Shown: one piece after another, positions 1 through 64,000 of the stretch | How the letters are laid out: every line of letters begins with the position of its first letter | Numbering within the stretch: the first letter of the stretch is position 1 | Source: Haematococcus lacustris | Lineage: Eukaryota > Chlorophyta > Chlorophyceae > Chlamydomonadales > Haematococcaceae | DNA: 64,000 nucleotides | Assembly: GCA_030144725.1 (NCBI GenBank) | Contig: JASKMD010000015.1 | Span: forward strand, 8,777,384-8,841,383 | Direction: 5' to 3' | Translations under genes and position numbers: made by a program | The notes under the pieces: generated by a model | What the model saw: only the letters and a program-made list of their open reading frames with translations | Databases searched by the model: none | What the model was told of the DNA's origin: nothing

Positions 1-1634
1 GTAATGGAGTGTCCTCTACTGTAGTGTTGCGCTTGGTGTCTAGTGTAGAGTTCTTGTCGGCGTCAATGGTAGTCACGGACGGTGGGGCGAGTATCTCTCC
101 TACCTCTATGTGGTTGGTGAGATCAATCGGGTCAGTGTGATCTTGAAAGTGTGCTGCTAGTGCTGATGCGGTGGTGGCCTCCAACGGGTCCGCTATCCAG
201 ATCTCCCTCCTAACGAACCTTGTGTGTCTCACGTTGCCTGTGCAGATGGTGAGCAAGTTCCCTTGGAGGCGTCCCCAGTCGTTAGGTGTGGAGAGTGGTT
301 TTGGCACACGGTTGAATGAGTCCAGCTGGTACCAGCCTTGTTGTGTGTGTTTAATGACAGTTGCATGGTGGTGTGATAGCAAGATAACAACATCAGTGTG
401 TGTCGCCCCGGGGCTGGCGGTGAGGCACCTCCACGCGGTGGCCCTGGTAACAATCCGCGTTGACTTCGGTCGCACGGATTGGCTAAGCTACCTCACCACC
501 GCACCCAGCGGTATATAAATTGGGATGCAACGGGAAAGCCTTCCCAGGCTTGAACGGGCACCGCTTTGTCCAGCGGAATACAAATGAGGTCCGGGTGCCG
601 CACACGACCGCTGCGGGTCACCGAGCTGTTGTGGAGTTGCTGGCGTCGTCAAGGAGGGAGCAGAGCTACCTCAACGCGGGACGTTGGCTGACAGCTGAAG
701 TTTGGACTTTTGGAGCCTGAACTTCAGCTTCTAGTGCGACATCTGGCGGACAAGGCTGGAATTGCTCTCGTCAACGAGGAGAAGAGATAAGGCCAGCTGC
801 CGAGTGCACTAGTCTTTGCTCCTCTCATGCCTCTTTGTTTGCCTTGGGTGCTAGCTGTGGTCTGTGGCTACAGCTAGGGCAGCTTGGTGGGGACATGTCC
901 AGCCTGTGTCCAACGTTTGGAGGTGGGAGCAGGCCGCGCCACAGGCGGAAGCTCCTCCCTTAATGCACGCCGGTTTGTACCGGAGTAGTTTTCTTTCTTC
1001 TTCTTTCTTTCTGTGTCGCCCCCGTGCTTGCAATAGCTGTAGTGATCACCTCTGGTGTGATACTGTGGGTTGGTAGGTAGATTGTTGCTGGGTGCAGGTA
1101 CGTGCGCATCTCATGGTGCTGGCGGTGTAGGTAGTGGTTCAGTGTGTCAGACGAGAACTTGCCTTTCTCGTGATAGATGTGGTCAGTATTGAAGGATCGA
1201 ATTGTATGCCCTGCTTCTCGTGCTGCTTGTGCTAGATGTTGTAGGTGCTCGGCTAGTTGCTTGCAGTGTCTGATGACTGCATGGTAATCTATGCATTTCT
1301 TTCCCATGGCCATGTTGAATGCATGTACCAGGCAGCATTCTTCGTGTTGCCCTTCCATGTAGGGTTGTGCAGGGTTGTGGGTCGGTGTATATGTGGGGCC
1401 GGGTGCTGTAGTGTTGCGATCATGGTCGCATGTTTGTTCCGCATGGCTGATGATGTGGTGAATGCCCTTTTCCTCACACCGGCGTATCTGCTCCCGTGAG
1501 CGGATATTAGGCGTGATGACAAAGAGTTGGTGCATAATCCGCTTGGTTGCAGCAGGAATGTGCAAGAGGGGTGTGGCTGTCGTTTTCAAGGAGTCCAGTT
1601 CGGGCGGCCCCAACATGGGGGTGGTAATGTTCAT
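1..1634 (-). pseudogene. Josephin-like cysteine protease gene, split by an insertion; runs off the left edge
   Basis: Two blocks of one reading frame. Block 1 (1634 to 1012) opens with ATG and holds a Cys-box, CCLVHAFNMAMG, resembling the nucleophile region of Josephin deubiquitinases. Block 2 (398 to 1, still open at the edge) has the His-box SHHHATVIKH and then GWYQLDS, with 15 residues from the third His to the Asp, the same spacing as in the protease tail of the 2761-21123 gene. The blocks are separated by 410-1011. Removing that segment plus one copy of the flanking 11-bp repeat rejoins them exactly in frame, so the insertion broke a once-continuous gene. As it stands, the frame reads into a stop at 960. 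The N-terminal 80 residues are unrecognised. An intron instead of an insertion is possible but fits the direct repeats poorly. The family assignment rests on motif spacing only. Confidence 0.6.
410..1011. mobile_element. 602-bp insertion flanked by 11-bp direct repeats
   Basis: TGTGTCGCCCC occurs at 399-409 and again at 1012-1022, directly bracketing this segment, as expected of a target-site duplication. The plus-strand right end is a pyrimidine-rich tail (about 988-1011, T and C only) preceded by a small hairpin (CCGGT/ACCGG near 970-983). A TATA-like TATATAAAT lies at about 511-519. No reverse transcriptase is visible, and plus-strand ORFs of 115 and 66 codons show no recognised domain. 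The best reading is a non-LTR retroposon or SINE-like fragment. Its orientation is uncertain because the tail is T/C on the plus strand and A/G on the minus strand. Confidence 0.6.
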
Positions 1635-2760
1635 GCAAATACTCTCTCAAATCTGCACCGTTTTAGATACCGTTTATCACATTGGTATCTGCAAAGCAAT
1701 GCGCGTCATTTGATCATCAGCGCAAGCCATTGGAGTCTTTGCTCGCGTACTGCCACATGTGCCCGCGAACAAATAACAGCGGCGAGACGGGTATCCTTGG
1801 GACGGTGAGCCACATCCCTGTGGCGCCATCTATCTGGCGCAGTGAGCGGGTTGTGCACACATGGAATGTCCGGCAAACACCCATCGCGATGCCTGCCGGG
1901 CGTGCAGGGCACCTAGACGGGGTGAATGAAACATATCATCGTACTCGCTTCCGCCGAATACACCATATGGGTCGGCGCACACTAAGGTATCACCGGGTTA
2001 CACCCCCCCTCCTCCACTGTGTCCTCCACTGTGTTGCACCCGCTGCACCCACAGAAAAATGGCTACGAAATGTTTGTTCTTGACCCCTTGGCGCATTTAC
2101 TAGAACAAACCGCACGTTAAACAGCCCAGGCCTCTATCAGTTTGACATCTTCAAAGTTGCATCATGTTCTCCAAGCAGAACTAGGGCCACGGGGCTGTGG
2201 GGTGGCAGTTGAGCTATGAAAGTTTGCACGCAGGTGGATGGCATGTAGGGGAGTATAACTCTCAGAGGAGACGAGTCCAGATTCGGTCATGGTGTGGTGT
2301 TGGTTGACTGACTGCATGGCCCTGGCCCTGAAATCGGCTAAGGGAGTTGGGGGTCACAGGCCAAAGTGAGCTTGTGGCTTATCTGAGTATGAGCGTTTGT
2401 TACAATGTCCTAGATGAGCTTAGCCTAGTAAGTAGCATGTTGTAAGTCCAAATGGTCGAGCTGTGGCATTGCCCTCCAGGTATGGGGGGGAGGTGGGCTC
2501 ATTGCCACATCCTCGCTACCGCTTTCCGATCCGACTGCTGCCGCCGACGCGCATGCTCATGTAGAGCAGCCCACGCGACGCGGGCGGTTGAAGCGACGAC
2601 TGCATGCTCCGCAATGGCTCAAATTTGAATCACCAACTTTGATGCTTTGTTGTGCACGGCCTACTGACTGCATTATTATTCTGGATGGGGAAAAGGTAGC
2701 TGGCCGGGCTGGCTACATTGTGAGCCAAGTATCATGATATTTGGCGTAGTGAGTGCAGAA
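1635..2760. other. no supported gene
   Basis: Non-coding by inspection: short ORFs only, none with a recognised motif. It lies between the broken protease gene and the 3' end of the giant repeat gene, so it should hold the latter's 3' UTR. No clear poly(A) signal, RNA gene or repeat was seen. Confidence 0.5.
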
Positions 2761-5700
2761 TTACAGCCGTCCTACTACCAGGGGTCGGTTTCCTGTCATT
2801 TTTTGAATGTTGGGGCCGCCTGAGTCCAGTAGGTGCCATGCGCCATTAATGCATTTCATGGCCATGCTGTGGCCTGGCTTTTTGCACAAAAAGGTGTGTG
2901 TACCGTATTGGCCAGCAAGGTTCCCTAGGTTATCAGCAGCCCAGTCGTTGGGTTGGTTGAGTTGGGCAATGCTCTGCACAGCAAGGCCGTAGTGGGTACG
3001 TAAGTACATCTCAATGACTTCGTCGGAGTAGCCGTCCACTCCTCTTGCCATTAGCCATGCGCCACGCTCAAAGTGATCAGTTAGTTGGGGGAGCCTGTTC
3101 TCGTAAAAGTTGTCTATGTCTTGCATGGTGACCCATTCATGTCCCGCAGCATTGTTCAGGGAGTAAACCTGGCACGCGGAGCTATCTTTATCTTGTTTGA
3201 AATGTTTGATAGCTGGGCCTGGATTGGCTTCCACATCCCCAGCGGCTAGTAGGAGCCAGGCCACGTAGACTGCCCGTGCGGCGGTTATGGGGTTAAAGGT
3301 GCATGTGGTCCAGCTAGTTTCACCTATTGTTGTTTGATAGCAGCAATAGACATGGAGGGTGTTGTTGTATTGGTAGACTGTGTATGGGCGGCCGTTCTTG
3401 GCTCCATGTGTGGAGAGGTGGAAAGTGTTAGAAAGCTTACATAGGGAGCTAGAGGCGGCTAGGGTGCCATCCATCCCTGTCATTACATTGTACCCAATGG
3501 TTCGTACCGTGGATCTATATGAACTTAAGCGTTTCTTATGCCGCCTCAGGCACTGTTTCGATTCTTTAGCTGTGGGTTTGTTGCCATGTTGGGGGGCTGT
3601 GGTAATGATGTAAATACCCATGCCAAAGAGTAGGAGTTGGGTCTCCAAGTTCCTTTGTTGTGTGATGACTCTGCCAATGTGGGTGGAGGTACGTTGGGGA
3701 GCGGAGCAGGCCGTCGCTACTCGGTAATGTTGTGGAATGCACCCACTTGATCTGGTTACATGGGCGGCAGTGCAAGCATGTGACATAGTGCTGGACCGGG
3801 GTAAAGGGATGATGAGTAATGCAAAAGTGGTAGTGGCTGGCTGGTCATGCAGGGCTGTAGCAAGCAGGTCTGGCAGGTGGTGGTAAGGCTGAGCGCCATG
3901 TCTCCTGCCGGCCTGCATGTCAACATGGGTAGTTGGCATCTCTGTTGTGACTGCCTGGTCATGCATGGCTGTAGCAAGCAGGTCTGGCAGGTGGTGGTAA
4001 GGCTGAGCGCCATGTCTTATGCCGGCCTGCATGTCAACATGGGTAGTTGACATCTCTGTTGTGGCTGCCTGGTCATGCATGGCTGTAGCAAGCAGGTCTG
4101 GCAGATGGTGGTAAGGCTGAGCGCCATGTCTTATGCCGGCCTGCATGTCAACATGGGTAGTTGGCATCTCTGTTGTGGCTGCCTGGTCATGCATGGCTGT
4201 AGCAAGCAGGTCTGGCAGATGGTGGTAAGGCTGAGCGCCATGTCTTATGCCGGCCTGCATGTCAACATGGGTAGTTGGCATCTCTGTTGTGGCTGCCTGG
4301 TCATGCATGGCTGTAGCAAGCAGGTCTGGCAGGTGGTGGTAAGGCTGAGCGCCATGTCTTATGCCGGCCTGCATGTCAACATGGGTAGTTGGCATCTCTG
4401 TTGTGGCTGCCTGGTCATGCATGGCTGTAGCAAGCAGGTCTAGCAGGTGGTGGTAAGGCTGAGCGCCATGTCTTATGCCGGCCTGCATGTCAACATGGGT
4501 AGTTGACATCTCTGTTGTGGCTGCCTGGTCATGCATGGCTGTAGCAAGCAGGTCTGGCAGATGGTGGTATGGCTGAGCGCCATGTCTTATGCCGGCCTGC
4601 ATGTCAACATGGGTAGTTGACATCTCTGTTGTGGCTGCCTGGTCGTGCATGGCTGTAGCAAGCAGGTCTGGCAGATGGTGGTAAGGCTGAGCGCCATGTC
4701 TTATGCCGGCCTGCATGTCAACATGGGTAGTTGGCATCTCTGTTGTGGCTGCCTGGTCATGCATGGCTGTAGCAAGCAGGTCTGGCAGGTGGTGGTAAGG
4801 CTGAGCGCCATGTCTTATGCCGGCCTGCATGTCAACATGGGTAGTTGGCATCTCTGTTGTGGCTGCCTGGTCATGCATGGCTGTAGCAAGCAGGTCTGGC
4901 AGGTGGTGGTAAGGCTGAGCGCCATGTCTTATGCCGGCCTGCATGTCAACATGGGTAGTTGGCATCTCTGTTGTGACTGCCTGGTCATGCATGGCTGTAG
5001 CAAGCAGGTCTGGCAGGTGGTGGTAAGGCTGAGCGCCATGTCTTATGCCGGCCTGCATGTCAACATGGGTAGTTGACATCTCTGTTGTGGCTGCCTGGTC
5101 ATGCATGGCTGTAGCAAGCAGGTCTGGCAGATGGTGGTAAGGCTGAGCGCCATGTCTTATGCCGGCCTGCATGTCAACATGGGTAGTTGGCATCTCTGTT
5201 GTGGCTGCCTGGTCATGCATGGCTGTAGCAAGCAGGTCTGGCAGATGGTGGTAAGGCTGAGCGCCATGTCTTATGCCGGCCTGCATGTCAACATGGGTAG
5301 TTGGCATCTCTGTTGTGGCTGCCTGGTCATGCATGGCTGTAGCAAGCAGGTCTGGCAGGTGGTGGTAAGGCTGAGCGCCATGTCTTATGCCGGCCTGCAT
5401 GTCAACATGGGTAGTTGGCATCTCTGTTGTGACTGCCTGGTCATGCATGGCTGTAGCAAGCAGGTCTGGCAGGTGGTGGTAAGGCTGAGCGCCATGTCTT
5501 ATGCCGGCCTGCATGTCAACATGGGTAGTTGACATCTCTGTTGTGGCTGCCTGGTCATGCATGGCTGTAGCAAGCAGGTCTGGCAGATGGTGGTAAGGCT
5601 GAGCGCCATGTCTTATGCCGGCCTGCATGTCAACATGGGTAGTTGGCATCTCTGTTGTGGCTGCCTGGTCATGCATGGCTGTAGCAAGCAGGTCTGGCAG

Positions 5701-8700
5701 ATGGTGGTAAGGCTGAGCGCCATGTCTTATGCCGGCCTGCATGTCAACATGGGTAGTTGGCATCTCTGTTGTGGCTGCCTGGTCATGCATGGCTGTAGCA
5801 AGCAGGTCTGGCAGGTGGTGGTAAGGCTGAGCGCCATGTCTTATGCCGGCTTGCATGTCAACATGGGTAGTTGGCATCTCTGTTGTGGCTGCCTGGTCAT
5901 GCATGGCTGTAGCAAGCAGGTCTGGCAGATGGTGGTAAGGCTGAGCGCCATGTCTTATGCCGGCCTGCATGTCAACATGGGTAGTTGACATCTCTGTTGT
6001 GGCTGCCTGGTCGTGCATGGCTGTAGCAAGCAGGTCTGGCAGATGGTGGTAAGGCTGAGCGCCATGTCTTATGCCGGCCTGCATGTCAACATGGGTAGTT
6101 GGCATCTCTGTTGTGGCTGCCTGGTCATGCATGGCTGTAGCAAGCAGGTCTGGCAGGTGGTGGTAAGGCTGAGCGCCATGTCTTATGCCGGCCTGCATGT
6201 CAACATGGGTAGTTAGCATCTCTGTTGTGGCTGCCTGGTCATGCATGGCTGTAGCAAGCAGGTCTGGCAGGTGGTGGTAAGGCTGAGCGCCATGTCTTAT
6301 GCCGGCCTGCATGTCAACATGGGTAGTTGGCATCTCTGTTGTGGCTGCCTGGTCATGCATGGCTGTAGCAAGCAGGTCTGGCAGGTGGTGGTAAGGCTGA
6401 GCGCCATGTCTTATGCCGGCCTGCATGTCAACATGGGTAGTTGGCATCTCTGTTGTGGCTGCCTGGTCATGCATGGCTGTAGCAAGCAGGTCTGGCAGGT
6501 GGTGGTAAGGCTGAGCGCCATGTCTTATGCCGGCCTGCATGTCAACATGGGTAGTTGACATCTCTGTTGTGGCTGCCTGGTCATGCATGGCTGTAGCAAG
6601 CAGGTCTGGCAGATGGTGGTAAGGCTGAGCGCCATGTCTTATGCCGGCCTGCATGTCAACATGGGTAGTTGGCATCTCTGTTGTGGCTGCCTGGTCATGC
6701 ATGGCTGTAGCAAGCAGGTCTGGCAGATGGTGGTAAGGCTGAGCGCCATGTCTTATGCCGGCCTGCATGTCAACATGGGTAGTTGGCATCTCTGTTGTGG
6801 CTGCCTGGTCATGCATGGCTGTAGCAAGCAGGTCTGGCAGGTGGTGGTAAGGCTGAGCGCCATGTCTTATGCCGGCCTGCATGTCAACATGGGTAGTTGG
6901 CATCTCTGTTGTGGCTGCCTGGTCATGCATGGCTGTAGCAAGCAGGTCTGGCAGGTGGTGGTAAGGCTGAGCGCCATGTCTTATGCCGGCCTGCATGTCA
7001 ACATGGGTAGTTGGCATCTCTGTTGTGACTGCCTGGTCATGCATGGCTGTAGCAAGCAGGTCTGGCAGGTGGTGGTAAGGCTGAGCGCCATGTCTTATGC
7101 CGGCCTGCATGTCAACATGGGTAGTTGACATCTCTGTTGTGGCTGCCTGGTCATGCATGGCTGTAGCAAGCAGGTCTGGCAGATGGTGGTAAGGCTGAGC
7201 GCCATGTCTTATGCCGGCCTGCATGTCAACATGGGTAGTTGGCATCTCTGTTGTGGCTGCCTGGTCATGCATGGCTGTAGCAAGCAGGTCTGGCAGATGG
7301 TGGTAAGGCTGAGCGCCATGTCTTATGCCGGCCTGCATGTCAACATGGGTAGTTGGCATCTCTGTTGTGGCTGCCTGGTCATGCATGGCTGTAGCAAGCA
7401 GGTCTGGCAGGTGGTGGTAAGGCTGAGCGCCATGTCTTATGCCGGCCTGCATGTCAACATGGGTAGTTGGCATCTCTGTTGTGGCTGCCTGGTCATGCAT
7501 GGCTGTAGCAAGCAGGTCTGGCAGGTGGTGGTAAGGCTGAGCGCCATGTCTTATGCCGGCCTGCATGTCAACATGGGTAGTTGGCATCTCTGTTGTGACT
7601 GCCTGGTCATGCATGGCTGTAGCAAGCAGGTCTGGCAGGTGGTGGTAAGGCTGAGCGCCATGTCTTATGCCGGCCTGCATGTCAACATGGGTAGTTGGCA
7701 TCTCTGTTGTGGCTGCCTGGTCATGCATGGCTGTAGCAAGCAGGTCTGGCAGATGGTGGTAAGGCTGAGCGCCATGTCTTATGCCGGCCTGCATGTCAAC
7801 ATGGGTAGTTGGCATCTCTGTTGTGGCTGCCTGGTCATGCATGGCTGTAGCAAGCAGGTCTGGCAGGTGGTGGTAAGGCTGAGCGCCATGTCTTATGCCG
7901 GCCTGCATGTCAACATGGGTAGTTGGCATCTCTGTTGTGGCTGCCTGGTCATGCATGGCTGTAGCAAGCAGGTCTGGCAGGTGGTGGTAAGGCTGAGCGC
8001 CATGTCTTATGCCGGCCTGCATGTCAACATGGGTAGTTGACATCTCTGTTGTGGCTGCCTGGTCATGCATGGCTGTAGCAAGCAGGTCTGGCAGATGGTG
8101 GTAAGGCTGAGCGCCATGTCTTATGCCGGCCTGCATGTCAACATGGGTAGTTGGCATCTCTGTTGTGGCTGCCTGGTCATGCATGGCTGTAGCAAGCAGG
8201 TCTGGCAGATGGTGGTAAGGCTGAGCGCCATGTCTTATGCCGGCCTGCATGTCAACATGGGTAGTTGGCATCTCTGTTGTGGCTGCCTGGTCATGCATGG
8301 CTGTAGCAAGCAGGTCTGGCAGGTGGTGGTAAGGCTGAGCGCCATGTCTTATGCCGGCCTGCATGTCAACATGGGTAGTTGGCATCTCTGTTGTGGCTGC
8401 CTGGTCATGCATGGCTGTAGCAAGCAGGTCTGGCAGGTGGTGGTAAGGCTGAGCGCCATGTCTTATGCCGGCCTGCATGTCAACATGGGTAGTTGGCATC
8501 TCTGTTGTGACTGCCTGGTCATGCATGGCTGTAGCAAGCAGGTCTGGCAGGTGGTGGTAAGGCTGAGCGCCATGTCTTATGCCGGCCTGCATGTCAACAT
8601 GGGTAGTTGACATCTCTGTTGTGGCTGCCTGGTCATGCATGGCTGTAGCAAGCAGGTCTGGCAGATGGTGGTAAGGCTGAGCGCCATGTCTTATGCCGGC

Positions 8701-11700
8701 CTGCATGTCAACATGGGTAGTTGGCATCTCTGTTGTGGCTGCCTGGTCATGCATGGCTGTAGCAAGCAGGTCTGGCAGATGGTGGTAAGGCTGAGCGCCA
8801 TGTCTTATGCCGGCCTGCATGTCAACATGGGTAGTTGGCATCTCTGTTGTGGCTGCCTGGTCATGCATGGCTGTAGCAAGCAGGTCTGGCAGGTGGTGGT
8901 AAGGCTGAGCGCCATGTCTTATGCCGGCCTGCATGTCAACATGGGTAGTTGGCATCTCTGTTGTGACTGCCTGGTCATGCATGGCTGTAGCAAGCAGGTC
9001 TGGCAGGTGGTGGTAAGGCTGAGCGCCATGTCTTATGCCGGCCTGCATGTCAACATGGGTAGTTGACATCTCTGTTGTGGCTGCCTGGTCATGCATGGCT
9101 GTAGCAAGCAGGTCTGGCAGATGGTGGTAAGGCTGAGCGCCATGTCTTATGCCGGCCTGCATGTCAACATGGGTAGTTGGCATCTCTGTTGTGGCTGCCT
9201 GGTCATGCATAGCTGTAGCAAGCAGGTCTGGCAGATGGTGGTAAGGCTGAGCGCCATGTCTTATGCCGGCCTGCATGTCAACATGGGTAGTTGGCATCTC
9301 TGTTGTGGCTGCCTGGTCATGCATGGCTGTAGCAAGCAGGTCTGGCAGGTGGTGGTAAGGCTGAGCGCCATGTCTTATGCCGGCCTGCATGTCAACATGG
9401 GTAGTTGGCATCTCTGTTGTGGCTGCCTGGTCATGCATGGCTGTAGCAAGCAGGTCTGGCAGGTGGTGGTAAGGCTGAGCGCCATGTCTTATGCCGGCCT
9501 GCATGTCAACATGGGTAGTTGACATCTCTGTTGTGGCTGCCTGGTCGTGCATGGCTGTAGCAAGCAGGTCTGGCAGATGGTGGTAAGGCTGAGCGCCATG
9601 TCTTATGCCGGCCTGCATGTCAACATGGGTAGTTGGCATCTCTGTTGTGGCTGCCTGGTCATGCATGGCTGTAGCAAGCAGGTCTGGCAGGTGGTGGTAA
9701 GGCTGAGCGCCATGTCTTATGCCGGCCTGCATGTCAACATGGGTAGTTGGCATCTCTGTTGTGACTGCCTGGTCATGCATGGCTGTGGCAAGCATGTCTG
9801 GCAGATGGTGGTAAGGCTGAGCGCCATGTCTTATGCCGGCCTGCATGTCAACATGGGTAGTTGACATCTCTGTTGTGGCTGCCTGGTCATGCATGGCTGT
9901 AGCAAGCAGGTCTGGCAGGTGGTGGTAAGGCTGAGCGCCATGTCTTATGCCGGCCTGCATGTCAACATGGGTAGTTGGCATCTCTGTTGTGGCTGCCCGG
10001 TCATGCATGGCTGTAGCAAGCAGGTCTGGCAGATGGTGGTAAGGCTGAGCGCCATGTCTTATGCCGGCCTGCATGTCAACATGGGTAGTTGGCATCTCTG
10101 TTGTGGCTGCCTGGTCATGCATGGCTGTAGCAAGCAGGTCTGGCAGGTGGTGGTAAGGCTGAGCGCCATGTCTTATGCCGGCCTGCATGTCAACATGGGT
10201 AGTTGGCATCTCTGTTGTGGCTGCCTGGTCATGCATGGCTGTAGCAAGCAGGTCTGGCAGGTGGTGGTAAGGCTGAGCGCCATGTCTTATGCCGGCCTGC
10301 ATGTCAACATGGGTAGTTGACATCTCTGTTGTGGCTGCCTGGTCGTGCATGGCTGTAGCAAGCAGGTCTGGCAGATGGTGGTAAGGCTGAGCGCCATGTC
10401 TTATGCCGGCCTGCATGTCAACATGGGTAGTTGGCATCTCTGTTGTGGCTGCCTGGTCATGCATGGCTGTAGCAAGCAGGTCTGGCAGGTGGTGGTAAGG
10501 CTGAGCGCCATGTCTTATGCCGGCCTGCATGTCAACATGGGTAGTTGGCATCTCTGTTGTGACTGCCTGGTCATGCATGGCTGTGGCAAGCATGTCTGGC
10601 AGATGGTGGTAAGGCTGAGCGCCATGTCTTATGCCGGCCTGCATGTCAACATGGGTAGTTGACATCTCTGTTGTGGCTGCCTGGTCATGCATGGCTGTAG
10701 CAAGCAGGTCTGGCAGGTGGTGGTAAGGCTGAGCGCCATGTCTTATGCCGGCCTGCATGTCAACATGGGTAGTTGGCATCTCTGTTGTGGCTGCCCGGTC
10801 ATGCATGGCTGTAGCAAGCAGGTCTGGCAGGTGGTGGTAAGGCTGAGCGCCATGTCTTATGCCGGCCTGCATGTCAACATGGGTAGTTGGCATCTCTGTT
10901 GTGGCTGCCTGGTCATGCATGGCTGTAGCAAGCAGGTCTGGCAGATGGTGGTAAGGCTGAGCGCCATGTCTTATGCCGGCCTGCATGTCAACATGGGTAG
11001 TTGGCATCTCTGTTGTGGCTGCCTGGTCATGCATGGCTGTAGCAAGCAGGTCTGGCAGGTGGTGGTAAGGCTGAGCGCCATGTCTTATGCCGGCCTGCAT
11101 GTCAACATGGGTAGTTGACATCTCTGTTGTGGCTGCCTGGTCGTGCATGGCTGTAGCAAGCAGGTCTGGCAGATGGTGGTAAGGCTGAGCGCCATGTCTT
11201 ATGCCGGCCTGCATGTCAACATGGGTAGTTGGCATCTCTGTTGTGGCTGCCTGGTCATGCATGGCTGTAGCAAGCAGGTCTGGCAGGTGGTGGTAAGGCT
11301 GAGCGCCATGTCTTATGCCGTCCTGCATGTCAACATGGGTAGTTGGCATCTCTGTTGTGGCTGCCTGGTCATGCATGGCTGTAGCAAGCAGGTCTGGCAG
11401 GTGGTGGTAAGGCTGAGCGCCATGTCTTATGCCGGCCTGCATGTCAACATGGGTAGTTGGCATCTCTGTTGTGGCTGCCTGGTCATGCATGGCTGTGGCA
11501 AGCATGTCTGGCAGATGGTGGTAAGGCTGAGCGCCATGTCTTATGCCGGCCTGCATGTCAACATGGGTAGTTGACATCTCTGTTGTGGCTGCCTGGTCGT
11601 GCATGGCTGTAGCAAGCAGGTCTGGCAGATGGTGGTAAGGCTGAGCGCCATGTCTTATGCCGGCCTGCATGTCAACATGGGTAGTTGGCATCTCTGTTGT

Positions 11701-14700
11701 GACTGCCTGGTCATGCATGGCTGTGGCAAGCAGGTCTGGCAGATGGTGGTAAGGCTGAGCGCCATGTCTTATGCCGGCCTGCATGTCAACATGGGTAGTT
11801 GGCATCTCTGTTGTGGCTGCCTGGTCATGCATGGCTGTAGCAAGCAGGTCTGGCAGGTGGTGGTAAGGCTGAGCGCCATGTCTTATGCCGGCCTGCATGT
11901 CAACATGGGTAGTTGGCATCTCTGTTGTGGCTGCCCGGTCATGCATGGCTGTAGCAAGCAGGTCTGGCAGGTGGTGGTAAGGCTGAGCGCCATGTCTTAT
12001 GCCGGCCTGCATGTCAACATGGGTAGTTGGCATCTCTGTTGTGGCTGCCTGGTCATGCATGGCTGTAGCAAGCAGGTCTGGCAGATGGTGGTAAGGCTGA
12101 GCGCCATGTCTTATGCCGGCCTGCATGTCAACATGGGTAGTTGGCATCTCTGTTGTGGCTGCCTGGTCATGCATGGCTGTAGCAAGCAGGTCTGGCAGGT
12201 GGTGGTAAGGCTGAGCGCCATGTCTTATGCCGGCCTGCATGTCAACATGGGTAGTTGACATCTCTGTTGTGGCTGCCTGGTCATGCATGGCTGTGGCAAG
12301 CATGTCTGGCAGATGGTGGTAAGGCTGAGCGCCTTGTCTTATGCCGGCCTGCATGTCAACATGGGTAGTTGGCATCTCTGTTGTGGCTGCCTGGTCATGC
12401 ATGGCTGTGGCAAGCAGGTCTGGCAGATGGTGGTAAGGCTGAGCGCCATGTCTTATGCCGGCCTGCATGTCAACATGGGTAGTTGGCATCTCTGTTGTGG
12501 CTGCCTGGTCATGCATGGCTGTAGCAAGCAGGTCTGGCAGATGGTGGTAAGGCTGAGCGCCATGTCTTATGCCGGCCTGCATGTCAACATGGGTAGTTGG
12601 CATCTCTGTTGTGGCTGCCTGGTCATGCATGGCTGTAGCAAGCAGGTCTGGCAGGTGGTGGTAAGGCTGAGCGCCATGTCTTATGCCGGCCTGCATGTCA
12701 ACATGGGTAGTTGGCATCTCTGTTGTGACTGCCTGGTCATGCATGGCTGTAGCAAGCAGGTCTGGCAGGTGGTGGTAAGGCTGAGCGCCATGTCTTATGC
12801 CGGCCTGCATGTCAACATGGGTAGTTGACATCTCTGTTGTGGCTGCCTGGTCATGCATGGCTGTAGCAAGCAGGTCTGGCAGATGGTGGTAAGGCTGAGC
12901 GCCATGTCTTATGCCGGCCTGCATGTCAACATGGGTAGTTGGCATCTCTGTTGTGGCTGCCTGGTCATGCATAGCTGTAGCAAGCAGGTCTGGCAGATGG
13001 TGGTAAGGCTGAGCGCCATGTCTTATGCCGGCCTGCATGTCAACATGGGTAGTTGGCATCTCTGTTGTGGCTGCCTGGTCATGCATGGCTGTAGCAAGCA
13101 GGTCTGGCAGGTGGTGGTAAGGCTGAGCGCCATGTCTTATGCCGGCCTGCATGTCAACATGGGTAGTTGACATCTCTGTTGTGGCTGCCTGGTCGTGCAT
13201 GGCTGTAGCAAGCAGGTCTGGCAGATGGTGGTAAGGCTGAGCGCCATGTCTTATGCCGGCCTGCATGTCAACATGGGTAGTTGGCATCTCTGTTGTGGCT
13301 GCCTGGTCATGCATGGCTGTAGCAAGCAGGTCTGGCAGGTGGTGGTAAGGCTGAGCGCCATGTCTTATGCCGGCCTGCATGTCAACATGGGTAGTTGGCA
13401 TCTCTGTTGTGACTGCCTGGTCATGCATGGCTGTAGCAAGCAGGTCTGGCAGGTGGTGGTAAGGCTGAGCGCCATGTCTTATGCCGGCCTGCATGTCAAC
13501 ATGGGTAGTTGACATCTCTGTTGTGGCTGCCTGGTCATGCATGGCTGTAGCAAGCAGGTCTGGCAGGTGGTGGTAAGGCTGAGCGCCATGTCTTATGCCG
13601 GCCTGCATGTCAACATGGGTAGTTGGCATCTCTGTTGTGGCTGCCCGGTCATGCATGGCTGTAGCAAGCAGGTCTGGCAGATGGTGGTAAGGCTGAGCGC
13701 CATGTCTTATGCCGGCCTGCATGTCAACATGGGTAGTTGGCATCTCTGTTGTGGCTGCCTGGTCATGCATGGCTGTAGCAAGCAGGTCTGGCAGGTGGTG
13801 GTAAGGCTGAGCGCCATGTCTTATGCCGGCCTGCATGTCAACATGGGTAGTTGGCATCTCTGTTGTGGCTGCCTGGTCATGCATGGCTGTAGCAAGCAGG
13901 TCTGGCAGGTGGTGGTAAGGCTGAGCGCCATGTCTTATGCCGGCCTGCATGTCAACATGGGTAGTTGACATCTCTGTTGTGGCTGCCTGGTCGTGCATGG
14001 CTGTAGCAAGCAGGTCTGGCAGATGGTGGTAAGGCTGAGCGCCATGTCTTATGCCGGCCTGCATGTCAACATGGGTAGTTGGCATCTCTGTTGTGGCTGC
14101 CTGGTCATGCATGGCTGTAGCAAGCAGGTCTGGCAGGTGGTGGTAAGGCTGAGCGCCATGTCTTATGCCGGCCTGCATGTCAACATGGGTAGTTGGCATC
14201 TCTGTTGTGACTGCCTGGTCATGCATGGCTGTGGCAAGCATGTCTGGCAGATGGTGGTAAGGCTGAGCGCCATGTCTTATGCCGGCCTGCATGTCAACAT
14301 GGGTAGTTGACATCTCTGTTGTGGCTGCCTGGTCATGCATGGCTGTAGCAAGCAGGTCTGGCAGGTGGTGGTAAGGCTGAGCGCCATGTCTTATGCCGGC
14401 CTGCATGTCAACATGGGTAGTTGGCATCTCTGTTGTGGCTGCCCGGTCATGCATGGCTGTAGCAAGCAGGTCTGGCAGGTGGTGGTAAGGCTGAGCGCCA
14501 TGTCTTATGCCGGCCTGCATGTCAACATGGGTAGTTGGCATCTCTGTTGTGGCTGCCTGGTCATGCATGGCTGTAGCAAGCAGGTCTGGCAGATGGTGGT
14601 AAGGCTGAGCGCCATGTCTTATGCCGGCCTGCATGTCAACATGGGTAGTTGGCATCTCTGTTGTGGCTGCCTGGTCATGCATGGCTGTAGCAAGCAGGTC

Positions 14701-17700
14701 TGGCAGGTGGTGGTAAGGCTGAGCGCCATGTCTTATGCCGGCCTGCATGTCAACATGGGTAGTTGGCATCTCTGTTGTGGCTGCCTGGTCATGCATGGCT
14801 GTAGCAAGCAGGTCTGGCAGGTGGTGGTAAGGCTGAGCGCCATGTCTTATGCCGGCCTGCATGTCAACATGGGTAGTTGACATCTCTGTTGTGGCTGCCT
14901 GGTCGTGCATGGCTGTAGCAAGCAGGTCTGGCAGATGGTGGTAAGGCTGAGCGCCATGTCTTATGCCGGCCTGCATGTCAACATGGGTAGTTGGCATCTC
15001 TGTTGTGGCTGCCTGGTCATGCATGGCTGTAGCAAGCAGGTCTGGCAGGTGGTGGTAAGGCTGAGCGCCATGTCTTATGCCGTCCTGCATGTCAACATGG
15101 GTAGTTGGCATCTCTGTTGTGGCTGCCTGGTCATGCATGGCTGTAGCAAGCAGGTCTGGCAGGTGGTGGTAAGGCTGAGCGCCATGTCTTATGCCGGCCT
15201 GCATGTCAACATGGGTAGTTGGCATCTCTGTTGTGGCTGCCTGGTCATGCATGGCTGTGGCAAGCATGTCTGGCAGATGGTGGTAAGGCTGAGCGCCATG
15301 TCTTATGCCGGCCTGCATGTCAACATGGGTAGTTGACATCTCTGTTGTGGCTGCCTGGTCGTGCATGGCTGTAGCAAGCAGGTCTGGCAGATGGTGGTAA
15401 GGCTGAGCGCCATGTCTTATGCCGGCCTGCATGTCAACATGGGTAGTTGGCATCTCTGTTGTGACTGCCTGGTCATGCATGGCTGTGGCAAGCAGGTCTG
15501 GCAGATGGTGGTAAGGCTGAGCGCCATGTCTTATGCCGGCCTGCATGTCAACATGGGTAGTTGGCATCTCTGTTGTGGCTGCCTGGTCATGCATGGCTGT
15601 AGCAAGCAGGTCTGGCAGGTGGTGGTAAGGCTGAGCGCCATGTCTTATGCCGGCCTGCATGTCAACATGGGTAGTTGGCATCTCTGTTGTGGCTGCCCGG
15701 TCATGCATGGCTGTAGCAAGCAGGTCTGGCAGGTGGTGGTAAGGCTGAGCGCCATGTCTTATGCCGGCCTGCATGTCAACATGGGTAGTTGGCATCTCTG
15801 TTGTGACTGCCTGGTCATGCATGGCTGTAGCAAGCAGGTCTGGCAGATGGTGGTAAGGCTGAGCGCCATGTCTTATGCCGGCCTGCATGTCAACATGGGT
15901 AGTTGGCATCTCTGTTGTGGCTGCCTGGTCATGCATGGCTGTAGCAAGCAGGTCTGGCAGGTGGTGGTAAGGCTGAGCGCCATGTCTTATGCCGGCCTGC
16001 ATGTCAACATGGGTAGTTGACATCTCTGTTGTGGCTGCCTGGTCATGCATGGCTGTGGCAAGCATGTCTGGCAGATGGTGGTAAGGCTGAGCGCCTTGTC
16101 TTATGCCGGCCTGCATGTCAACATGGGTAGTTGGCATCTCTGTTGTGGCTGCCTGGTCATGCATGGCTGTGGCAAGCATGTCTGGCAGATGGTGGTAAGG
16201 CTGAGCGCCATGTCTTATGCCGGCCTGCATGTCAACATGGGTAGTTGGCATCTCTGTTGTGGCTGCCTGGTCATGCATGGCTGTAGCAAGCAGGTCTGGC
16301 AGGTGGTGGTAAGGCTGAGCGCCATGTCTTATGCCGGCCTGCATGTCAACATGGGTAGTTGGCATCTCTGTTGTGACTGCCTGGTCATGCATGGCTGTGG
16401 CAAGCATGTCTGGCAGATGGTGGTAAGGCTGAGCGCCATGTCTTATGCCGGCCTGCATGTCAACATGGGTAGTTGGCATCTCTGTTGTGGCTGCCTGGTC
16501 ATGCATGGCTGTAGCAAGCAGGTCTGGCAGGTGGTGGTAAGGCTGAGCGCCATGTCTTATGCCGGCCTGCATGTCAACATGGGTAGTTGGCATCTCTGTT
16601 GTGGCTGCCCGGTCATGCATGGCTGTAGCAAGCAGGTCTGGCAGGTGGTGGTAAGGCTGAGCGCCATGTCTTATGCCGGCCTGCATGTCAACATGGGTAG
16701 TTGGCATCTCTGTTGTGGCTGCCTGGTCATGCATGGCTGTAGCAAGCAGGTCTGGCAGATGGTGGTAAGGCTGAGCGCCATGTCTTATGCCGGCCTGCAT
16801 GTCAACATGGGTAGTTGGCATCTCTGTTGTGGCTGCCTGGTCATGCATGGCTGTAGCAAGCAGGTCTGGCAGGTGGTGGTAAGGCTGAGCGCCATGTCTT
16901 ATGCCGGCCTGCATGTCAACATGGGTAGTTGGCATCTCTGTTGTGGCTGCCTGGTCATGCATGGCTGTAGCAAGCAGGTCTGGCAGGTGGTGGTAAGGCT
17001 GAGCGCCATGTCTTATGCCGGCCTGCATGTCAACATGGGTAGTTGACATCTCTGTTGTGGCTGCCTGGTCATGCATGGCTGTAGCAAGCAGGTCTGGCAG
17101 ATGGTGGTATGGCTGAGCGCCATGTCTTATGCCGGCCTGCATGTCAACATGGGTAGTTGACATCTCTGTTGTGGCTGCCTGGTCGTGCATGGCTGTAGCA
17201 AGCAGGTCTGGCAGATGGTGGTAAGGCTGAGCGCCATGTCTTATGCCGGCCTGCATGTCAACATGGGTAGTTGGCATCTCTGTTGTGGCTGCCTGGTCAT
17301 GCATGGCTGTAGCAAGCAGGTCTGGCAGGTGGTGGTAAGGCTGAGCGCCATGTCTTATGCCGTCCTGCATGTCAACATGGGTAGTTGGCATCTCTGTTGT
17401 GGCTGCCTGGTCATGCATGGCTGTAGCAAGCAGGTCTGGCAGGTGGTGGTAAGGCTGAGCGCCATGTCTTATGCCGGCCTGCATGTCAACATGGGTAGTT
17501 GGCATCTCTGTTGTGACTGCCTGGTCATGCATGGCTGTGGCAAGCATGTCTGGCAGATGGTGGTAAGGCTGAGCGCCATGTCTTATGCCGGCCTGCATGT
17601 CAACATGGGTAGTTGACATCTCTGTTGTGGCTGCCTGGTCGTGCATGGCTGTAGCAAGCAGGTCTGGCAGATGGTGGTAAGGCTGAGCGCCATGTCTTAT

Positions 17701-20700
17701 GCCGGCCTGCATGTCAACATGGGTAGTTGGCATCTCTGTTGTGACTGCCTGGTCATGCATGGCTGTGGCAAGCAGGTCTGGCAGATGGTGGTAAGGCTGA
17801 GCGCCATGTCTTATGCCGGCCTGCATGTCAACATGGGTAGTTGGCATCTCTGTTGTGGCTGCCTGGTCATGCATGGCTGTAGCAAGCAGGTCTGGCAGGT
17901 GGTGGTAAGGCTGAGCGCCATGTCTTATGCCGGCCTGCATGTCAACATGGGTAGTTGGCATCTCTGTTGTGGCTGCCCGGTCATGCATGGCTGTAGCAAG
18001 CAGGTCTGGCAGGTGGTGGTAAGGCTGAGCGCCATGTCTTATGCCGGCCTGCATGTCAACATGGGTAGTTGGCATCTCTGTTGTGGCTGCCTGGTCATGC
18101 ATGGCTGTAGCAAGCAGGTCTGGCAGATGGTGGTAAGGCTGAGCGCCATGTCTTATGCCGGCCTGCATGTCAACATGGGTAGTTGGCATCTCTGTTGTGG
18201 CTGCCTGGTCATGCATGGCTGTAGCAAGCAGGTCTGGCAGGTGGTGGTAAGGCTGAGCGCCATGTCTTATGCCGGCCTGCATGTCAACATGGGTAGTTGA
18301 CATCTCTGTTGTGGCTGCCTGGTCATGCATGGCTGTGGCAAGCATGTCTGGCAGATGGTGGTAAGGCTGAGCGCCTTGTCTTATGCCGGCCTGCATGTCA
18401 ACATGGGTAGTTGGCATCTCTGTTGTGGCTGCCTGGTCATGCATGGCTGTGCCAAGCATGTCTGGCAGATGGTGGTAAGGCTGAGCGCCATGTCTTATGC
18501 CGGCCTGCATGTCAACATGGGTAGTTGGCATCTCTGTTGTGGCTGCCTGGTCATGCATGGCTGTAGCAAGCAGGTCTGGCAGGTGGTGGTAAGGCTGAGC
18601 GCCATGTCTTATGCCGGCCTGCATGTCAACATGGGTAGTTGGCATCTCTGTTGTGGCTGCCTGGTCATGCATGGCTGTAGCAAGCAGGTCTGGCAGGTGG
18701 TGGTAAGGCTGAGCGCCATGTCTTATGCCGGCCTGCATGTCAACATGGGTAGTTGACATCTCTGTTGTGGCTGCCTGGTCATGCATGGCTGTAGCAAGCA
18801 GGTCTGGCAGATGGTGGTATGGCTGAGCGCCATGTCTTATGCCGGCCTGCATGTCAACATGGGTAGTTGACATCTCTGTTGTGGCTGCCTGGTCGTGCAT
18901 GGCTGTAGCAAGCAGGTCTGGCAGATGGTGGTAAGGCTGAGCGCCATGTCTTATGCCGGCCTGCATGTCAACATGGGTAGTTGGCATCTCTGTTGTGGCT
19001 GCCTGGTCATGCATGGCTGTAGCAAGCAGGTCTGGCAGGTGGTGGTAAGGCTGAGCGCCATGTCTTATGCCGTCCTGCATGTCAACATGGGTAGTTGGCA
19101 TCTCTGTTGTGGCTGCCTGGTCATGCATGGCTGTAGCAAGCAGGTCTGGCAGGTGGTGGTAAGGCTGAGCGCCATGTCTTATGCCGGCCTGCATGTCAAC
19201 ATGGGTAGTTGGCATCTCTGTTGTGACTGCCTGGTCATGCATGGCTGTGGCAAGCATGTCTGGCAGATGGTGGTAAGGCTGAGCGCCATGTCTTATGCCG
19301 GCCTGCATGTCAACATGGGTAGTTGACATCTCTGTTGTGGCTGCCTGGTCGTGCATGGCTGTAGCAAGCAGGTCTGGCAGATGGTGGTAAGGCTGAGCGC
19401 CATGTCTTATGCCGGCCTGCATGTCAACATGGGTAGTTGGCATCTCTGTTGTGACTGCCTGGTCATGCATGGCTGTGGCAAGCAGGTCTGGCAGATGGTG
19501 GTAAGGCTGAGCGCCATGTCTTATGCCGGCCTGCATGTCAACATGGGTAGTTGGCATCTCTGTTGTGGCTGCCTGGTCATGCATGGCTGTAGCAAGCAGG
19601 TCTGGCAGGTGGTGGTAAGGCTGAGCGCCATGTCTTATGCCGGCCTGCATGTCAACATGGGTAGTTGGCATCTCTGTTGTGGCTGCCCGGTCATGCATGG
19701 CTGTAGCAAGCAGGTCTGGCAGGTGGTGGTAAGGCTGAGCGCCATGTCTTATGCCGGCCTGCATGTCAACATGGGTAGTTGGCATCTCTGTTGTGGCTGC
19801 CTGGTCATGCATGGCTGTAGCAAGCAGGTCTGGCAGATGGTGGTAAGGCTGAGCGCCATGTCTTATGCCGGCCTGCATGTCAACATGGGTAGTTGGCATC
19901 TCTGTTGTGGCTGCCTGGTCATGCATGGCTGTAGCAAGCAGGTCTGGCAGGTGGTGGTAAGGCTGAGCGCCATGTCTTATGCCGGCCTGCATGTCAACAT
20001 GGGTAGTTGACATCTCTGTTGTGGCTGCCTGGTCATGCATGGCTGTGGCAAGCATGTCTGGCAGATGGTGGTAAGGCTGAGCGCCTTGTCTTATGCCGGC
20101 CTGCATGTCAACATGGGTAGTTGGCATCTCTGTTGTGGCTGCCTGGTCATGCATGGCTGTGGCAAGCATGTCTGGCAGATGGTGGTAAGGCTGAGCGCCA
20201 TGTCTTATGCCGGCCTGCATGTCAACATGGGTAGTTGGCATCTCTGTTGTGGCTGCCTGGTCATGCATGGCTGTAGCAAGCAGGTCTGGCAGGTGGTGGT
20301 AAGGCTGAGCGCCATGTCTTATGCCGGCCTGCATGTCAACATGGGTAGTTGGCATCTCTGTTGTGGCTGCCTGGTCATGCATGGCTGTAGCAAGCAGGTC
20401 TGGCAGGTGGTGGTAAGGCTGAGCGCCATGTCTTATGCCGGCCTGCATGTCAACATGAGTAGTTAGCAACTCTGTAGCGGCTGGCTGGTCATGCAAGGCT
20501 GTATCAGTTAGGGCTGGCGGGTGGTGGTAAGGCTGAGCGCTATGTCTTATACATGCCTGCATGTCAACATGAGTAGTCGGCATCACTGTAGCGGCTGGCT
20601 GGTCCTGCAAGGCTGTGGCAAGCAGGGCTGGCAGGTGGTGGTAAGGCTGAGCGCCATGTCTTATACAGGCATGCAGACAAGGGTGTGTGTTCATTTGCCC

Positions 20701-21123
20701 TGGATGTGTATCCGTCAAATAGATGATGTTGAGAATAGCATCTGGGAAGGGGTTGCATGTTGGCAGCAAAAGATTAGTGGTTGCATTCTGACGATGGAGG
20801 GCATAGCACTGCTTGTTCAAGAAGTTGTTGGTATCCGTGGAGTTGAGAGTCTGGGAGATATAGTTGGTGAACGCTGGCCATGGGCCATAACTGCTTGCAT
20901 AGCTACCGTGGGGCGAACCCTCAACGGCGCCGTGTTGGTCTGACAAGTGCGGGGCTAGGTGGCCACTTGTGCCACCCAAGCTTGCCGCACCCCATCCCCA
21001 ACACGCGCACAGCAGCAAAACACAGGTTAGGATAGCGGCAAGCCCTCTCTTTGGCTTACCGTCTACCTCCATAGCCTGCGTTGAGCGCTCCTCACAAGTC
21101 GGTTTTTGCGTTTCAAGGCTCAT
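2761..21123 (-). CDS. giant secreted or membrane repeat protein ending in a 2A-like motif and a Josephin-like protease
   Basis: This is a single 6120-codon ORF without introns. Residues 1-50 carry a basic stretch (KPKR, 23-26) and a hydrophobic core (28-41), a likely signal peptide, cleaner still if Met18 is used. Residues about 150-5760 are 147 tandem 38-residue units (start DMQAGIRHGAQPYHHLPD, end MPTTHV) rich in His, Ala, Thr and Met. A Cys-containing spacer follows, then a hydrophobic AVYVAWLLLAAG and DVEANPGP (5963-5970), which fits the 2A ribosome-skipping consensus. The last 151 residues look like a Josephin cysteine protease: C5984 in ACQVYSLNNAAG, H6085 in GHSMAMK, D6100 in WHLLDSGGPN. 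The C-H and H-D spacings (101 and 15) closely match Josephin domains. Predicted products are a long repeat protein ending in 2A and a separate small protease beginning with Pro. Function is unknown; a transposon origin of the tail is possible because related fragments occur nearby. Confidence 0.72.
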   Translation of the reverse strand: MSLETQKPTCEERSTQAMEVDGKPKRGLAAILTCVLLLCACWGWGAASLGGTSGHLAPHLSDQHGAVEGSPHGSYASSYGPWPAFTNYISQTLNSTDTNNFLNKQCYALHRQNATTNLLLPTCNPFPDAILNIIYLTDTHPGQMNTHPCLHACIRHGAQPYHHLPALLATALQDQPAATVMPTTHVDMQACIRHSAQPYHHPPALTDTALHDQPAATELLTTHVDMQAGIRHGAQPYHHLPDLLATAMHDQAATTEMPTTHVDMQAGIRHGAQPYHHLPDLLATAMHDQAATTEMPTTHVDMQAGIRHGAQPYHHLPDMLATAMHDQAATTEMPTTHVDMQAGIRQGAQPYHHLPDMLATAMHDQAATTEMSTTHVDMQAGIRHGAQPYHHLPDLLATAMHDQAATTEMPTTHVDMQAGIRHGAQPYHHLPDLLATAMHDQAATTEMPTTHVDMQAGIRHGAQPYHHLPDLLATAMHDRAATTEMPTTHVDMQAGIRHGAQPYHHLPDLLATAMHDQAATTEMPTTHVDMQAGIRHGAQPYHHLPDLLATAMHDQAVTTEMPTTHVDMQAGIRHGAQPYHHLPDLLATAMHDQAATTEMSTTHVDMQAGIRHGAQPYHHLPDMLATAMHDQAVTTEMPTTHVDMQAGIRHGAQPYHHLPDLLATAMHDQAATTEMPTTHVDMQDGIRHGAQPYHHLPDLLATAMHDQAATTEMPTTHVDMQAGIRHGAQPYHHLPDLLATAMHDQAATTEMSTTHVDMQAGIRHGAQPYHHLPDLLATAMHDQAATTEMSTTHVDMQAGIRHGAQPYHHLPDLLATAMHDQAATTEMPTTHVDMQAGIRHGAQPYHHLPDLLATAMHDQAATTEMPTTHVDMQAGIRHGAQPYHHLPDMLGTAMHDQAATTEMPTTHVDMQAGIRQGAQPYHHLPDMLATAMHDQAATTEMSTTHVDMQAGIRHGAQPYHHLPDLLATAMHDQAATTEMPTTHVDMQAGIRHGAQPYHHLPDLLATAMHDQAATTEMPTTHVDMQAGIRHGAQPYHHLPDLLATAMHDRAATTEMPTTHVDMQAGIRHGAQPYHHLPDLLATAMHDQAATTEMPTTHVDMQAGIRHGAQPYHHLPDLLATAMHDQAVTTEMPTTHVDMQAGIRHGAQPYHHLPDLLATAMHDQAATTEMSTTHVDMQAGIRHGAQPYHHLPDMLATAMHDQAVTTEMPTTHVDMQAGIRHGAQPYHHLPDLLATAMHDQAATTEMPTTHVDMQDGIRHGAQPYHHLPDLLATAMHDQAATTEMPTTHVDMQAGIRHGAQPYHHLPDLLATAMHDQAATTEMSTTHVDMQAGIRHGAQPYHHLPDLLATAMHDQAATTEMSTTHVDMQAGIRHGAQPYHHLPDLLATAMHDQAATTEMPTTHVDMQAGIRHGAQPYHHLPDLLATAMHDQAATTEMPTTHVDMQAGIRHGAQPYHHLPDLLATAMHDQAATTEMPTTHVDMQAGIRHGAQPYHHLPDLLATAMHDRAATTEMPTTHVDMQAGIRHGAQPYHHLPDLLATAMHDQAATTEMPTTHVDMQAGIRHGAQPYHHLPDMLATAMHDQAVTTEMPTTHVDMQAGIRHGAQPYHHLPDLLATAMHDQAATTEMPTTHVDMQAGIRHGAQPYHHLPDMLATAMHDQAATTEMPTTHVDMQAGIRQGAQPYHHLPDMLATAMHDQAATTEMSTTHVDMQAGIRHGAQPYHHLPDLLATAMHDQAATTEMPTTHVDMQAGIRHGAQPYHHLPDLLATAMHDQAVTTEMPTTHVDMQAGIRHGAQPYHHLPDLLATAMHDRAATTEMPTTHVDMQAGIRHGAQPYHHLPDLLATAMHDQAATTEMPTTHVDMQAGIRHGAQPYHHLPDLLATAMHDQAVTTEMPTTHVDMQAGIRHGAQPYHHLPDLLATAMHDQAATTEMSTTHVDMQAGIRHGAQPYHHLPDMLATAMHDQAATTEMPTTHVDMQAGIRHGAQPYHHLPDLLATAMHDQAATTEMPTTHVDMQDGIRHGAQPYHHLPDLLATAMHDQAATTEMPTTHVDMQAGIRHGAQPYHHLPDLLATAMHDQAATTEMSTTHVDMQAGIRHGAQPYHHLPDLLATAMHDQAATTEMPTTHVDMQAGIRHGAQPYHHLPDLLATAMHDQAATTEMPTTHVDMQAGIRHGAQPYHHLPDLLATAMHDQAATTEMPTTHVDMQAGIRHGAQPYHHLPDLLATAMHDRAATTEMPTTHVDMQAGIRHGAQPYHHLPDLLATAMHDQAATTEMSTTHVDMQAGIRHGAQPYHHLPDMLATAMHDQAVTTEMPTTHVDMQAGIRHGAQPYHHLPDLLATAMHDQAATTEMPTTHVDMQAGIRHGAQPYHHLPDLLATAMHDQAATTEMSTTHVDMQAGIRHGAQPYHHLPDLLATAMHDQAATTEMPTTHVDMQAGIRHGAQPYHHLPDLLATAMHDQAATTEMPTTHVDMQAGIRHGAQPYHHLPDLLATAMHDRAATTEMPTTHVDMQAGIRHGAQPYHHLPDLLATAMHDQAATTEMSTTHVDMQAGIRHGAQPYHHLPDLLATAMHDQAVTTEMPTTHVDMQAGIRHGAQPYHHLPDLLATAMHDQAATTEMPTTHVDMQAGIRHGAQPYHHLPDLLATAMHDQAATTEMSTTHVDMQAGIRHGAQPYHHLPDLLATAMHDQAATTEMPTTHVDMQAGIRHGAQPYHHLPDLLATAMHDQAATTEMPTTHVDMQAGIRHGAQPYHHLPDLLATAMHDQAATTEMSTTHVDMQAGIRHGAQPYHHLPDLLATAMHDQAVTTEMPTTHVDMQAGIRHGAQPYHHLPDLLATAMHDQAATTEMPTTHVDMQAGIRHGAQPYHHLPDLLATAMHDQAATTEMPTTHVDMQAGIRHGAQPYHHLPDLLATAMHDQAATTEMPTTHVDMQAGIRQGAQPYHHLPDMLATAMHDQAATTEMSTTHVDMQAGIRHGAQPYHHLPDLLATAMHDQAATTEMPTTHVDMQAGIRHGAQPYHHLPDLLATAMHDQAATTEMPTTHVDMQAGIRHGAQPYHHLPDLLATAMHDRAATTEMPTTHVDMQAGIRHGAQPYHHLPDLLATAMHDQAATTEMPTTHVDMQAGIRHGAQPYHHLPDLLATAMHDQAVTTEMPTTHVDMQAGIRHGAQPYHHLPDLLATAMHDQAATTEMSTTHVDMQAGIRHGAQPYHHLPDMLATAMHDQAATTEMPTTHVDMQAGIRHGAQPYHHLPDLLATAMHDQAATTEMPTTHVDMQDGIRHGAQPYHHLPDLLATAMHDQAATTEMPTTHVDMQAGIRHGAQPYHHLPDLLATAMHDQAATTEMSTTHVDMQAGIRHGAQPYHHLPDLLATAMHDQAATTEMPTTHVDMQAGIRHGAQPYHHLPDLLATAMHDQAATTEMPTTHVDMQAGIRHGAQPYHHLPDLLATAMHDRAATTEMPTTHVDMQAGIRHGAQPYHHLPDLLATAMHDQAATTEMSTTHVDMQAGIRHGAQPYHHLPDMLATAMHDQAVTTEMPTTHVDMQAGIRHGAQPYHHLPDLLATAMHDQAATTEMPTTHVDMQAGIRHGAQPYHHLPDLLATAMHDQAATTEMSTTHVDMQAGIRHGAQPYHHLPDLLATAMHDQAATTEMPTTHVDMQAGIRHGAQPYHHLPDLLATAMHDQAATTEMPTTHVDMQAGIRHGAQPYHHLPDLLATAMHDRAATTEMPTTHVDMQAGIRHGAQPYHHLPDLLATAMHDQAATTEMSTTHVDMQAGIRHGAQPYHHLPDMLATAMHDQAVTTEMPTTHVDMQAGIRHGAQPYHHLPDLLATAMHDQAATTEMPTTHVDMQAGIRHGAQPYHHLPDLLATAMHDQAATTEMSTTHVDMQAGIRHGAQPYHHLPDLLATAMHDQAATTEMPTTHVDMQAGIRHGAQPYHHLPDLLATAMHDQAATTEMPTTHVDMQAGIRHGAQPYHHLPDLLATAMHDQAATTEMPTTHVDMQAGIRHGAQPYHHLPDLLATAMHDQAATTEMSTTHVDMQAGIRHGAQPYHHLPDLLATAMHDQAVTTEMPTTHVDMQAGIRHGAQPYHHLPDLLATAMHDQAATTEMPTTHVDMQAGIRHGAQPYHHLPDLLATAMHDQAATTEMPTTHVDMQAGIRHGAQPYHHLPDLLATAMHDQAATTEMSTTHVDMQAGIRHGAQPYHHLPDLLATAMHDQAVTTEMPTTHVDMQAGIRHGAQPYHHLPDLLATAMHDQAATTEMPTTHVDMQAGIRHGAQPYHHLPDLLATAMHDQAATTEMPTTHVDMQAGIRHGAQPYHHLPDLLATAMHDQAATTEMPTTHVDMQAGIRHGAQPYHHLPDLLATAMHDQAATTEMSTTHVDMQAGIRHGAQPYHHLPDLLATAMHDQAATTEMPTTHVDMQAGIRHGAQPYHHLPDLLATAMHDQAATTEMPTTHVDMQAGIRHGAQPYHHLPDLLATAMHDQAATTEMPTTHVDMQAGIRHGAQPYHHLPDLLATAMHDQAVTTEMPTTHVDMQAGIRHGAQPYHHLPDLLATAMHDQAATTEMPTTHVDMQAGIRHGAQPYHHLPDLLATAMHDQAATTEMPTTHVDMQAGIRHGAQPYHHLPDLLATAMHDQAATTEMPTTHVDMQAGIRHGAQPYHHLPDLLATAMHDQAATTEMSTTHVDMQAGIRHGAQPYHHLPDLLATAMHDQAVTTEMPTTHVDMQAGIRHGAQPYHHLPDLLATAMHDQAATTEMPTTHVDMQAGIRHGAQPYHHLPDLLATAMHDQAATTEMPTTHVDMQAGIRHGAQPYHHLPDLLATAMHDQAATTEMPTTHVDMQAGIRHGAQPYHHLPDLLATAMHDQAATTEMSTTHVDMQAGIRHGAQPYHHLPDLLATAMHDQAATTEMPTTHVDMQAGIRHGAQPYHHLPDLLATAMHDQAATTEMPTTHVDMQAGIRHGAQPYHHLPDLLATAMHDQAATTEMLTTHVDMQAGIRHGAQPYHHLPDLLATAMHDQAATTEMPTTHVDMQAGIRHGAQPYHHLPDLLATAMHDQAATTEMSTTHVDMQAGIRHGAQPYHHLPDLLATAMHDQAATTEMPTTHVDMQAGIRHGAQPYHHLPDLLATAMHDQAATTEMPTTHVDMQAGIRHGAQPYHHLPDLLATAMHDQAATTEMPTTHVDMQAGIRHGAQPYHHLPDLLATAMHDQAATTEMSTTHVDMQAGIRHGAQPYHHLPDLLATAMHDQAVTTEMPTTHVDMQAGIRHGAQPYHHLPDLLATAMHDQAATTEMPTTHVDMQAGIRHGAQPYHHLPDLLATAMHDQAATTEMPTTHVDMQAGIRHGAQPYHHLPDLLATAMHDQAATTEMSTTHVDMQAGIRHGAQPYHHLPDLLATAMHDQAVTTEMPTTHVDMQAGIRHGAQPYHHLPDLLATAMHDQAATTEMPTTHVDMQAGIRHGAQPYHHLPDLLATAMHDQAATTEMPTTHVDMQAGIRHGAQPYHHLPDLLATAMHDQAATTEMSTTHVDMQAGIRHGAQPYHHLPDLLATAMHDQAATTEMSTTHVDMQAGIRHGAQPYHHLLDLLATAMHDQAATTEMPTTHVDMQAGIRHGAQPYHHLPDLLATAMHDQAATTEMPTTHVDMQAGIRHGAQPYHHLPDLLATAMHDQAATTEMPTTHVDMQAGIRHGAQPYHHLPDLLATAMHDQAATTEMSTTHVDMQAGIRHGAQPYHHLPDLLATAMHDQAVTTEMPTTHVDMQAGRRHGAQPYHHLPDLLATALHDQPATTTFALLIIPLPRSSTMSHACTAAHVTRSSGCIPQHYRVATACSAPQRTSTHIGRVITQQRNLETQLLLFGMGIYIITTAPQHGNKPTAKESKQCLRRHKKRLSSYRSTVRTIGYNVMTGMDGTLAASSSLCKLSNTFHLSTHGAKNGRPYTVYQYNNTLHVYCCYQTTIGETSWTTCTFNPITAARAVYVAWLLLAAGDVEANPGPAIKHFKQDKDSSACQVYSLNNAAGHEWVTMQDIDNFYENRLPQLTDHFERGAWLMARGVDGYSDEVIEMYLRTHYGLAVQSIAQLNQPNDWAADNLGNLAGQYGTHTFLCKKPGHSMAMKCINGAWHLLDSGGPNIQKMTGNRPLVVGRL
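3214..3237 (-). other. 2A-like ribosome-skipping motif (DVEANPGP)
   Basis: The codons read GAT GTG GAA GCC AAT CCA GGC CCA, residues 5963-5970 of the repeat protein, preceded by hydrophobic WLLLAAG. This fits the D-[VI]-E-x-N-P-G-P consensus, where the ribosome fails to join Gly to the final Pro and continues. The position makes sense, since it would release the protease domain from the repeat protein. Activity is inferred from motif identity only. Confidence 0.8.
3841..20672 (-). repeat. coding minisatellite, 114-bp unit, 147 full copies plus a partial
   Basis: Unit starts at 3841 and 20599 are exactly 147 x 114 bp apart, so there is no net length change in 16.8 kb. Every unit keeps the 38-codon frame. 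Units differ by a few substitutions (Pro/Ser, Leu/Met, His/Gln, Ala/Val, Gln/Arg). The outermost units at both ends are the most diverged. Marker variants recur at 33-, 20-, 15- and 110-unit spacings, showing block duplications on top of the base unit. The plus strand is also partly open through the array, but this is a by-product of the repeat. Confidence 0.97.
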
Positions 21124-21205
21124 TCGGCTGCTCCGGGCGTGCTCTTTAACGTCCTGCTATCAGGGAGCGTAGAGCGCGTCGCGGCGATGCAGAATTTCGC
21201 TTTGA

Positions 21206-23245
21206 TTATTCAAACCAGAATTGTACCACTGGAGCAAAGATGGCATCTTCGGAGTAATCTACCCCATCCCGCTGTCTAAACCCCTTAACTACCCACTGAG
21301 CCTTGTACTTAGCAATGCTACTGTCTAAGCCTAGTTTTCTTTTCAGTACCCATCTGCCGGGCAAGACCGACATGCCCACCTCCCGCTTGACTAGCTGCCA
21401 GGTCTCATTGGCATGCTGGCTTGCCATCTCTGCATCCATAGCCCGGCCCCACTCCTCAGCTTCAGGCCCTGACATAGCCTCGCTGAAGGAACGGGGCTCT
21501 GTGGACAAGTTGCCTGCAGCTGCCCTACTGCCCACCAAAGCCACCCCCTCCATGCTCCCACTGCTCCCAGCACTCCCACTGCTGTCGCAGCTGTCACTAC
21601 GTGCTGAGCACACGGTGAGGTAGTCACTGAACTTGACTGTGGGTTTGTGTGGGCGGGAGGAGCGACGCAAAGGCGGTGGGTGCTCGAGTGCGGGAGCGGG
21701 CATGGGAGCAGGAGACTCTACCCCACTAGACCCACCTGAGCTACCCCCAACCCCACTAGGACTACCCGCAGCCCCACCTGGACTGCCTGGGGCAGCAAGG
21801 GGGTCACCCCCACTGCCCGCTCGTCCCCCACCACCGCTGCTGCTGTTGCTGCTGACATGGGCGATGGGGGTGACAGCAGGGGCCCCTCCCCTGCTACCCT
21901 CGCTGACGCTATTGCTGCTGACCGCACCACCTGAGCCTACTCCCCCCCTGGATGCTTCGCCCATAGGCGGGGCAGCCAGCTCAGCGGGTGCAAGAACAGC
22001 ATGCGGCACAAAGCGCTGCAGCACGGTTTGCTCGTCAAACACCACATACTTGCTGACGTAGATCCTGCCCCCAGCCCAAACCCGGTAAGCCTTTCCCCCC
22101 CGCTCGTAGCCAACAAACACACCCTTTACAGAGCAGCTGTCCAGCTTGCTGGCAGGCATGGGGTCATGCACATATGCCGGGCAGCCCCACACCCGCAAGT
22201 GCGACACATCAGGCTTGACGCCAAACATGAGCTCATGGGGAGTGCAAGGCTTGCCCGACACGGCACTGAGGTTGTGCAGATCTGCAGCTGTGCGAAGAGC
22301 TTCACCCCACAAGTGCTTGGGGGTGCCGACGGCCTGTGTCATTGCCCGGACACACTCTTCGAGAGTGCGGTTTATGCGTTCCGCGCTGCCATTCATTTCA
22401 GGGCTGTAAGGAGCGGTTTGCTGATGGATCACCCCTTCTGCCCGCAGCCACGCTTGCAGCTCCCCCCCCGTGAACTCACCCCCCCTATCAGTGCGGAGGG
22501 CTTTGACGGTGTGCCCAGACTGGCGCTGCAGCTCTGTGAGACACACTATGATGGTTTGAGCTGTTGCTGACTTCTGCCTAATCAGCTCCACTGCCACCAG
22601 CCCGCTGTACTCATCGAGGATAGTGACAAAGTACAGGTTGCCCGAGGGAGTGGGGCAGTCAAAAGGACCGCAAACATCACTGTGCACGAGCGCAAGCAGC
22701 CGCTTGACAGGCAGACCCAGCCCCGGATGTTGCACGGCAACGAAGCGGTGCTGTTTGCCCAGCACACAAGGCTCACACACCCCGCCGCTGTCCGCAATGG
22801 CTTCGCACTGAGCCGCCCTGACGCTGGTGCCCAACAGCATGCTTTCACGAACTGCCCTGGCCAGCTGCCGATACCCCGGGTGGCCTAGGCGGAAGTGCAT
22901 GAGCCGCGGATCATCGCACGAGCGCGCTGACATGCTGACACTGCTGTCACCGGAGGGCACAGGCTTGCTGTTGAGAAGGAACAAGTCCTCAACAACCATG
23001 CGAGCCTTGATACCGTGGTCAGCCCCAGGCATGTGGATGCTGCAGCCCTGTTCTGTGAAAACAACCTCACCCCCGGCCCTAGCTGCTTTGCCCACTGACA
23101 GAAGGCTGCCTTCGGCGTCGGGCACGTGCAACACATTGCGCAACACCATGCTCCCACCAGCCCCCTCAAACAGCACTGACCCCTGGCCAGCTGCTGTCAT
23201 AGTGCTGCCATTGCCGCATACGATGTGGTGAGGGGCACGGAGGGG
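21206..23245 (-). pseudogene. copia integrase and truncated reverse transcriptase
   Basis: It continues the Gag frame after the TAG at 23246. It has the GAG-pre-integrase zinc region (HFRLGHPGYRQL and CEPCVLGKQH) and the integrase catalytic core with HSDVCGPF, RTDRGGEFTGGEL and the Glu in SPEMNGSAERINRTLEE. A long Gly/Ser/Ala/Pro-rich linker follows, then the RT N-terminus with WVLKRKLG and WVVKGFRQRDGVDY. It ends in FAPVVQFWFE and a stop, before any RT catalytic Asp. The integrase alone appears intact, but the copy cannot transpose itself. Confidence 0.88.
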
Positions 23246-24382
23246 CTAGTAGTCACGCAACAGCTCAACATGAGGCGTCAGGTGGGTACTGCAACCAGAA
23301 TCCACCAACCACTGACCCTTGAGTAGGTTTGGCGCTACCGCCAGCGCCGCATCAGCGCCGGAGTGCCCAGAAAAAGCAAGACTGCTGCGGTGACGGAGTG
23401 GCGACGGGGAGCGGCGGGTGCGGCTGTCAGGCAGCCCAGAATCCCTACCCCTTGGGCCGGGTGTGGGGGGCCTGTCCCCCTGGCTGCGGTCAGCACGCGG
23501 GGAGTGGGAGGGGCTGTCCCTGCGATCAGAAGACACACTGGCGCGGGGGCACTCATAAGCATAGTGGCCAAATTGCCCGCAGTTGTAGCACTCGCTGTCA
23601 GCCTTGCTGCGGCGCCCATGCCCCTTGCCCCTGTCCCCCCCGCTTCGGCTGCCACCACCACCATCTGACCCTGCCCCTATGCCCCTGTTGCTGGATCTGT
23701 CTCTGCTGCCACCAGGCCTCGCTGAGAGGGCCAGGCCAGCAGCTTGCCTGCGGGATATCAACACACGCTCTTGCACGAGGAGGCGGGGGAGTGCCTTGTC
23801 GAAGGTGAGCGTGCTTTCCTCTGCAAGCAGCTGATTGGCCACTGAATCAAAGTCAGCGGACAGTCCAAGCACAGCCAAAGAGAAGGAGTTGTGGAAGGGC
23901 TTGTCTGGGGCGGAGCAGGCTGCAATCTGCTGGTCTAGCTCTTGCGCATGCTGCCAATACTCCTGCACAGGCTGACCAGGCTGCATTCTGATCATCGACA
24001 TTTGTTGTATTAGGACGGAGCTGCTCGCCAGCACCTTGCTGACGTGCATAGCCTTGAGCTTCTGCCACAACTCGCGGGCTGTGCTGCAGCTCTGGCAAAC
24101 AAAGCGGTACTTTGCAGCATTAACTGTGCTGCTGATGAAAGCGTGTGCACGCGCATTGATGGAAGCTGACAGCGCTGCAGTCGGCACGGCCTCAGGGTCA
24201 GGAGTGGCCGCAGCCTCTACTCCCGACCTACCCTGATCCGTCCCACCCGTGCCCAGCCCCGCAGGCGCTGGCGCACAAATAGCTGCATCTAGCCCGCATA
24301 ACACTAGCGCGTTCTGCACATCAAATTCCCACTAATACCAGTTGTCCCCGTTCAGCTTGGCTATCCCAGCTGCGGCCTGCAT
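23246..24382 (-). pseudogene. copia Gag and protease N-part
   Basis: The natural start is the ATG at 24380-24382 (MQAAAGIAKLNGDNWY), typical of copia Gag. An in-frame TAG at 24332-24334 follows at once, where the family usually has NWY-x-W. The frame then stays open: Gag core, a CCHC zinc knuckle CYNCGQFGHYAYEC that binds RNA, and the protease active-site segment WLVDSGCSTHLTP with DSG. It ends at a second in-frame TAG (23246-23248). The frame resumes directly in the integrase part, so the whole is one polyprotein with two TAG codons. Nonsense decay is the simpler reading; readthrough is possible. Confidence 0.85.
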
Positions 24383-25119
24383 CTTAGCACCCTCCTCTGC
24401 TCACCGGTGCGCTCACCAAGCGAGTCTTACGAGGTACGGCTTGGTGCACACCAACTGGTTTCCGGAGTCCCGCACATTGAAGTGAGTGGGCCCATAACCT
24501 GTGAAGGGGCACAGCCGTGCCTATTACATTAGTTCAAGGAAAAACACAAGTACAGATGCATAAGCGGTGCACTAGAGGCTGACGCCCTACGTGCAACAGA
24601 TAGAACGACACCATACCTGTGAAGGGGCACAGCCGTGCCAACTTCACAGGTGCACCACGCAGCCTAAGCAAGGCTGGTCACACTAAACAAGTATAACCTA
24701 GGCAAGTGGTCTTGGACTGACATCCCCACTACAGAACGGTGTCGCTCGAGGCTCGCCGTTACATTGCCCACTTTAGCTCCGTCCATCTAGTGCACTCGTT
24801 TCAGCCCATCAGCTCGTATAGCTCATGCTCACACACATCCTCTCTGGAATTTGCATATAGAAGGGTTTATGTATTCTATGTTGGGGGGTTGACTTGCTGT
24901 AGCTAAGTACACATGGTCACCCCTCCCATTGGACCACGCTGCCAGGGTACCAGGTTGAACAAGCAAGGTAGAAAGGCCATTCTTCGGACGGACCTAACTG
25001 CCTCAATACACCGCTTCCTGATGTAAGAGTTGCACCCCTTGTCAAAGCAAGGCAAACAGTTTTGTAGACAAACGCTTTGGCGGTGAGGACCTTACTCAGG
25101 TGTCCCCAACTAACAGAAA
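24383..25119. other. no gene; probable remains of the copia 5' LTR and leader
   Basis: It lies upstream of the copia Gag start on the minus strand. It contains a 25-bp direct repeat and a strong hairpin (listed separately). It also has a TIR-like segment at 24915-24937 resembling the ends of the element at 41283-42288, with no partner found. No ORF is supported. Confidence 0.5.
24497..24639. repeat. 25-bp direct repeat, copies 118 bp apart
   Basis: ACCTGTGAAGGGGC and the following 11 bases occur identically at 24497-24521 and 24615-24639. The second copy is followed by CTTCACAGGT, making a nested hairpin at 24615-24651: outer stem ACCTGTGAAG/CTTCACAGGT, inner stem GGCAC/GTGCC. These may be regulatory repeats of the copia LTR or leader. 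Confidence 0.85.
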
Positions 25120-25140
25120 ATGTCCCCAACTAACAGAAAA
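25101..25140. repeat. two exact 20-bp tandem units
   Basis: TGTCCCCAACTAACAGAAAA is present twice in direct succession (25101-25120 and 25121-25140). Confidence 0.95.
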
Positions 25141-25347
25141 AAGGTGTCAATGAAGATTAACAATCCCATGTTGGGGGCGCCTGAGTCTAAGGCCTACAAG
25201 GTGTTTCTGGTTAGTAGAGAGCAGATGAGCAAGGATGTGACCTTTGATGAGCTCTCACCAGCCACTAATGAGCTAACCAAGACCAGAACTGGCAGCCAGA
25301 GAGTCCTGCCTGACAGCATGCTGCCGACCCTACCCACCCAGACCACA

Positions 25348-26165
25348 GCCCGCCCCGCCCCGCCCCGCCCCGCCCCGCCCCGCCCCGCCCCGCCCCGCCC
25401 CGCCCCGCCCCGCCCCGCCCCGCCCCGCCCCGCCCCGCCCCGCCCCGCCCCGCCCCGCCCCGCCCCGCCCCGCCCCGCCCCGCCCCGCCCCGCCCCGCCC
25501 CGCCCCGCCCCGCCCCGCCCCGCCCCGCCCCGCCCCGCCCCGCCCCGCCCCGCCCCGCCCCGCCCCGCCCCGCCCCGCCCCGCCCCGCCCCGCCCCGCCC
25601 CGCCCCGCCCCGCCCCGCCCCGCCCCGCCCCGCCCCGCCCCGCCCCGCCCCGCCCCGCCCCGCCCCGCCCCGCCCCGCCCCGCCCCGCCCCGCCCCGCCC
25701 CGCCCCGCCCCGCCCCGCCCCGCCCCGCCCCGCCCCGCCCCGCCCCGCCCCGCCCCGCCCCGCCCCGCCCCGCCCCGCCCCGCCCCGCCCCGCCCCGCCC
25801 CGCCCCGCCCCGCCCCGCCCCGCCCCGCCCCGCCCCGCCCCGCCCCGCCCCGCCCCGCCCCGCCCCGCCCCGCCCCGCCCCGCCCCGCCCCGCCCCGCCC
25901 CGCCCCGCCCCGCCCCGCCCCGCCCCGCCCCGCCCCGCCCCGCCCCGCCCCGCCCCGCCCCGCCCCGCCCCGCCCCGCCCCGCCCCGCCCCGCCCCGCCC
26001 CGCCCCGCCCCGCCCCGCCCCGCCCCGCCCTGCCCCGCCCCGCCCCGCCCCGCCCCGCCCCGCCCCGCCCCGCCCCGCCCCGCCCCGCCCCGCCCCGCCC
26101 CGCCCCGCCCCGCCCCGCCCCGCCCCGCCCCGCCCCGCCCCGCCCCGCCCCGCCCCGCCCCGCCC
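25348..26165. repeat. (CCCGC)n pentanucleotide microsatellite, about 163 units
   Basis: An 818-bp tract of period 5, perfect except for a C-to-T change at 26031. Both strands are open in all registers only because the unit has no stop, so the predicted Pro/Arg/Ala and Gly/Arg/Ala ORFs are not genes. The minus strand (GGGGC-type runs) should readily form G-quadruplexes. It sits close to the breakpoint where the family A copy begins (26267). Confidence 0.97.
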
Positions 26166-26266
26166 TTGGCCTTGATGCACAGGAGGTGATGCGGGAGGAG
26201 GCGGTCACGCTCGGAACTAAGCGGCCCAGTGACGCCGGGGATCTGCTGCACATCTGTAAGGGCACC

Positions 26267-27753
26267 TGGTCACCTGTACATCTGACACCTCAGTGCACTA
26301 TCCTGCGGCTCCTGCCCATCCTCTGGGTTTGTCTGATCAACTCATCCAAGGATACCGGCTTGACCCTGCGTTTAATGCTGAAGCTGATCTGTCCAGCATG
26401 TACCAGGACACACATGGCCTATGGCGGCTCACTGGTAAGGATAAGGTAGTGGTCCCCAATGACTCTGAGCTGCGCAACCACATCTTGCACGAGATGCATG
26501 ATGCAGTCTATTCAGGTCATGTGGGTATCAGCAAAACCCTGGAACGTGTGTCACGTGTGTTTTGGTGGAACACAATGCGTGCTGACGTCAGGTACTATGT
26601 GTCCACATGTGATGCCTGTCAACGTGACAAGGCGTCCTCTCTCAAGCCAGGTGGCCTACTCAACCCTCTGTCTATACCTGACTACCGCTGGGAGTCTGTG
26701 TCCATGGACTTCATTACCAAGCTACCTGCTGGATCACATGGGTATGATGCTATCTGTGTCTTTGTGGATAGGCTCAGCAAGATGGTCCACTTTGTGCCAT
26801 GCCGTGAGGACCTTAAGGCACGCCGTTTTGCACAACTGTTCATTGACCATGTGTACAAACTGCATGGCATGCCTGCTGAGCTGATCTCTGACCGAGGCTC
26901 ACTGTTCACAAGTGTGTTCTGGCGTGAGGTCATGAGGCGCTGTGGCTCTAAGCCTGCCCTCTCATCATCTTATCATCCACAGTCTGATGGCCAGACAGAG
27001 AGGTACAACCGTGTGTTAGAAGAGATGCTCAGGCACTACATCTCACCTACTCAATCTGACTGGCCTGACTACTTAGCCTTGGCTGAGTTTGCTGTCAACA
27101 ACTCGTGGCAGGAGTCCATCCAGTCCACCCCCTTCCTGGTCAACACAGGTCAGTCCCCTGTGACTGTTGGCCTACGTGATCTGCCTTATGGGGGCCGTTG
27201 TCCCTCTGCTCATGCCTTTACCCGCTGGTGGCAGGATGCTGTTGCCAATGCCAGGAAGTGCATGGCTGCAGCCCAATCCCGTCAGGCTGCCTATGCCAAC
27301 AAGGCCAGGCGTGACGTTGAGTACAAGGTGGGCCAGAAGGTGTTGCTCAGCACCAAGCACCTCAAGCTTCAGCCTGGGAAGGCTCGTAAGCTCATACCTA
27401 GGTATGTGGGTCCCTTTGAGATCCTGCTGCTGGTTGGTGCAGTAGCTGTCAAGCTAGACCTTCCTGCCAGCATGAGCCGTCTGCACCCTGTCTTCCATGT
27501 GTCACTCATCAAGCCTTATACTGGCACTGATGTTGGCTTCATGCCACCTCCTGTGACCTGGATGGATGAGACCCCTGTGTACTATGTTGAGCGTTTGCTT
27601 GACCACAAGGGTGTCAAGGACAACAAAGCCAGTTACTACCTGGTGCAGTGGGAGGGTTATGATTCCACTCACAACACCTGGGAGCCCAGGTCCAACCTGA
27701 CTGACTGTGACAAGGTCTTGGCTGAATACAATGCTATCCATCATCTTAAGTAA
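26267..27753 (+). pseudogene. family A pol fragment: integrase and chromodomain
   Basis: A 5'-truncated copy of the Ty3/gypsy pol; homology to the copy at 52571-54057 begins abruptly at 26267. It includes the integrase zinc region (MHDAVYSGHVGISKTLE then CDACQRDK), the catalytic core (SMDFITKLPAG, ISDRGSLF, DGQTERYNRVLEEMLRHY) and a C-terminal chromodomain (YYVERLLDH, YYLVQWEGYDSTHNTWEP). The frame is intact to the stop but has no RT and no proper start. It is the leftmost member of the family A chain and ends 232 bp before an LTR. Confidence 0.93.
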
Positions 27754-27985
27754 GTCTCCTGCATGCATGCTGCCGCGCTGCTGCACTGAGACACTCTCTT
27801 CTCTGTGCTTACAAAGCCTATGGTTATATGTTACAATTCCCCTATTACAGTTGGTCTCTGACCACACCCAGCTTTGACCTGGCTCTACCTTCATGGTATT
27901 CAGTAGCTAACCCAGTGAGACCTAGGTCTTGCGAGTCTCGGGTTTAACCTGAGGCGGAACGAGGCATCCCCTTGGGGGGGAGGAA

Positions 27986-28284
27986 TGTAAGGGCGCGCTC
28001 CGCGTAGTCCCTTAGTGTCGTCTGGGCTGTCGCGGTTAACCCGAGGCAGCTACAGGATATCGGTCACACCGCATTAGTGTGAGTTGGCAGGTAAAGCCTA
28101 GCAGCGTAAGCTGTGAGGACAACTGGTTCGATTCCAGGGGGCCCCGTTCTAAGCCCTAGCCTTCTCACGGTAATGCCTTGTGGCTGACCCTTTCAGTACC
28201 CGCACTTCGGTGCCCTCGCGGCCGGCTCAGTGTTACACATGGTTCAAACGGTCCAGCGTCGCCTTTATAAGGCTGCACGTTACA
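27986..28284 (+). repeat. family A LTR (first copy)
   Basis: 299 bp, TG...CA ends, preceded by the polypurine tract GGGGGGGAGGAA (27974-27985) and followed by a primer-binding site. It serves as 3' LTR of the left fragment and 5' LTR of the next element. It holds a tRNA-like core: outer stem 28076-28083/28164-28171, A-box-like TGGCAGGTAAAG (28085), B box GGTTCGATTCC (28125-28135), CGTTCTA loop (28145-28151). A TATA-like TTTATAAGG lies near 28264. Confidence 0.95.
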
Positions 28285-28286
28285 AG

Positions 28287-28298
28287 TGGTTTCCGACC
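28287..28298 (+). promoter_or_regulatory. primer-binding site of family A
   Basis: TGGTTTCCGACC lies 2 bp after the LTR end. The same 12 bases follow the 5' LTRs of families B and C, which marks it as the tRNA-primer site. It is not the initiator-Met type (TGGTATCAGAGC) common in plant elements. Confidence 0.85.
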
Positions 28299-28677
28299 GA
28301 TAAGCCAATTACTGTAAACACTCCGCCTCGACCATGTAAAAGATGGTTCGAAGTGTTTGCGTGACTTACACAGTCACTGTAGAGGATTAGGCTCGCGCTA
28401 AGCGCTCTTAAACAAAGCCTCGATACATACAAAACATCGAGCTCGCCAAAATGGGGCCGAGAATAAGGCATATCTGGAGACCCTCTATGAGCGGACCCGT
28501 GCATTGTAGGATGTGTCGACCTTGCAGGCGAGCGTGACAGTGGCGGAAAAGCTGGCGAACGGGACGTGCCTAGTGAGCAGCTCCGGCCGGCCTCCTGGCC
28601 CGCGAGGACCTCCTGGGCGCTATTCACGCAGAAGCTTGCCGCTGCTGAAGCCGTTGCTGCTGGGGTAAGTCGCGCTG

Positions 28678-29598
28678 ATGCTTTTGCTCTTGCGCCCCAG
28701 CCGGTCTCATCAGCCCTCCATGCAGGCAGAAATGCAGCCTTGCAATACTGTGGCTAGCATCTTCGACATGCAATGTTCCACTGCTCGTCGACCTGCTGCT
28801 AATGCTGGTGTACTCCAGTCTGCTTGCTTGCAGGAGGCTGGTCCCCAGCCTGCAGGTGGGTCTACAGGTCCGCATGCTTATGCTGCAGCCCTTATAGGTA
28901 GTGGCACCTTTGCTGCCCAGCCTGCTGCTCAGCCTGCTGCTCAGCCTGCTGCCCAGCCAGTTATGCACAGTGTTCCTGCTGTTGCACACCATTCTGCTGT
29001 TTTGCAGGAAGCTGGTCCCCAGCCTGCAGGTGGGTCTGCAGGTCCCCATGCTTATGCTGCAGCCCTTGAAGGTAATGGTACCTCTGCTGCCCAGCCTGCT
29101 GCCCAACCTGCTGTGCACAATGCTCCATGCACTACTGCTGCTGCTGCATCTGTTGCACGTGCTGCATACACTGCTGAACTAGCCACAGTGGCCCAGGGTG
29201 CTCCTGCCTCTGGCTGGACTCCCGTAGGACAGAGCCCTAGTAGGCCTGTCCCCAAGCCATCAGCATCTATTGCTGCAATCCGTTAGGAGTATGTTGGGCT
29301 AGCTGGTGGCTCTGCCCCACTCCCACCTGCTGCTGTGCCTCTGGCACCTGACACTGTGGTGCACTCCCACAGGGGCTTGCCCCCTGTTGAGCGTTGGTCT
29401 GATAACAGCCTTGCTCAGGGTAAACGTGCTGTCACCTTCCTTAAGGATCTGGAGGTGCACTGTGCTAACAATAACCTTGATCCTGCCCTTGCACTGTCAT
29501 CCTCATGTTCAAGTCCATCAGGTATTCAGATGCCTTGACACACATTGGGTATACCCCATGGGACTATCTTTGCAAGCACTTCATTGAGATGGTAGGGA
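28678..29598 (+). pseudogene. family A gag, decayed
   Basis: The Ala/Pro/Gln-rich N-part contains a partial duplication, with about 105 bp at 28828 repeated at 29002. The frame then meets TAG (29284-29286) where family C Gag continues. A capsid-like piece follows, LPPVERWSDN then FLKDLEVHC, with a TGA at 29536-29538 after a frameshift. Later capsid pieces (DALTHIGYTPWDY) are in another frame. No zinc knuckle is seen. The copy at 54982-55904 shows the same damage, so it predates duplication. Confidence 0.85.
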
Positions 29599-29987
29599 AG
29601 GACTGTGACTGACCTCAACCATGCTCATGGCCAGCTGTTGAACTCTAAGCTGCTGTGCATGTCTCTCAGTGTGACCCTGCAGGAGTACATTACAAACTTC
29701 AGCAATACCATCACTTTGTGTGAAACAGGGTGCATGAACATGGCATTGACTGTGGTCACTGTTTATAGGGGCTTCACCCCCCCAGCTGGCCCAGTGGCAA
29801 AGGACCTCATGTCCTTGGCACAACCCACTCTCGACTGCTGTGGCTTCAGCCATAGACAACCACTAGGTTCTGGGGTCACCCCATGCAAGTGTGGTGGTGT
29901 TAGTGTTGTGGCTGCTGTTCGTCCGCAGATCGCCGCCGTCTTGGCAGCCCTCACTCTCACTCCGGCCTGGTCACTCCGGCCGCGCCG

Positions 29988-30549
29988 GTGGCGCTGGTGC
30001 CCCCGCCACTCCCCGTGCCTACCCTGCAGCTCCCACGGCTCCGCCGTCTGCTGCCCCGCCTACCGCGGTATGATGTGTTTTTGGGTGATGACTGGCTGTT
30101 TGCCAACAAAGCCATCCTTTCTTATGAGGGTAAAACCCTTTCTCTTTCTGCTGCTGGCAAGACTGCTGTGACTCTGCCGTGTCCTGCTGTGGCAGCCCCT
30201 AAGTATGTTGGGCAATGTTCTGCTGTAAGACCAACCCCTGCATTCTTAATCAATGCTCTCAAAGCCAAGCCTGAGTTAATCTCAGCTTCCCAGGCGTCCA
30301 GGTGGCTCCTTAAAGGAGGCCGTGCTGTGGTTGCTTTAGTCATGGCTGAAGGCTCTGCCTCTGCCACTCCTGGTACACCCAGTGACCAAGACAACCAACA
30401 CATACCTGCAGCTATTAAAGCTGAGCTACAAACCCTACTCGATGAGTACAATGATGTCTTTAAACCACTCACTGATACCCCTCCTGAACGTCCTGTGGGT
30501 CATACCATACCCCTGGTCCCTGACGCCCGTCCACCTGTGACCCCCATAT
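29988..30549 (+). pseudogene. family A pol 5' fragment lacking the protease active site
   Basis: The frame joins a Pro-rich stretch to YDVFLGDDWLFANKAILSY, which aligns with the end of the family C protease (FDVLLGNDWL). The upstream part with the catalytic DTGA is missing. It continues through the linker ahead of RT (VALVMAEG, LLDEYNDVFKPL, ERPVGHTIPLV). At 30549 homology to the intact copy stops and unrelated DNA begins. The next base of the element is found at 51141, so this is the left half of one interrupted gene. Confidence 0.85.
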
Positions 30550-31039
30550 CCCTATACATTACGGGAGAATAATTTATTGTTATTTTGTCGTAATTGTTGA
30601 TTTATACGGTTAAGTTGATCAGACTCGGACAATTACAGCAAGCACAGCAATTACAAGCAATGTCGGCCGGTAAAAGTTTTACTTGCTGGCGCTCTACAGC
30701 CCGCGAACCATGGAATTATAGTAACCCTAAATAAGCGGCAGCAGCTGCCAGAAGCTTCATCTTCAGAGCCTTGCCAGCTGCTTCGTGGGCGTGGAAGTCA
30801 TCTAGGCGTTGCGCTGCTTGCGGGTGATGCTGGGTGTCGCATAGGGGTTCAAAGGCCGCCATTACCCGTAGCCAGGAGGAGCAGCAACATGCTGCCCGCT
30901 TGCCTTGCCGACCAGTTGGGCAGACCCGGGCTGCCAAGGGTGGGCAGGGTGGCTGCTTGCAAGCTAGCAGCCAAGGGCACCGACGCCTGGCCAACTGCCA
31001 GGGACACCGCCGCCAGGCCAACTGCCAGGGACACCGCCG

Positions 31040-31540
31040 CCAGGCCAGCAACAGCGGGAGTAGCAGCGGCAGCAGCAGCCGGGCAGTGGCAGCAGCAGGG
31101 CAGTAACAGCAGGGCAGCAGCAGCAGCAGGAGGGCAACAACAGTAGCAGCAACAGCCGGGAAGCAGCAGCAGCAGCCGGGCAGCAGCAGCAGCAGCAGGG
31201 TGGCAGGGCGGCAACAGCAGCGGCAGGGCAGCAGAAGCAGCCGGGCAGCAGCAGCAGCAGCAGCAGCCGGGCAGCAGTAGCAGCAGCAGGGCGGTAGCAG
31301 CAACAGCAGCAGGGAAGCAGCAGCAGCAACAGCAGCCGGGCAGCAGCAGCAGCCGGGCAGCAGCAGCAGCGGGGCAGCAACAGCGGGGCAGCAACAGCCG
31401 GGCAGCAGCAGCAGCCGGGCCGCAGCAACATTAGCAGCAGCAACAGGGCAGCAGCAGCTGCAGGGAAGCAGCAGCAGCAGCAGCAGCAGGAGGGCAACAA
31501 CAACATCAACAAGGCAGCAGCAGCAGCAGCAAGCACCACC
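31040..31540. repeat. impure GCA/GCC trinucleotide tract
   Basis: About 500 bp of GCAGCAGCAGCC-like sequence with frequent GGGCAG interruptions. Low complexity, no fixed unit. Confidence 0.9.
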
Positions 31541-32256
31541 TAAAGTATGAGGGTGGCAAAGGCGGGATAGCAATGCAGGACATGACAAGGCATGTCCACT
31601 GTGCAAGAAAAACTCCAGCATGCTATAGCTGGTGTTCAGCTGACTCTTGTTCTTCATCATGGTTGCTAGTGCTGCCTTGCTGACTAACCCTGCTAAGGAT
31701 CTGGACACAATGGTTATGGTATATTTCACAGTTGCATGAGACGACGATACGACACTTGCAGGCAAATTTTACCTGCTTGGCCAGATAGGCGACCAGAGCG
31801 TCGAGGCTCCATTGCCTCATATGCAATGGCCGGTTTGGGCTGCGTGGCCGGTTTGGGACGCAATCTGCATCAGCGAGCTTCTGCGACAGCTGCAACAGCG
31901 GTGTTAGGCTACCCAGCCACTTTGTTCTCCGGGGACCCTGTTGCGCAACGGACGTGGTGCTACTAGTCAAATGATGCAAGTCAAAAGGTCAACGCTAAGG
32001 TCAACGCTAAGGTCCGTCAACGCGTCTCACCGTCAAGCCTCGTACTGCCAAACGTGTTGTTGCGACCTCTAGCGGAGGCGGAAGAAGGTTATATGTTGGT
32101 ATCTCGATGTTGGTCGTCGTCGCCAATGCTTCCGCTGCTGACGGTGTAGGTGCTGTCGGTCATCTTGGCTGGTGGGCAGGCTGGTATGGGTGAGGTTGCG
32201 GCTGAAAGTTTGTCCTAGAGTAAAGCGTGAAAAGGGGGTGACTTGCAAACAAATAC

Positions 32257-32350
32257 AGGAAAAGTGCACGACTTGCGCACATTTACTGAAAAAGTGCACG
32301 ACTTGCACACATTTACGGTAAAAGCGCAGACATTTACAACAAAAGTGCAC
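32257..32350. repeat. about three copies of a 30-bp tandem repeat
   Basis: AAAAGTGCACGACTTGC occurs at 32260 and 32290, each followed by a CACATTTAC-like segment. A diverged third copy follows (AAAAGCGCAGACATTTAC). Confidence 0.8.
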
Positions 32351-32468
32351 AACCATCAAGAAAGAGCGTGGTTTGCGCACTGGTTCTGCTGTCGTCCCCG
32401 ACGCGTGGAGCACAGCCGCAATAGCAGCGAGGCTCCAAATCGTGTGCCCGTAATGTATAGGGATATCG

Positions 32469-32622
32469 CATAATGTCTCGGCCAGCGCTGTTCACGTCCA
32501 AATAACAGTCTCGGCCAGGTCTCAAGTTGCGTAAACGTCTCGGCTACGCCTCGACGTTTACTGCAACTTTCGACCCAGCCTCGACCGTTATTTTCCCGTA
32601 ACAGCTCGGCCTCCGACATTAT
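32469..32622. mobile_element. foldback MITE-like hairpin
   Basis: The whole 154-bp segment is an imperfect palindrome centred near 32546. Examples of paired arms are ATAATGTC/GACATTAT at the ends, AATAACAG/CCGTTATT, and TAAACGTCTCGG/CCTCGACGTTTA near the centre. No coding capacity. The family B 5' LTR starts 2 bp beyond it. Confidence 0.75.
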
Positions 32623-32624
32623 AC

Positions 32625-32831
32625 TGTAGCGAACGGCTCCTCGAAGCCTAGCTCGCCTCACGGTACTTCTGTACTGCAGTGTGACATGGTGGGCGAAAGG
32701 GGCAGGTGGGCCTTCGTGCACACCTGCTTCAGAGGTTCGACTCCTCGGGGGAAACGTTCTAAACCCTGGCCGTGTCACGCTGTGGGAAAGAGGTGGTTAT
32801 CGGTTATCGGCGCTGCTCTTAGCACGCTACA
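32625..32831 (+). repeat. family B 5' LTR
   Basis: 207 bp, TGTAGCG...GCTACA. tRNA-like core: outer stem AGTGTGAC/GTCACGCT (32678-32685/32774-32781), a middle stem GCAGGTG/CACCTGC, T-arm GAGG-TTCGACT-CCTC (32732-32746), then the CGTTCTA loop (32755-32761). Confidence 0.95.
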
Positions 32832-32834
32832 TTT

Positions 32835-32846
32835 TGGTTTCCGACC
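32835..32846 (+). promoter_or_regulatory. primer-binding site of family B
   Basis: TGGTTTCCGACC lies 3 bp after the LTR, the same 12-mer as in A and C. A second copy is at 38835-38846. Confidence 0.85.
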
Positions 32847-32881
32847 GACGTTGCTACTAACGCCACTTTCTCCCTGAGCAA

Positions 32882-34726
32882 ATGACTGCCAACAAGGAGC
32901 CTCCTCCTGGAGGAGACAAACGACCGGAGCGTTCTGCTCCTGGGGGCCAAACTCCTGGCTCCCCGCTCCCAGTGACTCCGAACGCCACCTCTGGTGCTCC
33001 AGCAGCGGTTCCTGCTGCGACTGGGGCGCCAAATACTGGCACGACGGTAACTATTACCACCCCCGCTCTTCCTGTGCCTATCACAAGCCCCGCCTTCGCG
33101 GAAATCGAGAGGGTTACTGGTCTACCGCCCGCTCAAGCTATGGATCTGCTGAAGAACGTGCTGCAGACTCTGAACGCTATGTCCTCCGCTCAGCCTTCGG
33201 CTGGCCCAGCACCTTCAGCTGTGGCGGCCCCTGGAGCTGCTCCGCTCTCTTATGCAGGAGCCCTGACAGCTGCCCCGATCTTGCCTGAAACTGGCACCTC
33301 TGCCGCAGCTGCTCAAGCTGATGAGATCCAAAGGCTGCGCCAGCAGCTGGTGGGGGCGAACGCAAATCTGCAGGCGTCCCAGAACGAGGCTGTCAGGGTC
33401 CGAGCCGAACTCGCTGAGATGGAGCGTCGGCAAGGCCTGGTTAACGCGACGGTAAGTGGTGAGCCTGCTGTAGCTGCAATTCGCAACCAGTATTCGCAGT
33501 CAGCTCGACCTGCTGTGAATGGTAGCAGCGGCATTTCTGCTGCTCTGGTGGCGCCTGTTGCACCTGCTTTGTCGGGCACTGCTACCCCTGTCGCACCTAC
33601 TGCGCCACCTGCAGCACCAGCAGGACATTTGCCTCTGTCTCAGGCTGCTATGCCTGTCACTGTGCCAGCCTCCCTGCCCAGGATAAAGGTTCCAGGTCCT
33701 GACAAGTGGACAGATCAGTGCCTAGCCACATCCAGGGTTGCAGAAATCTTCTGTGAAGACCTTGAGGTTCATTGTGCATATCTGCGCATTGATCCTGCTG
33801 ATGCATTGCCCAACTTCCTGTCTGGCAAGGCACGTGAGGTGTGGTATCCTGCTACTAGGAATGCACACATTCTTGCTCATGGCACTAGGCCAACCTGGGC
33901 CCACCTGCGTGCTTCTTTTAAGGAGATGGCTGGTGACGATCTGCGCAATGAATCAGACATGCACCGCAGGAAGCTGTTGGATCCTGGTGCCCTACGCATG
34001 TCAGCAGGTTCCACCCTTAACTCCTACATCACGGAGTTCCGTAACACTCTGACAGTGGCCGGTGCCACATGCATGGCACCCTCCATGCTTGTTGCCACTT
34101 TCATCAGGGGCCTCACCCCTGAACTGCAGTCTCGTGTAGTGCATGATCTTGCACTTATGCCTGACCCTAAGCTGACTGATGCCATTCAAGCTGCTGTGAA
34201 TGCACAGAAGGTTTTGTTTGCAGTGGCCACTAATCAAGTGGGCCGCCGCCCACCTGCACCTGTGGCTGCCTTCGTGCCACGTAAGCAGATGGACCGCATC
34301 AAAGGCTTCACCGCCCCTGCTGGAGGATGTCCTCCTGCGGCCCCTCGTGGCCCCTACTGGGATGTCAGTAGCAGCAGCAGCAGTGGCCACCGTGGAAGTC
34401 GCCACAGCAGCCAGGGTGGTGGACGTCCTCCACGGCCCCCTCCCCATGCTGCCCCTGTGTCTGATGCCCCTCCCAGGCCACCTCCTGGCCACGCCTGCCA
34501 CCACTGCTGGAACCCCGCCCATTTCAGGGACTACTGCAACCTGAAGCATCTGTCAGCTGAGGAGGCCCGCCGGGTCTCTGGGTTCCCCCGTCCCTCCTCC
34601 CTGGGCCCTCCTTCTGGTCATGGTGCTGGGGACCGTCCTCCCCGGGGCCCAGGCAAGCGTGACCGCAGCCCCCCAGGCAAGGGTGGATGGAAGCAGCAGG
34701 GCAGCAAGGGTGACCGCCGCCGCTGA
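32882..34726 (+). CDS. gag: family B Gag
   Basis: 614 residues forming the nucleocapsid core of the element. The Pro/Ala-rich N-terminus is followed by a Leu-heptad coiled-coil-like stretch (about 140-185, IQRLRQQLVGANANLQ), a retrotransposon capsid domain (about 290-440, with FCEDLEVHC, LPNFLSGKAREVWY and LNSYITEFRNTL), and a CCHC zinc knuckle CHHCWNPAHFRDYC (539-552). The tail is Gly/Arg/Pro-rich and basic, as expected for RNA binding. It ends in TGA (34724-34726). The pol frame follows in the same register without another stop, so TGA readthrough would make Gag-Pol. The ATG at 32882 is 36 bp after the primer-binding site. Confidence 0.93.
   Translation: MTANKEPPPGGDKRPERSAPGGQTPGSPLPVTPNATSGAPAAVPAATGAPNTGTTVTITTPALPVPITSPAFAEIERVTGLPPAQAMDLLKNVLQTLNAMSSAQPSAGPAPSAVAAPGAAPLSYAGALTAAPILPETGTSAAAAQADEIQRLRQQLVGANANLQASQNEAVRVRAELAEMERRQGLVNATVSGEPAVAAIRNQYSQSARPAVNGSSGISAALVAPVAPALSGTATPVAPTAPPAAPAGHLPLSQAAMPVTVPASLPRIKVPGPDKWTDQCLATSRVAEIFCEDLEVHCAYLRIDPADALPNFLSGKAREVWYPATRNAHILAHGTRPTWAHLRASFKEMAGDDLRNESDMHRRKLLDPGALRMSAGSTLNSYITEFRNTLTVAGATCMAPSMLVATFIRGLTPELQSRVVHDLALMPDPKLTDAIQAAVNAQKVLFAVATNQVGRRPPAPVAAFVPRKQMDRIKGFTAPAGGCPPAAPRGPYWDVSSSSSSGHRGSRHSSQGGGRPPRPPPHAAPVSDAPPRPPPGHACHHCWNPAHFRDYCNLKHLSAEEARRVSGFPRPSSLGPPSGHGAGDRPPRGPGKRDRSPPGKGGWKQQGSKGDRRR
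34724..34726 (+). other. in-frame TGA between gag and pol of family B
   Basis: The reading frame on both sides is the same and no other stop separates the two ORFs. Context is CGC TGA TGT. It is a candidate readthrough site. Confidence 0.7.
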
Positions 34727-37700
34727 TGTGTTGCCCAACCAGCTGGCCAGGACTGTGTTGGTGCCTGCTGTCCAGTGCCCAGTAATCAGGTTGCTATGCC
34801 TGAGGGACGTGCAGCAGACGATGGTGTGTTACACTTCTCGTTTCCTGGTAGAGTGAATGGCTTCGCATGTACCATGCTGTTTGACAGTGGTGCAGCGGCC
34901 AGCTTCATTAATTGTGCTGCTGTTGAGCAGTATCAGCTTGCCAGTTATAAACTGAAGCAGCCCAAGGAATTCCTTGTGGCCAATGGGCAGCCTGTGCTTT
35001 GTACGCATGCATGCAGCGTCCAGTTGAATGTGCAGACCCTGAGCTGCAGGGTTGAGTTGCTGGTGATGCCAGAGATGTTCTCTGCCTTTGATGTGTTAAT
35101 GGGCAGTGACTGGTTACAGTCGAATGGTGTACTGCTAGACTACCTGGCACGTACTATTACAGTACAATTGGCAGCTGTGAAAACAGTGCTCAAGTGTGAG
35201 CCAGCAGCGCCCATTATGGCTCCTCATTGTGCCCATATCCTGGCCAAACATAGACAAGCTACTGTATCAGCAAAAGTGGCCTACAGGTGGCTAAGGAAAG
35301 GTGGCCAGTCTCTGGTTGCCCTCATCTCGTCTCAGCCCATCAACCCTACCCCAGCAAGTGTGCTGTCCGTACACCCTACCTCTACTCCAGCTAATTTGCT
35401 GTCCAATAACCCTGACCCTCGCTCCCACTCAACCACCTCACCCTCTTGCCCACTTATCCATCACCTAACCCCTGCTCCAGCTAATAAGCTGTCCTCTAAT
35501 CCTGACCCTCACTCTCACCCAACATCCTTACCTCCTACCCCCTCTATCAACTACCCTACCTCTATACCCCCTGCAGTTGCAGCTCAGATGACAGCGCTCA
35601 TATCTGAGTACGACGATGTCTTCGCACCATTTAATACCTTACCCCCTCAGCGTCCAGTGGGACACACCATCCCCCTCCAGCCTGGCTGTAAGCCACCAGC
35701 TTTGCCATCATATAAGATGAGCCAGCCAGAGCTTCTGGAGATGAAAAAACAGGTTGCAGCCTTCTTGGAGCAGGGCATCATTGAACCCTCCTCCTCTCCC
35801 TACGCTGCCCCTGTCCTCTTTGTCAAAAAGAAATCAGGTGAGTTAAGGATGTGTGTAGACTATCGTCAGCTGAATAAGATCACTCTTAGGGATCAATACC
35901 CACTACCTCGAGTGGATGACCTGTTTGACAGGTTGGCTGGGTGTACAGTGTTCTCGTCACTTGACCTGCAAGCTGGATATCACCAGATCAGGATACCTGA
36001 TGAGGATGTCCCTAAGACAGCCTTCAGGACACCCAGTGGCCTATATCAATTTAAAGTACTATGCTTTGGACTAACCAATGCACCAGCCACGTTTCAACGT
36101 GTGATGAACAATGCTTTTGCTGACGTCATTAATGACTGTGCCCTTGTGTACATAGATGATATCCTCATCATGTCCAAAGACGTACCAGAACACTTCACAC
36201 ATTTGAGGAGAGTTCTTGAATTATTACGTAAGCATCAGTTTAAAGCTAAATTATCCAAATGTGAGTTTCTTAAAACCGCACTCAAATTTCTGGGTCACAT
36301 TGTTAGTGATCAGGGCATTGCTGTTGACCCTGATAAAGTGAAGTCTATCACTTCCTGGCCTGTGCCACGCAACCTGACTGCCATGCAGCAGTTCCTAGGT
36401 GCTGCAAATTTTGTGCGCAAATTTGTACACAACTTTAGTGCTATTTCAGCACCCTTGACAGACCTAACTGGTAAAGCAGGTGCTGATTTCAATTGGCATA
36501 AGTGGCCTGATGATAGATTAAAGGCTTTCGATGCTCTTAAGCATGCTATTTCAAGAGTACCTTTACTCAAAATCCCAGATATAACCAAACCTTTTCAGGT
36601 TTACTGTGACGCCTCTTTGCAAGGCGTAGGAGCAGTACTCATGCAGGAGGGTCATCCTCTAGCTTATTTAAGCAAGAAGCTGATTCCAGCTGAAAAGAAC
36701 TATACCACTGGTGAACAAGAGTTACTTGCTATTATCACTGCATGTAAGGAGTGGCGCTGTTACCTGGAAGGTGTTCCCTTCACATTGTACACAGACCACA
36801 AACCCTTGGTAGCTTTAAAAACACAAAAGGTCTTGTCCAGACGCCAAACCAGATGGTTGGAGTTCCTCTCTCGGTATGATTTTACCATTGAGTATCTACC
36901 TGGTGATACTAACCCTGCTGACCCTCTGTCACGCATACCTGATGCTCCTGTCAGCAACCCTGTCATGGTTATGACCAGAGGCAGGAAGCGCCTTTTGGAG
37001 GGGGAGGAAGCTGGTGTGGCGCAGCCTGCTCAGCCTGCCATTCAGCAGCTGCAGCAGGAGCCACAGCCTCAGCTGGTTTTGGAACAGCCCCTACCCCCAC
37101 CTCCTTTACCTGTGCACCCTTTGCACGCTGTCAATATGACAGAGCAGCTGCTGGCAGCGTATGCAGCAGACGAGGACTTTGCCAGCACGGTGGATCAATA
37201 TGATCAGGATAAGCATGGCTTGTATCGCACCAAAGGCAAGAACCAGATAGTGGTTCCTAATTGCCAACAGCTCAAAGCCAGGATATTGGTGGAGATGCAT
37301 GATGCACAGTTTGCAGGCCATGTGGGGATCACCAAGACGCTGGAGCGTATCTCCAGGATATTCTGGTGGCCACGTATGAGATCTGAAGTACGTCACTATG
37401 TGAGTAACTGCGATGCATGCCAGCGCAACAAGTCTGTGAATACCAGACCGGGTGGATTGCTTACACCACTGGCCATACCCTATGACAGATGGGAGTCCAT
37501 GTCTATGGACTTGATCACTAAACTACCACCTGGTGATCATGGCTTTGATGCCATTGCTGTTTTTGTGGATAGGCTGTCTAAGATGGTACACTTTGTGCCC
37601 TGCCGTGAGTCTATGAATGCTGAGGGCTTTGCCCGTCTATTCATTGACAATGTGTTTAAACATCATGGAGTGCCCAGAGAAATAATCTCTGATAGGGGCT

Positions 37701-38551
37701 CTCACTTTACTAATCATTTCTGGGCGTCAGTTATGGCCATTCTTGGTGTAAAAGAATGTAAATCCAGCGCTTACCATCCTGAGTCTGATGGTCAAACAGA
37801 AAGGTATAATCGTACCCTGGAGGAAATGCTTCGTCATTACATATCCCCTGCCCAGTCTGACTGGCCCTTCTTCCTGTCACTAGCTGAGTTTGCTGTGAAT
37901 AACAGCTGGCAGGAATCCATCCAGTCCACTCCCTTCCTGGTCAACACTGGCCAGTCACCTTTGACGCCGGCTCTGCTGGAACTGCCAGGTGAGGTGTACT
38001 GTCCCTCTGCCAGGAAGCTATCTGAGTGGTGGCAGAGTAATGTCAAGCAGGCCCGCCATTTCATGGAGCAAGCTCAGCAGCGTCAGGCCTATCTGGCTAA
38101 CAAAGGACGCAGAGAGGTGGAGTTCAGCCCTGGACAGCTAGTGCTACTGAGCACCAAGAACCTCAGGCTGAAGCCAGGTAAGGCTAAGAAGCTGCTGCCT
38201 AGGTTCATTGGGCCTTTCAAGGTGCTGGAGCATGTGGGTCCTGTTGCTGTACGCCTAGACCTGCCTCCTGCCATGGCACGCATGCACCCTGTGTTCCATG
38301 TTGCTCTGCTGAGACCTTACACTAGTGAGCATCCTCACTTGCCTCCTCCTGTGGACTGGTTAGAGGAAGCACCTCTATATGAGGTTGAGAAGTTGCTCGC
38401 CCATCGTGGTGTCCGTGCTGGTAGAGCACGTGGCTACTTGGTCAAGTGGCTGGGTTATGATGACTCTTACAACACATGGGAGCCAAGGAATAACCTTGTG
38501 AACTGCCAAGAAGTGTTGACTGCATATAATGCAGTGCATGGTTTGTCTTAG
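34727..38551 (+). CDS. pol: family B Pol polyprotein with chromodomain
   Basis: Open from the codon after the Gag TGA in the same frame; the first ATG is at 34799. Domains in order: aspartic protease with LFDSGAAAS (Asp codon 34883), reverse transcriptase with YIDD (36149-36160), and RNase H with YCDASLQGVGAVLM (Asp 36608). Next come the integrase zinc region (about 37295-37430, CDACQRNK) and the DDE core (SMDLITKLP, ISDRGSHF, DGQTERYNRTLEEM; about 37500-37830). A GPF/chromo C-terminus ends with a chromodomain (YEVEKLL, YLVKWLGYDDSYNTWEP; about 38370-38545) that would direct integration to marked chromatin. No internal stops. Expression is probably by stop readthrough from gag. Confidence 0.95.
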   Translation, partial: CVAQPAGQDCVGACCPVPSNQVAMPEGRAADDGVLHFSFPGRVNGFACTMLFDSGAAASFINCAAVEQYQLASYKLKQPKEFLVANGQPVLCTHACSVQLNVQTLSCRVELLVMPEMFSAFDVLMGSDWLQSNGVLLDYLARTITVQLAAVKTVLKCEPAAPIMAPHCAHILAKHRQATVSAKVAYRWLRKGGQSLVALISSQPINPTPASVLSVHPTSTPANLLSNNPDPRSHSTTSPSCPLIHHLTPAPANKLSSNPDPHSHPTSLPPTPSINYPTSIPPAVAAQMTALISEYDDVFAPFNTLPPQRPVGHTIPLQPGCKPPALPSYKMSQPELLEMKKQVAAFLEQGIIEPSSSPYAAPVLFVKKKSGELRMCVDYRQLNKITLRDQYPLPRVDDLFDRLAGCTVFSSLDLQAGYHQIRIPDEDVPKTAFRTPSGLYQFKVLCFGLTNAPATFQRVMNNAFADVINDCALVYIDDILIMSKDVPEHFTHLRRVLELLRKHQFKAKLSKCEFLKTALKFLGHIVSDQGIAVDPDKVKSITSWPVPRNLTAMQQFLGAANFVRKFVHNFSAISAPLTDLTGKAGADFNWHKWPDDRLKAFDALKHAISRVPLLKIPDITKPFQVYCDASLQGVGAVLMQEGHPLAYLSKKLIPAEKNYTTGEQELLAIITACKEWRCYLEGVPFTLYTDHKPLVALKTQKVLSRRQTRWLEFLSRYDFTIEYLPGDTNPADPLSRIPDAPVSNPVMVMTRGRKRLLEGEEAGVAQPAQPAIQQLQQEPQPQLVLEQPLPPPPLPVHPLHAVNMTEQLLAAYAADEDFASTVDQYDQDKHGLYRTKGKNQIVVPNCQQLKARILVEMHDAQFAGHVGITKTLERISRIFWWPRMRSEVRHYVSNCDACQRNKSVNTRPGGLLTPLAIPYDRWESMSMDLITKLPPGDHGFDAIAVFVDRLSKMVHFVPCRESMNAEGFARLFIDNVFKHHGVPREIISDRGSHFTNHFWASVMAILGVKECKSSAYHPESDGQTERYNRTLEEMLRHYISPAQSDWPFFLSLAEFAVNNSWQESIQSTPFLVNTGQSPLTPALLELPGEVYCPSARKLSEWWQSNVKQARHFMEQAQQRQAYLANKGRREVEFSPGQLVLLSTKNLRLKPGKAKKLLPRFIGPFKVLEHVGPVAVRLDLPPAMARMHPVFHVALLRPYTSEHPHLPPPVDWLEEAPLYEVEKLLAHRGVRAGRARGYLVKWLGYDDSYNTWEPRNNLVNCQEVLTAYNAVHGLS

Positions 38552-38611
38552 CATCACTGCTACAGTGTTGCGAGTCCTTGTGTTCTCACGAGGGCGGAGC
38601 GTTTCCTCTTT

Positions 38612-38624
38612 GGAGGGGGAGGAA
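38612..38624 (+). promoter_or_regulatory. polypurine tract of family B
   Basis: GGAGGGGGAGGAA directly precedes the 3' LTR, the usual plus-strand priming site. Close relatives are found in A (27974-27985, 54278-54289, 59989-60000), C (50341-50353) and D. Confidence 0.9.
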
Positions 38625-38831
38625 TGTAGCGAACGGCTCCTCGAAGCCTAGCTCGCCTCACGGTACTTCTGTACTGCAGTGTGACATGGTGGGCGAAAGG
38701 GGCAGGTGGGCCTTCGTGCACACCTGCTTCAGAGGTTCGACTCCTCGGGGGAAACGTTCTAAACCCTGGCCGTGTCACGCTGTGGGAAAGAGGTGGTTAT
38801 CGGTTATCGGCGCTGCTCTTAGCACGCTACA
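38625..38831 (+). repeat. family B 3' LTR, shared with the next copy
   Basis: Same 207 bp as the 5' LTR at an offset of exactly 6000. It is followed by the primer-binding site of a second internal region, not by flanking DNA. Confidence 0.95.
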
Positions 38832-40312
38832 TTTTGGTTTCCGACCGACGTTGCTACTAACGCCACTTTCTCCCTAAGCAAATGACTGCCAACAAGGAGC
38901 CTCCTCCTGGAGGAGACAAACGACCGGAGCGTTCTGCTCCTGGGGGCCAAACTCCTGGCTCCCCGCCCCCAGTGACTCCGAACGCCACCTCTGGTGCTCC
39001 AGCAACGGTTCCTGCTGCGACTGGGGCGCCAAATACTGGCACGACGGTAACTATTACCACCCCCGCTCTTCCTGTGCCTATCACAAGCCCCGCCTTCGCG
39101 GAAATCGAGAGGGTTACTGGTCTACCGCCCGCTCAAGCTATGGATCTGCTGAAGAACGTGCTGCAGACTCTGAACGCTATGTCCTCCGCTCAGCCTTCGG
39201 CTGGCCCAGCACCTTCAGCTGTGGCGGCCCCTGGAGCTGCTCCGCTCTCTTATGCAGGAGCCCTGACAGCTGCCCCGATCTTGCCTGAAACTGGCACCTC
39301 TGCCGCAGCTGCTCAAGCTGATGAGATCCAAAGGCTGCGCCAGCAGCTGGTGGGGGCGAACGCAAATCTGCAGGCGTCCCAGAACGAGGCTGTCAGGGTC
39401 CGAGCCGAACTCGCTGAGATGGAGCGTCTGCAAGGCCTGGTTAACGCGACGGTAAGTGGTGAGCCTGCTGTAGCTGCAATTCGCAACCAGTATTCGCAGT
39501 CAGCTCGACCTGCTGTGAATGGTAGCAGCGGCATTTCTGCTGCTCTGGTGGCGCCTGTTGCACCTGCTTTGTCGGGCACTGCTACCCCTGTCGCACCTAC
39601 TGCGCCACCTGCAGCACCAGCAGGACATTTGCCTCTGTCTCAGGCTGCTATGCCTGTCACTGTGCCAGCCTCCCTGCCCAGGATAAAGGTTCCAGGTCCT
39701 GACAAGTGGACAGATCAGTGCCTAGCCACATCCAGGGTTGCAGAAATCTTCTGTGAAGACCTTGAGGTTCATTGTGCATATCTGCGCATTGATCCTGCTG
39801 ATGCATTGCCCAACTTCCTGTCTGGCAAGGCACGTGAGGTGTGGTATCCTGCTACTAGGAATGCACACATTCTTGCTCATGGCACTAGGCCAACCTGGGC
39901 CCACCTGCGTGCTTCTTTTAAGGAGATGGCTGGTGACGATCTGCGCAATGAATCAGACATGCACCGCAGGAAGCTGTTGGATCCTGGTGCCCTACGCATG
40001 TCAGCAGGTTCCACCCTTAACTCCTACATCACGGAGTTCCGTAACACTCTGACAGTGGCCGGTGCCACATGCATGGCACCCTCCATGCTTGTTGCCACTT
40101 TCATCAGGGGCCTCACCCCTGAACTGCAGTCTCGTGTAGTGCATGATCTTGCACTTATGCCTGACCCTAAGCTGACTGATGCCATTCAAGCTGCTGTGAA
40201 TGCACAGAAGGTTTTGTTTGCAGTTTGTTTGAGGAGGGAGTGGGGGCCTCTGCCGGGCCTATGGGTCGGAGGTCAGGGGGTCAGAACTGACCAGCATCAG
40301 CATGTGGCCTGA
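38832..40312 (+). pseudogene. second family B copy, truncated within gag
   Basis: Homologous to 32832-34224 with only a few substitutions. ORF from the ATG at 38882. It keeps the coiled coil and most of the capsid domain. Homology stops at 40224, after KVLFAV, and the frame runs 29 codons into unrelated DNA. No zinc knuckle, no pol, no 3' LTR. This is consistent with tandem duplication by LTR recombination followed by deletion. Confidence 0.93.
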
Positions 40313-41282
40313 ATGATTGCATGCAGGGTACAGCAAGCGGTTGAGACGGCAACCTTGGGGGCTGGCTTGCCTTGTGATCTCATGCTTGTGAGTACCAACC
40401 GTGATCCTTGTCAGTCCTGCAATAGTCGTGACCATCATATGCCTCACCACAGCCGTGATCTGCTTCAGTTGCCTGCAGTGGTTTGTGACCTTCAATGCCT
40501 GACCTTACTTGTCCTGCGGTTGCTACGACCCTTGTTGGTCTTGCTGTAACCGTGCATCGTTGAGCTGGAGTGTTTGCCGAGTAGTGTAGGTACATGCAAG
40601 CCGTAGCTTAGTCGGATGTGAGGATAACAAACATTTGAATCTCTTTGTGTCCGTGTCTAGTGTGTAACACACGGTTGCGTCGTAAGAACAGCACTGATGG
40701 GTAACGGCCACTACGCCACGGCACTGCTAGTCAAGCAAGAACTACCCAGTGGTTCAATCCATGTCGGAGGATGTAGCGTGGTTTGCCAATTGGTTGCAGG
40801 CATCCAGTCAGTGACAACTAGCAGACCATTACACAGTGCCCTGCAGCTGTGAGAGCCAACCCGCTGTGCTGCTGACTGACCGTGCTTGGCATCACTGCCG
40901 CACAGCCTGGACCGCTGCCATGCGCATCAGCTACCTAAACATACCCAAACTGCGTCCATGAAACCAGATTGTTGATGTAGTGCCTGGAGTAAGGCGCGCC
41001 CGAAATAATCTTTAAGATATGACCCCATATGATCAACCATGATGGAATATGATGAAATATAATCAAGCCAAAACTCGCAAAACTCCGTAACCTCATTGCC
41101 ATGGTCTCAATCTGGTTTCAACCATGGTCTCAATCGTGATCTAATTTGAAGGAGAGTAGAGGAGTGTTACCAACTACAACTGAATGTGATACTGGTGTGG
41201 AGGGCGTCAAACCCTCTTTACACCCGGGGTTCCCAGGTGGTTTAGTGTGGCGATCTGCCACATTGTCCTCTTGACTACAGAC
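40313..41282. other. no gene seen
   Basis: Only short ORFs without motifs. There are two weak polymerase III box-like stretches: TAGCTTAGTCGG near 40605, and GGTTCAATCC near 40752, the latter 19 bp before a TGTAGCG that resembles an LTR start. They are too weak to call a tRNA, SINE or solo LTR. Confidence 0.45.
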
Positions 41283-42288
41283 GGCTACCCCTCCCATTGA
41301 ACCACCACGTAAGGGACATTTGACTTTGCGGCGTGCCTGGTGAGAGTTGAGCCGTCATTTTTACGCGGAACGCCTTATCTTTGCGTTGCGCTTGCGCCTG
41401 CGCGCCCGAGCTGCTGGCACCCACGGTGACCGGCAGTCTGCCAGGCACGCGAACGGTTCCGCTGTGCGCAATGGGCCTTTCAAGTGCTGCCTAACAACAC
41501 CCACAACGCGGGATGCAGAGTTCTCCGCTGCGGTACACTTTACGCATGGAGCCCAGTTTTCTCAACATCATCTTCCACAGCCTCCCCCTCCACATAAATC
41601 TCCACCCAGCCAGTGCTGGCAGCTTGCGTAGCCCTCACACAACACGTACAGCGGGCAGCCTGGCCCCCCTGCCGCTTGCAGAGGTGATATTTGGATGTCG
41701 GCATGCTGCAGACATGTGCACACGCCATCTTCTAAAACCCCTATGAACAAAACTCAACAAGAGTTGAGACTTTGGCAGGGGGTTCACAGTGACTTCCCTA
41801 ACCAGTGACGCAAGGCTGGAGAGTTGCAATGAGTTGCATGGTTGTCAGACGGGCATCAGCAGAGTGGGCAGCATGGGAGAGGTTTAGTCCACCTTTATGG
41901 AGCTTAAATTAGCAAGTGAATGATGCAGTTGCCCCTGCTATGCTCATGCCGTGGTCTCCTCCTAGTTTCAGAGCCCCTGAGCCTAGTTTCGTCGCCTCAG
42001 AGCCAGCGCATGTGGGTAATTATGTTAGACATGAGGTCGGGCTCCTCGCACATCGCGCACTATCCATCGCGTTAAAAAGGGACTCAGTGGTACTGGGTCA
42101 ACGTACATCAAGTCCGCAGGCTCGGTAGGGTCGGATACCCGGCAACATGCCCGACCAACTCAACGTGTGGCTCAGCGCGGCCTCATTCCGACGCTTCAAT
42201 CCGCGTGTAAATCCGTGCAGAAATGAGTCCGGAAAAGCCGTTGTCCCTTATCGTTAGGGGGGTTGGTGGTTCAATGGGAGGGGTAGCC
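41283..42288. mobile_element. 1.0-kb TIR element with AGAC target duplication, non-autonomous
   Basis: The first 25 bp (41283-41307, starting GGCTACCCCTCC) are an exact reverse complement of the last 25 bp (42264-42288). Subterminal TAAGGGACA is also inverted at the two ends. AGAC lies on both sides (41279-41282 and 42289-42292). No transposase is visible; ORFs of 60-94 codons inside show no domain. Superfamily unassigned. Confidence 0.85.
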
Positions 42289-42698
42289 AGACCCGGTCAT
42301 ATCACATCTTTAAGCCATCATATTCATATGACCAATTCCTCAGCAAGTCATATGATCGGTCGCGCCCTAGCCTGGAGCCGGTCATTGGGGCTGCTTGAGA
42401 AGATGGCTGGCACCGCTTAAGCCACTGCTTGGCCGCCCTCGCCCTCTAACAGTTCGGGACTGACTGCAGCGCTGGCGAAGGCCGGGAAATCTATGTTGGC
42501 ATGAAACACATGCTCTGATGTAAGCAACAGCTTCAGCATTGCCTAGGGGGCACATGCTACTGTGCTACAGGCTGCTGGGCTTGGGCCTTGGGGGCTCGGT
42601 CTCGCAGCTTCTTGAGTAGACTGACATCCCTCCATGAATCTCCAGTGAAACCCAAATTGCTTGAAAAGGCCACCGCCCGCCGCACTGCGCATCACGTG
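42289..42698. other. no gene seen
   Basis: AT-richer spacer with two CATATG/CATATGA-type palindromic words near 42327 and 42350. It could include the promoter of the Fanzor-like relic that starts at 42699. No TATA box is obvious. Confidence 0.4.
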
Positions 42699-44207
42699 AT
42701 GGCTAAGAAGAAGCGGAAGGGTAGCGACAAGAAACAGAAAGGTTCGTGTCCCTAGCCGACTGTGAGCTACGTGAACTACGCGCTGTGAGATAACCCGTCG
42801 CTCCTGTTCGCAGCGTCTCGTTCCCGTCAAGGCAAGCAACGACAGGAGTCTCGGGATGGCTGGACCACGCGCAGACGTCAGGTGGCGCCCCCGCCGTATG
42901 TGTCCCCGCACTGTTTGTGTTGACCCCGCCTTTTGTCTTGGCCTGTCAAAATGACAACTTTGCTTGGCTGCAGGTCATCAAGGTCCCCGAGGGCGCAGTG
43001 CTGTGCGGCTGCAAGAAGACGAGGCGCAAGCTGCGGGAGCACCTCCGGCTGCGGGCTGAAATCCACTCCCAGCTCCGCGTCATCGCTTGCCTGGTGGGCT
43101 ACCCTACCCCGGGCTTCCCCAGCGCCCCTCAGCCTCCAGCCATGCAGCCCCCCCAACCCCCTGATGCTCCCCCCCTACCCCCCCCCACCCCCACGGGCCC
43201 CTGCCCAGCCTGCCCCTGCGCAGCCTGCCAGCATGGAGTGTGACACTGACTCTGACTCCGAGTCAGATTGTAACTCTGAGCCAGAGCCACAGTCTGACTC
43301 GGAGTCAGAGTCAGAACCTGAGCCAGTCAGGCAGCCCCCACCAAGGCGCTGCAGCGCCCGCCTGGCAGCCCTTGCACCTGCAGCACCCACTGGCCCTCCC
43401 TTGCCCCTTGACTGCGAGGACCCAGCGATGCTGAGGCAGCTGAAAGACTTCTGCAAGTTCTTCGCCAACCCCAACTACAAGACATGCTACAACCAGCTGC
43501 AGCGGCGCCATGTTCGGCACCGGCACCCCATGCTCATGCCAGCCTTTGAGGACCCCAGCAACCAGGCGCTGCTGGCCAAGCTGCATGACCTGGGCAGCAT
43601 CTACCTGGCTGGTGGATGAGCACCACACCACCCGGGTCAGCTCAGCAGTGAATAGCAAGCAGCCCTGTGAGGTGGAGCTGAACACACTCAGTGCCACAAG
43701 ATCCGCAGGCTGAAAGCCCCCAGCAGGGCAGGTGGAACAGCGCTTGCTGCGGCCAGCCTGGAGCCAGCAGCGTGACCAGCCAGTGCGGGGCATGATGTGG
43801 TGCCCAGTAGTGCCCCCCCGCAAGCCCCCACAGGCCCCACGCAGCAGCCAGGAAGCCATACCGACAGCAGCCTCAGAGCCAGGGCCCAGCACTCCCCAGC
43901 CAGCCAAGCGCAGCAAGCGCACCAAGAGCCGGCAGCTGAGCCCACTAAGGGCAAAGGCAAGGGCAAGGCTGCCAAAGCCAAGCCAGCACCACAGCCTGGC
44001 AGGTGGGTAGACCGGGACTGCAATGCAGCGCTCAACATGCAGCGCATTGGGGAGAGCAAGTGGCGGCCGCTGGAGCTGTGCTACTGGCCAGACCAGGGAG
44101 CTCTGCCAGCCAAGGGCAAGGAGTACCCAGGCCTGGGCTACAAGCGGCTGCGAGACAAGCCACCAAAGGCCCAGCAGCAGCAACAGCAGCCTGCTGAGGC
44201 ACAGTAA
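42699..44207 (+). pseudogene. Fanzor/TnpB-like RNA-guided nuclease relic, internally deleted
   Basis: Exon 1 (42699-42741) starts MAKKKRKGSDKKQK, a nuclear-localisation-like stretch. GT-AG introns are plausible at 42742-42813 and 42896-42973. An acidic Asp/Glu/Ser region and LKDFCKFFANPNYKTCYNQL follow, ending near LHDLGSIYLA (about 43610). The next recognisable piece, WLVDEHHTTRVSS, resembles the RuvC Glu and zinc-ribbon lead-in of TnpB. The C-terminus has WVDRDCNAALNMQRIG, matching the last RuvC Asp motif (DRDxNAAxN) of TnpB and Fanzor. The central RuvC region is missing, and there is a TGA at 43711-43713 and a frameshift near 43925. A frame switch in a C-rich run (about 43150-43200) is also likely. 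It is not functional. The family call rests on C-terminal motifs. Confidence 0.6.
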
Positions 44208-44371
44208 TGTGTGCCCCCTTTGTTGAGCTGTCATCAGCTTACAATTAGTGCATGCAGGTCATGCCAACTCTACACGATAGCCCTCGGGTCAGGCAATAGT
44301 GTAGGTGGTAGGCGTAGTTTACTCCACACAGCCCAATAACATTGTTCGAGTCGGATCCAGATAGTGGCTGC
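44208..44371. other. 3' flank of the Fanzor-like relic
   Basis: Non-coding. It contains a small hairpin AGCTG-TCAT-CAGCT (about 44225-44238). Guide RNAs of Fanzor/TnpB systems usually map to this side of the gene, but nothing here proves one. Confidence 0.35.
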
Positions 44372-44671
44372 TGTAAAGTGCGCACCTCTGGAAGAGATTG
44401 CCGCTTCGCGTCGTCTGGGCTGTCTCGTGAATGCGAGCCGTCGCGGGACGCGGGTTACACGTGTAGTGTGAGATTTGGCAGGTTAAAGACTAGCGACATT
44501 GCGTTCGTGAGTACAACTGGTTCGATCCCAGGGAGCCCCGTTCTAAGCTCTAGCCATTCTCGCAACACACCGCTGTAACCCAACACCCTAGTCGGAAGTC
44601 ACCGCCTCGACTGGACCGGCCTTCGAGCTTGTGTCAAAAGGTCATCTGACGTTGCGTCCCCGCACGTTACA
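44372..44671 (+). repeat. family C 5' LTR
   Basis: 300 bp, TGTAAAG...GTTACA. tRNA-like core: A-box-like TGGCAGGTTAAAG (44476), T-arm CTGG-TTCGATC-CCAG (44517-44531), CGTTCTA loop (44539-44545), outer stem GTGAGA/TCTCGC. Confidence 0.95.
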
Positions 44672-44673
44672 GC

Positions 44674-44685
44674 TGGTTTCCGACC
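44674..44685 (+). promoter_or_regulatory. primer-binding site of family C
   Basis: TGGTTTCCGACC lies 2 bp after the 5' LTR, the same 12-mer as in A and B. The bases that follow (CCGAGC) differ from the other families. Confidence 0.85.
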
Positions 44686-44714
44686 CCGAGCATTAAGCTC
44701 GCGGTCCAGTCAAC

Positions 44715-46340
44715 ATGACTTCAACTACCCAAAATGTCGCTTCGGCGCATAAGACCAATGGCGCCTCTGGCGTCCTCCCTCCAGCTTCAGCTGTTACAGC
44801 TACAGCGGAGACGGGTCCTGCACTCGGTGCAGCACCGGAGCCGGGCGAGTTGCCCGCTTCACTTCCCGCAGGAGGCCAACAGTTGGCTGAAGAAGAGGAG
44901 CTTCTGGACGAGTTTGGCCTGGACCAATTCGACAGCACTTCGACTCCAGTCGACGAGCTCAACGCGCAAATTGCCACCCTCCAGGCGCAACTGGTCGCAG
45001 CGCAGGCCAACAACCAGCAAGCTGGTTCGCTGGTGAGTCCTCTTGGTGCTAAGCGTGCTGCTAATGCTGCTTTGCTGTCAGCTAGCCCTAGCCCAGCTAA
45101 GAGGCCAGTCGAAGTAGCGTCGCAGCTAGTCAGGCCTTTGGCTGCTGCTCTGCGCGCACTCCAACACTTGACTGCTGCAATGCACCAGCCTGTTGCGCAG
45201 AAAGATGTTGCCTCGGGTTCACCCGGCACTTCGAACCCTCGCACACTTGCTGCTGTGCGGGACAAGTATGCTGGGGTTCGCCCCACTGCTGCGCCCCTGC
45301 CTGCCAATGCCACTGCTGTTGCTGGTCCTGATTCCAACTCACGTCGCGGGTTGCCCGTGACTGAGCGGTGGACTGATGCCAGTTCGACCTCCGGTCGCCG
45401 TGCTCTGTCATTCCTGGAAGACCTTGAAGCACACTGTGTTGCACATGGCCTGGACCCTGCTCTTGCTCTGCCCTCTTTCCTGTCAGGGAAGGCTAGGGAT
45501 GTGTGGTTCCAGTCTGTTAGGGACTCATATGCCCTGACCCACTCTGGCTACCCCACATGGCCCTACCTGTCACAGCAGTTCCTTGAGTTTGTAGGAGAGG
45601 ACCTCACCACTGATGCTGATGCAGCACGTGCTAAGCTCCTTGACTCAACTCACCTGCGTATGACTAATGGTGTTGCCCTGTCAGCATACATTACTGATTT
45701 CAGGAACACCCTCACCTTGGCTGGCAAGGACTGCATGACAGATTCCATGCTTGTGAATGTCTTCCAGCGTGGCCTGTCAGCAGACCTGCGTGGTCCTGTT
45801 GCCAAGGATCTGCGTGCCCTTGTGGCCCCCACTTTGGATGAAGCCATTAAGGCTGCCATCACCAACCACAAGGCCCTTGTGGCTGCTGCTGGCTCTGGTG
45901 TGCATCCTGCCTCAAGGCGCCCGGTTGCTGCTGTGCACCAGGTGGCCCAAGTGCAACGTGGGCTGCAGAACCTGGCCAGGTTTCCTGGTCCACCTCCTGG
46001 GCGTCCTGCTGCTCCCTCAGCTGACAGTGAGGGTCCCCCTCCTGCCAGTGGCTATTGCTACCACTGTGGACTGTCGTCCCACTGGACCAAGCATTGCAAG
46101 AGGAAGGCCTCTGGCATGAGCAAGGAAGAGGCCATGAAGGATGCTGGTACCTGGGAGCTGATGCAAGACCTGAAGAAGGGTGGCTCTGCCCCCTACAAGG
46201 CTGCAAAGCGTGACCGCAGCCCTGACCGTGGTGGTGACCATGCTGGTCCCTCCAGGCAGTACCAGGGTAGACGCCCTCAGACTGCCAGGATGGAGGCCAA
46301 TGGCATGGTGAAGCACTTTCAGAAGTATCAGCGCAAATAG
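44715..46340 (+). CDS. gag: family C Gag
   Basis: 541 residues. It has an N-terminal acidic and heptad-containing region (about 55-105, VDELNAQIATLQAQLVAAQ) and a capsid domain (about 215-390: FLEDLEAHC, LPSFLSGKARDVWF, LSAYITDFRNTL). The CCHC zinc knuckle CYHCGLSSHWTKHC is at 448-461, before a basic tail with RDRSPDRGG. It ends with TAG (46338-46340). Pol follows in the same frame after this single stop. The decayed gag of family A aligns with it. Confidence 0.93.
   Translation: MTSTTQNVASAHKTNGASGVLPPASAVTATAETGPALGAAPEPGELPASLPAGGQQLAEEEELLDEFGLDQFDSTSTPVDELNAQIATLQAQLVAAQANNQQAGSLVSPLGAKRAANAALLSASPSPAKRPVEVASQLVRPLAAALRALQHLTAAMHQPVAQKDVASGSPGTSNPRTLAAVRDKYAGVRPTAAPLPANATAVAGPDSNSRRGLPVTERWTDASSTSGRRALSFLEDLEAHCVAHGLDPALALPSFLSGKARDVWFQSVRDSYALTHSGYPTWPYLSQQFLEFVGEDLTTDADAARAKLLDSTHLRMTNGVALSAYITDFRNTLTLAGKDCMTDSMLVNVFQRGLSADLRGPVAKDLRALVAPTLDEAIKAAITNHKALVAAAGSGVHPASRRPVAAVHQVAQVQRGLQNLARFPGPPPGRPAAPSADSEGPPPASGYCYHCGLSSHWTKHCKRKASGMSKEEAMKDAGTWELMQDLKKGGSAPYKAAKRDRSPDRGGDHAGPSRQYQGRRPQTARMEANGMVKHFQKYQRK
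46338..46340 (+). other. in-frame TAG between gag and pol of family C
   Basis: gag and pol share one frame. The codons after TAG (GAG TTT GCT CAG) stay open into the protease. It is a candidate readthrough site. Confidence 0.7.
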
Positions 46341-49300
46341 GAGTTTGCTCAGCCAGTAAACCAAAACTGTGCTGAGTACTCTGAGGCATGCATTGTGTGT
46401 GAACCTGCCCATGTGCTAACTGCTGCACATGCTGATGGGGAATCCCTGCACTTTGCCTTTGCTGGTCACCTGAATGAGCATCCTGCACGTGTCCTGTGTG
46501 ACACTGGTGCTACCCACAGCTTTGTCAGTGCATCATTTGTTGCTGCACATGCTGTACCTGTCCACATGTTGAAGCACATGCAAGAGTGGCATGCTGCTAA
46601 CAACACTGTGTTGAGCTGTTCCCAGTTTGTTAAGGCTGAGCTGAGGTTGCCAGGTGTTACAGTACCCTGCCAACTCAATGTCATGCCTTCCCTCTTGCCA
46701 GACTTTGATGTCTTGCTAGGGAATGACTGGTTGAATGAACATGAGGCCGTGATGTCATACCAGGACAAGACACTCAGCCTAGCATGTGACAAGAGTGAGC
46801 CAGTAGTGCTGCCATGTCCTTCTGCTGGTGTGTCTCAGTCAGGGCAGTCTGCTGTAAGCAACCCTGCCTCCTTCCTGGTCAATGCTCTACGTGCAAAACC
46901 CCCTCTGGCTTCTGCAAAAGTTGCTGCCAGGTGGTTACGAAAAGGAGGCACAGGTGTCCTGGCCCTGATCACTGTGGACAATTCAAGTACCCCTGATCCA
47001 GCTCCAGCTGAACCTGACCTACCTCCAGGTGTGTCCCAGGCACTCAATGCTTTGCTGGATGAGTATGCTGATGTGTTTGCACCCATCACATCTCTGCCAC
47101 CTGAGCGTCCTGTGGGCCATGCCATCCCCCTTGTGCCTGATGCACGACCCTCTGTGGTACCTCAATACCGCATGAGCCAGGAAGAGCATGCTGAGCTGAA
47201 GAAGCAGGTGCAGGACCTACTTGCCAAGGGCATGATAGAACCTAGCTCCAGTCCTTTTGCTGCTCCTATCCTGTTTGTCAAGAAGAAGTCTGGTGAGTTA
47301 CGCATGTGCCTTGATTACCGTCAGCTCAACAAGATCACCATCAGGGATCAGTATCCACTGCCCAGGATTGATGACTTGTTTGACAAGCTGTCAGGTTGCA
47401 CTGTGTTTTCTTCCCTAGACCTTCAAGCAGGTTACAACCAGATCAGGATCACCCCTGAAGATGTGCCCAAGACGGCCTTCAGGACTCCTGACGGCCACTA
47501 CCAGTTCAAGGTACTGTCTTTTGGGCTCTGCAATGCACCTGCTACATTCCAGCGTGTCATGAATGATGCCTTTGCACCAGTCCTGAACCAGTGTGCCCTG
47601 GTGTACCTGGATGACATCTTGGTCATGTCCAAATCTGTGGACGAGCATTTGAAGCATCTCAGAAAGGTCTTTGATCTCCTGAGGCTCAACAAGCTCTTTG
47701 CCAAGCAGTCCAAATGTGAATTCATGCGTACCACGCTGAAATTCCTTGGCCATGTCATCTTTGCTGGTGCTATTGCTGTGGACCCTGAGAAAATCAAGAG
47801 CATTTCTTCCTGGCCTGTGCCTCAATCCCTGCAACAGCTCCAGTCATTCCTAGGTGCTGCTAATTTTGTGCGCAAATTTGTGCATAATTTCAGTGTCCTA
47901 GCTGCACCTCTCACAGATCTGTGTGGCAAAGCTGGTGACTCATTTCTGTGGCACAATTGGCCTGCTGATGAGCTGAAAGCCTTTGCTTCCCTCAAAGCTG
48001 CTGTTGCCCAGGTCCCCATGCTACGTCTACCTGATCACACCCAGCCCTTCCAGGTCTACTGTGATGCCTCACTCCAAGGAGTAGGAGCAGTCCTGATGCA
48101 AGATGGCTACCCCCTTGCATACCTCAGCAAGAAGCTTTCTTCTGCTGAGCGTAACTACACCACTGGTGAGCAAGAGCTTCTTGCCCTCATCACTGCATGC
48201 AAGGAGTGGAGGTGTTACCTTGAGGGTGTACCATTCACACTCTTCACCGATCATAAGCCTTTGACTGCTCTGCCCACCCAGAAGGTGCTGTCTAGACGTC
48301 AGGCTAGGTGGATGGAGTTCCTGTCACGGTTTACATTTGACCTGCAGTACCTGCCAGGTGATGCTAATCCTGCTGACCCACTGTCCCGGATACCTGCTGG
48401 ACCCCAGGACTGTGCCATGGTGTGTGTTGTTACCACCCGGCGGCAAGCTAAACAGTCTTTGGAGAGGGGGGAAGTGCGTGTGGCGCAGGCTCTGCCCCAG
48501 GTTCCACCTGTGGGTACTCCCTCAAATGCCCCCACTGCCGTTGATGCTTTGGCCCCCCGGCCCACAGTGTCTGATAACCCTGTTGCTGCTCACCATAGTA
48601 GGCTCCCTGAGCTTGAGGCCCCATCTGCTGCTGACACCTCAGTGCACTATCCTGCAGCTCCTGCCCACCCATTGGAACTGGCTGATCACCTGGTCCATGG
48701 CTACCGGCTTGACCCTGCGTTTACTGCTGAAGCTGATCTGTCTGGCATGTACATGGACGACCATGGCCTGTGGCGGCGCACTGGCAAGGGCACAGTGATG
48801 GTTCCCAATGACCCTGAACTGCGTGAGTACATTCTGCATGAAATGCATGATGCTGCCTATGCTGGTCATGTGGGTATAACCAAAACCCTTGAGAGGCTGT
48901 CACGAGTGTTCTACTGGGACACCATGCGTGCTGATGTCAGGCACTATGTCACTACCTGTGATGCCTGCCAGCGTGACAAGTCCTCCACACTGAAGCCTGG
49001 TGGCTTACTCAACCCACTGTCCATTCCAGATTACCGTTGGGAGTCAGTGTCAATGGACCTGATCACCAAGCTGCCATCTGCTTCACATGGGTTTGATGCC
49101 ATCTGTGTCTTTGTTGACAGGCTCAGTAAAATGGTGCACTTTGTGCCCTGCAAGGAGAGCATGAATGCCAAGGGCTTTGCCCGTCTGTTTGTTGACAATG
49201 TCTTCAAACTGCATGGCCTGCCAAAAGACATGGTCTCTGACCGAGGTCCCCATTTCCACAACACTTTCTGGCACCATGTGCAGAAGTTGCTGGGCATGAG

Positions 49301-50102
49301 AGGTTCCTTGTCTTCCTCCTATCACCCTCAGTCTGATGGCCAGACTGAGAGGTACAACCGTGTGTTGGAAGAGATGCTACGTCATTACATCTCTCCCACC
49401 CAAGCTGATTGGCCTGACTATCTGTCACTTGCTGAGTTTGCTGTGAACAACTCATGGCAAGAGTCCATCAAGTCTACACCGTTCCTGGTTAATACCGGAC
49501 AGTCCCCCATTACCCCTATGCTCCACTCTCTACCTGACAAGGGGCGGTGCCCTGAAGGCCTGTCCTATGCTACTTGGTGGCAGGAGGCTGTGGCTAAGGC
49601 CAAGCTATGCATGCAGGCTGCTCAGCAACGTCAAGCTGCCTATGCCAACCAGGACCGTCGAGATGTGCATTACAAGGTGGGTCAAATGGTCCTGCTCAGC
49701 ACTAAGAACATGAGGTTGAAGCCAGGCAAAGCACGTAAGCTGCTGCCACGTTTTGTGGGGCCCTTCAAGGTGCTTGGCTTGGTTGGTCAGGTTGCAGTGA
49801 ACCTGCAGCTGCCTGCCTCCATGTCACGACTTCACCCTGTGTTCCATGTGTCACTCATCAAACCCTACACTGGCACTGATGTGGGCTTCATGCCTCCGCC
49901 TGTTGAGTGGCTTGATGAGGAGCCTGTGTACTATGTTGAGCGTCTGCTGGACCACAGACATGTGCATGCAGGAAAGGCCAAGGAGTACCTGGTGCAGTGG
50001 GAAGGCTATGATGCCGACCACAACACCTGGGAGCCACGTTCCAACTTGGTTGGCTGTGACAAGATCCTGGCTGAGTACAATGCAGCTCACAACCTGAAGT
50101 AA
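46341..50102 (+). CDS. pol: family C Pol polyprotein with chromodomain
   Basis: It continues the gag frame. The aspartic protease has LCDTGATHSFVS (Asp codon 46500-46502) and ends in FDVLLGNDWL. RT carries YLDD (47604-47615). RNase H has YCDASLQGVGAVLM (Asp at 48063). The integrase has a zinc region (MHDAAYAGHVGITKTLE, CDACQRDK) and a DDE core (SMDLITKLPS, VSDRGPHF, DGQTERYNRVLEEM) within about 48830-49370. The C-terminal chromodomain is YYVERLLDHRHVHAGKAKEY with YLVQWEGYDADHNTWEP (about 49925-50095). No internal stops. It shows what the family A pol copies have lost, namely the protease Asp and an intact gag. Confidence 0.95.
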   Translation, partial: EFAQPVNQNCAEYSEACIVCEPAHVLTAAHADGESLHFAFAGHLNEHPARVLCDTGATHSFVSASFVAAHAVPVHMLKHMQEWHAANNTVLSCSQFVKAELRLPGVTVPCQLNVMPSLLPDFDVLLGNDWLNEHEAVMSYQDKTLSLACDKSEPVVLPCPSAGVSQSGQSAVSNPASFLVNALRAKPPLASAKVAARWLRKGGTGVLALITVDNSSTPDPAPAEPDLPPGVSQALNALLDEYADVFAPITSLPPERPVGHAIPLVPDARPSVVPQYRMSQEEHAELKKQVQDLLAKGMIEPSSSPFAAPILFVKKKSGELRMCLDYRQLNKITIRDQYPLPRIDDLFDKLSGCTVFSSLDLQAGYNQIRITPEDVPKTAFRTPDGHYQFKVLSFGLCNAPATFQRVMNDAFAPVLNQCALVYLDDILVMSKSVDEHLKHLRKVFDLLRLNKLFAKQSKCEFMRTTLKFLGHVIFAGAIAVDPEKIKSISSWPVPQSLQQLQSFLGAANFVRKFVHNFSVLAAPLTDLCGKAGDSFLWHNWPADELKAFASLKAAVAQVPMLRLPDHTQPFQVYCDASLQGVGAVLMQDGYPLAYLSKKLSSAERNYTTGEQELLALITACKEWRCYLEGVPFTLFTDHKPLTALPTQKVLSRRQARWMEFLSRFTFDLQYLPGDANPADPLSRIPAGPQDCAMVCVVTTRRQAKQSLERGEVRVAQALPQVPPVGTPSNAPTAVDALAPRPTVSDNPVAAHHSRLPELEAPSAADTSVHYPAAPAHPLELADHLVHGYRLDPAFTAEADLSGMYMDDHGLWRRTGKGTVMVPNDPELREYILHEMHDAAYAGHVGITKTLERLSRVFYWDTMRADVRHYVTTCDACQRDKSSTLKPGGLLNPLSIPDYRWESVSMDLITKLPSASHGFDAICVFVDRLSKMVHFVPCKESMNAKGFARLFVDNVFKLHGLPKDMVSDRGPHFHNTFWHHVQKLLGMRGSLSSSYHPQSDGQTERYNRVLEEMLRHYISPTQADWPDYLSLAEFAVNNSWQESIKSTPFLVNTGQSPITPMLHSLPDKGRCPEGLSYATWWQEAVAKAKLCMQAAQQRQAAYANQDRRDVHYKVGQMVLLSTKNMRLKPGKARKLLPRFVGPFKVLGLVGQVAVNLQLPASMSRLHPVFHVSLIKPYTGTDVGFMPPPVEWLDEEPVYYVERLLDHRHVHAGKAKEYLVQWEGYDADHNTWEPRSNLVGCDKILAEYNAAHNLK

Positions 50103-50353
50103 GTCCTAGGCCATGCATGCTGGTATGCTGCTGGACTATGGCATTCTCAACATGCTTGTACCTCTGGTCAGCTGCTACCTGTGTGGTTATGGTTTCCCTG
50201 TGTCTAGTCGGCACGATGGTCTTTGACCGCTCCCTAAGCTATGACCTGGTGCGCCCTTTGGGTTGCCCAGTAGCTAAATCAGCATGCTGTAGGCAATGCG
50301 AGTCACGTGGTTTTACCCGTGGCGGAACGGAAGCCCCTTTGGAGGGGGAGGAA

Positions 50354-50636
50354 TGTAAAGTGCGCACCTCTGGAAGAGATTGCCGCTTCGCGTCGTCTGG
50401 GCTGTCTCGTGAATGCGAGCCGTCGCGGGACGCGGGTTACACGTGTAGTGTGAGATTTGGCAGGTTAAAGACTAGCGACATTGCGTTCGTGAGTACAACT
50501 GGTTCGATCCCAGGGAGCCCCGTTCTAAGCTCTAGCCATTCTCGCAACACACCGCTGTAACCCAACACCCTAGTCGGAAGTCACCGCCTCGACTGGACCG
50601 GCCTTCGAGCTTGTGTCAAAAGGTCATCTGACGTTG
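50354..50636 (+). repeat. family C 3' LTR, last 17 bp lost in the gap
   Basis: It matches 44372-44654 without visible difference and is preceded by the polypurine tract at 50341-50353. The gap hides the LTR end and any target duplication. Confidence 0.93.
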
Positions 50637-51136
50637 NNNNNNNNNNNNNNNNNNNNNNNNNNNNNNNNNNNNNNNNNNNNNNNNNNNNNNNNNNNNNNNN
50701 NNNNNNNNNNNNNNNNNNNNNNNNNNNNNNNNNNNNNNNNNNNNNNNNNNNNNNNNNNNNNNNNNNNNNNNNNNNNNNNNNNNNNNNNNNNNNNNNNNNN
50801 NNNNNNNNNNNNNNNNNNNNNNNNNNNNNNNNNNNNNNNNNNNNNNNNNNNNNNNNNNNNNNNNNNNNNNNNNNNNNNNNNNNNNNNNNNNNNNNNNNNN
50901 NNNNNNNNNNNNNNNNNNNNNNNNNNNNNNNNNNNNNNNNNNNNNNNNNNNNNNNNNNNNNNNNNNNNNNNNNNNNNNNNNNNNNNNNNNNNNNNNNNNN
51001 NNNNNNNNNNNNNNNNNNNNNNNNNNNNNNNNNNNNNNNNNNNNNNNNNNNNNNNNNNNNNNNNNNNNNNNNNNNNNNNNNNNNNNNNNNNNNNNNNNNN
51101 NNNNNNNNNNNNNNNNNNNNNNNNNNNNNNNNNNNN
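50637..51136. other. assembly gap (500 N)
   Basis: Exactly 500 N, a conventional length for gaps of unknown size. Family C LTR is on the left. On the right is family A pol, starting mid-gene. Confidence 0.99.
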
Positions 51137-51140
51137 ATAC

Positions 51141-54057
51141 ATACCGCCTCAGTAAACCTGAGCAAGAGGAGCTTAAGAGACAGATCCAGGACTACCTGGC
51201 CAAAGGTATGATTGAGCCCAGCTCCTCCCCCTATGTTGCACCCATCCTGTTTGTGCAGAAGAAGTCAGGTGAGCTACGTATGTGCATTGACTACCGTCAG
51301 CTCAACAAGCTCACGCTACGTGACCAATACCCTCTGCCCAGGATTGATGATCTGTTTGACAGGTTGTCAGGGTGTTCTGTCTTCTCCTCCCTGGACCTCC
51401 AAGCTGGTTATCACCAGATCAGGATCACTCTTGAGGACGTCCCCAAGACGGCCTTCAGGACCCCTGAAGGTCACTTCCAATTTAAGGTGCTGTCTTTTGG
51501 CCTGGCCAATGCCCCTGCCACCTTCCAGCGTGTCATGAATGATGCTTTTGCACCTGTCCTAGGCAAGTGTGCACTAGTGTATCTAGATGACATACTGGTC
51601 ATGTCTAAGTCTCTACCTGAGCACCTGCAGCACCTACGCCTTGTTTTTAACCTGCTGCGTAAAAACAAACTGTATGCCAAGATGTCCAAATGTGAGTTCA
51701 TGCAGCTCACCCTCAGGTTTCTTGGGCATGTGATCTCAGCTGGTGCCATCTCTGTGGACCCTGATAAGGTGAGGGCCATTGTTGACTGGCCTGTCCCTTA
51801 TTCCCTGACCCAGATGCAGTCCTTCCTGGGTGCTGCCAACTTTGTTCGCAAGTTTGTGCACAACTTCAGTGCCATCTCAGCACCCCTGACTGATCTGTGT
51901 GGCAAGCTCAGTGCCACATTCCCATGGCACTCCTGTCCTGACCATGAACGTCATGCCCTTTATGAGCTCAAAGCTGCTGTGGCTAACGTGCCTATGCTGC
52001 GCCTGCCAGATCACACCCAACCCTTCCAGGTGTACTGTGATGCCTCACTCCAAGGAGTAGGTGCAGTCCTGATGCAGGGTGGGTACCCCCTTGCCTATTT
52101 GAGCAAGAAGTTGTCCTCTGCTGAGGTCAACTACACCACAGGTGAGCAAGAGATGCTTGCTCTTGTCACCGCATGCAAAGAATGGCGTTGCTACCTTGAA
52201 GGTGTGCCATTCACTCTGTTCACCGACCATAAGCCTTTGATTTCACTGCCTACACAGAAGAATCTGTCTAGGCGTCAGGCTAGGTGGATGGAGCTGCTGT
52301 CTAGGTTTGACTTTAAGCTGGAGTACATCCCAGGTCCAGTCAACCCAGCAGATCCTTTATCCCGGTTAATCACTGGCCACCAGGAAGGTGCCACTGTGTG
52401 TGCAATGCTCACCAGACGGCAGGCCAAACTTTCCTGTGGGGGGGAGGGAGCTAGTGGTGCTCGAGCCCTTGAGGCCAATGCCCCTGCTGCCGTCACTGCG
52501 AAATCCTCCTTAACTCCAGAGATTACTGAAAATACTGCTGATACAAGCCATAACAGGGACCTCGTTCCCTTGGTCACCTGTACATCTGACACCTCAGTGC
52601 ACTATCCTGCGGCTCCTGCCCATCCTCTGGGTTTGTCTGATCAACTCATCCAAGGATACCGGCTTGACCCTGCGTTTAATGCTGAAGCTGATCTGTCCAG
52701 CATGTACCAGGACACACATGGCCTATGGCGGCTCACTGGTAAGGATAAGGTAGTGGTCCCCAATGACTCTGAGCTGCGCAACCACATCTTGCACGAGATG
52801 CATGATGCAGTCTATTCAGGTCATGTGGGTATCAGCAAAACCCTGGAACGTGTGTCACGTGTGTTTTGGTGGAACACAATGCGTGCTGACGTCAGGTACT
52901 ATGTGTCCACATGTGATGCCTGTCAACGTGACAAGGCGTCCTCTCTCAAGCCAGGTGGCCTACTCAACCCTCTGTCTATACCTGACTACCGCTGGGAGTC
53001 TGTGTCCATGGACTTCATTACCAAGCTACCTGCTGGATCACATGGGTATGATGCTATCTGTGTCTTTGTGGATAGGCTCAGCAAGATGGTCCACTTTGTG
53101 CCATGCCGTGAGGACCTTAAGGCACGCCGTTTTGCACAACTGTTCATTGACCATGTGTACAAACTGCATGGCATGCCTGCTGAGCTGATCTCTGACCGAG
53201 GCTCACTGTTCACAAGTGTGTTCTGGCGTGAGGTCATGAGGCGCTGTGGCTCTAAGCCTGCCCTCTCATCATCTTATCATCCACAGTCTGATGGCCAGAC
53301 AGAGAGGTACAACCGTGTGTTAGAAGAGATGCTCAGGCACTACATCTCACCTACTCAATCTGACTGGCCTGACTACTTAGCCTTGGCTGAGTTTGCTGTC
53401 AACAACTCGTGGCAGGAGTCCATCCAGTCCACCCCCTTCCTGGTCAACACAGGTCAGTCCCCTGTGACTGTTGGCCTACGTGATCTGCCTTATGGGGGCC
53501 GTTGTCCCTCTGCTCATGCCTTTACCCGCTGGTGGCAGGATGCTGTTGCCAATGCCAGGAAGTGCATGGCTGCAGCCCAATCCCGTCAGGCTGCCTATGC
53601 CAACAAGGCCAGGCGTGACGTTGAGTACAAGGTGGGCCAGAAGGTGTTGCTCAGCACCAAGCACCTCAAGCTTCAGCCTGGGAAGGCTCGTAAGCTCATA
53701 CCTAGGTATGTGGGTCCCTTTGAGATCCTGCTGCTGGTTGGTGCAGTAGCTGTCAAGCTAGACCTTCCTGCCAGCATGAGCCGTCTGCACCCTGTCTTCC
53801 ATGTGTCACTCATCAAGCCTTATACTGGCACTGATGTTGGCTTCATGCCACCTCCTGTGACCTGGATGGATGAGACCCCTGTGTACTATGTTGAGCGTTT
53901 GCTTGACCACAAGGGTGTCAAGGACAACAAAGCCAGTTACTACCTGGTGCAGTGGGAGGGTTATGATTCCACTCACAACACCTGGGAGCCCAGGTCCAAC
54001 CTGACTGACTGTGACAAGGTCTTGGCTGAATACAATGCTATCCATCATCTTAAGTAA
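51141..54057 (+). pseudogene. family A pol, right half of the interrupted copy
   Basis: It starts at the exact element position where the fragment at 29988-30549 stops. It is open throughout: RT N-part (KGMIEPSSSPYVAPILF), YLDD (51580), RNase H YCDASLQGVGAVLM, a linker, integrase and chromodomain as in the other A copies, with the natural stop at 54057. All catalytic residues of RT, RNase H and integrase are present. Only the protease and a working gag are absent from the family. As it stands it has no start, because the upstream part lies 20 kb away. Confidence 0.93.
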
Positions 54058-54289
54058 GTCTCCTGCATGCATGCTGCCGCGCTGCTGCACTGAGACACTC
54101 TCTTCTCTGTGCTTACAAAGCCTATGGTTATATGTTACAATTCCCCTATTACAGTTGGTCTCTGACCACACCCAGCTTTGACCTGGCTCTACCTTCATGG
54201 TATTCAGTAGCTAACCCAGTGAGACCTAGGTCTTGCGAGTCTCGGGTTTAACCTGAGGCGGAACGAGGCATCCCCTTGGGGGGGAGGAA

Positions 54290-54588
54290 TGTAAGGGCGC
54301 GCTCCGCGTAGTCCCTTAGTGTCGTCTGGGCTGTCGCGGTTAACCCGAGGCAGCTACAGGATATCGGTCACACCGCATTAGTGTGAGTTGGCAGGTAAAG
54401 CCTAGCAGCGTAAGCTGTGAGGACAACTGGTTCGATTCCAGGGGGCCCCGTTCTAAGCCCTAGCCTTCTCACGGTAATGCCTTGTGGCTGACCCTTTCAG
54501 TACCCGCACTTCGGTGCCCTCGCGGCCGGCTCAGTGTTACACATGGTTCAAACGGTCCAGCGTCGCCTTTATAAGGCTGCACGTTACA
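54290..54588 (+). repeat. family A LTR (second copy), shared by two elements
   Basis: 299 bp, same as 27986-28284. It is preceded by the polypurine tract at 54278-54289 and followed by the primer-binding site at 54591-54602. It is both the 3' LTR of the copy on the left and the 5' LTR of the copy on the right. Confidence 0.95.
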
Positions 54589-54981
54589 AGTGGTTTCCGA
54601 CCGATAAGCCAATTACTGTAAACACTCCGCCTCGACCATGTAAAAGATGGTTCGAAGTGTTTGCGTGACTTACACAGTCACTGTAGAGGATTAGGCTCGC
54701 GCTAAGCGCTCTTAAACAAAGCCTCGATACATACAAAACATCGAGCTCGCCAAAATGGGGCCGAGAATAAGGCATATCTGGAGACCCTCTATGAGCGGAC
54801 CCGTGCATTGTAGGATGTGTCGACCTTGCAGGCGAGCGTGACAGTGGCGGAAAAGCTGGCGAACGGGACGTGCCTAGTGAGCAGCTCCGGCCGGCCTCCT
54901 GGCCCGCGAGGACCTCCTGGGCGCTATTCACGCAGAAGCTTGCCGCTGCTGAAGCCGTTGCTGCTGGGGTAAGTCGCGCTG

Positions 54982-55902
54982 ATGCTTTTGCTCTTGCGCC
55001 CCAGCCGGTCTCATCAGCCCTCCATGCAGGCAGAAATGCAGCCTTGCAATACTGTGGCTAGCATCTTCGACATGCAATGTTCCACTGCTCGTCGACCTGC
55101 TGCTAATGCTGGTGTACTCCAGTCTGCTTGCTTGCAGGAGGCTGGTCCCCAGCCTGCAGGTGGGTCTACAGGTCCGCATGCTTATGCTGCAGCCCTTATA
55201 GGTAGTGGCACCTTTGCTGCCCAGCCTGCTGCTCAGCCTGCTGCTCAGCCTGCTGCCCAGCCAGTTATGCACAGTGTTCCTGCTGTTGCACACCATTCTG
55301 CTGTTTTGCAGGAAGCTGGTCCCCAGCCTGCAGGTGGGTCTGCAGGTCCCCATGCTTATGCTGCAGCCCTTGAAGGTAATGGTACCTCTGCTGCCCAGCC
55401 TGCTGCCCAACCTGCTGTGCACAATGCTCCATGCACTACTGCTGCTGCTGCATCTGTTGCACGTGCTGCATACACTGCTGAACTAGCCACAGTGGCCCAG
55501 GGTGCTCCTGCCTCTGGCTGGACTCCCGTAGGACAGAGCCCTAGTAGGCCTGTCCCCAAGCCATCAGCATCTATTGCTGCAATCCGTTAGGAGTATGTTG
55601 GGCTAGCTGGTGGCTCTGCCCCACTCCCACCTGCTGCTGTGCCTCTGGCACCTGACACTGTGGTGCACTCCCACAGGGGCTTGCCCCCTGTTGAGCGTTG
55701 GTCTGATAACAGCCTTGCTCAGGGTAAACGTGCTGTCACCTTCCTTAAGGATCTGGAGGTGCACTGTGCTAACAATAACCTTGATCCTGCCCTTGCACTG
55801 TCATCCTCATGTTCAAGTCCATCAGGTATTCAGATGCCTTGACACACATTGGGTATACCCCATGGGACTATCTTTGCAAGCACTTCATTGAGATGGTAGG
55901 GG
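54982..55902 (+). pseudogene. family A gag, decayed (full-length copy)
   Basis: Same reading as 28678-29598, including the TAG (55588-55590), the TGA after the frameshift (55840-55842) and the internal duplication. The copies differ at very few bases; one is G for A at 55901. Shared lesions mean they were inherited from a common defective parent. Confidence 0.85.
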
Positions 55903-56291
55903 AGGACTGTGACTGACCTCAACCATGCTCATGGCCAGCTGTTGAACTCTAAGCTGCTGTGCATGTCTCTCAGTGTGACCCTGCAGGAGTACATTACAAA
56001 CTTCAGCAATACCATCACTTTGTGTGAAACAGGGTGCATGAACATGGCATTGACTGTGGTCACTGTTTATAGGGGCTTCACCCCCCCAGCTGGCCCAGTG
56101 GCAAAGGACCTCATGTCCTTGGCACAACCCACTCTCGACTGCTGTGGCTTCAGCCATAGACAACCACTAGGTTCTGGGGTCACCCCATGCAAGTGTGGTG
56201 GTGTTAGTGTTGTGGCTGCTGTTCGTCCGCAGATCGCCGCCGTCTTGGCAGCCCTCACTCTCACTCCGGCCTGGTCACTCCGGCCGCGCCG

Positions 56292-59200
56292 GTGGCGCTG
56301 GTGCCCCCGCCACTCCCCGTGCCTACCCTGCAGCTCCCACGGCTCCGCCGTCTGCTGCCCCGCCTACCGCGGTATGATGTGTTTTTGGGTGATGACTGGC
56401 TGTTTGCCAACAAAGCCATCCTTTCTTATGAGGGTAAAACCCTTTCTCTTTCTGCTGCTGGCAAGACTGCTGTGACTCTGCCGTGTCCTGCTGTGGCAGC
56501 CCCTAAGTATGTTGGGCAATGTTCTGCTGTAAGACCAACCCCTGCATTCTTAATCAATGCTCTCAAAGCCAAGCCTGAGTTAATCTCAGCTTCCCAGGCG
56601 TCCAGGTGGCTCCTTAAAGGAGGCCGTGCTGTGGTTGCTTTAGTCATGGCTGAAGGCTCTGCCTCTGCCACTCCTGGTACACCCAGTGACCAAGACAACC
56701 AACACATACCTGCAGCTATTAAAGCTGAGCTACAAACCCTACTCGATGAGTACAATGATGTCTTTAAACCACTCACTGATACCCCTCCTGAACGTCCTGT
56801 GGGTCATACCATACCCCTGGTCCCTGACGCCCGTTCACCTGTGACCCCCATATACCGCCTCAGTAAACCTGAGCAAGAGGAGCTTAAGAGACAGATCCAG
56901 GACTACCTGGCCAAAGGTATGATTGAGCCCAGCTCCTCCCCCTATGTTGCACCCATCCTGTTTGTGCAGAAGAAGTCAGGTGAGCTACGTATGTGCATTG
57001 ACTACCGTCAGCTCAACAAGCTCACGCTACGTGACCAATACCCTCTGCCCAGGATTGATGATCTGTTTGACAGGTTGTCAGGGTGTTCTGTCTTCTCCTC
57101 CCTGGACCTCCAAGCTGGTTATCACCAGATCAGGATCACTCTTGAGGACGTCCCCAAGACGGCCTTCAGGACCCCTGAAGGTCACTTCCGATTTAAGGTG
57201 CTGTCTTTTGGCCTGACCAATGCCCCTGCCACCTTCCAGCGTGTCATGAATGATGCTTTTGCACCTGTCCTGGGCAAGTGTGCACTAGTGTATCTCGATG
57301 ACATACTGGTCATGTCTAAGTCTCTACCTGAGCACCTGCAGCACCTACGCCTTGTTTTTAACCTGCTGCGTAAAAACAAACTGTATGCCAAGATGTCCAA
57401 ATGTGAGTTCATGCAGCTCACCCTCAGGTTTCTTGGGCATGTGATCTCAGCTGGTGCCATCTCTGTGGACCCTGATAAGGTGAGGGCCATTGTTGACTGG
57501 CCTGTCCCTTATTCCCTGACCCAGATGCAGTCCTTCCTGGGTGCTGCCAACTTTGTTCGCAAGTTTGTGCACAACTTCAGTGCCATCTCAGCACCCCTGA
57601 CTGATCTGTGTGGCAAGCTCAGTGCCACATTCCCATGGCACTCCTGTCCTGACCATGAACGTCATGCCCTTTATGAGCTCAAAGCTGCTGTGGCTAACGT
57701 GCCTATGCTGCGCCTGCCAGATCACACCCAACCCTTCCAGGTGTACTGTGATGCCTCACTCCAAGGAGTAGGTGCAGTCCTGATGCAGGGTGGGTACCCC
57801 CTTGCCTATCTGAGCAAGAAGTTGTCCTCTGCTGAGGTCAACTACACCACAGGTGAGCAAGAGATGCTTGCTCTTGTCACCGCATGCAAAGAATGGCGTT
57901 GCTACCTTGAAGGTGTGCCATTCACTCTGTTCACCGACCATAAGCCTTTGATTTCACTGCCTACACAGAAGAATCTGTCTAGGCGTCAGGCTAGGTGGAT
58001 GGAGCTGCTGTCTAGGTTTGACTTTAAGCTGGAGTACATCCCAGGTCCAGTCAACCCAGCAGATCCTTTATCCCGGTTAATCACTGGCCACCAGGAAGGT
58101 GCCACTGTGTGTGCAATGCTCACCAGACGGCAGGCCAAACTTTCCTGTGGGGGGGAGGGAGCTAGTGGTGCTCGAGCCCTTGAGGCCAATGCCCCTGCTG
58201 CCGTCACTGCGAAATCCTCCTTAACTCCAGAGATTACTGAAAATACTGCTGATACAAGCCATAACAGGGACCTCGTTCCCTTGGTCACCTGTACATCTGA
58301 CACCTCAGTGCACTATCCTGCGGCTCCTGCCCATCCTCTGGGTTTGTCTGATCAACTCATCCAAGGATACCGGCTTGACCCTGCGTTTAATGCTGAAGCT
58401 GATCTGTCCAGCATGTACCAGGACACACATGGCCTATGGCGGCTCACTGGTAAGGATAAGGTAGTGGTCCCCAATGACTCTGAGCTGCGCAACCACATCT
58501 TGCACGAGATGCATGATGCAGTCTATTCAGGTCATGTGGGTATCAGCAAAACCCTGGAACGTGTGTCACGTGTGTTTTGGTGGAACACAATGCGTGCTGA
58601 CGTCAGGTACTATGTGTCCACATGTGATGCCTGTCAACGTGACAAGGCGTCCTCTCTCAAGCCAGGTGGCCTACTCAACCCTCTGTCTATACCTGACTAC
58701 CGCTAGGAGTCTGTGTCCATGGACTTCATTACCAAGCTACCTGCTGGATCACATGGGTATGATGCTATCTGTGTCTTTGTGGACAGGCTCAGCAAGATGG
58801 TCCACTTTGTGCCATGCCGTGAGGACCTTAAGGCACGCCGTTTTGCACAACTGTTCATTGACCATGTGTACAAACTGCATGGCATGCCTGCTGAGCTGAT
58901 CTCTGACCGGGGCTCACTGTTCACAAGTGTGTTCTGGCGTGAGGTCATGAGGCGCTGTGGCTCTAAGCCTGCCCTCTCATCATCTTATCATCCACAGTCT
59001 GATGGCCAGACAGAGAGGTACAACCGTGTGTTAGAAGAGATGCTCAGGCACTACATCTCACCTACTCAATCTGACTGGCCTGACTACTTAGCCTTGGCTG
59101 AGTTTGCTGTCAACAACTCGTGGCAGGAGTCCATCCAGTCCACCCCCTTCCTGGTCAACACAGGTCAGTCCCCTGTGACTGTTGGCCTACGTGATCGGCC

Positions 59201-59768
59201 TTATGGGGGCCGTTGTCCCTCTGCTCATGCCTTTACCCGCTGGTGGCAGGATGCTGTTGCCAATGCCAGGAAGTGCATGGCTGCAGCCCAATCCCGTCAG
59301 GCTGCCTATGCCAACAAGGCTAGGCGTGACGTTGAGTACAAGGTGGGCCAGAAGGTGTTGCTCAGCACCAAGCACCTCAAGCTTCAGCCTGGGAAGGCTC
59401 GTAAGCTCATACCTAGGTATGTGGGTCCCTTTGAGATCCTGCTGCTGGTTGGTGCAGTAGCTGTCAAGCTAGACCTTCCTGCCAGCATGAGCCGTCTGCA
59501 CCCTGTCTTCCATGTGTCACTCATCAAGCCTTATACTGGCACTGATGTTGGCTTCATGCCACCTCCTGTGACCTGGATGGATGAGACCCCTGTGTACTAT
59601 GTTGAGCGTTTGCTTGACCACAAGGGTGTCAAGGACAACAAAGCCAGTTACTACCTGGTGCAGTGGGAGGGTTATGATTCCACTCACAACACCTGGGAGC
59701 CCAGGTCCAACCTGACTGACTGTGACAAGGTCTTGGCTGAATACAATGCTATCCATCATCTTAAGTAA
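56292..59768 (+). pseudogene. pol: family A pol, broken by one nonsense codon
   Basis: The frame runs from a Pro-rich stretch joined to YDVFLGDDWL (no DTGA protease motif). It goes through RT (YLDD at 57291), RNase H and the integrase zinc region to PDYR, then TAG at 58704-58706 where the other two copies have TGG (Trp). It is open again to 59768: integrase core (SMDFITKLPAG, ISDRGSLF, DGQTERYNRVLEEM) and chromodomain (YYLVQWEGYDSTHNTWEP). The TAG is a single G-to-A change private to this copy, so it is recent. Confidence 0.93.
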
Positions 59769-60000
59769 GTCTCCTGCATGCATGCTGCCGCGCTGCTGCA
59801 CTGAGACACTCTCTTCTCTGTGCTTACAAAGCCTATGGTTATATGTTACAATTCCCCTATTACAGTTGGTCTCTGACCACACCCAGCTTTGACCTGGCTC
59901 TACCTTCATGGTATTCAGTAGCTAACCCAGTGAGACCTAGGTCTTGCGAGTCTCGGGTTTAACCTGAGGCGGAACGAGGCATCCCCTTGGGGGGGAGGAA

Positions 60001-60299
60001 TGTAAGGGCGCGCTCCGCGTAGTCCCTTAGTGTCGTCTGGGCTGTCGCGGTTAACCCGAGGCAGCTACAGGATATCGGTCACACCGCATTAGTGTGAGTT
60101 GGCAGGTAAAGCCTAGCAGCGTAAGCTGTGAGGACAACTGGTTCGATTCCAGGGGGCCCCGTTCTAAGCCCTAGCCTTCTCACGGTAATGCCTTGTGGCT
60201 GACCCTTTCAGTACCCGCACTTCGGTGCCCTCGCGGCCGGCTCAGTGTTACACATGGTTCAAACGGTCCAGCGTCGCCTTTATAAGGCTGCACGTTACA
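60001..60299 (+). repeat. family A 3' LTR (third copy)
   Basis: 299 bp ending GTTACA, preceded by the polypurine tract (59989-60000). B box GGTTCGATTCC at 60140-60150. Confidence 0.95.
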
Positions 60300-60682
60300 A
60301 CATCCTCTGCGGTGGCCATGGGGGACCGGCGCAACAGTGTCTGCATCTGCAGACGCTGAGCGGCGCGTGGTGCCCCCAACTCCATGTTCGCAGTCAATGT
60401 GCGCTCGTCGCGACGCACTGATGTTGCTGCGGGGCTTGAAGGTCACAGGGTGCTTCACACACACACAGCCCAGCCCCCGGGTCAATGGGGGACAGCTGAG
60501 CTAAGTCCCCTCCTTGTGAGCTCGCTGCCTTCCTTGTGCCTTGCTCACGCTGTTTCTCGTCCTGAGCCCCAGGTCCAGTCACCCCCTGACCATGGACAGC
60601 AGCCTTACAGCAGCGATGTAGCGTTCAGGAAGAGCGCGCCTTAAATCTTTTCAACGTGTGAGCGCCATGCAACGCTAGAAGC
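60300..60682. other. no gene seen
   Basis: Spacer between the family A 3' LTR and the family D 3' LTR. ORFs of 62-101 codons show no motif. A short CA run lies near 60458-60468. Confidence 0.5.
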
Positions 60683-60853
60683 TGTTACATGTGTCAGACT
60701 GTCTCAGCGTAACCAGGCCAGGACATAGAACGGCCCCCGGGGATCGAACCCGAATGGTGGGCAGGCAATACAGCCCACCATTTAACCTGCCTGTATCACA
60801 CTTCGTCAGTGACACTAGCGGCCGACTGCTAAATGCAGAATCGGAACGCTACA
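60683..60853 (-). repeat. family D 3' LTR
   Basis: 171 bp reading TGTAGCG...TGTAACA on the minus strand, preceded by the polypurine tract GGAGAGGGAGGAA (60854-60866). tRNA-like core: long stem AATGGTGGGC/GCCCACCATT, T-arm CGGG-TTCGATC-CCCG (60738-60752), CGTTCTA loop (60726-60732). Confidence 0.9.
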
Positions 60854-61178
60854 TTCCTCCCTCTCCTAAGGGATGGCCGTTCCGCCCATAGGCCATCATG
60901 GCATGGACTCGCAGTACTATGACCACTATTTGAGAACTCCTGCCCATCCGGATGCAGGTCGCTCTAAGGAGATCAAGGTCACCATGGACCCTTCCAGCCC
61001 AAGCTCAAGGAGCTAATGGACGCTGGGTACCAGACAAGCCAGGCTCATATGAGCAACTGGACTCATAGCACACCAAGGCACAAAGCATGCAGCAAAGCAA
61101 CCAGCAAGACTACATGGAGCCCATGTCCCACATTTTAATCATAGCAAGCCATGCTGAGCCTTATACAAGTTCACGCAG

Positions 61179-64000
61179 TCAGGGGCATTTGCTAGATTTG
61201 CTAGGGACATTTGCTAGATTGCTGGCAGGCTCCCAAGTGTTGTCAGAGTCTTCATAGCCCTTCCACTTGACAAGGTACTCCTTTGCTTTACCTGCACGCA
61301 CATGCCGGTGGTTCACAATGCGTTCTACTTCATACTGTGGGGAATCATCTAGCCAGCCTAACTCAGTGGGGGGTAGACGACCAAAGTTGCCCTCATAGGG
61401 TCTTAGCAATGACACATGGAACACAGGATGAATCCTAGACATGGCTGGTGGCAGTGTCAGCTTTACAGCGTCCTCGCCCACATGAGCTTCAATCCTGAAA
61501 GGCCCCACATACCGTGGCAGCAGCTTCCTGGCTTTGCCCACCATGCTACGTAGCTTCATGGTACTAAGCAGCACACGGTCACCCACTTGGAACACACTGT
61601 CCGAGGATTTCCTGTGTGGATTAGCATCATTAGCCTGGCGGCTCTGTGCCAGTTTCATACAACGTCTGGCTTCTTGAACACCCTTCTCCCAGCCTTCAGA
61701 GAAGAACTGGGCCATAGGAGGTGGCAACCGAGGTAACTCATGCGTCACCGGTGTCACTGGGGACTGTCCATAGTTAACCAGGAAAGGTGTAGACTAAATA
61801 CTTTCTTGCCATGAGTTATTAATTGCAAACTCGGCAAACGAGAGGTGTTTAGGCCAGTCTCGTTGAGTGGGAGAGATATAATGCCTAAGCATCTCCTCCA
61901 ACACTTTGTTGTACCGCTCAACCTGCCCGTTTGACTGGGGGTGATAGCTGGAGGTGAGTGAGTGTTTCATGCCCATTAGCTTGCATACAGCTTGCCAGGA
62001 CTTGCTCACGAAAAGGGAACCCCGATCACTCACAACTTCAGAGGGTAGTCCATGATGGACAAATACCTTATCAATGAAGAGTTGTGCAAACTCAGGAGCA
62101 TCCATGCTTTCTTTGCAGGGCACTAGGTGCACCATCTTAGAGAGCCTGTCAACGAATACACAAATGGAATCATATCCATGTGATCCGGACGGTAGTTTGG
62201 TTATGAAGTCCATGTGCATGACTTCCCAGCGGTATCCAGGTATAGACAGAGGATGAAGGAACCCCCATGGCTTAGCTGTAACCGACTTGTTTCTCTGGCA
62301 TGCATCACATGTTGTTACATAGTGACGCACATCAGTGCGTAAGTGTTTCCACCAAAACACACGCATGACACGCTCCAACGTCTTGGTGATCCCAACGAGG
62401 CCAGCATACTTAGCATCGTGCATCTCGTGCAGGATATGCTCTCGTAGCTGTTTGTCACGGGGCACAATGACGGTGCGTCGTTTGTTATGTCTCCATAGGC
62501 CCTTATCATCCAGGTAGTAGTTCTTAGTCTTCCTACGCTTGGTGAAGTTGGAGTCAGCAGCATAGGCTCTGACCAACCACTCATGCAGGTTTGACAAAGG
62601 ACCTGGAGGTTTGGGTGCACTGGGTTCTCCATCTGCTGGTACATCAGCAGCCCAAGTGACACGTTTGGTGGGTGGCCTTACGGCAGCACCATCACCTTGG
62701 CCTGGTGGTGGTTGTGTGGGTGGCGCAGCGGCATCACCAGCACTCGTTTTACGTGCCTTACTCCTAGTCATGACAAGGATACTCTTCACATTATCAGCAC
62801 CAGGGCCTTTACACGTCTGTACTGTGGCAGCTGGAATGCGTGACAACGGATCAGCGGGATTAGATATACCAGGTAAATACTCAATGGTATATGAGAAGCG
62901 GGCCAGGAATTCCATCCATCTAGTCTGCCTGCGTGAAAGTATGTTTTGAGTGGGCAGAGAGATGAGTGGCCGGTGATCTGTGTACAGAGTGAATGGTACC
63001 CCTTCAAGGTAACACCTCCACTGTTGACACGCAGATACCAATGCCAGCAGTTCCTGTTCGCCCGTGGTGTAATTAACCTCAGCAGGGATTAATTTCCTGG
63101 AGTAATACGCCAACGGTTAGCCATCCTGCATCAGGACTGCACCGATGCCCTCAAGGGACGCATCGCAGTGCACCTGGAAGGGTTTGCTGTGATCAGGAAG
63201 CTTGAGCATAGGCACATTAGCAATGGCCTGCTTCAAGGCATTGAATGCATCCAGCTCAGCCTGAGGCCATGCCTTCCAAGGGAACGAGTCCTTCTTGGGG
63301 CCAGTCAGGTTTGTGAGGGGTGCAGCAATGGTGCTAAAATTATGTACGAATTTACGGACATAATCAGCAGCGCCCAGGAAAGACTGCAGGGTTTTGAGGC
63401 TTGTAGGGACAGGCCAGTTAGAGATGGCAGTAACTTTACAAGGGTCGACAGATATACCCTGAGTACTTATGATATGGCCCAGGAACATCAGTGTTCGTTT
63501 CATAAACTCACACTTAGATAACTTAGCATAGAATTTATTCTTACGCAGTAAGTCAAATACACGTCTGAGATGGACTAGGTGCTGCTCAGTGTTCTCGGAC
63601 ATCACCAGGATATCGTCGAGATACACGAGGGCACAGTCATTGATCACCTCAGCAAATGCTTCATTCATTACACGTTGGAACGTGGCAGGAGCATTTGTCA
63701 GGCCAAAACACAGTACCTTGAATTGGTAGTGTCCCTCAGGTGTCCTGAACGCAGTTTTAGGGACATCCTCAGCCGGGATGCGGATCTGGTGGTAACCAGC
63801 CTGCAGATCGAGGGAGGAGAACACAGTCTTACCAGCAAGCTGATCACACAGATCGTCAATACGTGGCAAAGGATACTGGTCACTGATTGTAATTTTATTG
63901 AGCTGGCGGTAATCAATGCACATGCGCAGCTCGCCTGATTTCGTCTGGACAAACAGCACTGGTGCAGCAAAGGGAGAGGAGCTGGGCTCTATCAGGCCTT
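61179..64000 (-). pseudogene. family D pol with two nonsense codons, 5' end outside the window
   Basis: The frame is open to the right edge: RT (LFVQTKSGELRMCIDYRQLN, catalytic YLDD near 63611-63622), RNase H start (VHCDASLEGIGAVLMQDG), then TAA at 63114-63116. It reopens with PLAYYSRKLIPAE, the linker, integrase zinc region (CDACQRNK) and core (HMDFITKLPSG, VSDRGSLF, NGQVERYNKVLEEM). TAG at 61794-61796 stands in QESI-x-STPF, where B and A have Gln. The last part has the chromodomain ([17 protein letters not shown]). All three parts share one frame, so only two point mutations break it. The RNase H motif has His before Cys (VHCDAS) where the others have VYCDAS. Confidence 0.92.

Follow-up and report, generated by a model that had tools for sequence, protein, structure and literature searches.

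The closest known system is Helenus (TRIMp3; Kojima 2024), a non-autonomous element of 311–1263 bp with a tRNA part that keeps boxes A and B (PMC10886601). According to its author, autonomous partners have to rely on Pol II, and LTR sequence held in common with them over a long stretch is improbable (PMC10886601). Cassandra elements carry 5S rRNA sequence in their LTRs, and Pol III transcription has been reported for them, according to the passage on them in PMC10886601. In yeast Ty3, which is primed by initiator tRNA-Met and has a bipartite primer-binding site (PBS), RNA of the U3 region contacts the primer (excerpts of PMC5371799 and PMC11381356).

The elements described here are Ty3 chromoviruses in the genome of the green alga Haematococcus lacustris. 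Like Helenus, they have B-box letters inside both LTRs, a PBS and a polypurine tract; the resemblance of their LTR sequence to tRNA is partial, with a single T-arm. With Cassandra they have in common that the LTRs include a stretch resembling a small RNA. Unlike Helenus, they encode pol, have no A box above chance and possess an extra conserved hairpin between the T-arm and the outer stem. Cassandra, in contrast, is non-autonomous and its stretch is 5S rRNA, for which a scan of the window (the whole 64,000-nucleotide stretch of DNA that was analyzed) gave no match at E≤10.

LTRs that encode a branched RNA domain

In one group of Ty3 chromoviruses, the LTRs encode a branched sense-RNA domain: P1(+P0)/P2/P3/P4. 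Read in element sense, each core is predicted to be able to fold as a stem with three hairpins – a variable P2; P3, the T-arm, with loop TTCRAYY; and P4, with a loop holding CGTTCTA or a variant – and the outer stem (P1) is often extended outward by a further helix, P0. All eight cores that the original prediction placed in the window are there (Table 1), and the stems, T-loops and CGTTCTA loops are as it described them, including T-arm stems CTGG/CCAG, GAGG/CCTC and CGGG/CCCG. A covariance model was built from A, B, C and D of the window together with four other sequences. It returned the same eight cores and no other match in the window up to E=10; because the window sequences helped to build the model, its matches are evidence of location only.

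Table 1. Positions of cores, LTRs, primer-binding site and Pol reading frames in the window
Feature	Position	Strand	Details
Core A, copy 1	28076..28171	+	P1 28076-28083 with 28164-28171; P2 28097-28118
Core A, copy 1, inner arms		+	T-arm 28123-28137; P4 hairpin 28138-28157, loop CCCGTTCTAA
Core B, copy 1	32678..32781	+	T-arm GAGG/CCTC; P4 loop GAAACGTTCTAAA
Pol ORF, element B	34775..38551	+	protease, RT, RNase H, integrase, chromodomain
LTR, family B	38625-38831	+	holds core B copy 2
Core B, copy 2	38678..38781	+	inside LTR 38625-38831
LTR, family C	44372-44671	+	holds core C copy 1
Core C, copy 1	44465..44566	+	T-arm CTGG/CCAG; P4 GGAGC/GCTCT; inside LTR 44372-44671
Pol ORF, element C	46395..50102	+	protease, RT, RNase H, integrase, chromodomain
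Core C, copy 2	50447..50548	+	
Pol ORF, an A element	51208..54057	+	RT to chromodomain
LTR, family A	54290..54588	+	TGTAAGG at start, CGTTACA at end; PBS next
Core A, copy 2	54380..54475	+	inside LTR 54290-54588
PBS of A	54591..54602	+	TGGTTTCCGACC; identical letters in B and C; complementary to initiator tRNA-Met 3' end
Core A, copy 3	60091..60186	+	
LTR, family D	60617..60853	-	237 bp, preceded by purine tract GGGAGGAA
Core D	60706..60802	-	P1 AGTGTGAT/GTTACGCT
Core D, inner arms		-	T-arm 60752-60738, CGGG/CCCG; P4 60737-60720, loop CGTTCTAT

The elements that carry the core have the features of Ty3 chromoviruses: RT-RNase H before integrase, a C-terminal chromodomain, a PBS and a polypurine tract. 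With Pol ORFs of 1258 and 1235 aa that include RT, RNase H, integrase and chromodomain, they are coding elements.

The count of the motif pair is far beyond chance. In the genome of 308 Mb, the pattern TTCGANNCN{6,20}CGTTCTA occurs 997+994 times and its reversed control 63+65 times, totals of 1,991 and 128. That the core is common to several Ty3 families was borne out, and it extends to more of them than had been seen. Family F is deeply diverged (protein identity of 48–50% with A, B and C over the stretch between integrase and chromodomain). At the corresponding LTR position it still has P1, a T-arm of five pairs and a P4 that differs from the others and has seven pairs. The description of the LTRs as otherwise dissimilar stands in part: alignable sequence is in most cases limited to the core, but A and C, and likewise D and E, align well past it, and A and D do so partly. 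The four families are thus not wholly independent of one another.

Folding and covariation of the core

Minimum free energy (MFE) folds computed without any alignment for A, B, C and D have the outer stem and three hairpins in common. Eight of ten variants, A, C and D among them, show the exact T-arm in their MFE; in B it is shifted to a three-pair hairpin (inner pair probability 0.55) and in E it is absent (0.19). Free energy is lower for sense than for antisense RNA in all ten variants, although by z-score against shuffles the sense strand is the better in only six. Folds of whole LTRs gave mean pair probabilities of 0.27–0.99 for P3 and 0.03–0.92 for P4; the values for P1 of A and P2 of C (0.00) were discarded, the helix finder having picked the wrong strand. 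In D, the MFE of the whole LTR replaces the outer stem.

A MAFFT alignment made without fitting to structure has 77.6% of its cells paired, compared with 67.7% after shuffling and at most 48.8% after sliding; both sides change in 12 of 29 pairs, and for four of five measures none of 500 shuffles reaches the observed value. Strand swaps point the same way. With each of the families A to F represented by a single hand-segmented sequence (A2, C2, D2 and E' excluded, and P4 of E and F cut to four pairs), exchanging 3' strands among the six families gave partners as good as native in 4 of 720 permutations for P1, 12 of 720 for P3, 2 of 720 for P4 and 1 of 720 jointly. For P2, cut to the shorter strand and compared in five families without F, the figure was 2 of 120. 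P0, an outer helix beyond those originally described, looks to be kept by compensating change (4 of 720 swaps as good as native), with the P0 of B, D and E not better than all foreign partners. A stricter, tree-based null was applied to an alignment fitted to the model (29 distinct rows of 87 aligned, 92 of 154 columns): one of 28 structure pairs is significant after correction, 12 of 28 reach p<0.05, and structure pairs make up 7 of the 30 top-scoring column pairs. Covariation exceeds shuffled, slid and strand-swapped controls. The condition named in the original prediction, significance that persists with more families, has half an answer, a single pair passing individually under the tree-based null.

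The claim of selection at the level of structure is upheld by these data, and RNA-level selection is well supported. The paired letters change and yet the pairing is retained, so the most likely target of selection is the sense RNA in its folded form, which suggests a role for the RNA itself in the life cycle of the element. The same pattern bears on two other accounts. One is that a single recent tRNA or SINE insertion was copied between LTRs, or that the core reflects shared descent without selection. The bearers are indeed related Ty3 chromoviruses and their cores are homologous between families; yet stems differ among families with pairing kept, the surrounding LTR sequence has mostly diverged and F is only about 50% identical in protein. 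Recent copying is contradicted by this divergence with preserved pairing, and we regard the account as a whole as very unlikely. The other is a DNA-level TFIIIC/B-box site, serving as insulator or insertion guide, with the RNA fold as a by-product. B-box letters are among the most conserved, and Pol III genes are targets of yeast Ty3, but compensating changes lie outside the B box and the free energy difference favors the sense strand throughout, making such a site highly improbable.

Pol III features, primer and RNA ends

The term tRNA-like, used in the original prediction, is apt in part, for the single T-arm and the four-way junction. Over the window ARAGORN found no tRNA and Rfam no match above chance. 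Rfam scans of the A, B and D cores singly gave tRNA-clan matches of 5 bits for A, none for B and 12 bits for D, with E about 7; no tRNA-clan match from the window or the single cores was above 11.8 bits, and no known RNA family was recovered from them. Nor is the core a copy of initiator tRNA-Met. The layout differs from that of a canonical tRNA gene, hairpin P4 separating the T-arm from the outer stem. These results also weigh on the idea of a processing signal, in which the fold would be cut by RNase P or tRNase Z, or would be a new self-cleaving ribozyme, and so set an RNA end. Several conserved unpaired stretches surround the four-way junction, and hammerhead ribozymes occur in retrozymes (excerpt of PMC4918200); against this, Rfam gave no match above chance in the scans named, and the outer stem, unlike that of a tRNA, is not contiguous with the T-arm. 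We consider a processing signal rather improbable.

An internal type 2 Pol III promoter, with the T-arm as B box and the LTR transcribed by Pol III, was part of the original prediction and is a weak reading. The B-box letters are present: GG-TTCRA-NNCC, which coincides with the T-loop plus its two inner pairs, is retained in the families read, except in one A2 variant with GCTTCGA (L029). The LTRs are short (193–300 bp), and for Helenus, a published parallel, a Pol III promoter in the LTR has been proposed (PMC10886601). The proposed A box did not survive comparison with chance: in all seven variants the best match to TRGCNNARYNGG agrees at 7 of 9 positions, a value reached by 32–50% of shuffles. 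Terminators give a mixed picture. Seven LTRs examined are free of TTTT downstream of the T-loop, and in B a single run lies immediately beyond the LTR; of three A2 LTRs, L017 and L314 have two each and L002 none. Such runs in A2 could terminate a short Pol III transcript, and they raise this reading slightly. In three elements TTTT occurs at the expected number, undepleted, so that Pol III RNAs of ~6 kb would terminate early. A promoter, moreover, has no need of covariation in P1, P2, P4 and P0. Overall we judge Pol III transcription of the LTR unlikely.

The primer is initiator tRNA-Met, of which the genome has 16 genes: a search with a tRNA 5'-end pattern gave 24 matches (157 in the control), 16 of them identical and leading to this tRNA. 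An elongator tRNA was rejected as primer (a first search gave 0 matches and a second 6, with 21 in the control, and none resembled a tRNA), as was self-priming from the LTR, since eight LTRs have no complement to the PBS in common. At 20 of 29 PBS sites on contig C1 a B-box-like T-arm lies 77–152 nt upstream.

A 3' primer-binding segment of the Ty3 type, in which the T-arm-like hairpin would pair with the T-arm of the primer and circularize the RNA, is suggested by the primer shared with yeast Ty3, whose U3 joins in primer binding (excerpt of PMC5371799), and by TTCGATC of C and D, which is complementary to GATCGAA in the primer's T-arm. However, the algal LTRs have no consistent complementarity to the primer: in A, B, D, E and F the longest complement is reached by 52–95% of shuffles, and in C it is located outside the hairpin. 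The loops TTCGACT (B, E and F) and TTCAACT (E') break the pairing and are still suited to a T-loop. We accordingly give this segment very little credence.

Two further ideas were dropped. CGTTCTA has no TAGAACG partner within its own element in A, B or C, and an argument from poly(A) signals, based on TGTAA downstream of the core in A2, C, D2 and E, was abandoned, since the same stretch also forms one strand of P0 in C.

Wider searches covered viral and prokaryotic contigs. The motif pair is found in at least 120 stretches of viral contigs, and the model, run on 100 of these, gave none above 19.7 bits; two protein-guided scans of viral contigs revealed no relative, and a PBS scan of them gave 35 stretches. 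Prokaryote contigs yielded 118 stretches with the motif pair, the matches listed being all prokaryotic and taken as chance. Protein relatives on short contigs have about 45–51% identity.

A proposed role in cis and its implications

We favor, at roughly even odds, a cis-acting RNA domain that works through a T-arm resembling the tRNA elbow. As to its exact function, we infer that the domain would act in cis within the genomic RNA of the element. The T-loop and a nearby single-stranded linker containing GG (AGGTTAAA-like) are predicted to form, probably, an elbow-like corner, for which Gag or a tRNA-binding host factor is the putative reader. Such recognition would aid selection of the RNA and deliver initiator tRNA-Met to the PBS, which is situated 77–152 nt downstream of the T-arm of the 5' LTR. 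Alternatively, the domain might sit only in the 3' UTR, its 5' copy lying outside the RNA.

By analogy, the mode of action would resemble that of the tRNA-like element adjacent to the PBS of HIV-1. The HIV-1 element mimics the anticodon arm for LysRS, whereas the algal mimic is a T-arm in a larger four-way junction within the LTR. Common to both is a tRNA-mimicking RNA near the PBS of a retroelement, a proximity seen in the alga at the majority of PBS sites noted above; by the same analogy, the algal mimic may bind a host tRNA-binding protein.

More tentatively, and with rather less confidence, a four-way-junction RNA with a T-loop at the tip of a long LTR stem could be a cis-acting domain that is general, and possibly ancient, among green-algal chromoviruses. 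By mimicking the elbow of tRNA it would attract the host's tRNA machinery, either to deliver the primer or to package full-length element RNA. If true, this would be a retroelement counterpart of viral tRNA-like structures, and in coding elements, which had been thought unlikely to have such LTRs in common with Pol III-driven relatives; tRNA-like LTR parts would then be known beyond short parasites like Helenus. Annotators would likewise be cautioned that many B-box matches in this genome sit within LTRs and are not tRNA genes. RNA structures for packaging and priming of LTR elements have been defined in few systems (yeast Ty1/Ty3, retroviruses). Haematococcus is a cultured alga with about two thousand motif-pair matches in its genome, and its divergent families provide natural compensatory mutations within one genome, making both structure and function directly testable.

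Layout of the core and its host elements

The original prediction had placed a common folded core in the LTRs of four Ty3 families (A, B, C and D), and all four cores are present at the predicted positions. In element sense, 5′ to 3′, the core opens with the first strand of the outer stem (P1). A brief unpaired linker of AGGTTAAA type leads to hairpin P2, which is variable; then come the T-arm (P3), a further hairpin directly 3′ of it (P4) and the second strand of P1; in cores A–D the loop of P3 is TTCGAYY and CGTTCTA sits in the loop of P4. This layout was recovered in all four separate folds, in which no alignment was used; the T-arm is exact in three of them (A, C and D), and in B a shifted hairpin of three pairs takes its place. 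A covariance model was then built on an alignment of eight variants: its search of the window returned only the eight known copies, at 67–92 bits, with no other match at E≤10. Because A, B, C and D are among the training sequences, this search tests location and is no independent proof.

The elements encode reverse transcriptase (RT), RNase H and integrase, with a chromodomain at the C terminus; the core-bearing elements are therefore Ty3 chromoviruses. Matches of the C-element proteins to Haematococcus lacustris records reach 100% identity. Measured LTRs are 193–300 bp long (207 bp in B), begin with TGTA or TGTG, end with ACA and are preceded by a purine tract of GGGGGAGGAA or GGGGGGGAA type. 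The primer-binding site (PBS) for initiator tRNA-Met reads TGGTTTCCGACC in A, B and C and in the further variants A2, B2, C2 and E; that of a further variant, D2, begins TGGTTTCCG and then departs from the other families. The A and B elements lie head-to-tail, their repeats 99.7–99.9% identical, an arrangement that recombination, or the insertion of one copy into a sibling, would produce.

Other sequence in the window includes a 114-bp repeat array of 16.8 kb (∼148 units by arithmetic; shifted self-alignments 86–98% identical) and an inverted repeat whose best Rfam match is mir-378; at 30 bits, with the cut-off at 80, this match is probably due to chance. The model finds no core in the Ty1/copia-type element.

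Positions of elements and other features in the window
Feature	Position	Strand	Description
Open frame	2761–21123	minus	single frame of 6,120 aa, mostly the 114-bp (38-aa) tandem repeat
Ty1/copia-type element	21206–24319	minus	gag, integrase, RT start; next to the Ty3 cluster
Tandem repeat	25324–26165		period ∼55 bp, several frames open
B elements	32625–40224
Inverted repeat	43245–43315		near-perfect, TGACTC units
CTAGTCGGAA in C LTR	about 44588		LTR position 217; 10 nt complementary to bases 1–10 of initiator tRNA-Met
A elements	51141–60300

Signs of selection on the fold

A MAFFT alignment of the eight variants, made without reference to structure, has 77.6% of its cells paired, against 67.7% after shuffling and 37–49% when the 3′ strands are slid by 1–3 columns; both sides have changed in 12 of 29 pairs. 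Four of five measures were reached by none of 500 shuffles, the fifth (further pair types) by 169. The outcome against shuffles was the same for 29 distinct model-aligned rows (82.4% pairing, 21 of 28 pairs, fifth measure 45/500), an alignment that leans towards the structure. Swapping 3′ strands among representatives of six families (A–F) lowers pairing: permutations equal the native arrangement in 4/720 cases for P1, 12/720 for P3, 2/720 for P4, 2/120 for P2 (five families) and 1/720 for P1, P3 and P4 jointly. The predicted covariation stands against shuffles, slides and swaps, but under a tree-based null, in which inferred substitutions are re-placed in a small set dominated by few families, 12 of 28 structure pairs have p<0.05 and only one does after correction; of the 30 top-scoring column pairs, no more than 7 belong to the structure.

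The sense strand has the lower free energy in 10 of 10 variants (in F by a slim margin); its z-scores against shuffles are −1.2 to −3.8, with sense ahead in just six variants. Eight of the ten have the exact T-arm in their minimum free energy (MFE) structure; that of B has it shifted, and that of E lacks it. Aligned rows contain 105 G-U pairs versus 19 A-C mismatches, a count in which the fit favours G-U. At the level of sequence there are indications that selection maintains a fold of the sense RNA within the LTRs of otherwise diverged families, in line with the selection on RNA structure originally proposed.

Whole-LTR folds extend P1 outward by a further helix in A (GGTCA/TGACC), C (GGGTTACA/TGTAACCC), E (CCACACT/AGTGTGG) and F (ACCAG/CTGGT), and duplex folding of the flanks gives one in D too (GTGTCA/TGACAC). 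In the whole-LTR MFE structure of D the outer stem is displaced by other pairings, and the mean probability of P1 is 0.64. Mean whole-LTR pair probabilities in A, B, C, D, E and F are 0.99, 0.55, 0.89, 0.77, 0.27 and 0.78 for P3, and 0.92, 0.40, 0.43, 0.44, 0.03 and 0.90 for P4. Flank duplexes of the eight variants average −22.5 kcal/mol when native and −16.2 when swapped; 11 of 56 swapped duplexes lie at or below the native mean, 4/720 permutations among six families do as well as the native arrangement, and some foreign partners beat the native one for the flanks of B, D and E. Given the outer helix and these duplexes, much of the LTR RNA may form a single long rod capped by three hairpins, a prediction less certain than P1, P3 and P4.

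Distribution in the genome

The pattern TTCGANNCN{6,20}CGTTCTA has 1,991 matches on both strands of the genome, compared with 128 for the reversed pattern. A motif-independent sample comprised 20 loci, each with ∼4 kb downstream, hand-picked across scores and contigs from the 150 integrase zinc-finger matches listed (of 2,212 candidates, 150 were scored). In 15 of them the model finds a right-strand core ∼1.4 kb downstream, ten at 68.8–71.7 bits and five at only 15.5–18.7 bits. At two loci a strong core belongs to another element, nested or neighbouring. Three have no core: a simple motif search shows no LTR start in two (L315 and L325), and in the third (L316) the LTR stops ∼40 bases in, ahead of the core position.

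The five weak-scoring cores are those of family F, whose LTR contains GTGTGG...CCACAC, a five-pair T-arm, CCGGG/CCCGG with TTCGACT, a P2 shrunk to about three or four pairs, and a P4 of seven pairs, in which most of the copies read pair AGATCTC or AGACCTC with GAGGTCT. Variant E has AGTGACTGAG/CTCAGTTGCT, and E′ has AGTGACTGGG/CCCAGTTGCT with T-loop TTCAACT; B2 has the loop TGTCCTA, and the P4 stem is GAGGC/GTCTT in D2 versus GGGGC/GTCCT in D.

The PBS sequence TGGTTTCCGACC has 1,328 genomic matches, against 116 for a reversed control. On contig C1, in the stretch where both match lists are complete, GGTTCGANYCC lies on the same strand 77–152 nt upstream of 20 of 29 PBS sites. Five of the nine sites without it have a same-strand integrase match ∼4–5 kb away and may belong to E′ elements, which have a T-loop outside this pattern; that leaves four sites. 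T-arm-to-PBS distances fall into classes of 77, 92, 110, 124, 132, 145 and 152 nt, and since 77 and 110 match no family read, further families probably exist.

Relation to tRNA and possible role

The original term “tRNA-like” suits the T-arm with its TTCGAYY loop, but ARAGORN detects no tRNA in the window and an Rfam scan of the window gives no tRNA match. When single cores were scanned, D scored 11.8 bits to tRNA-Sec and A 5.1 bits to a tmRNA; B had nothing of the tRNA clan. By these scans the core is not a tRNA, and none of the known RNA families fits it.

A genome search located the primer in 16 genes (TTCCGAC...GTCGGAA; five identical of six printed in full) with anticodon CAT, anticodon stem GGG/CCC and T-loop ATCGAAA, which are features of initiator tRNA-Met. 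Its 3′ end, GGTCGGAA followed by an inferred A and CCA, pairs with 12 of 12 PBS bases. The core is not a copy of this primer; their T-arms differ. In five of six families the LTR is no more complementary to the primer than expected by chance; the length of the CTAGTCGGAA complement in C is reached by 3% of shuffles, and this complement is absent from A, B, D, E and F. Initiator tRNA-Met genes (on contigs C83, C90, C166 and C176) start with T and end with A72 (T1-A72); eukaryotic initiator tRNAs are usually A1-U72.

A tRNA-like element has reportedly been described in HIV-1. Closest among published cases is Helenus, a group of non-autonomous elements whose LTRs are tRNA-like and which occur in fungi, animals and plants; its author argues that any autonomous partner has to rely on Pol II and is unlikely to have long stretches of LTR in common with Helenus (PMC10886601). 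Yeast Ty3 has an initiator tRNA-Met primer, as here, and uses U3 RNA contacts (PMC5371799); other cis elements are described in a map of the Ty3 RNA (PMC11381356). Among open-licence full texts (subscription papers being outside this scope) no earlier report of the core structure was found.

That the core is a Pol III promoter, as originally read, is improbable and poorly supported, although TTTT runs follow the core in two of three A2 LTRs. We infer a cis role in genomic RNA; the first choice is a tRNA-elbow mimic, and its main rivals are the Pol III promoter and a processing signal or ribozyme. The tRNA elbow is built by the T-loop meeting a GG stretch; the conserved unpaired parts of the core (T-loop, GG-containing linker and P4 loop) resemble tertiary contacts or a protein site. 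The domain could stand at both RNA ends or at the 3′ end only. Such an elbow mimic near the PBS may help packaging or primer delivery, a reading preferred because the core lies close to the PBS.
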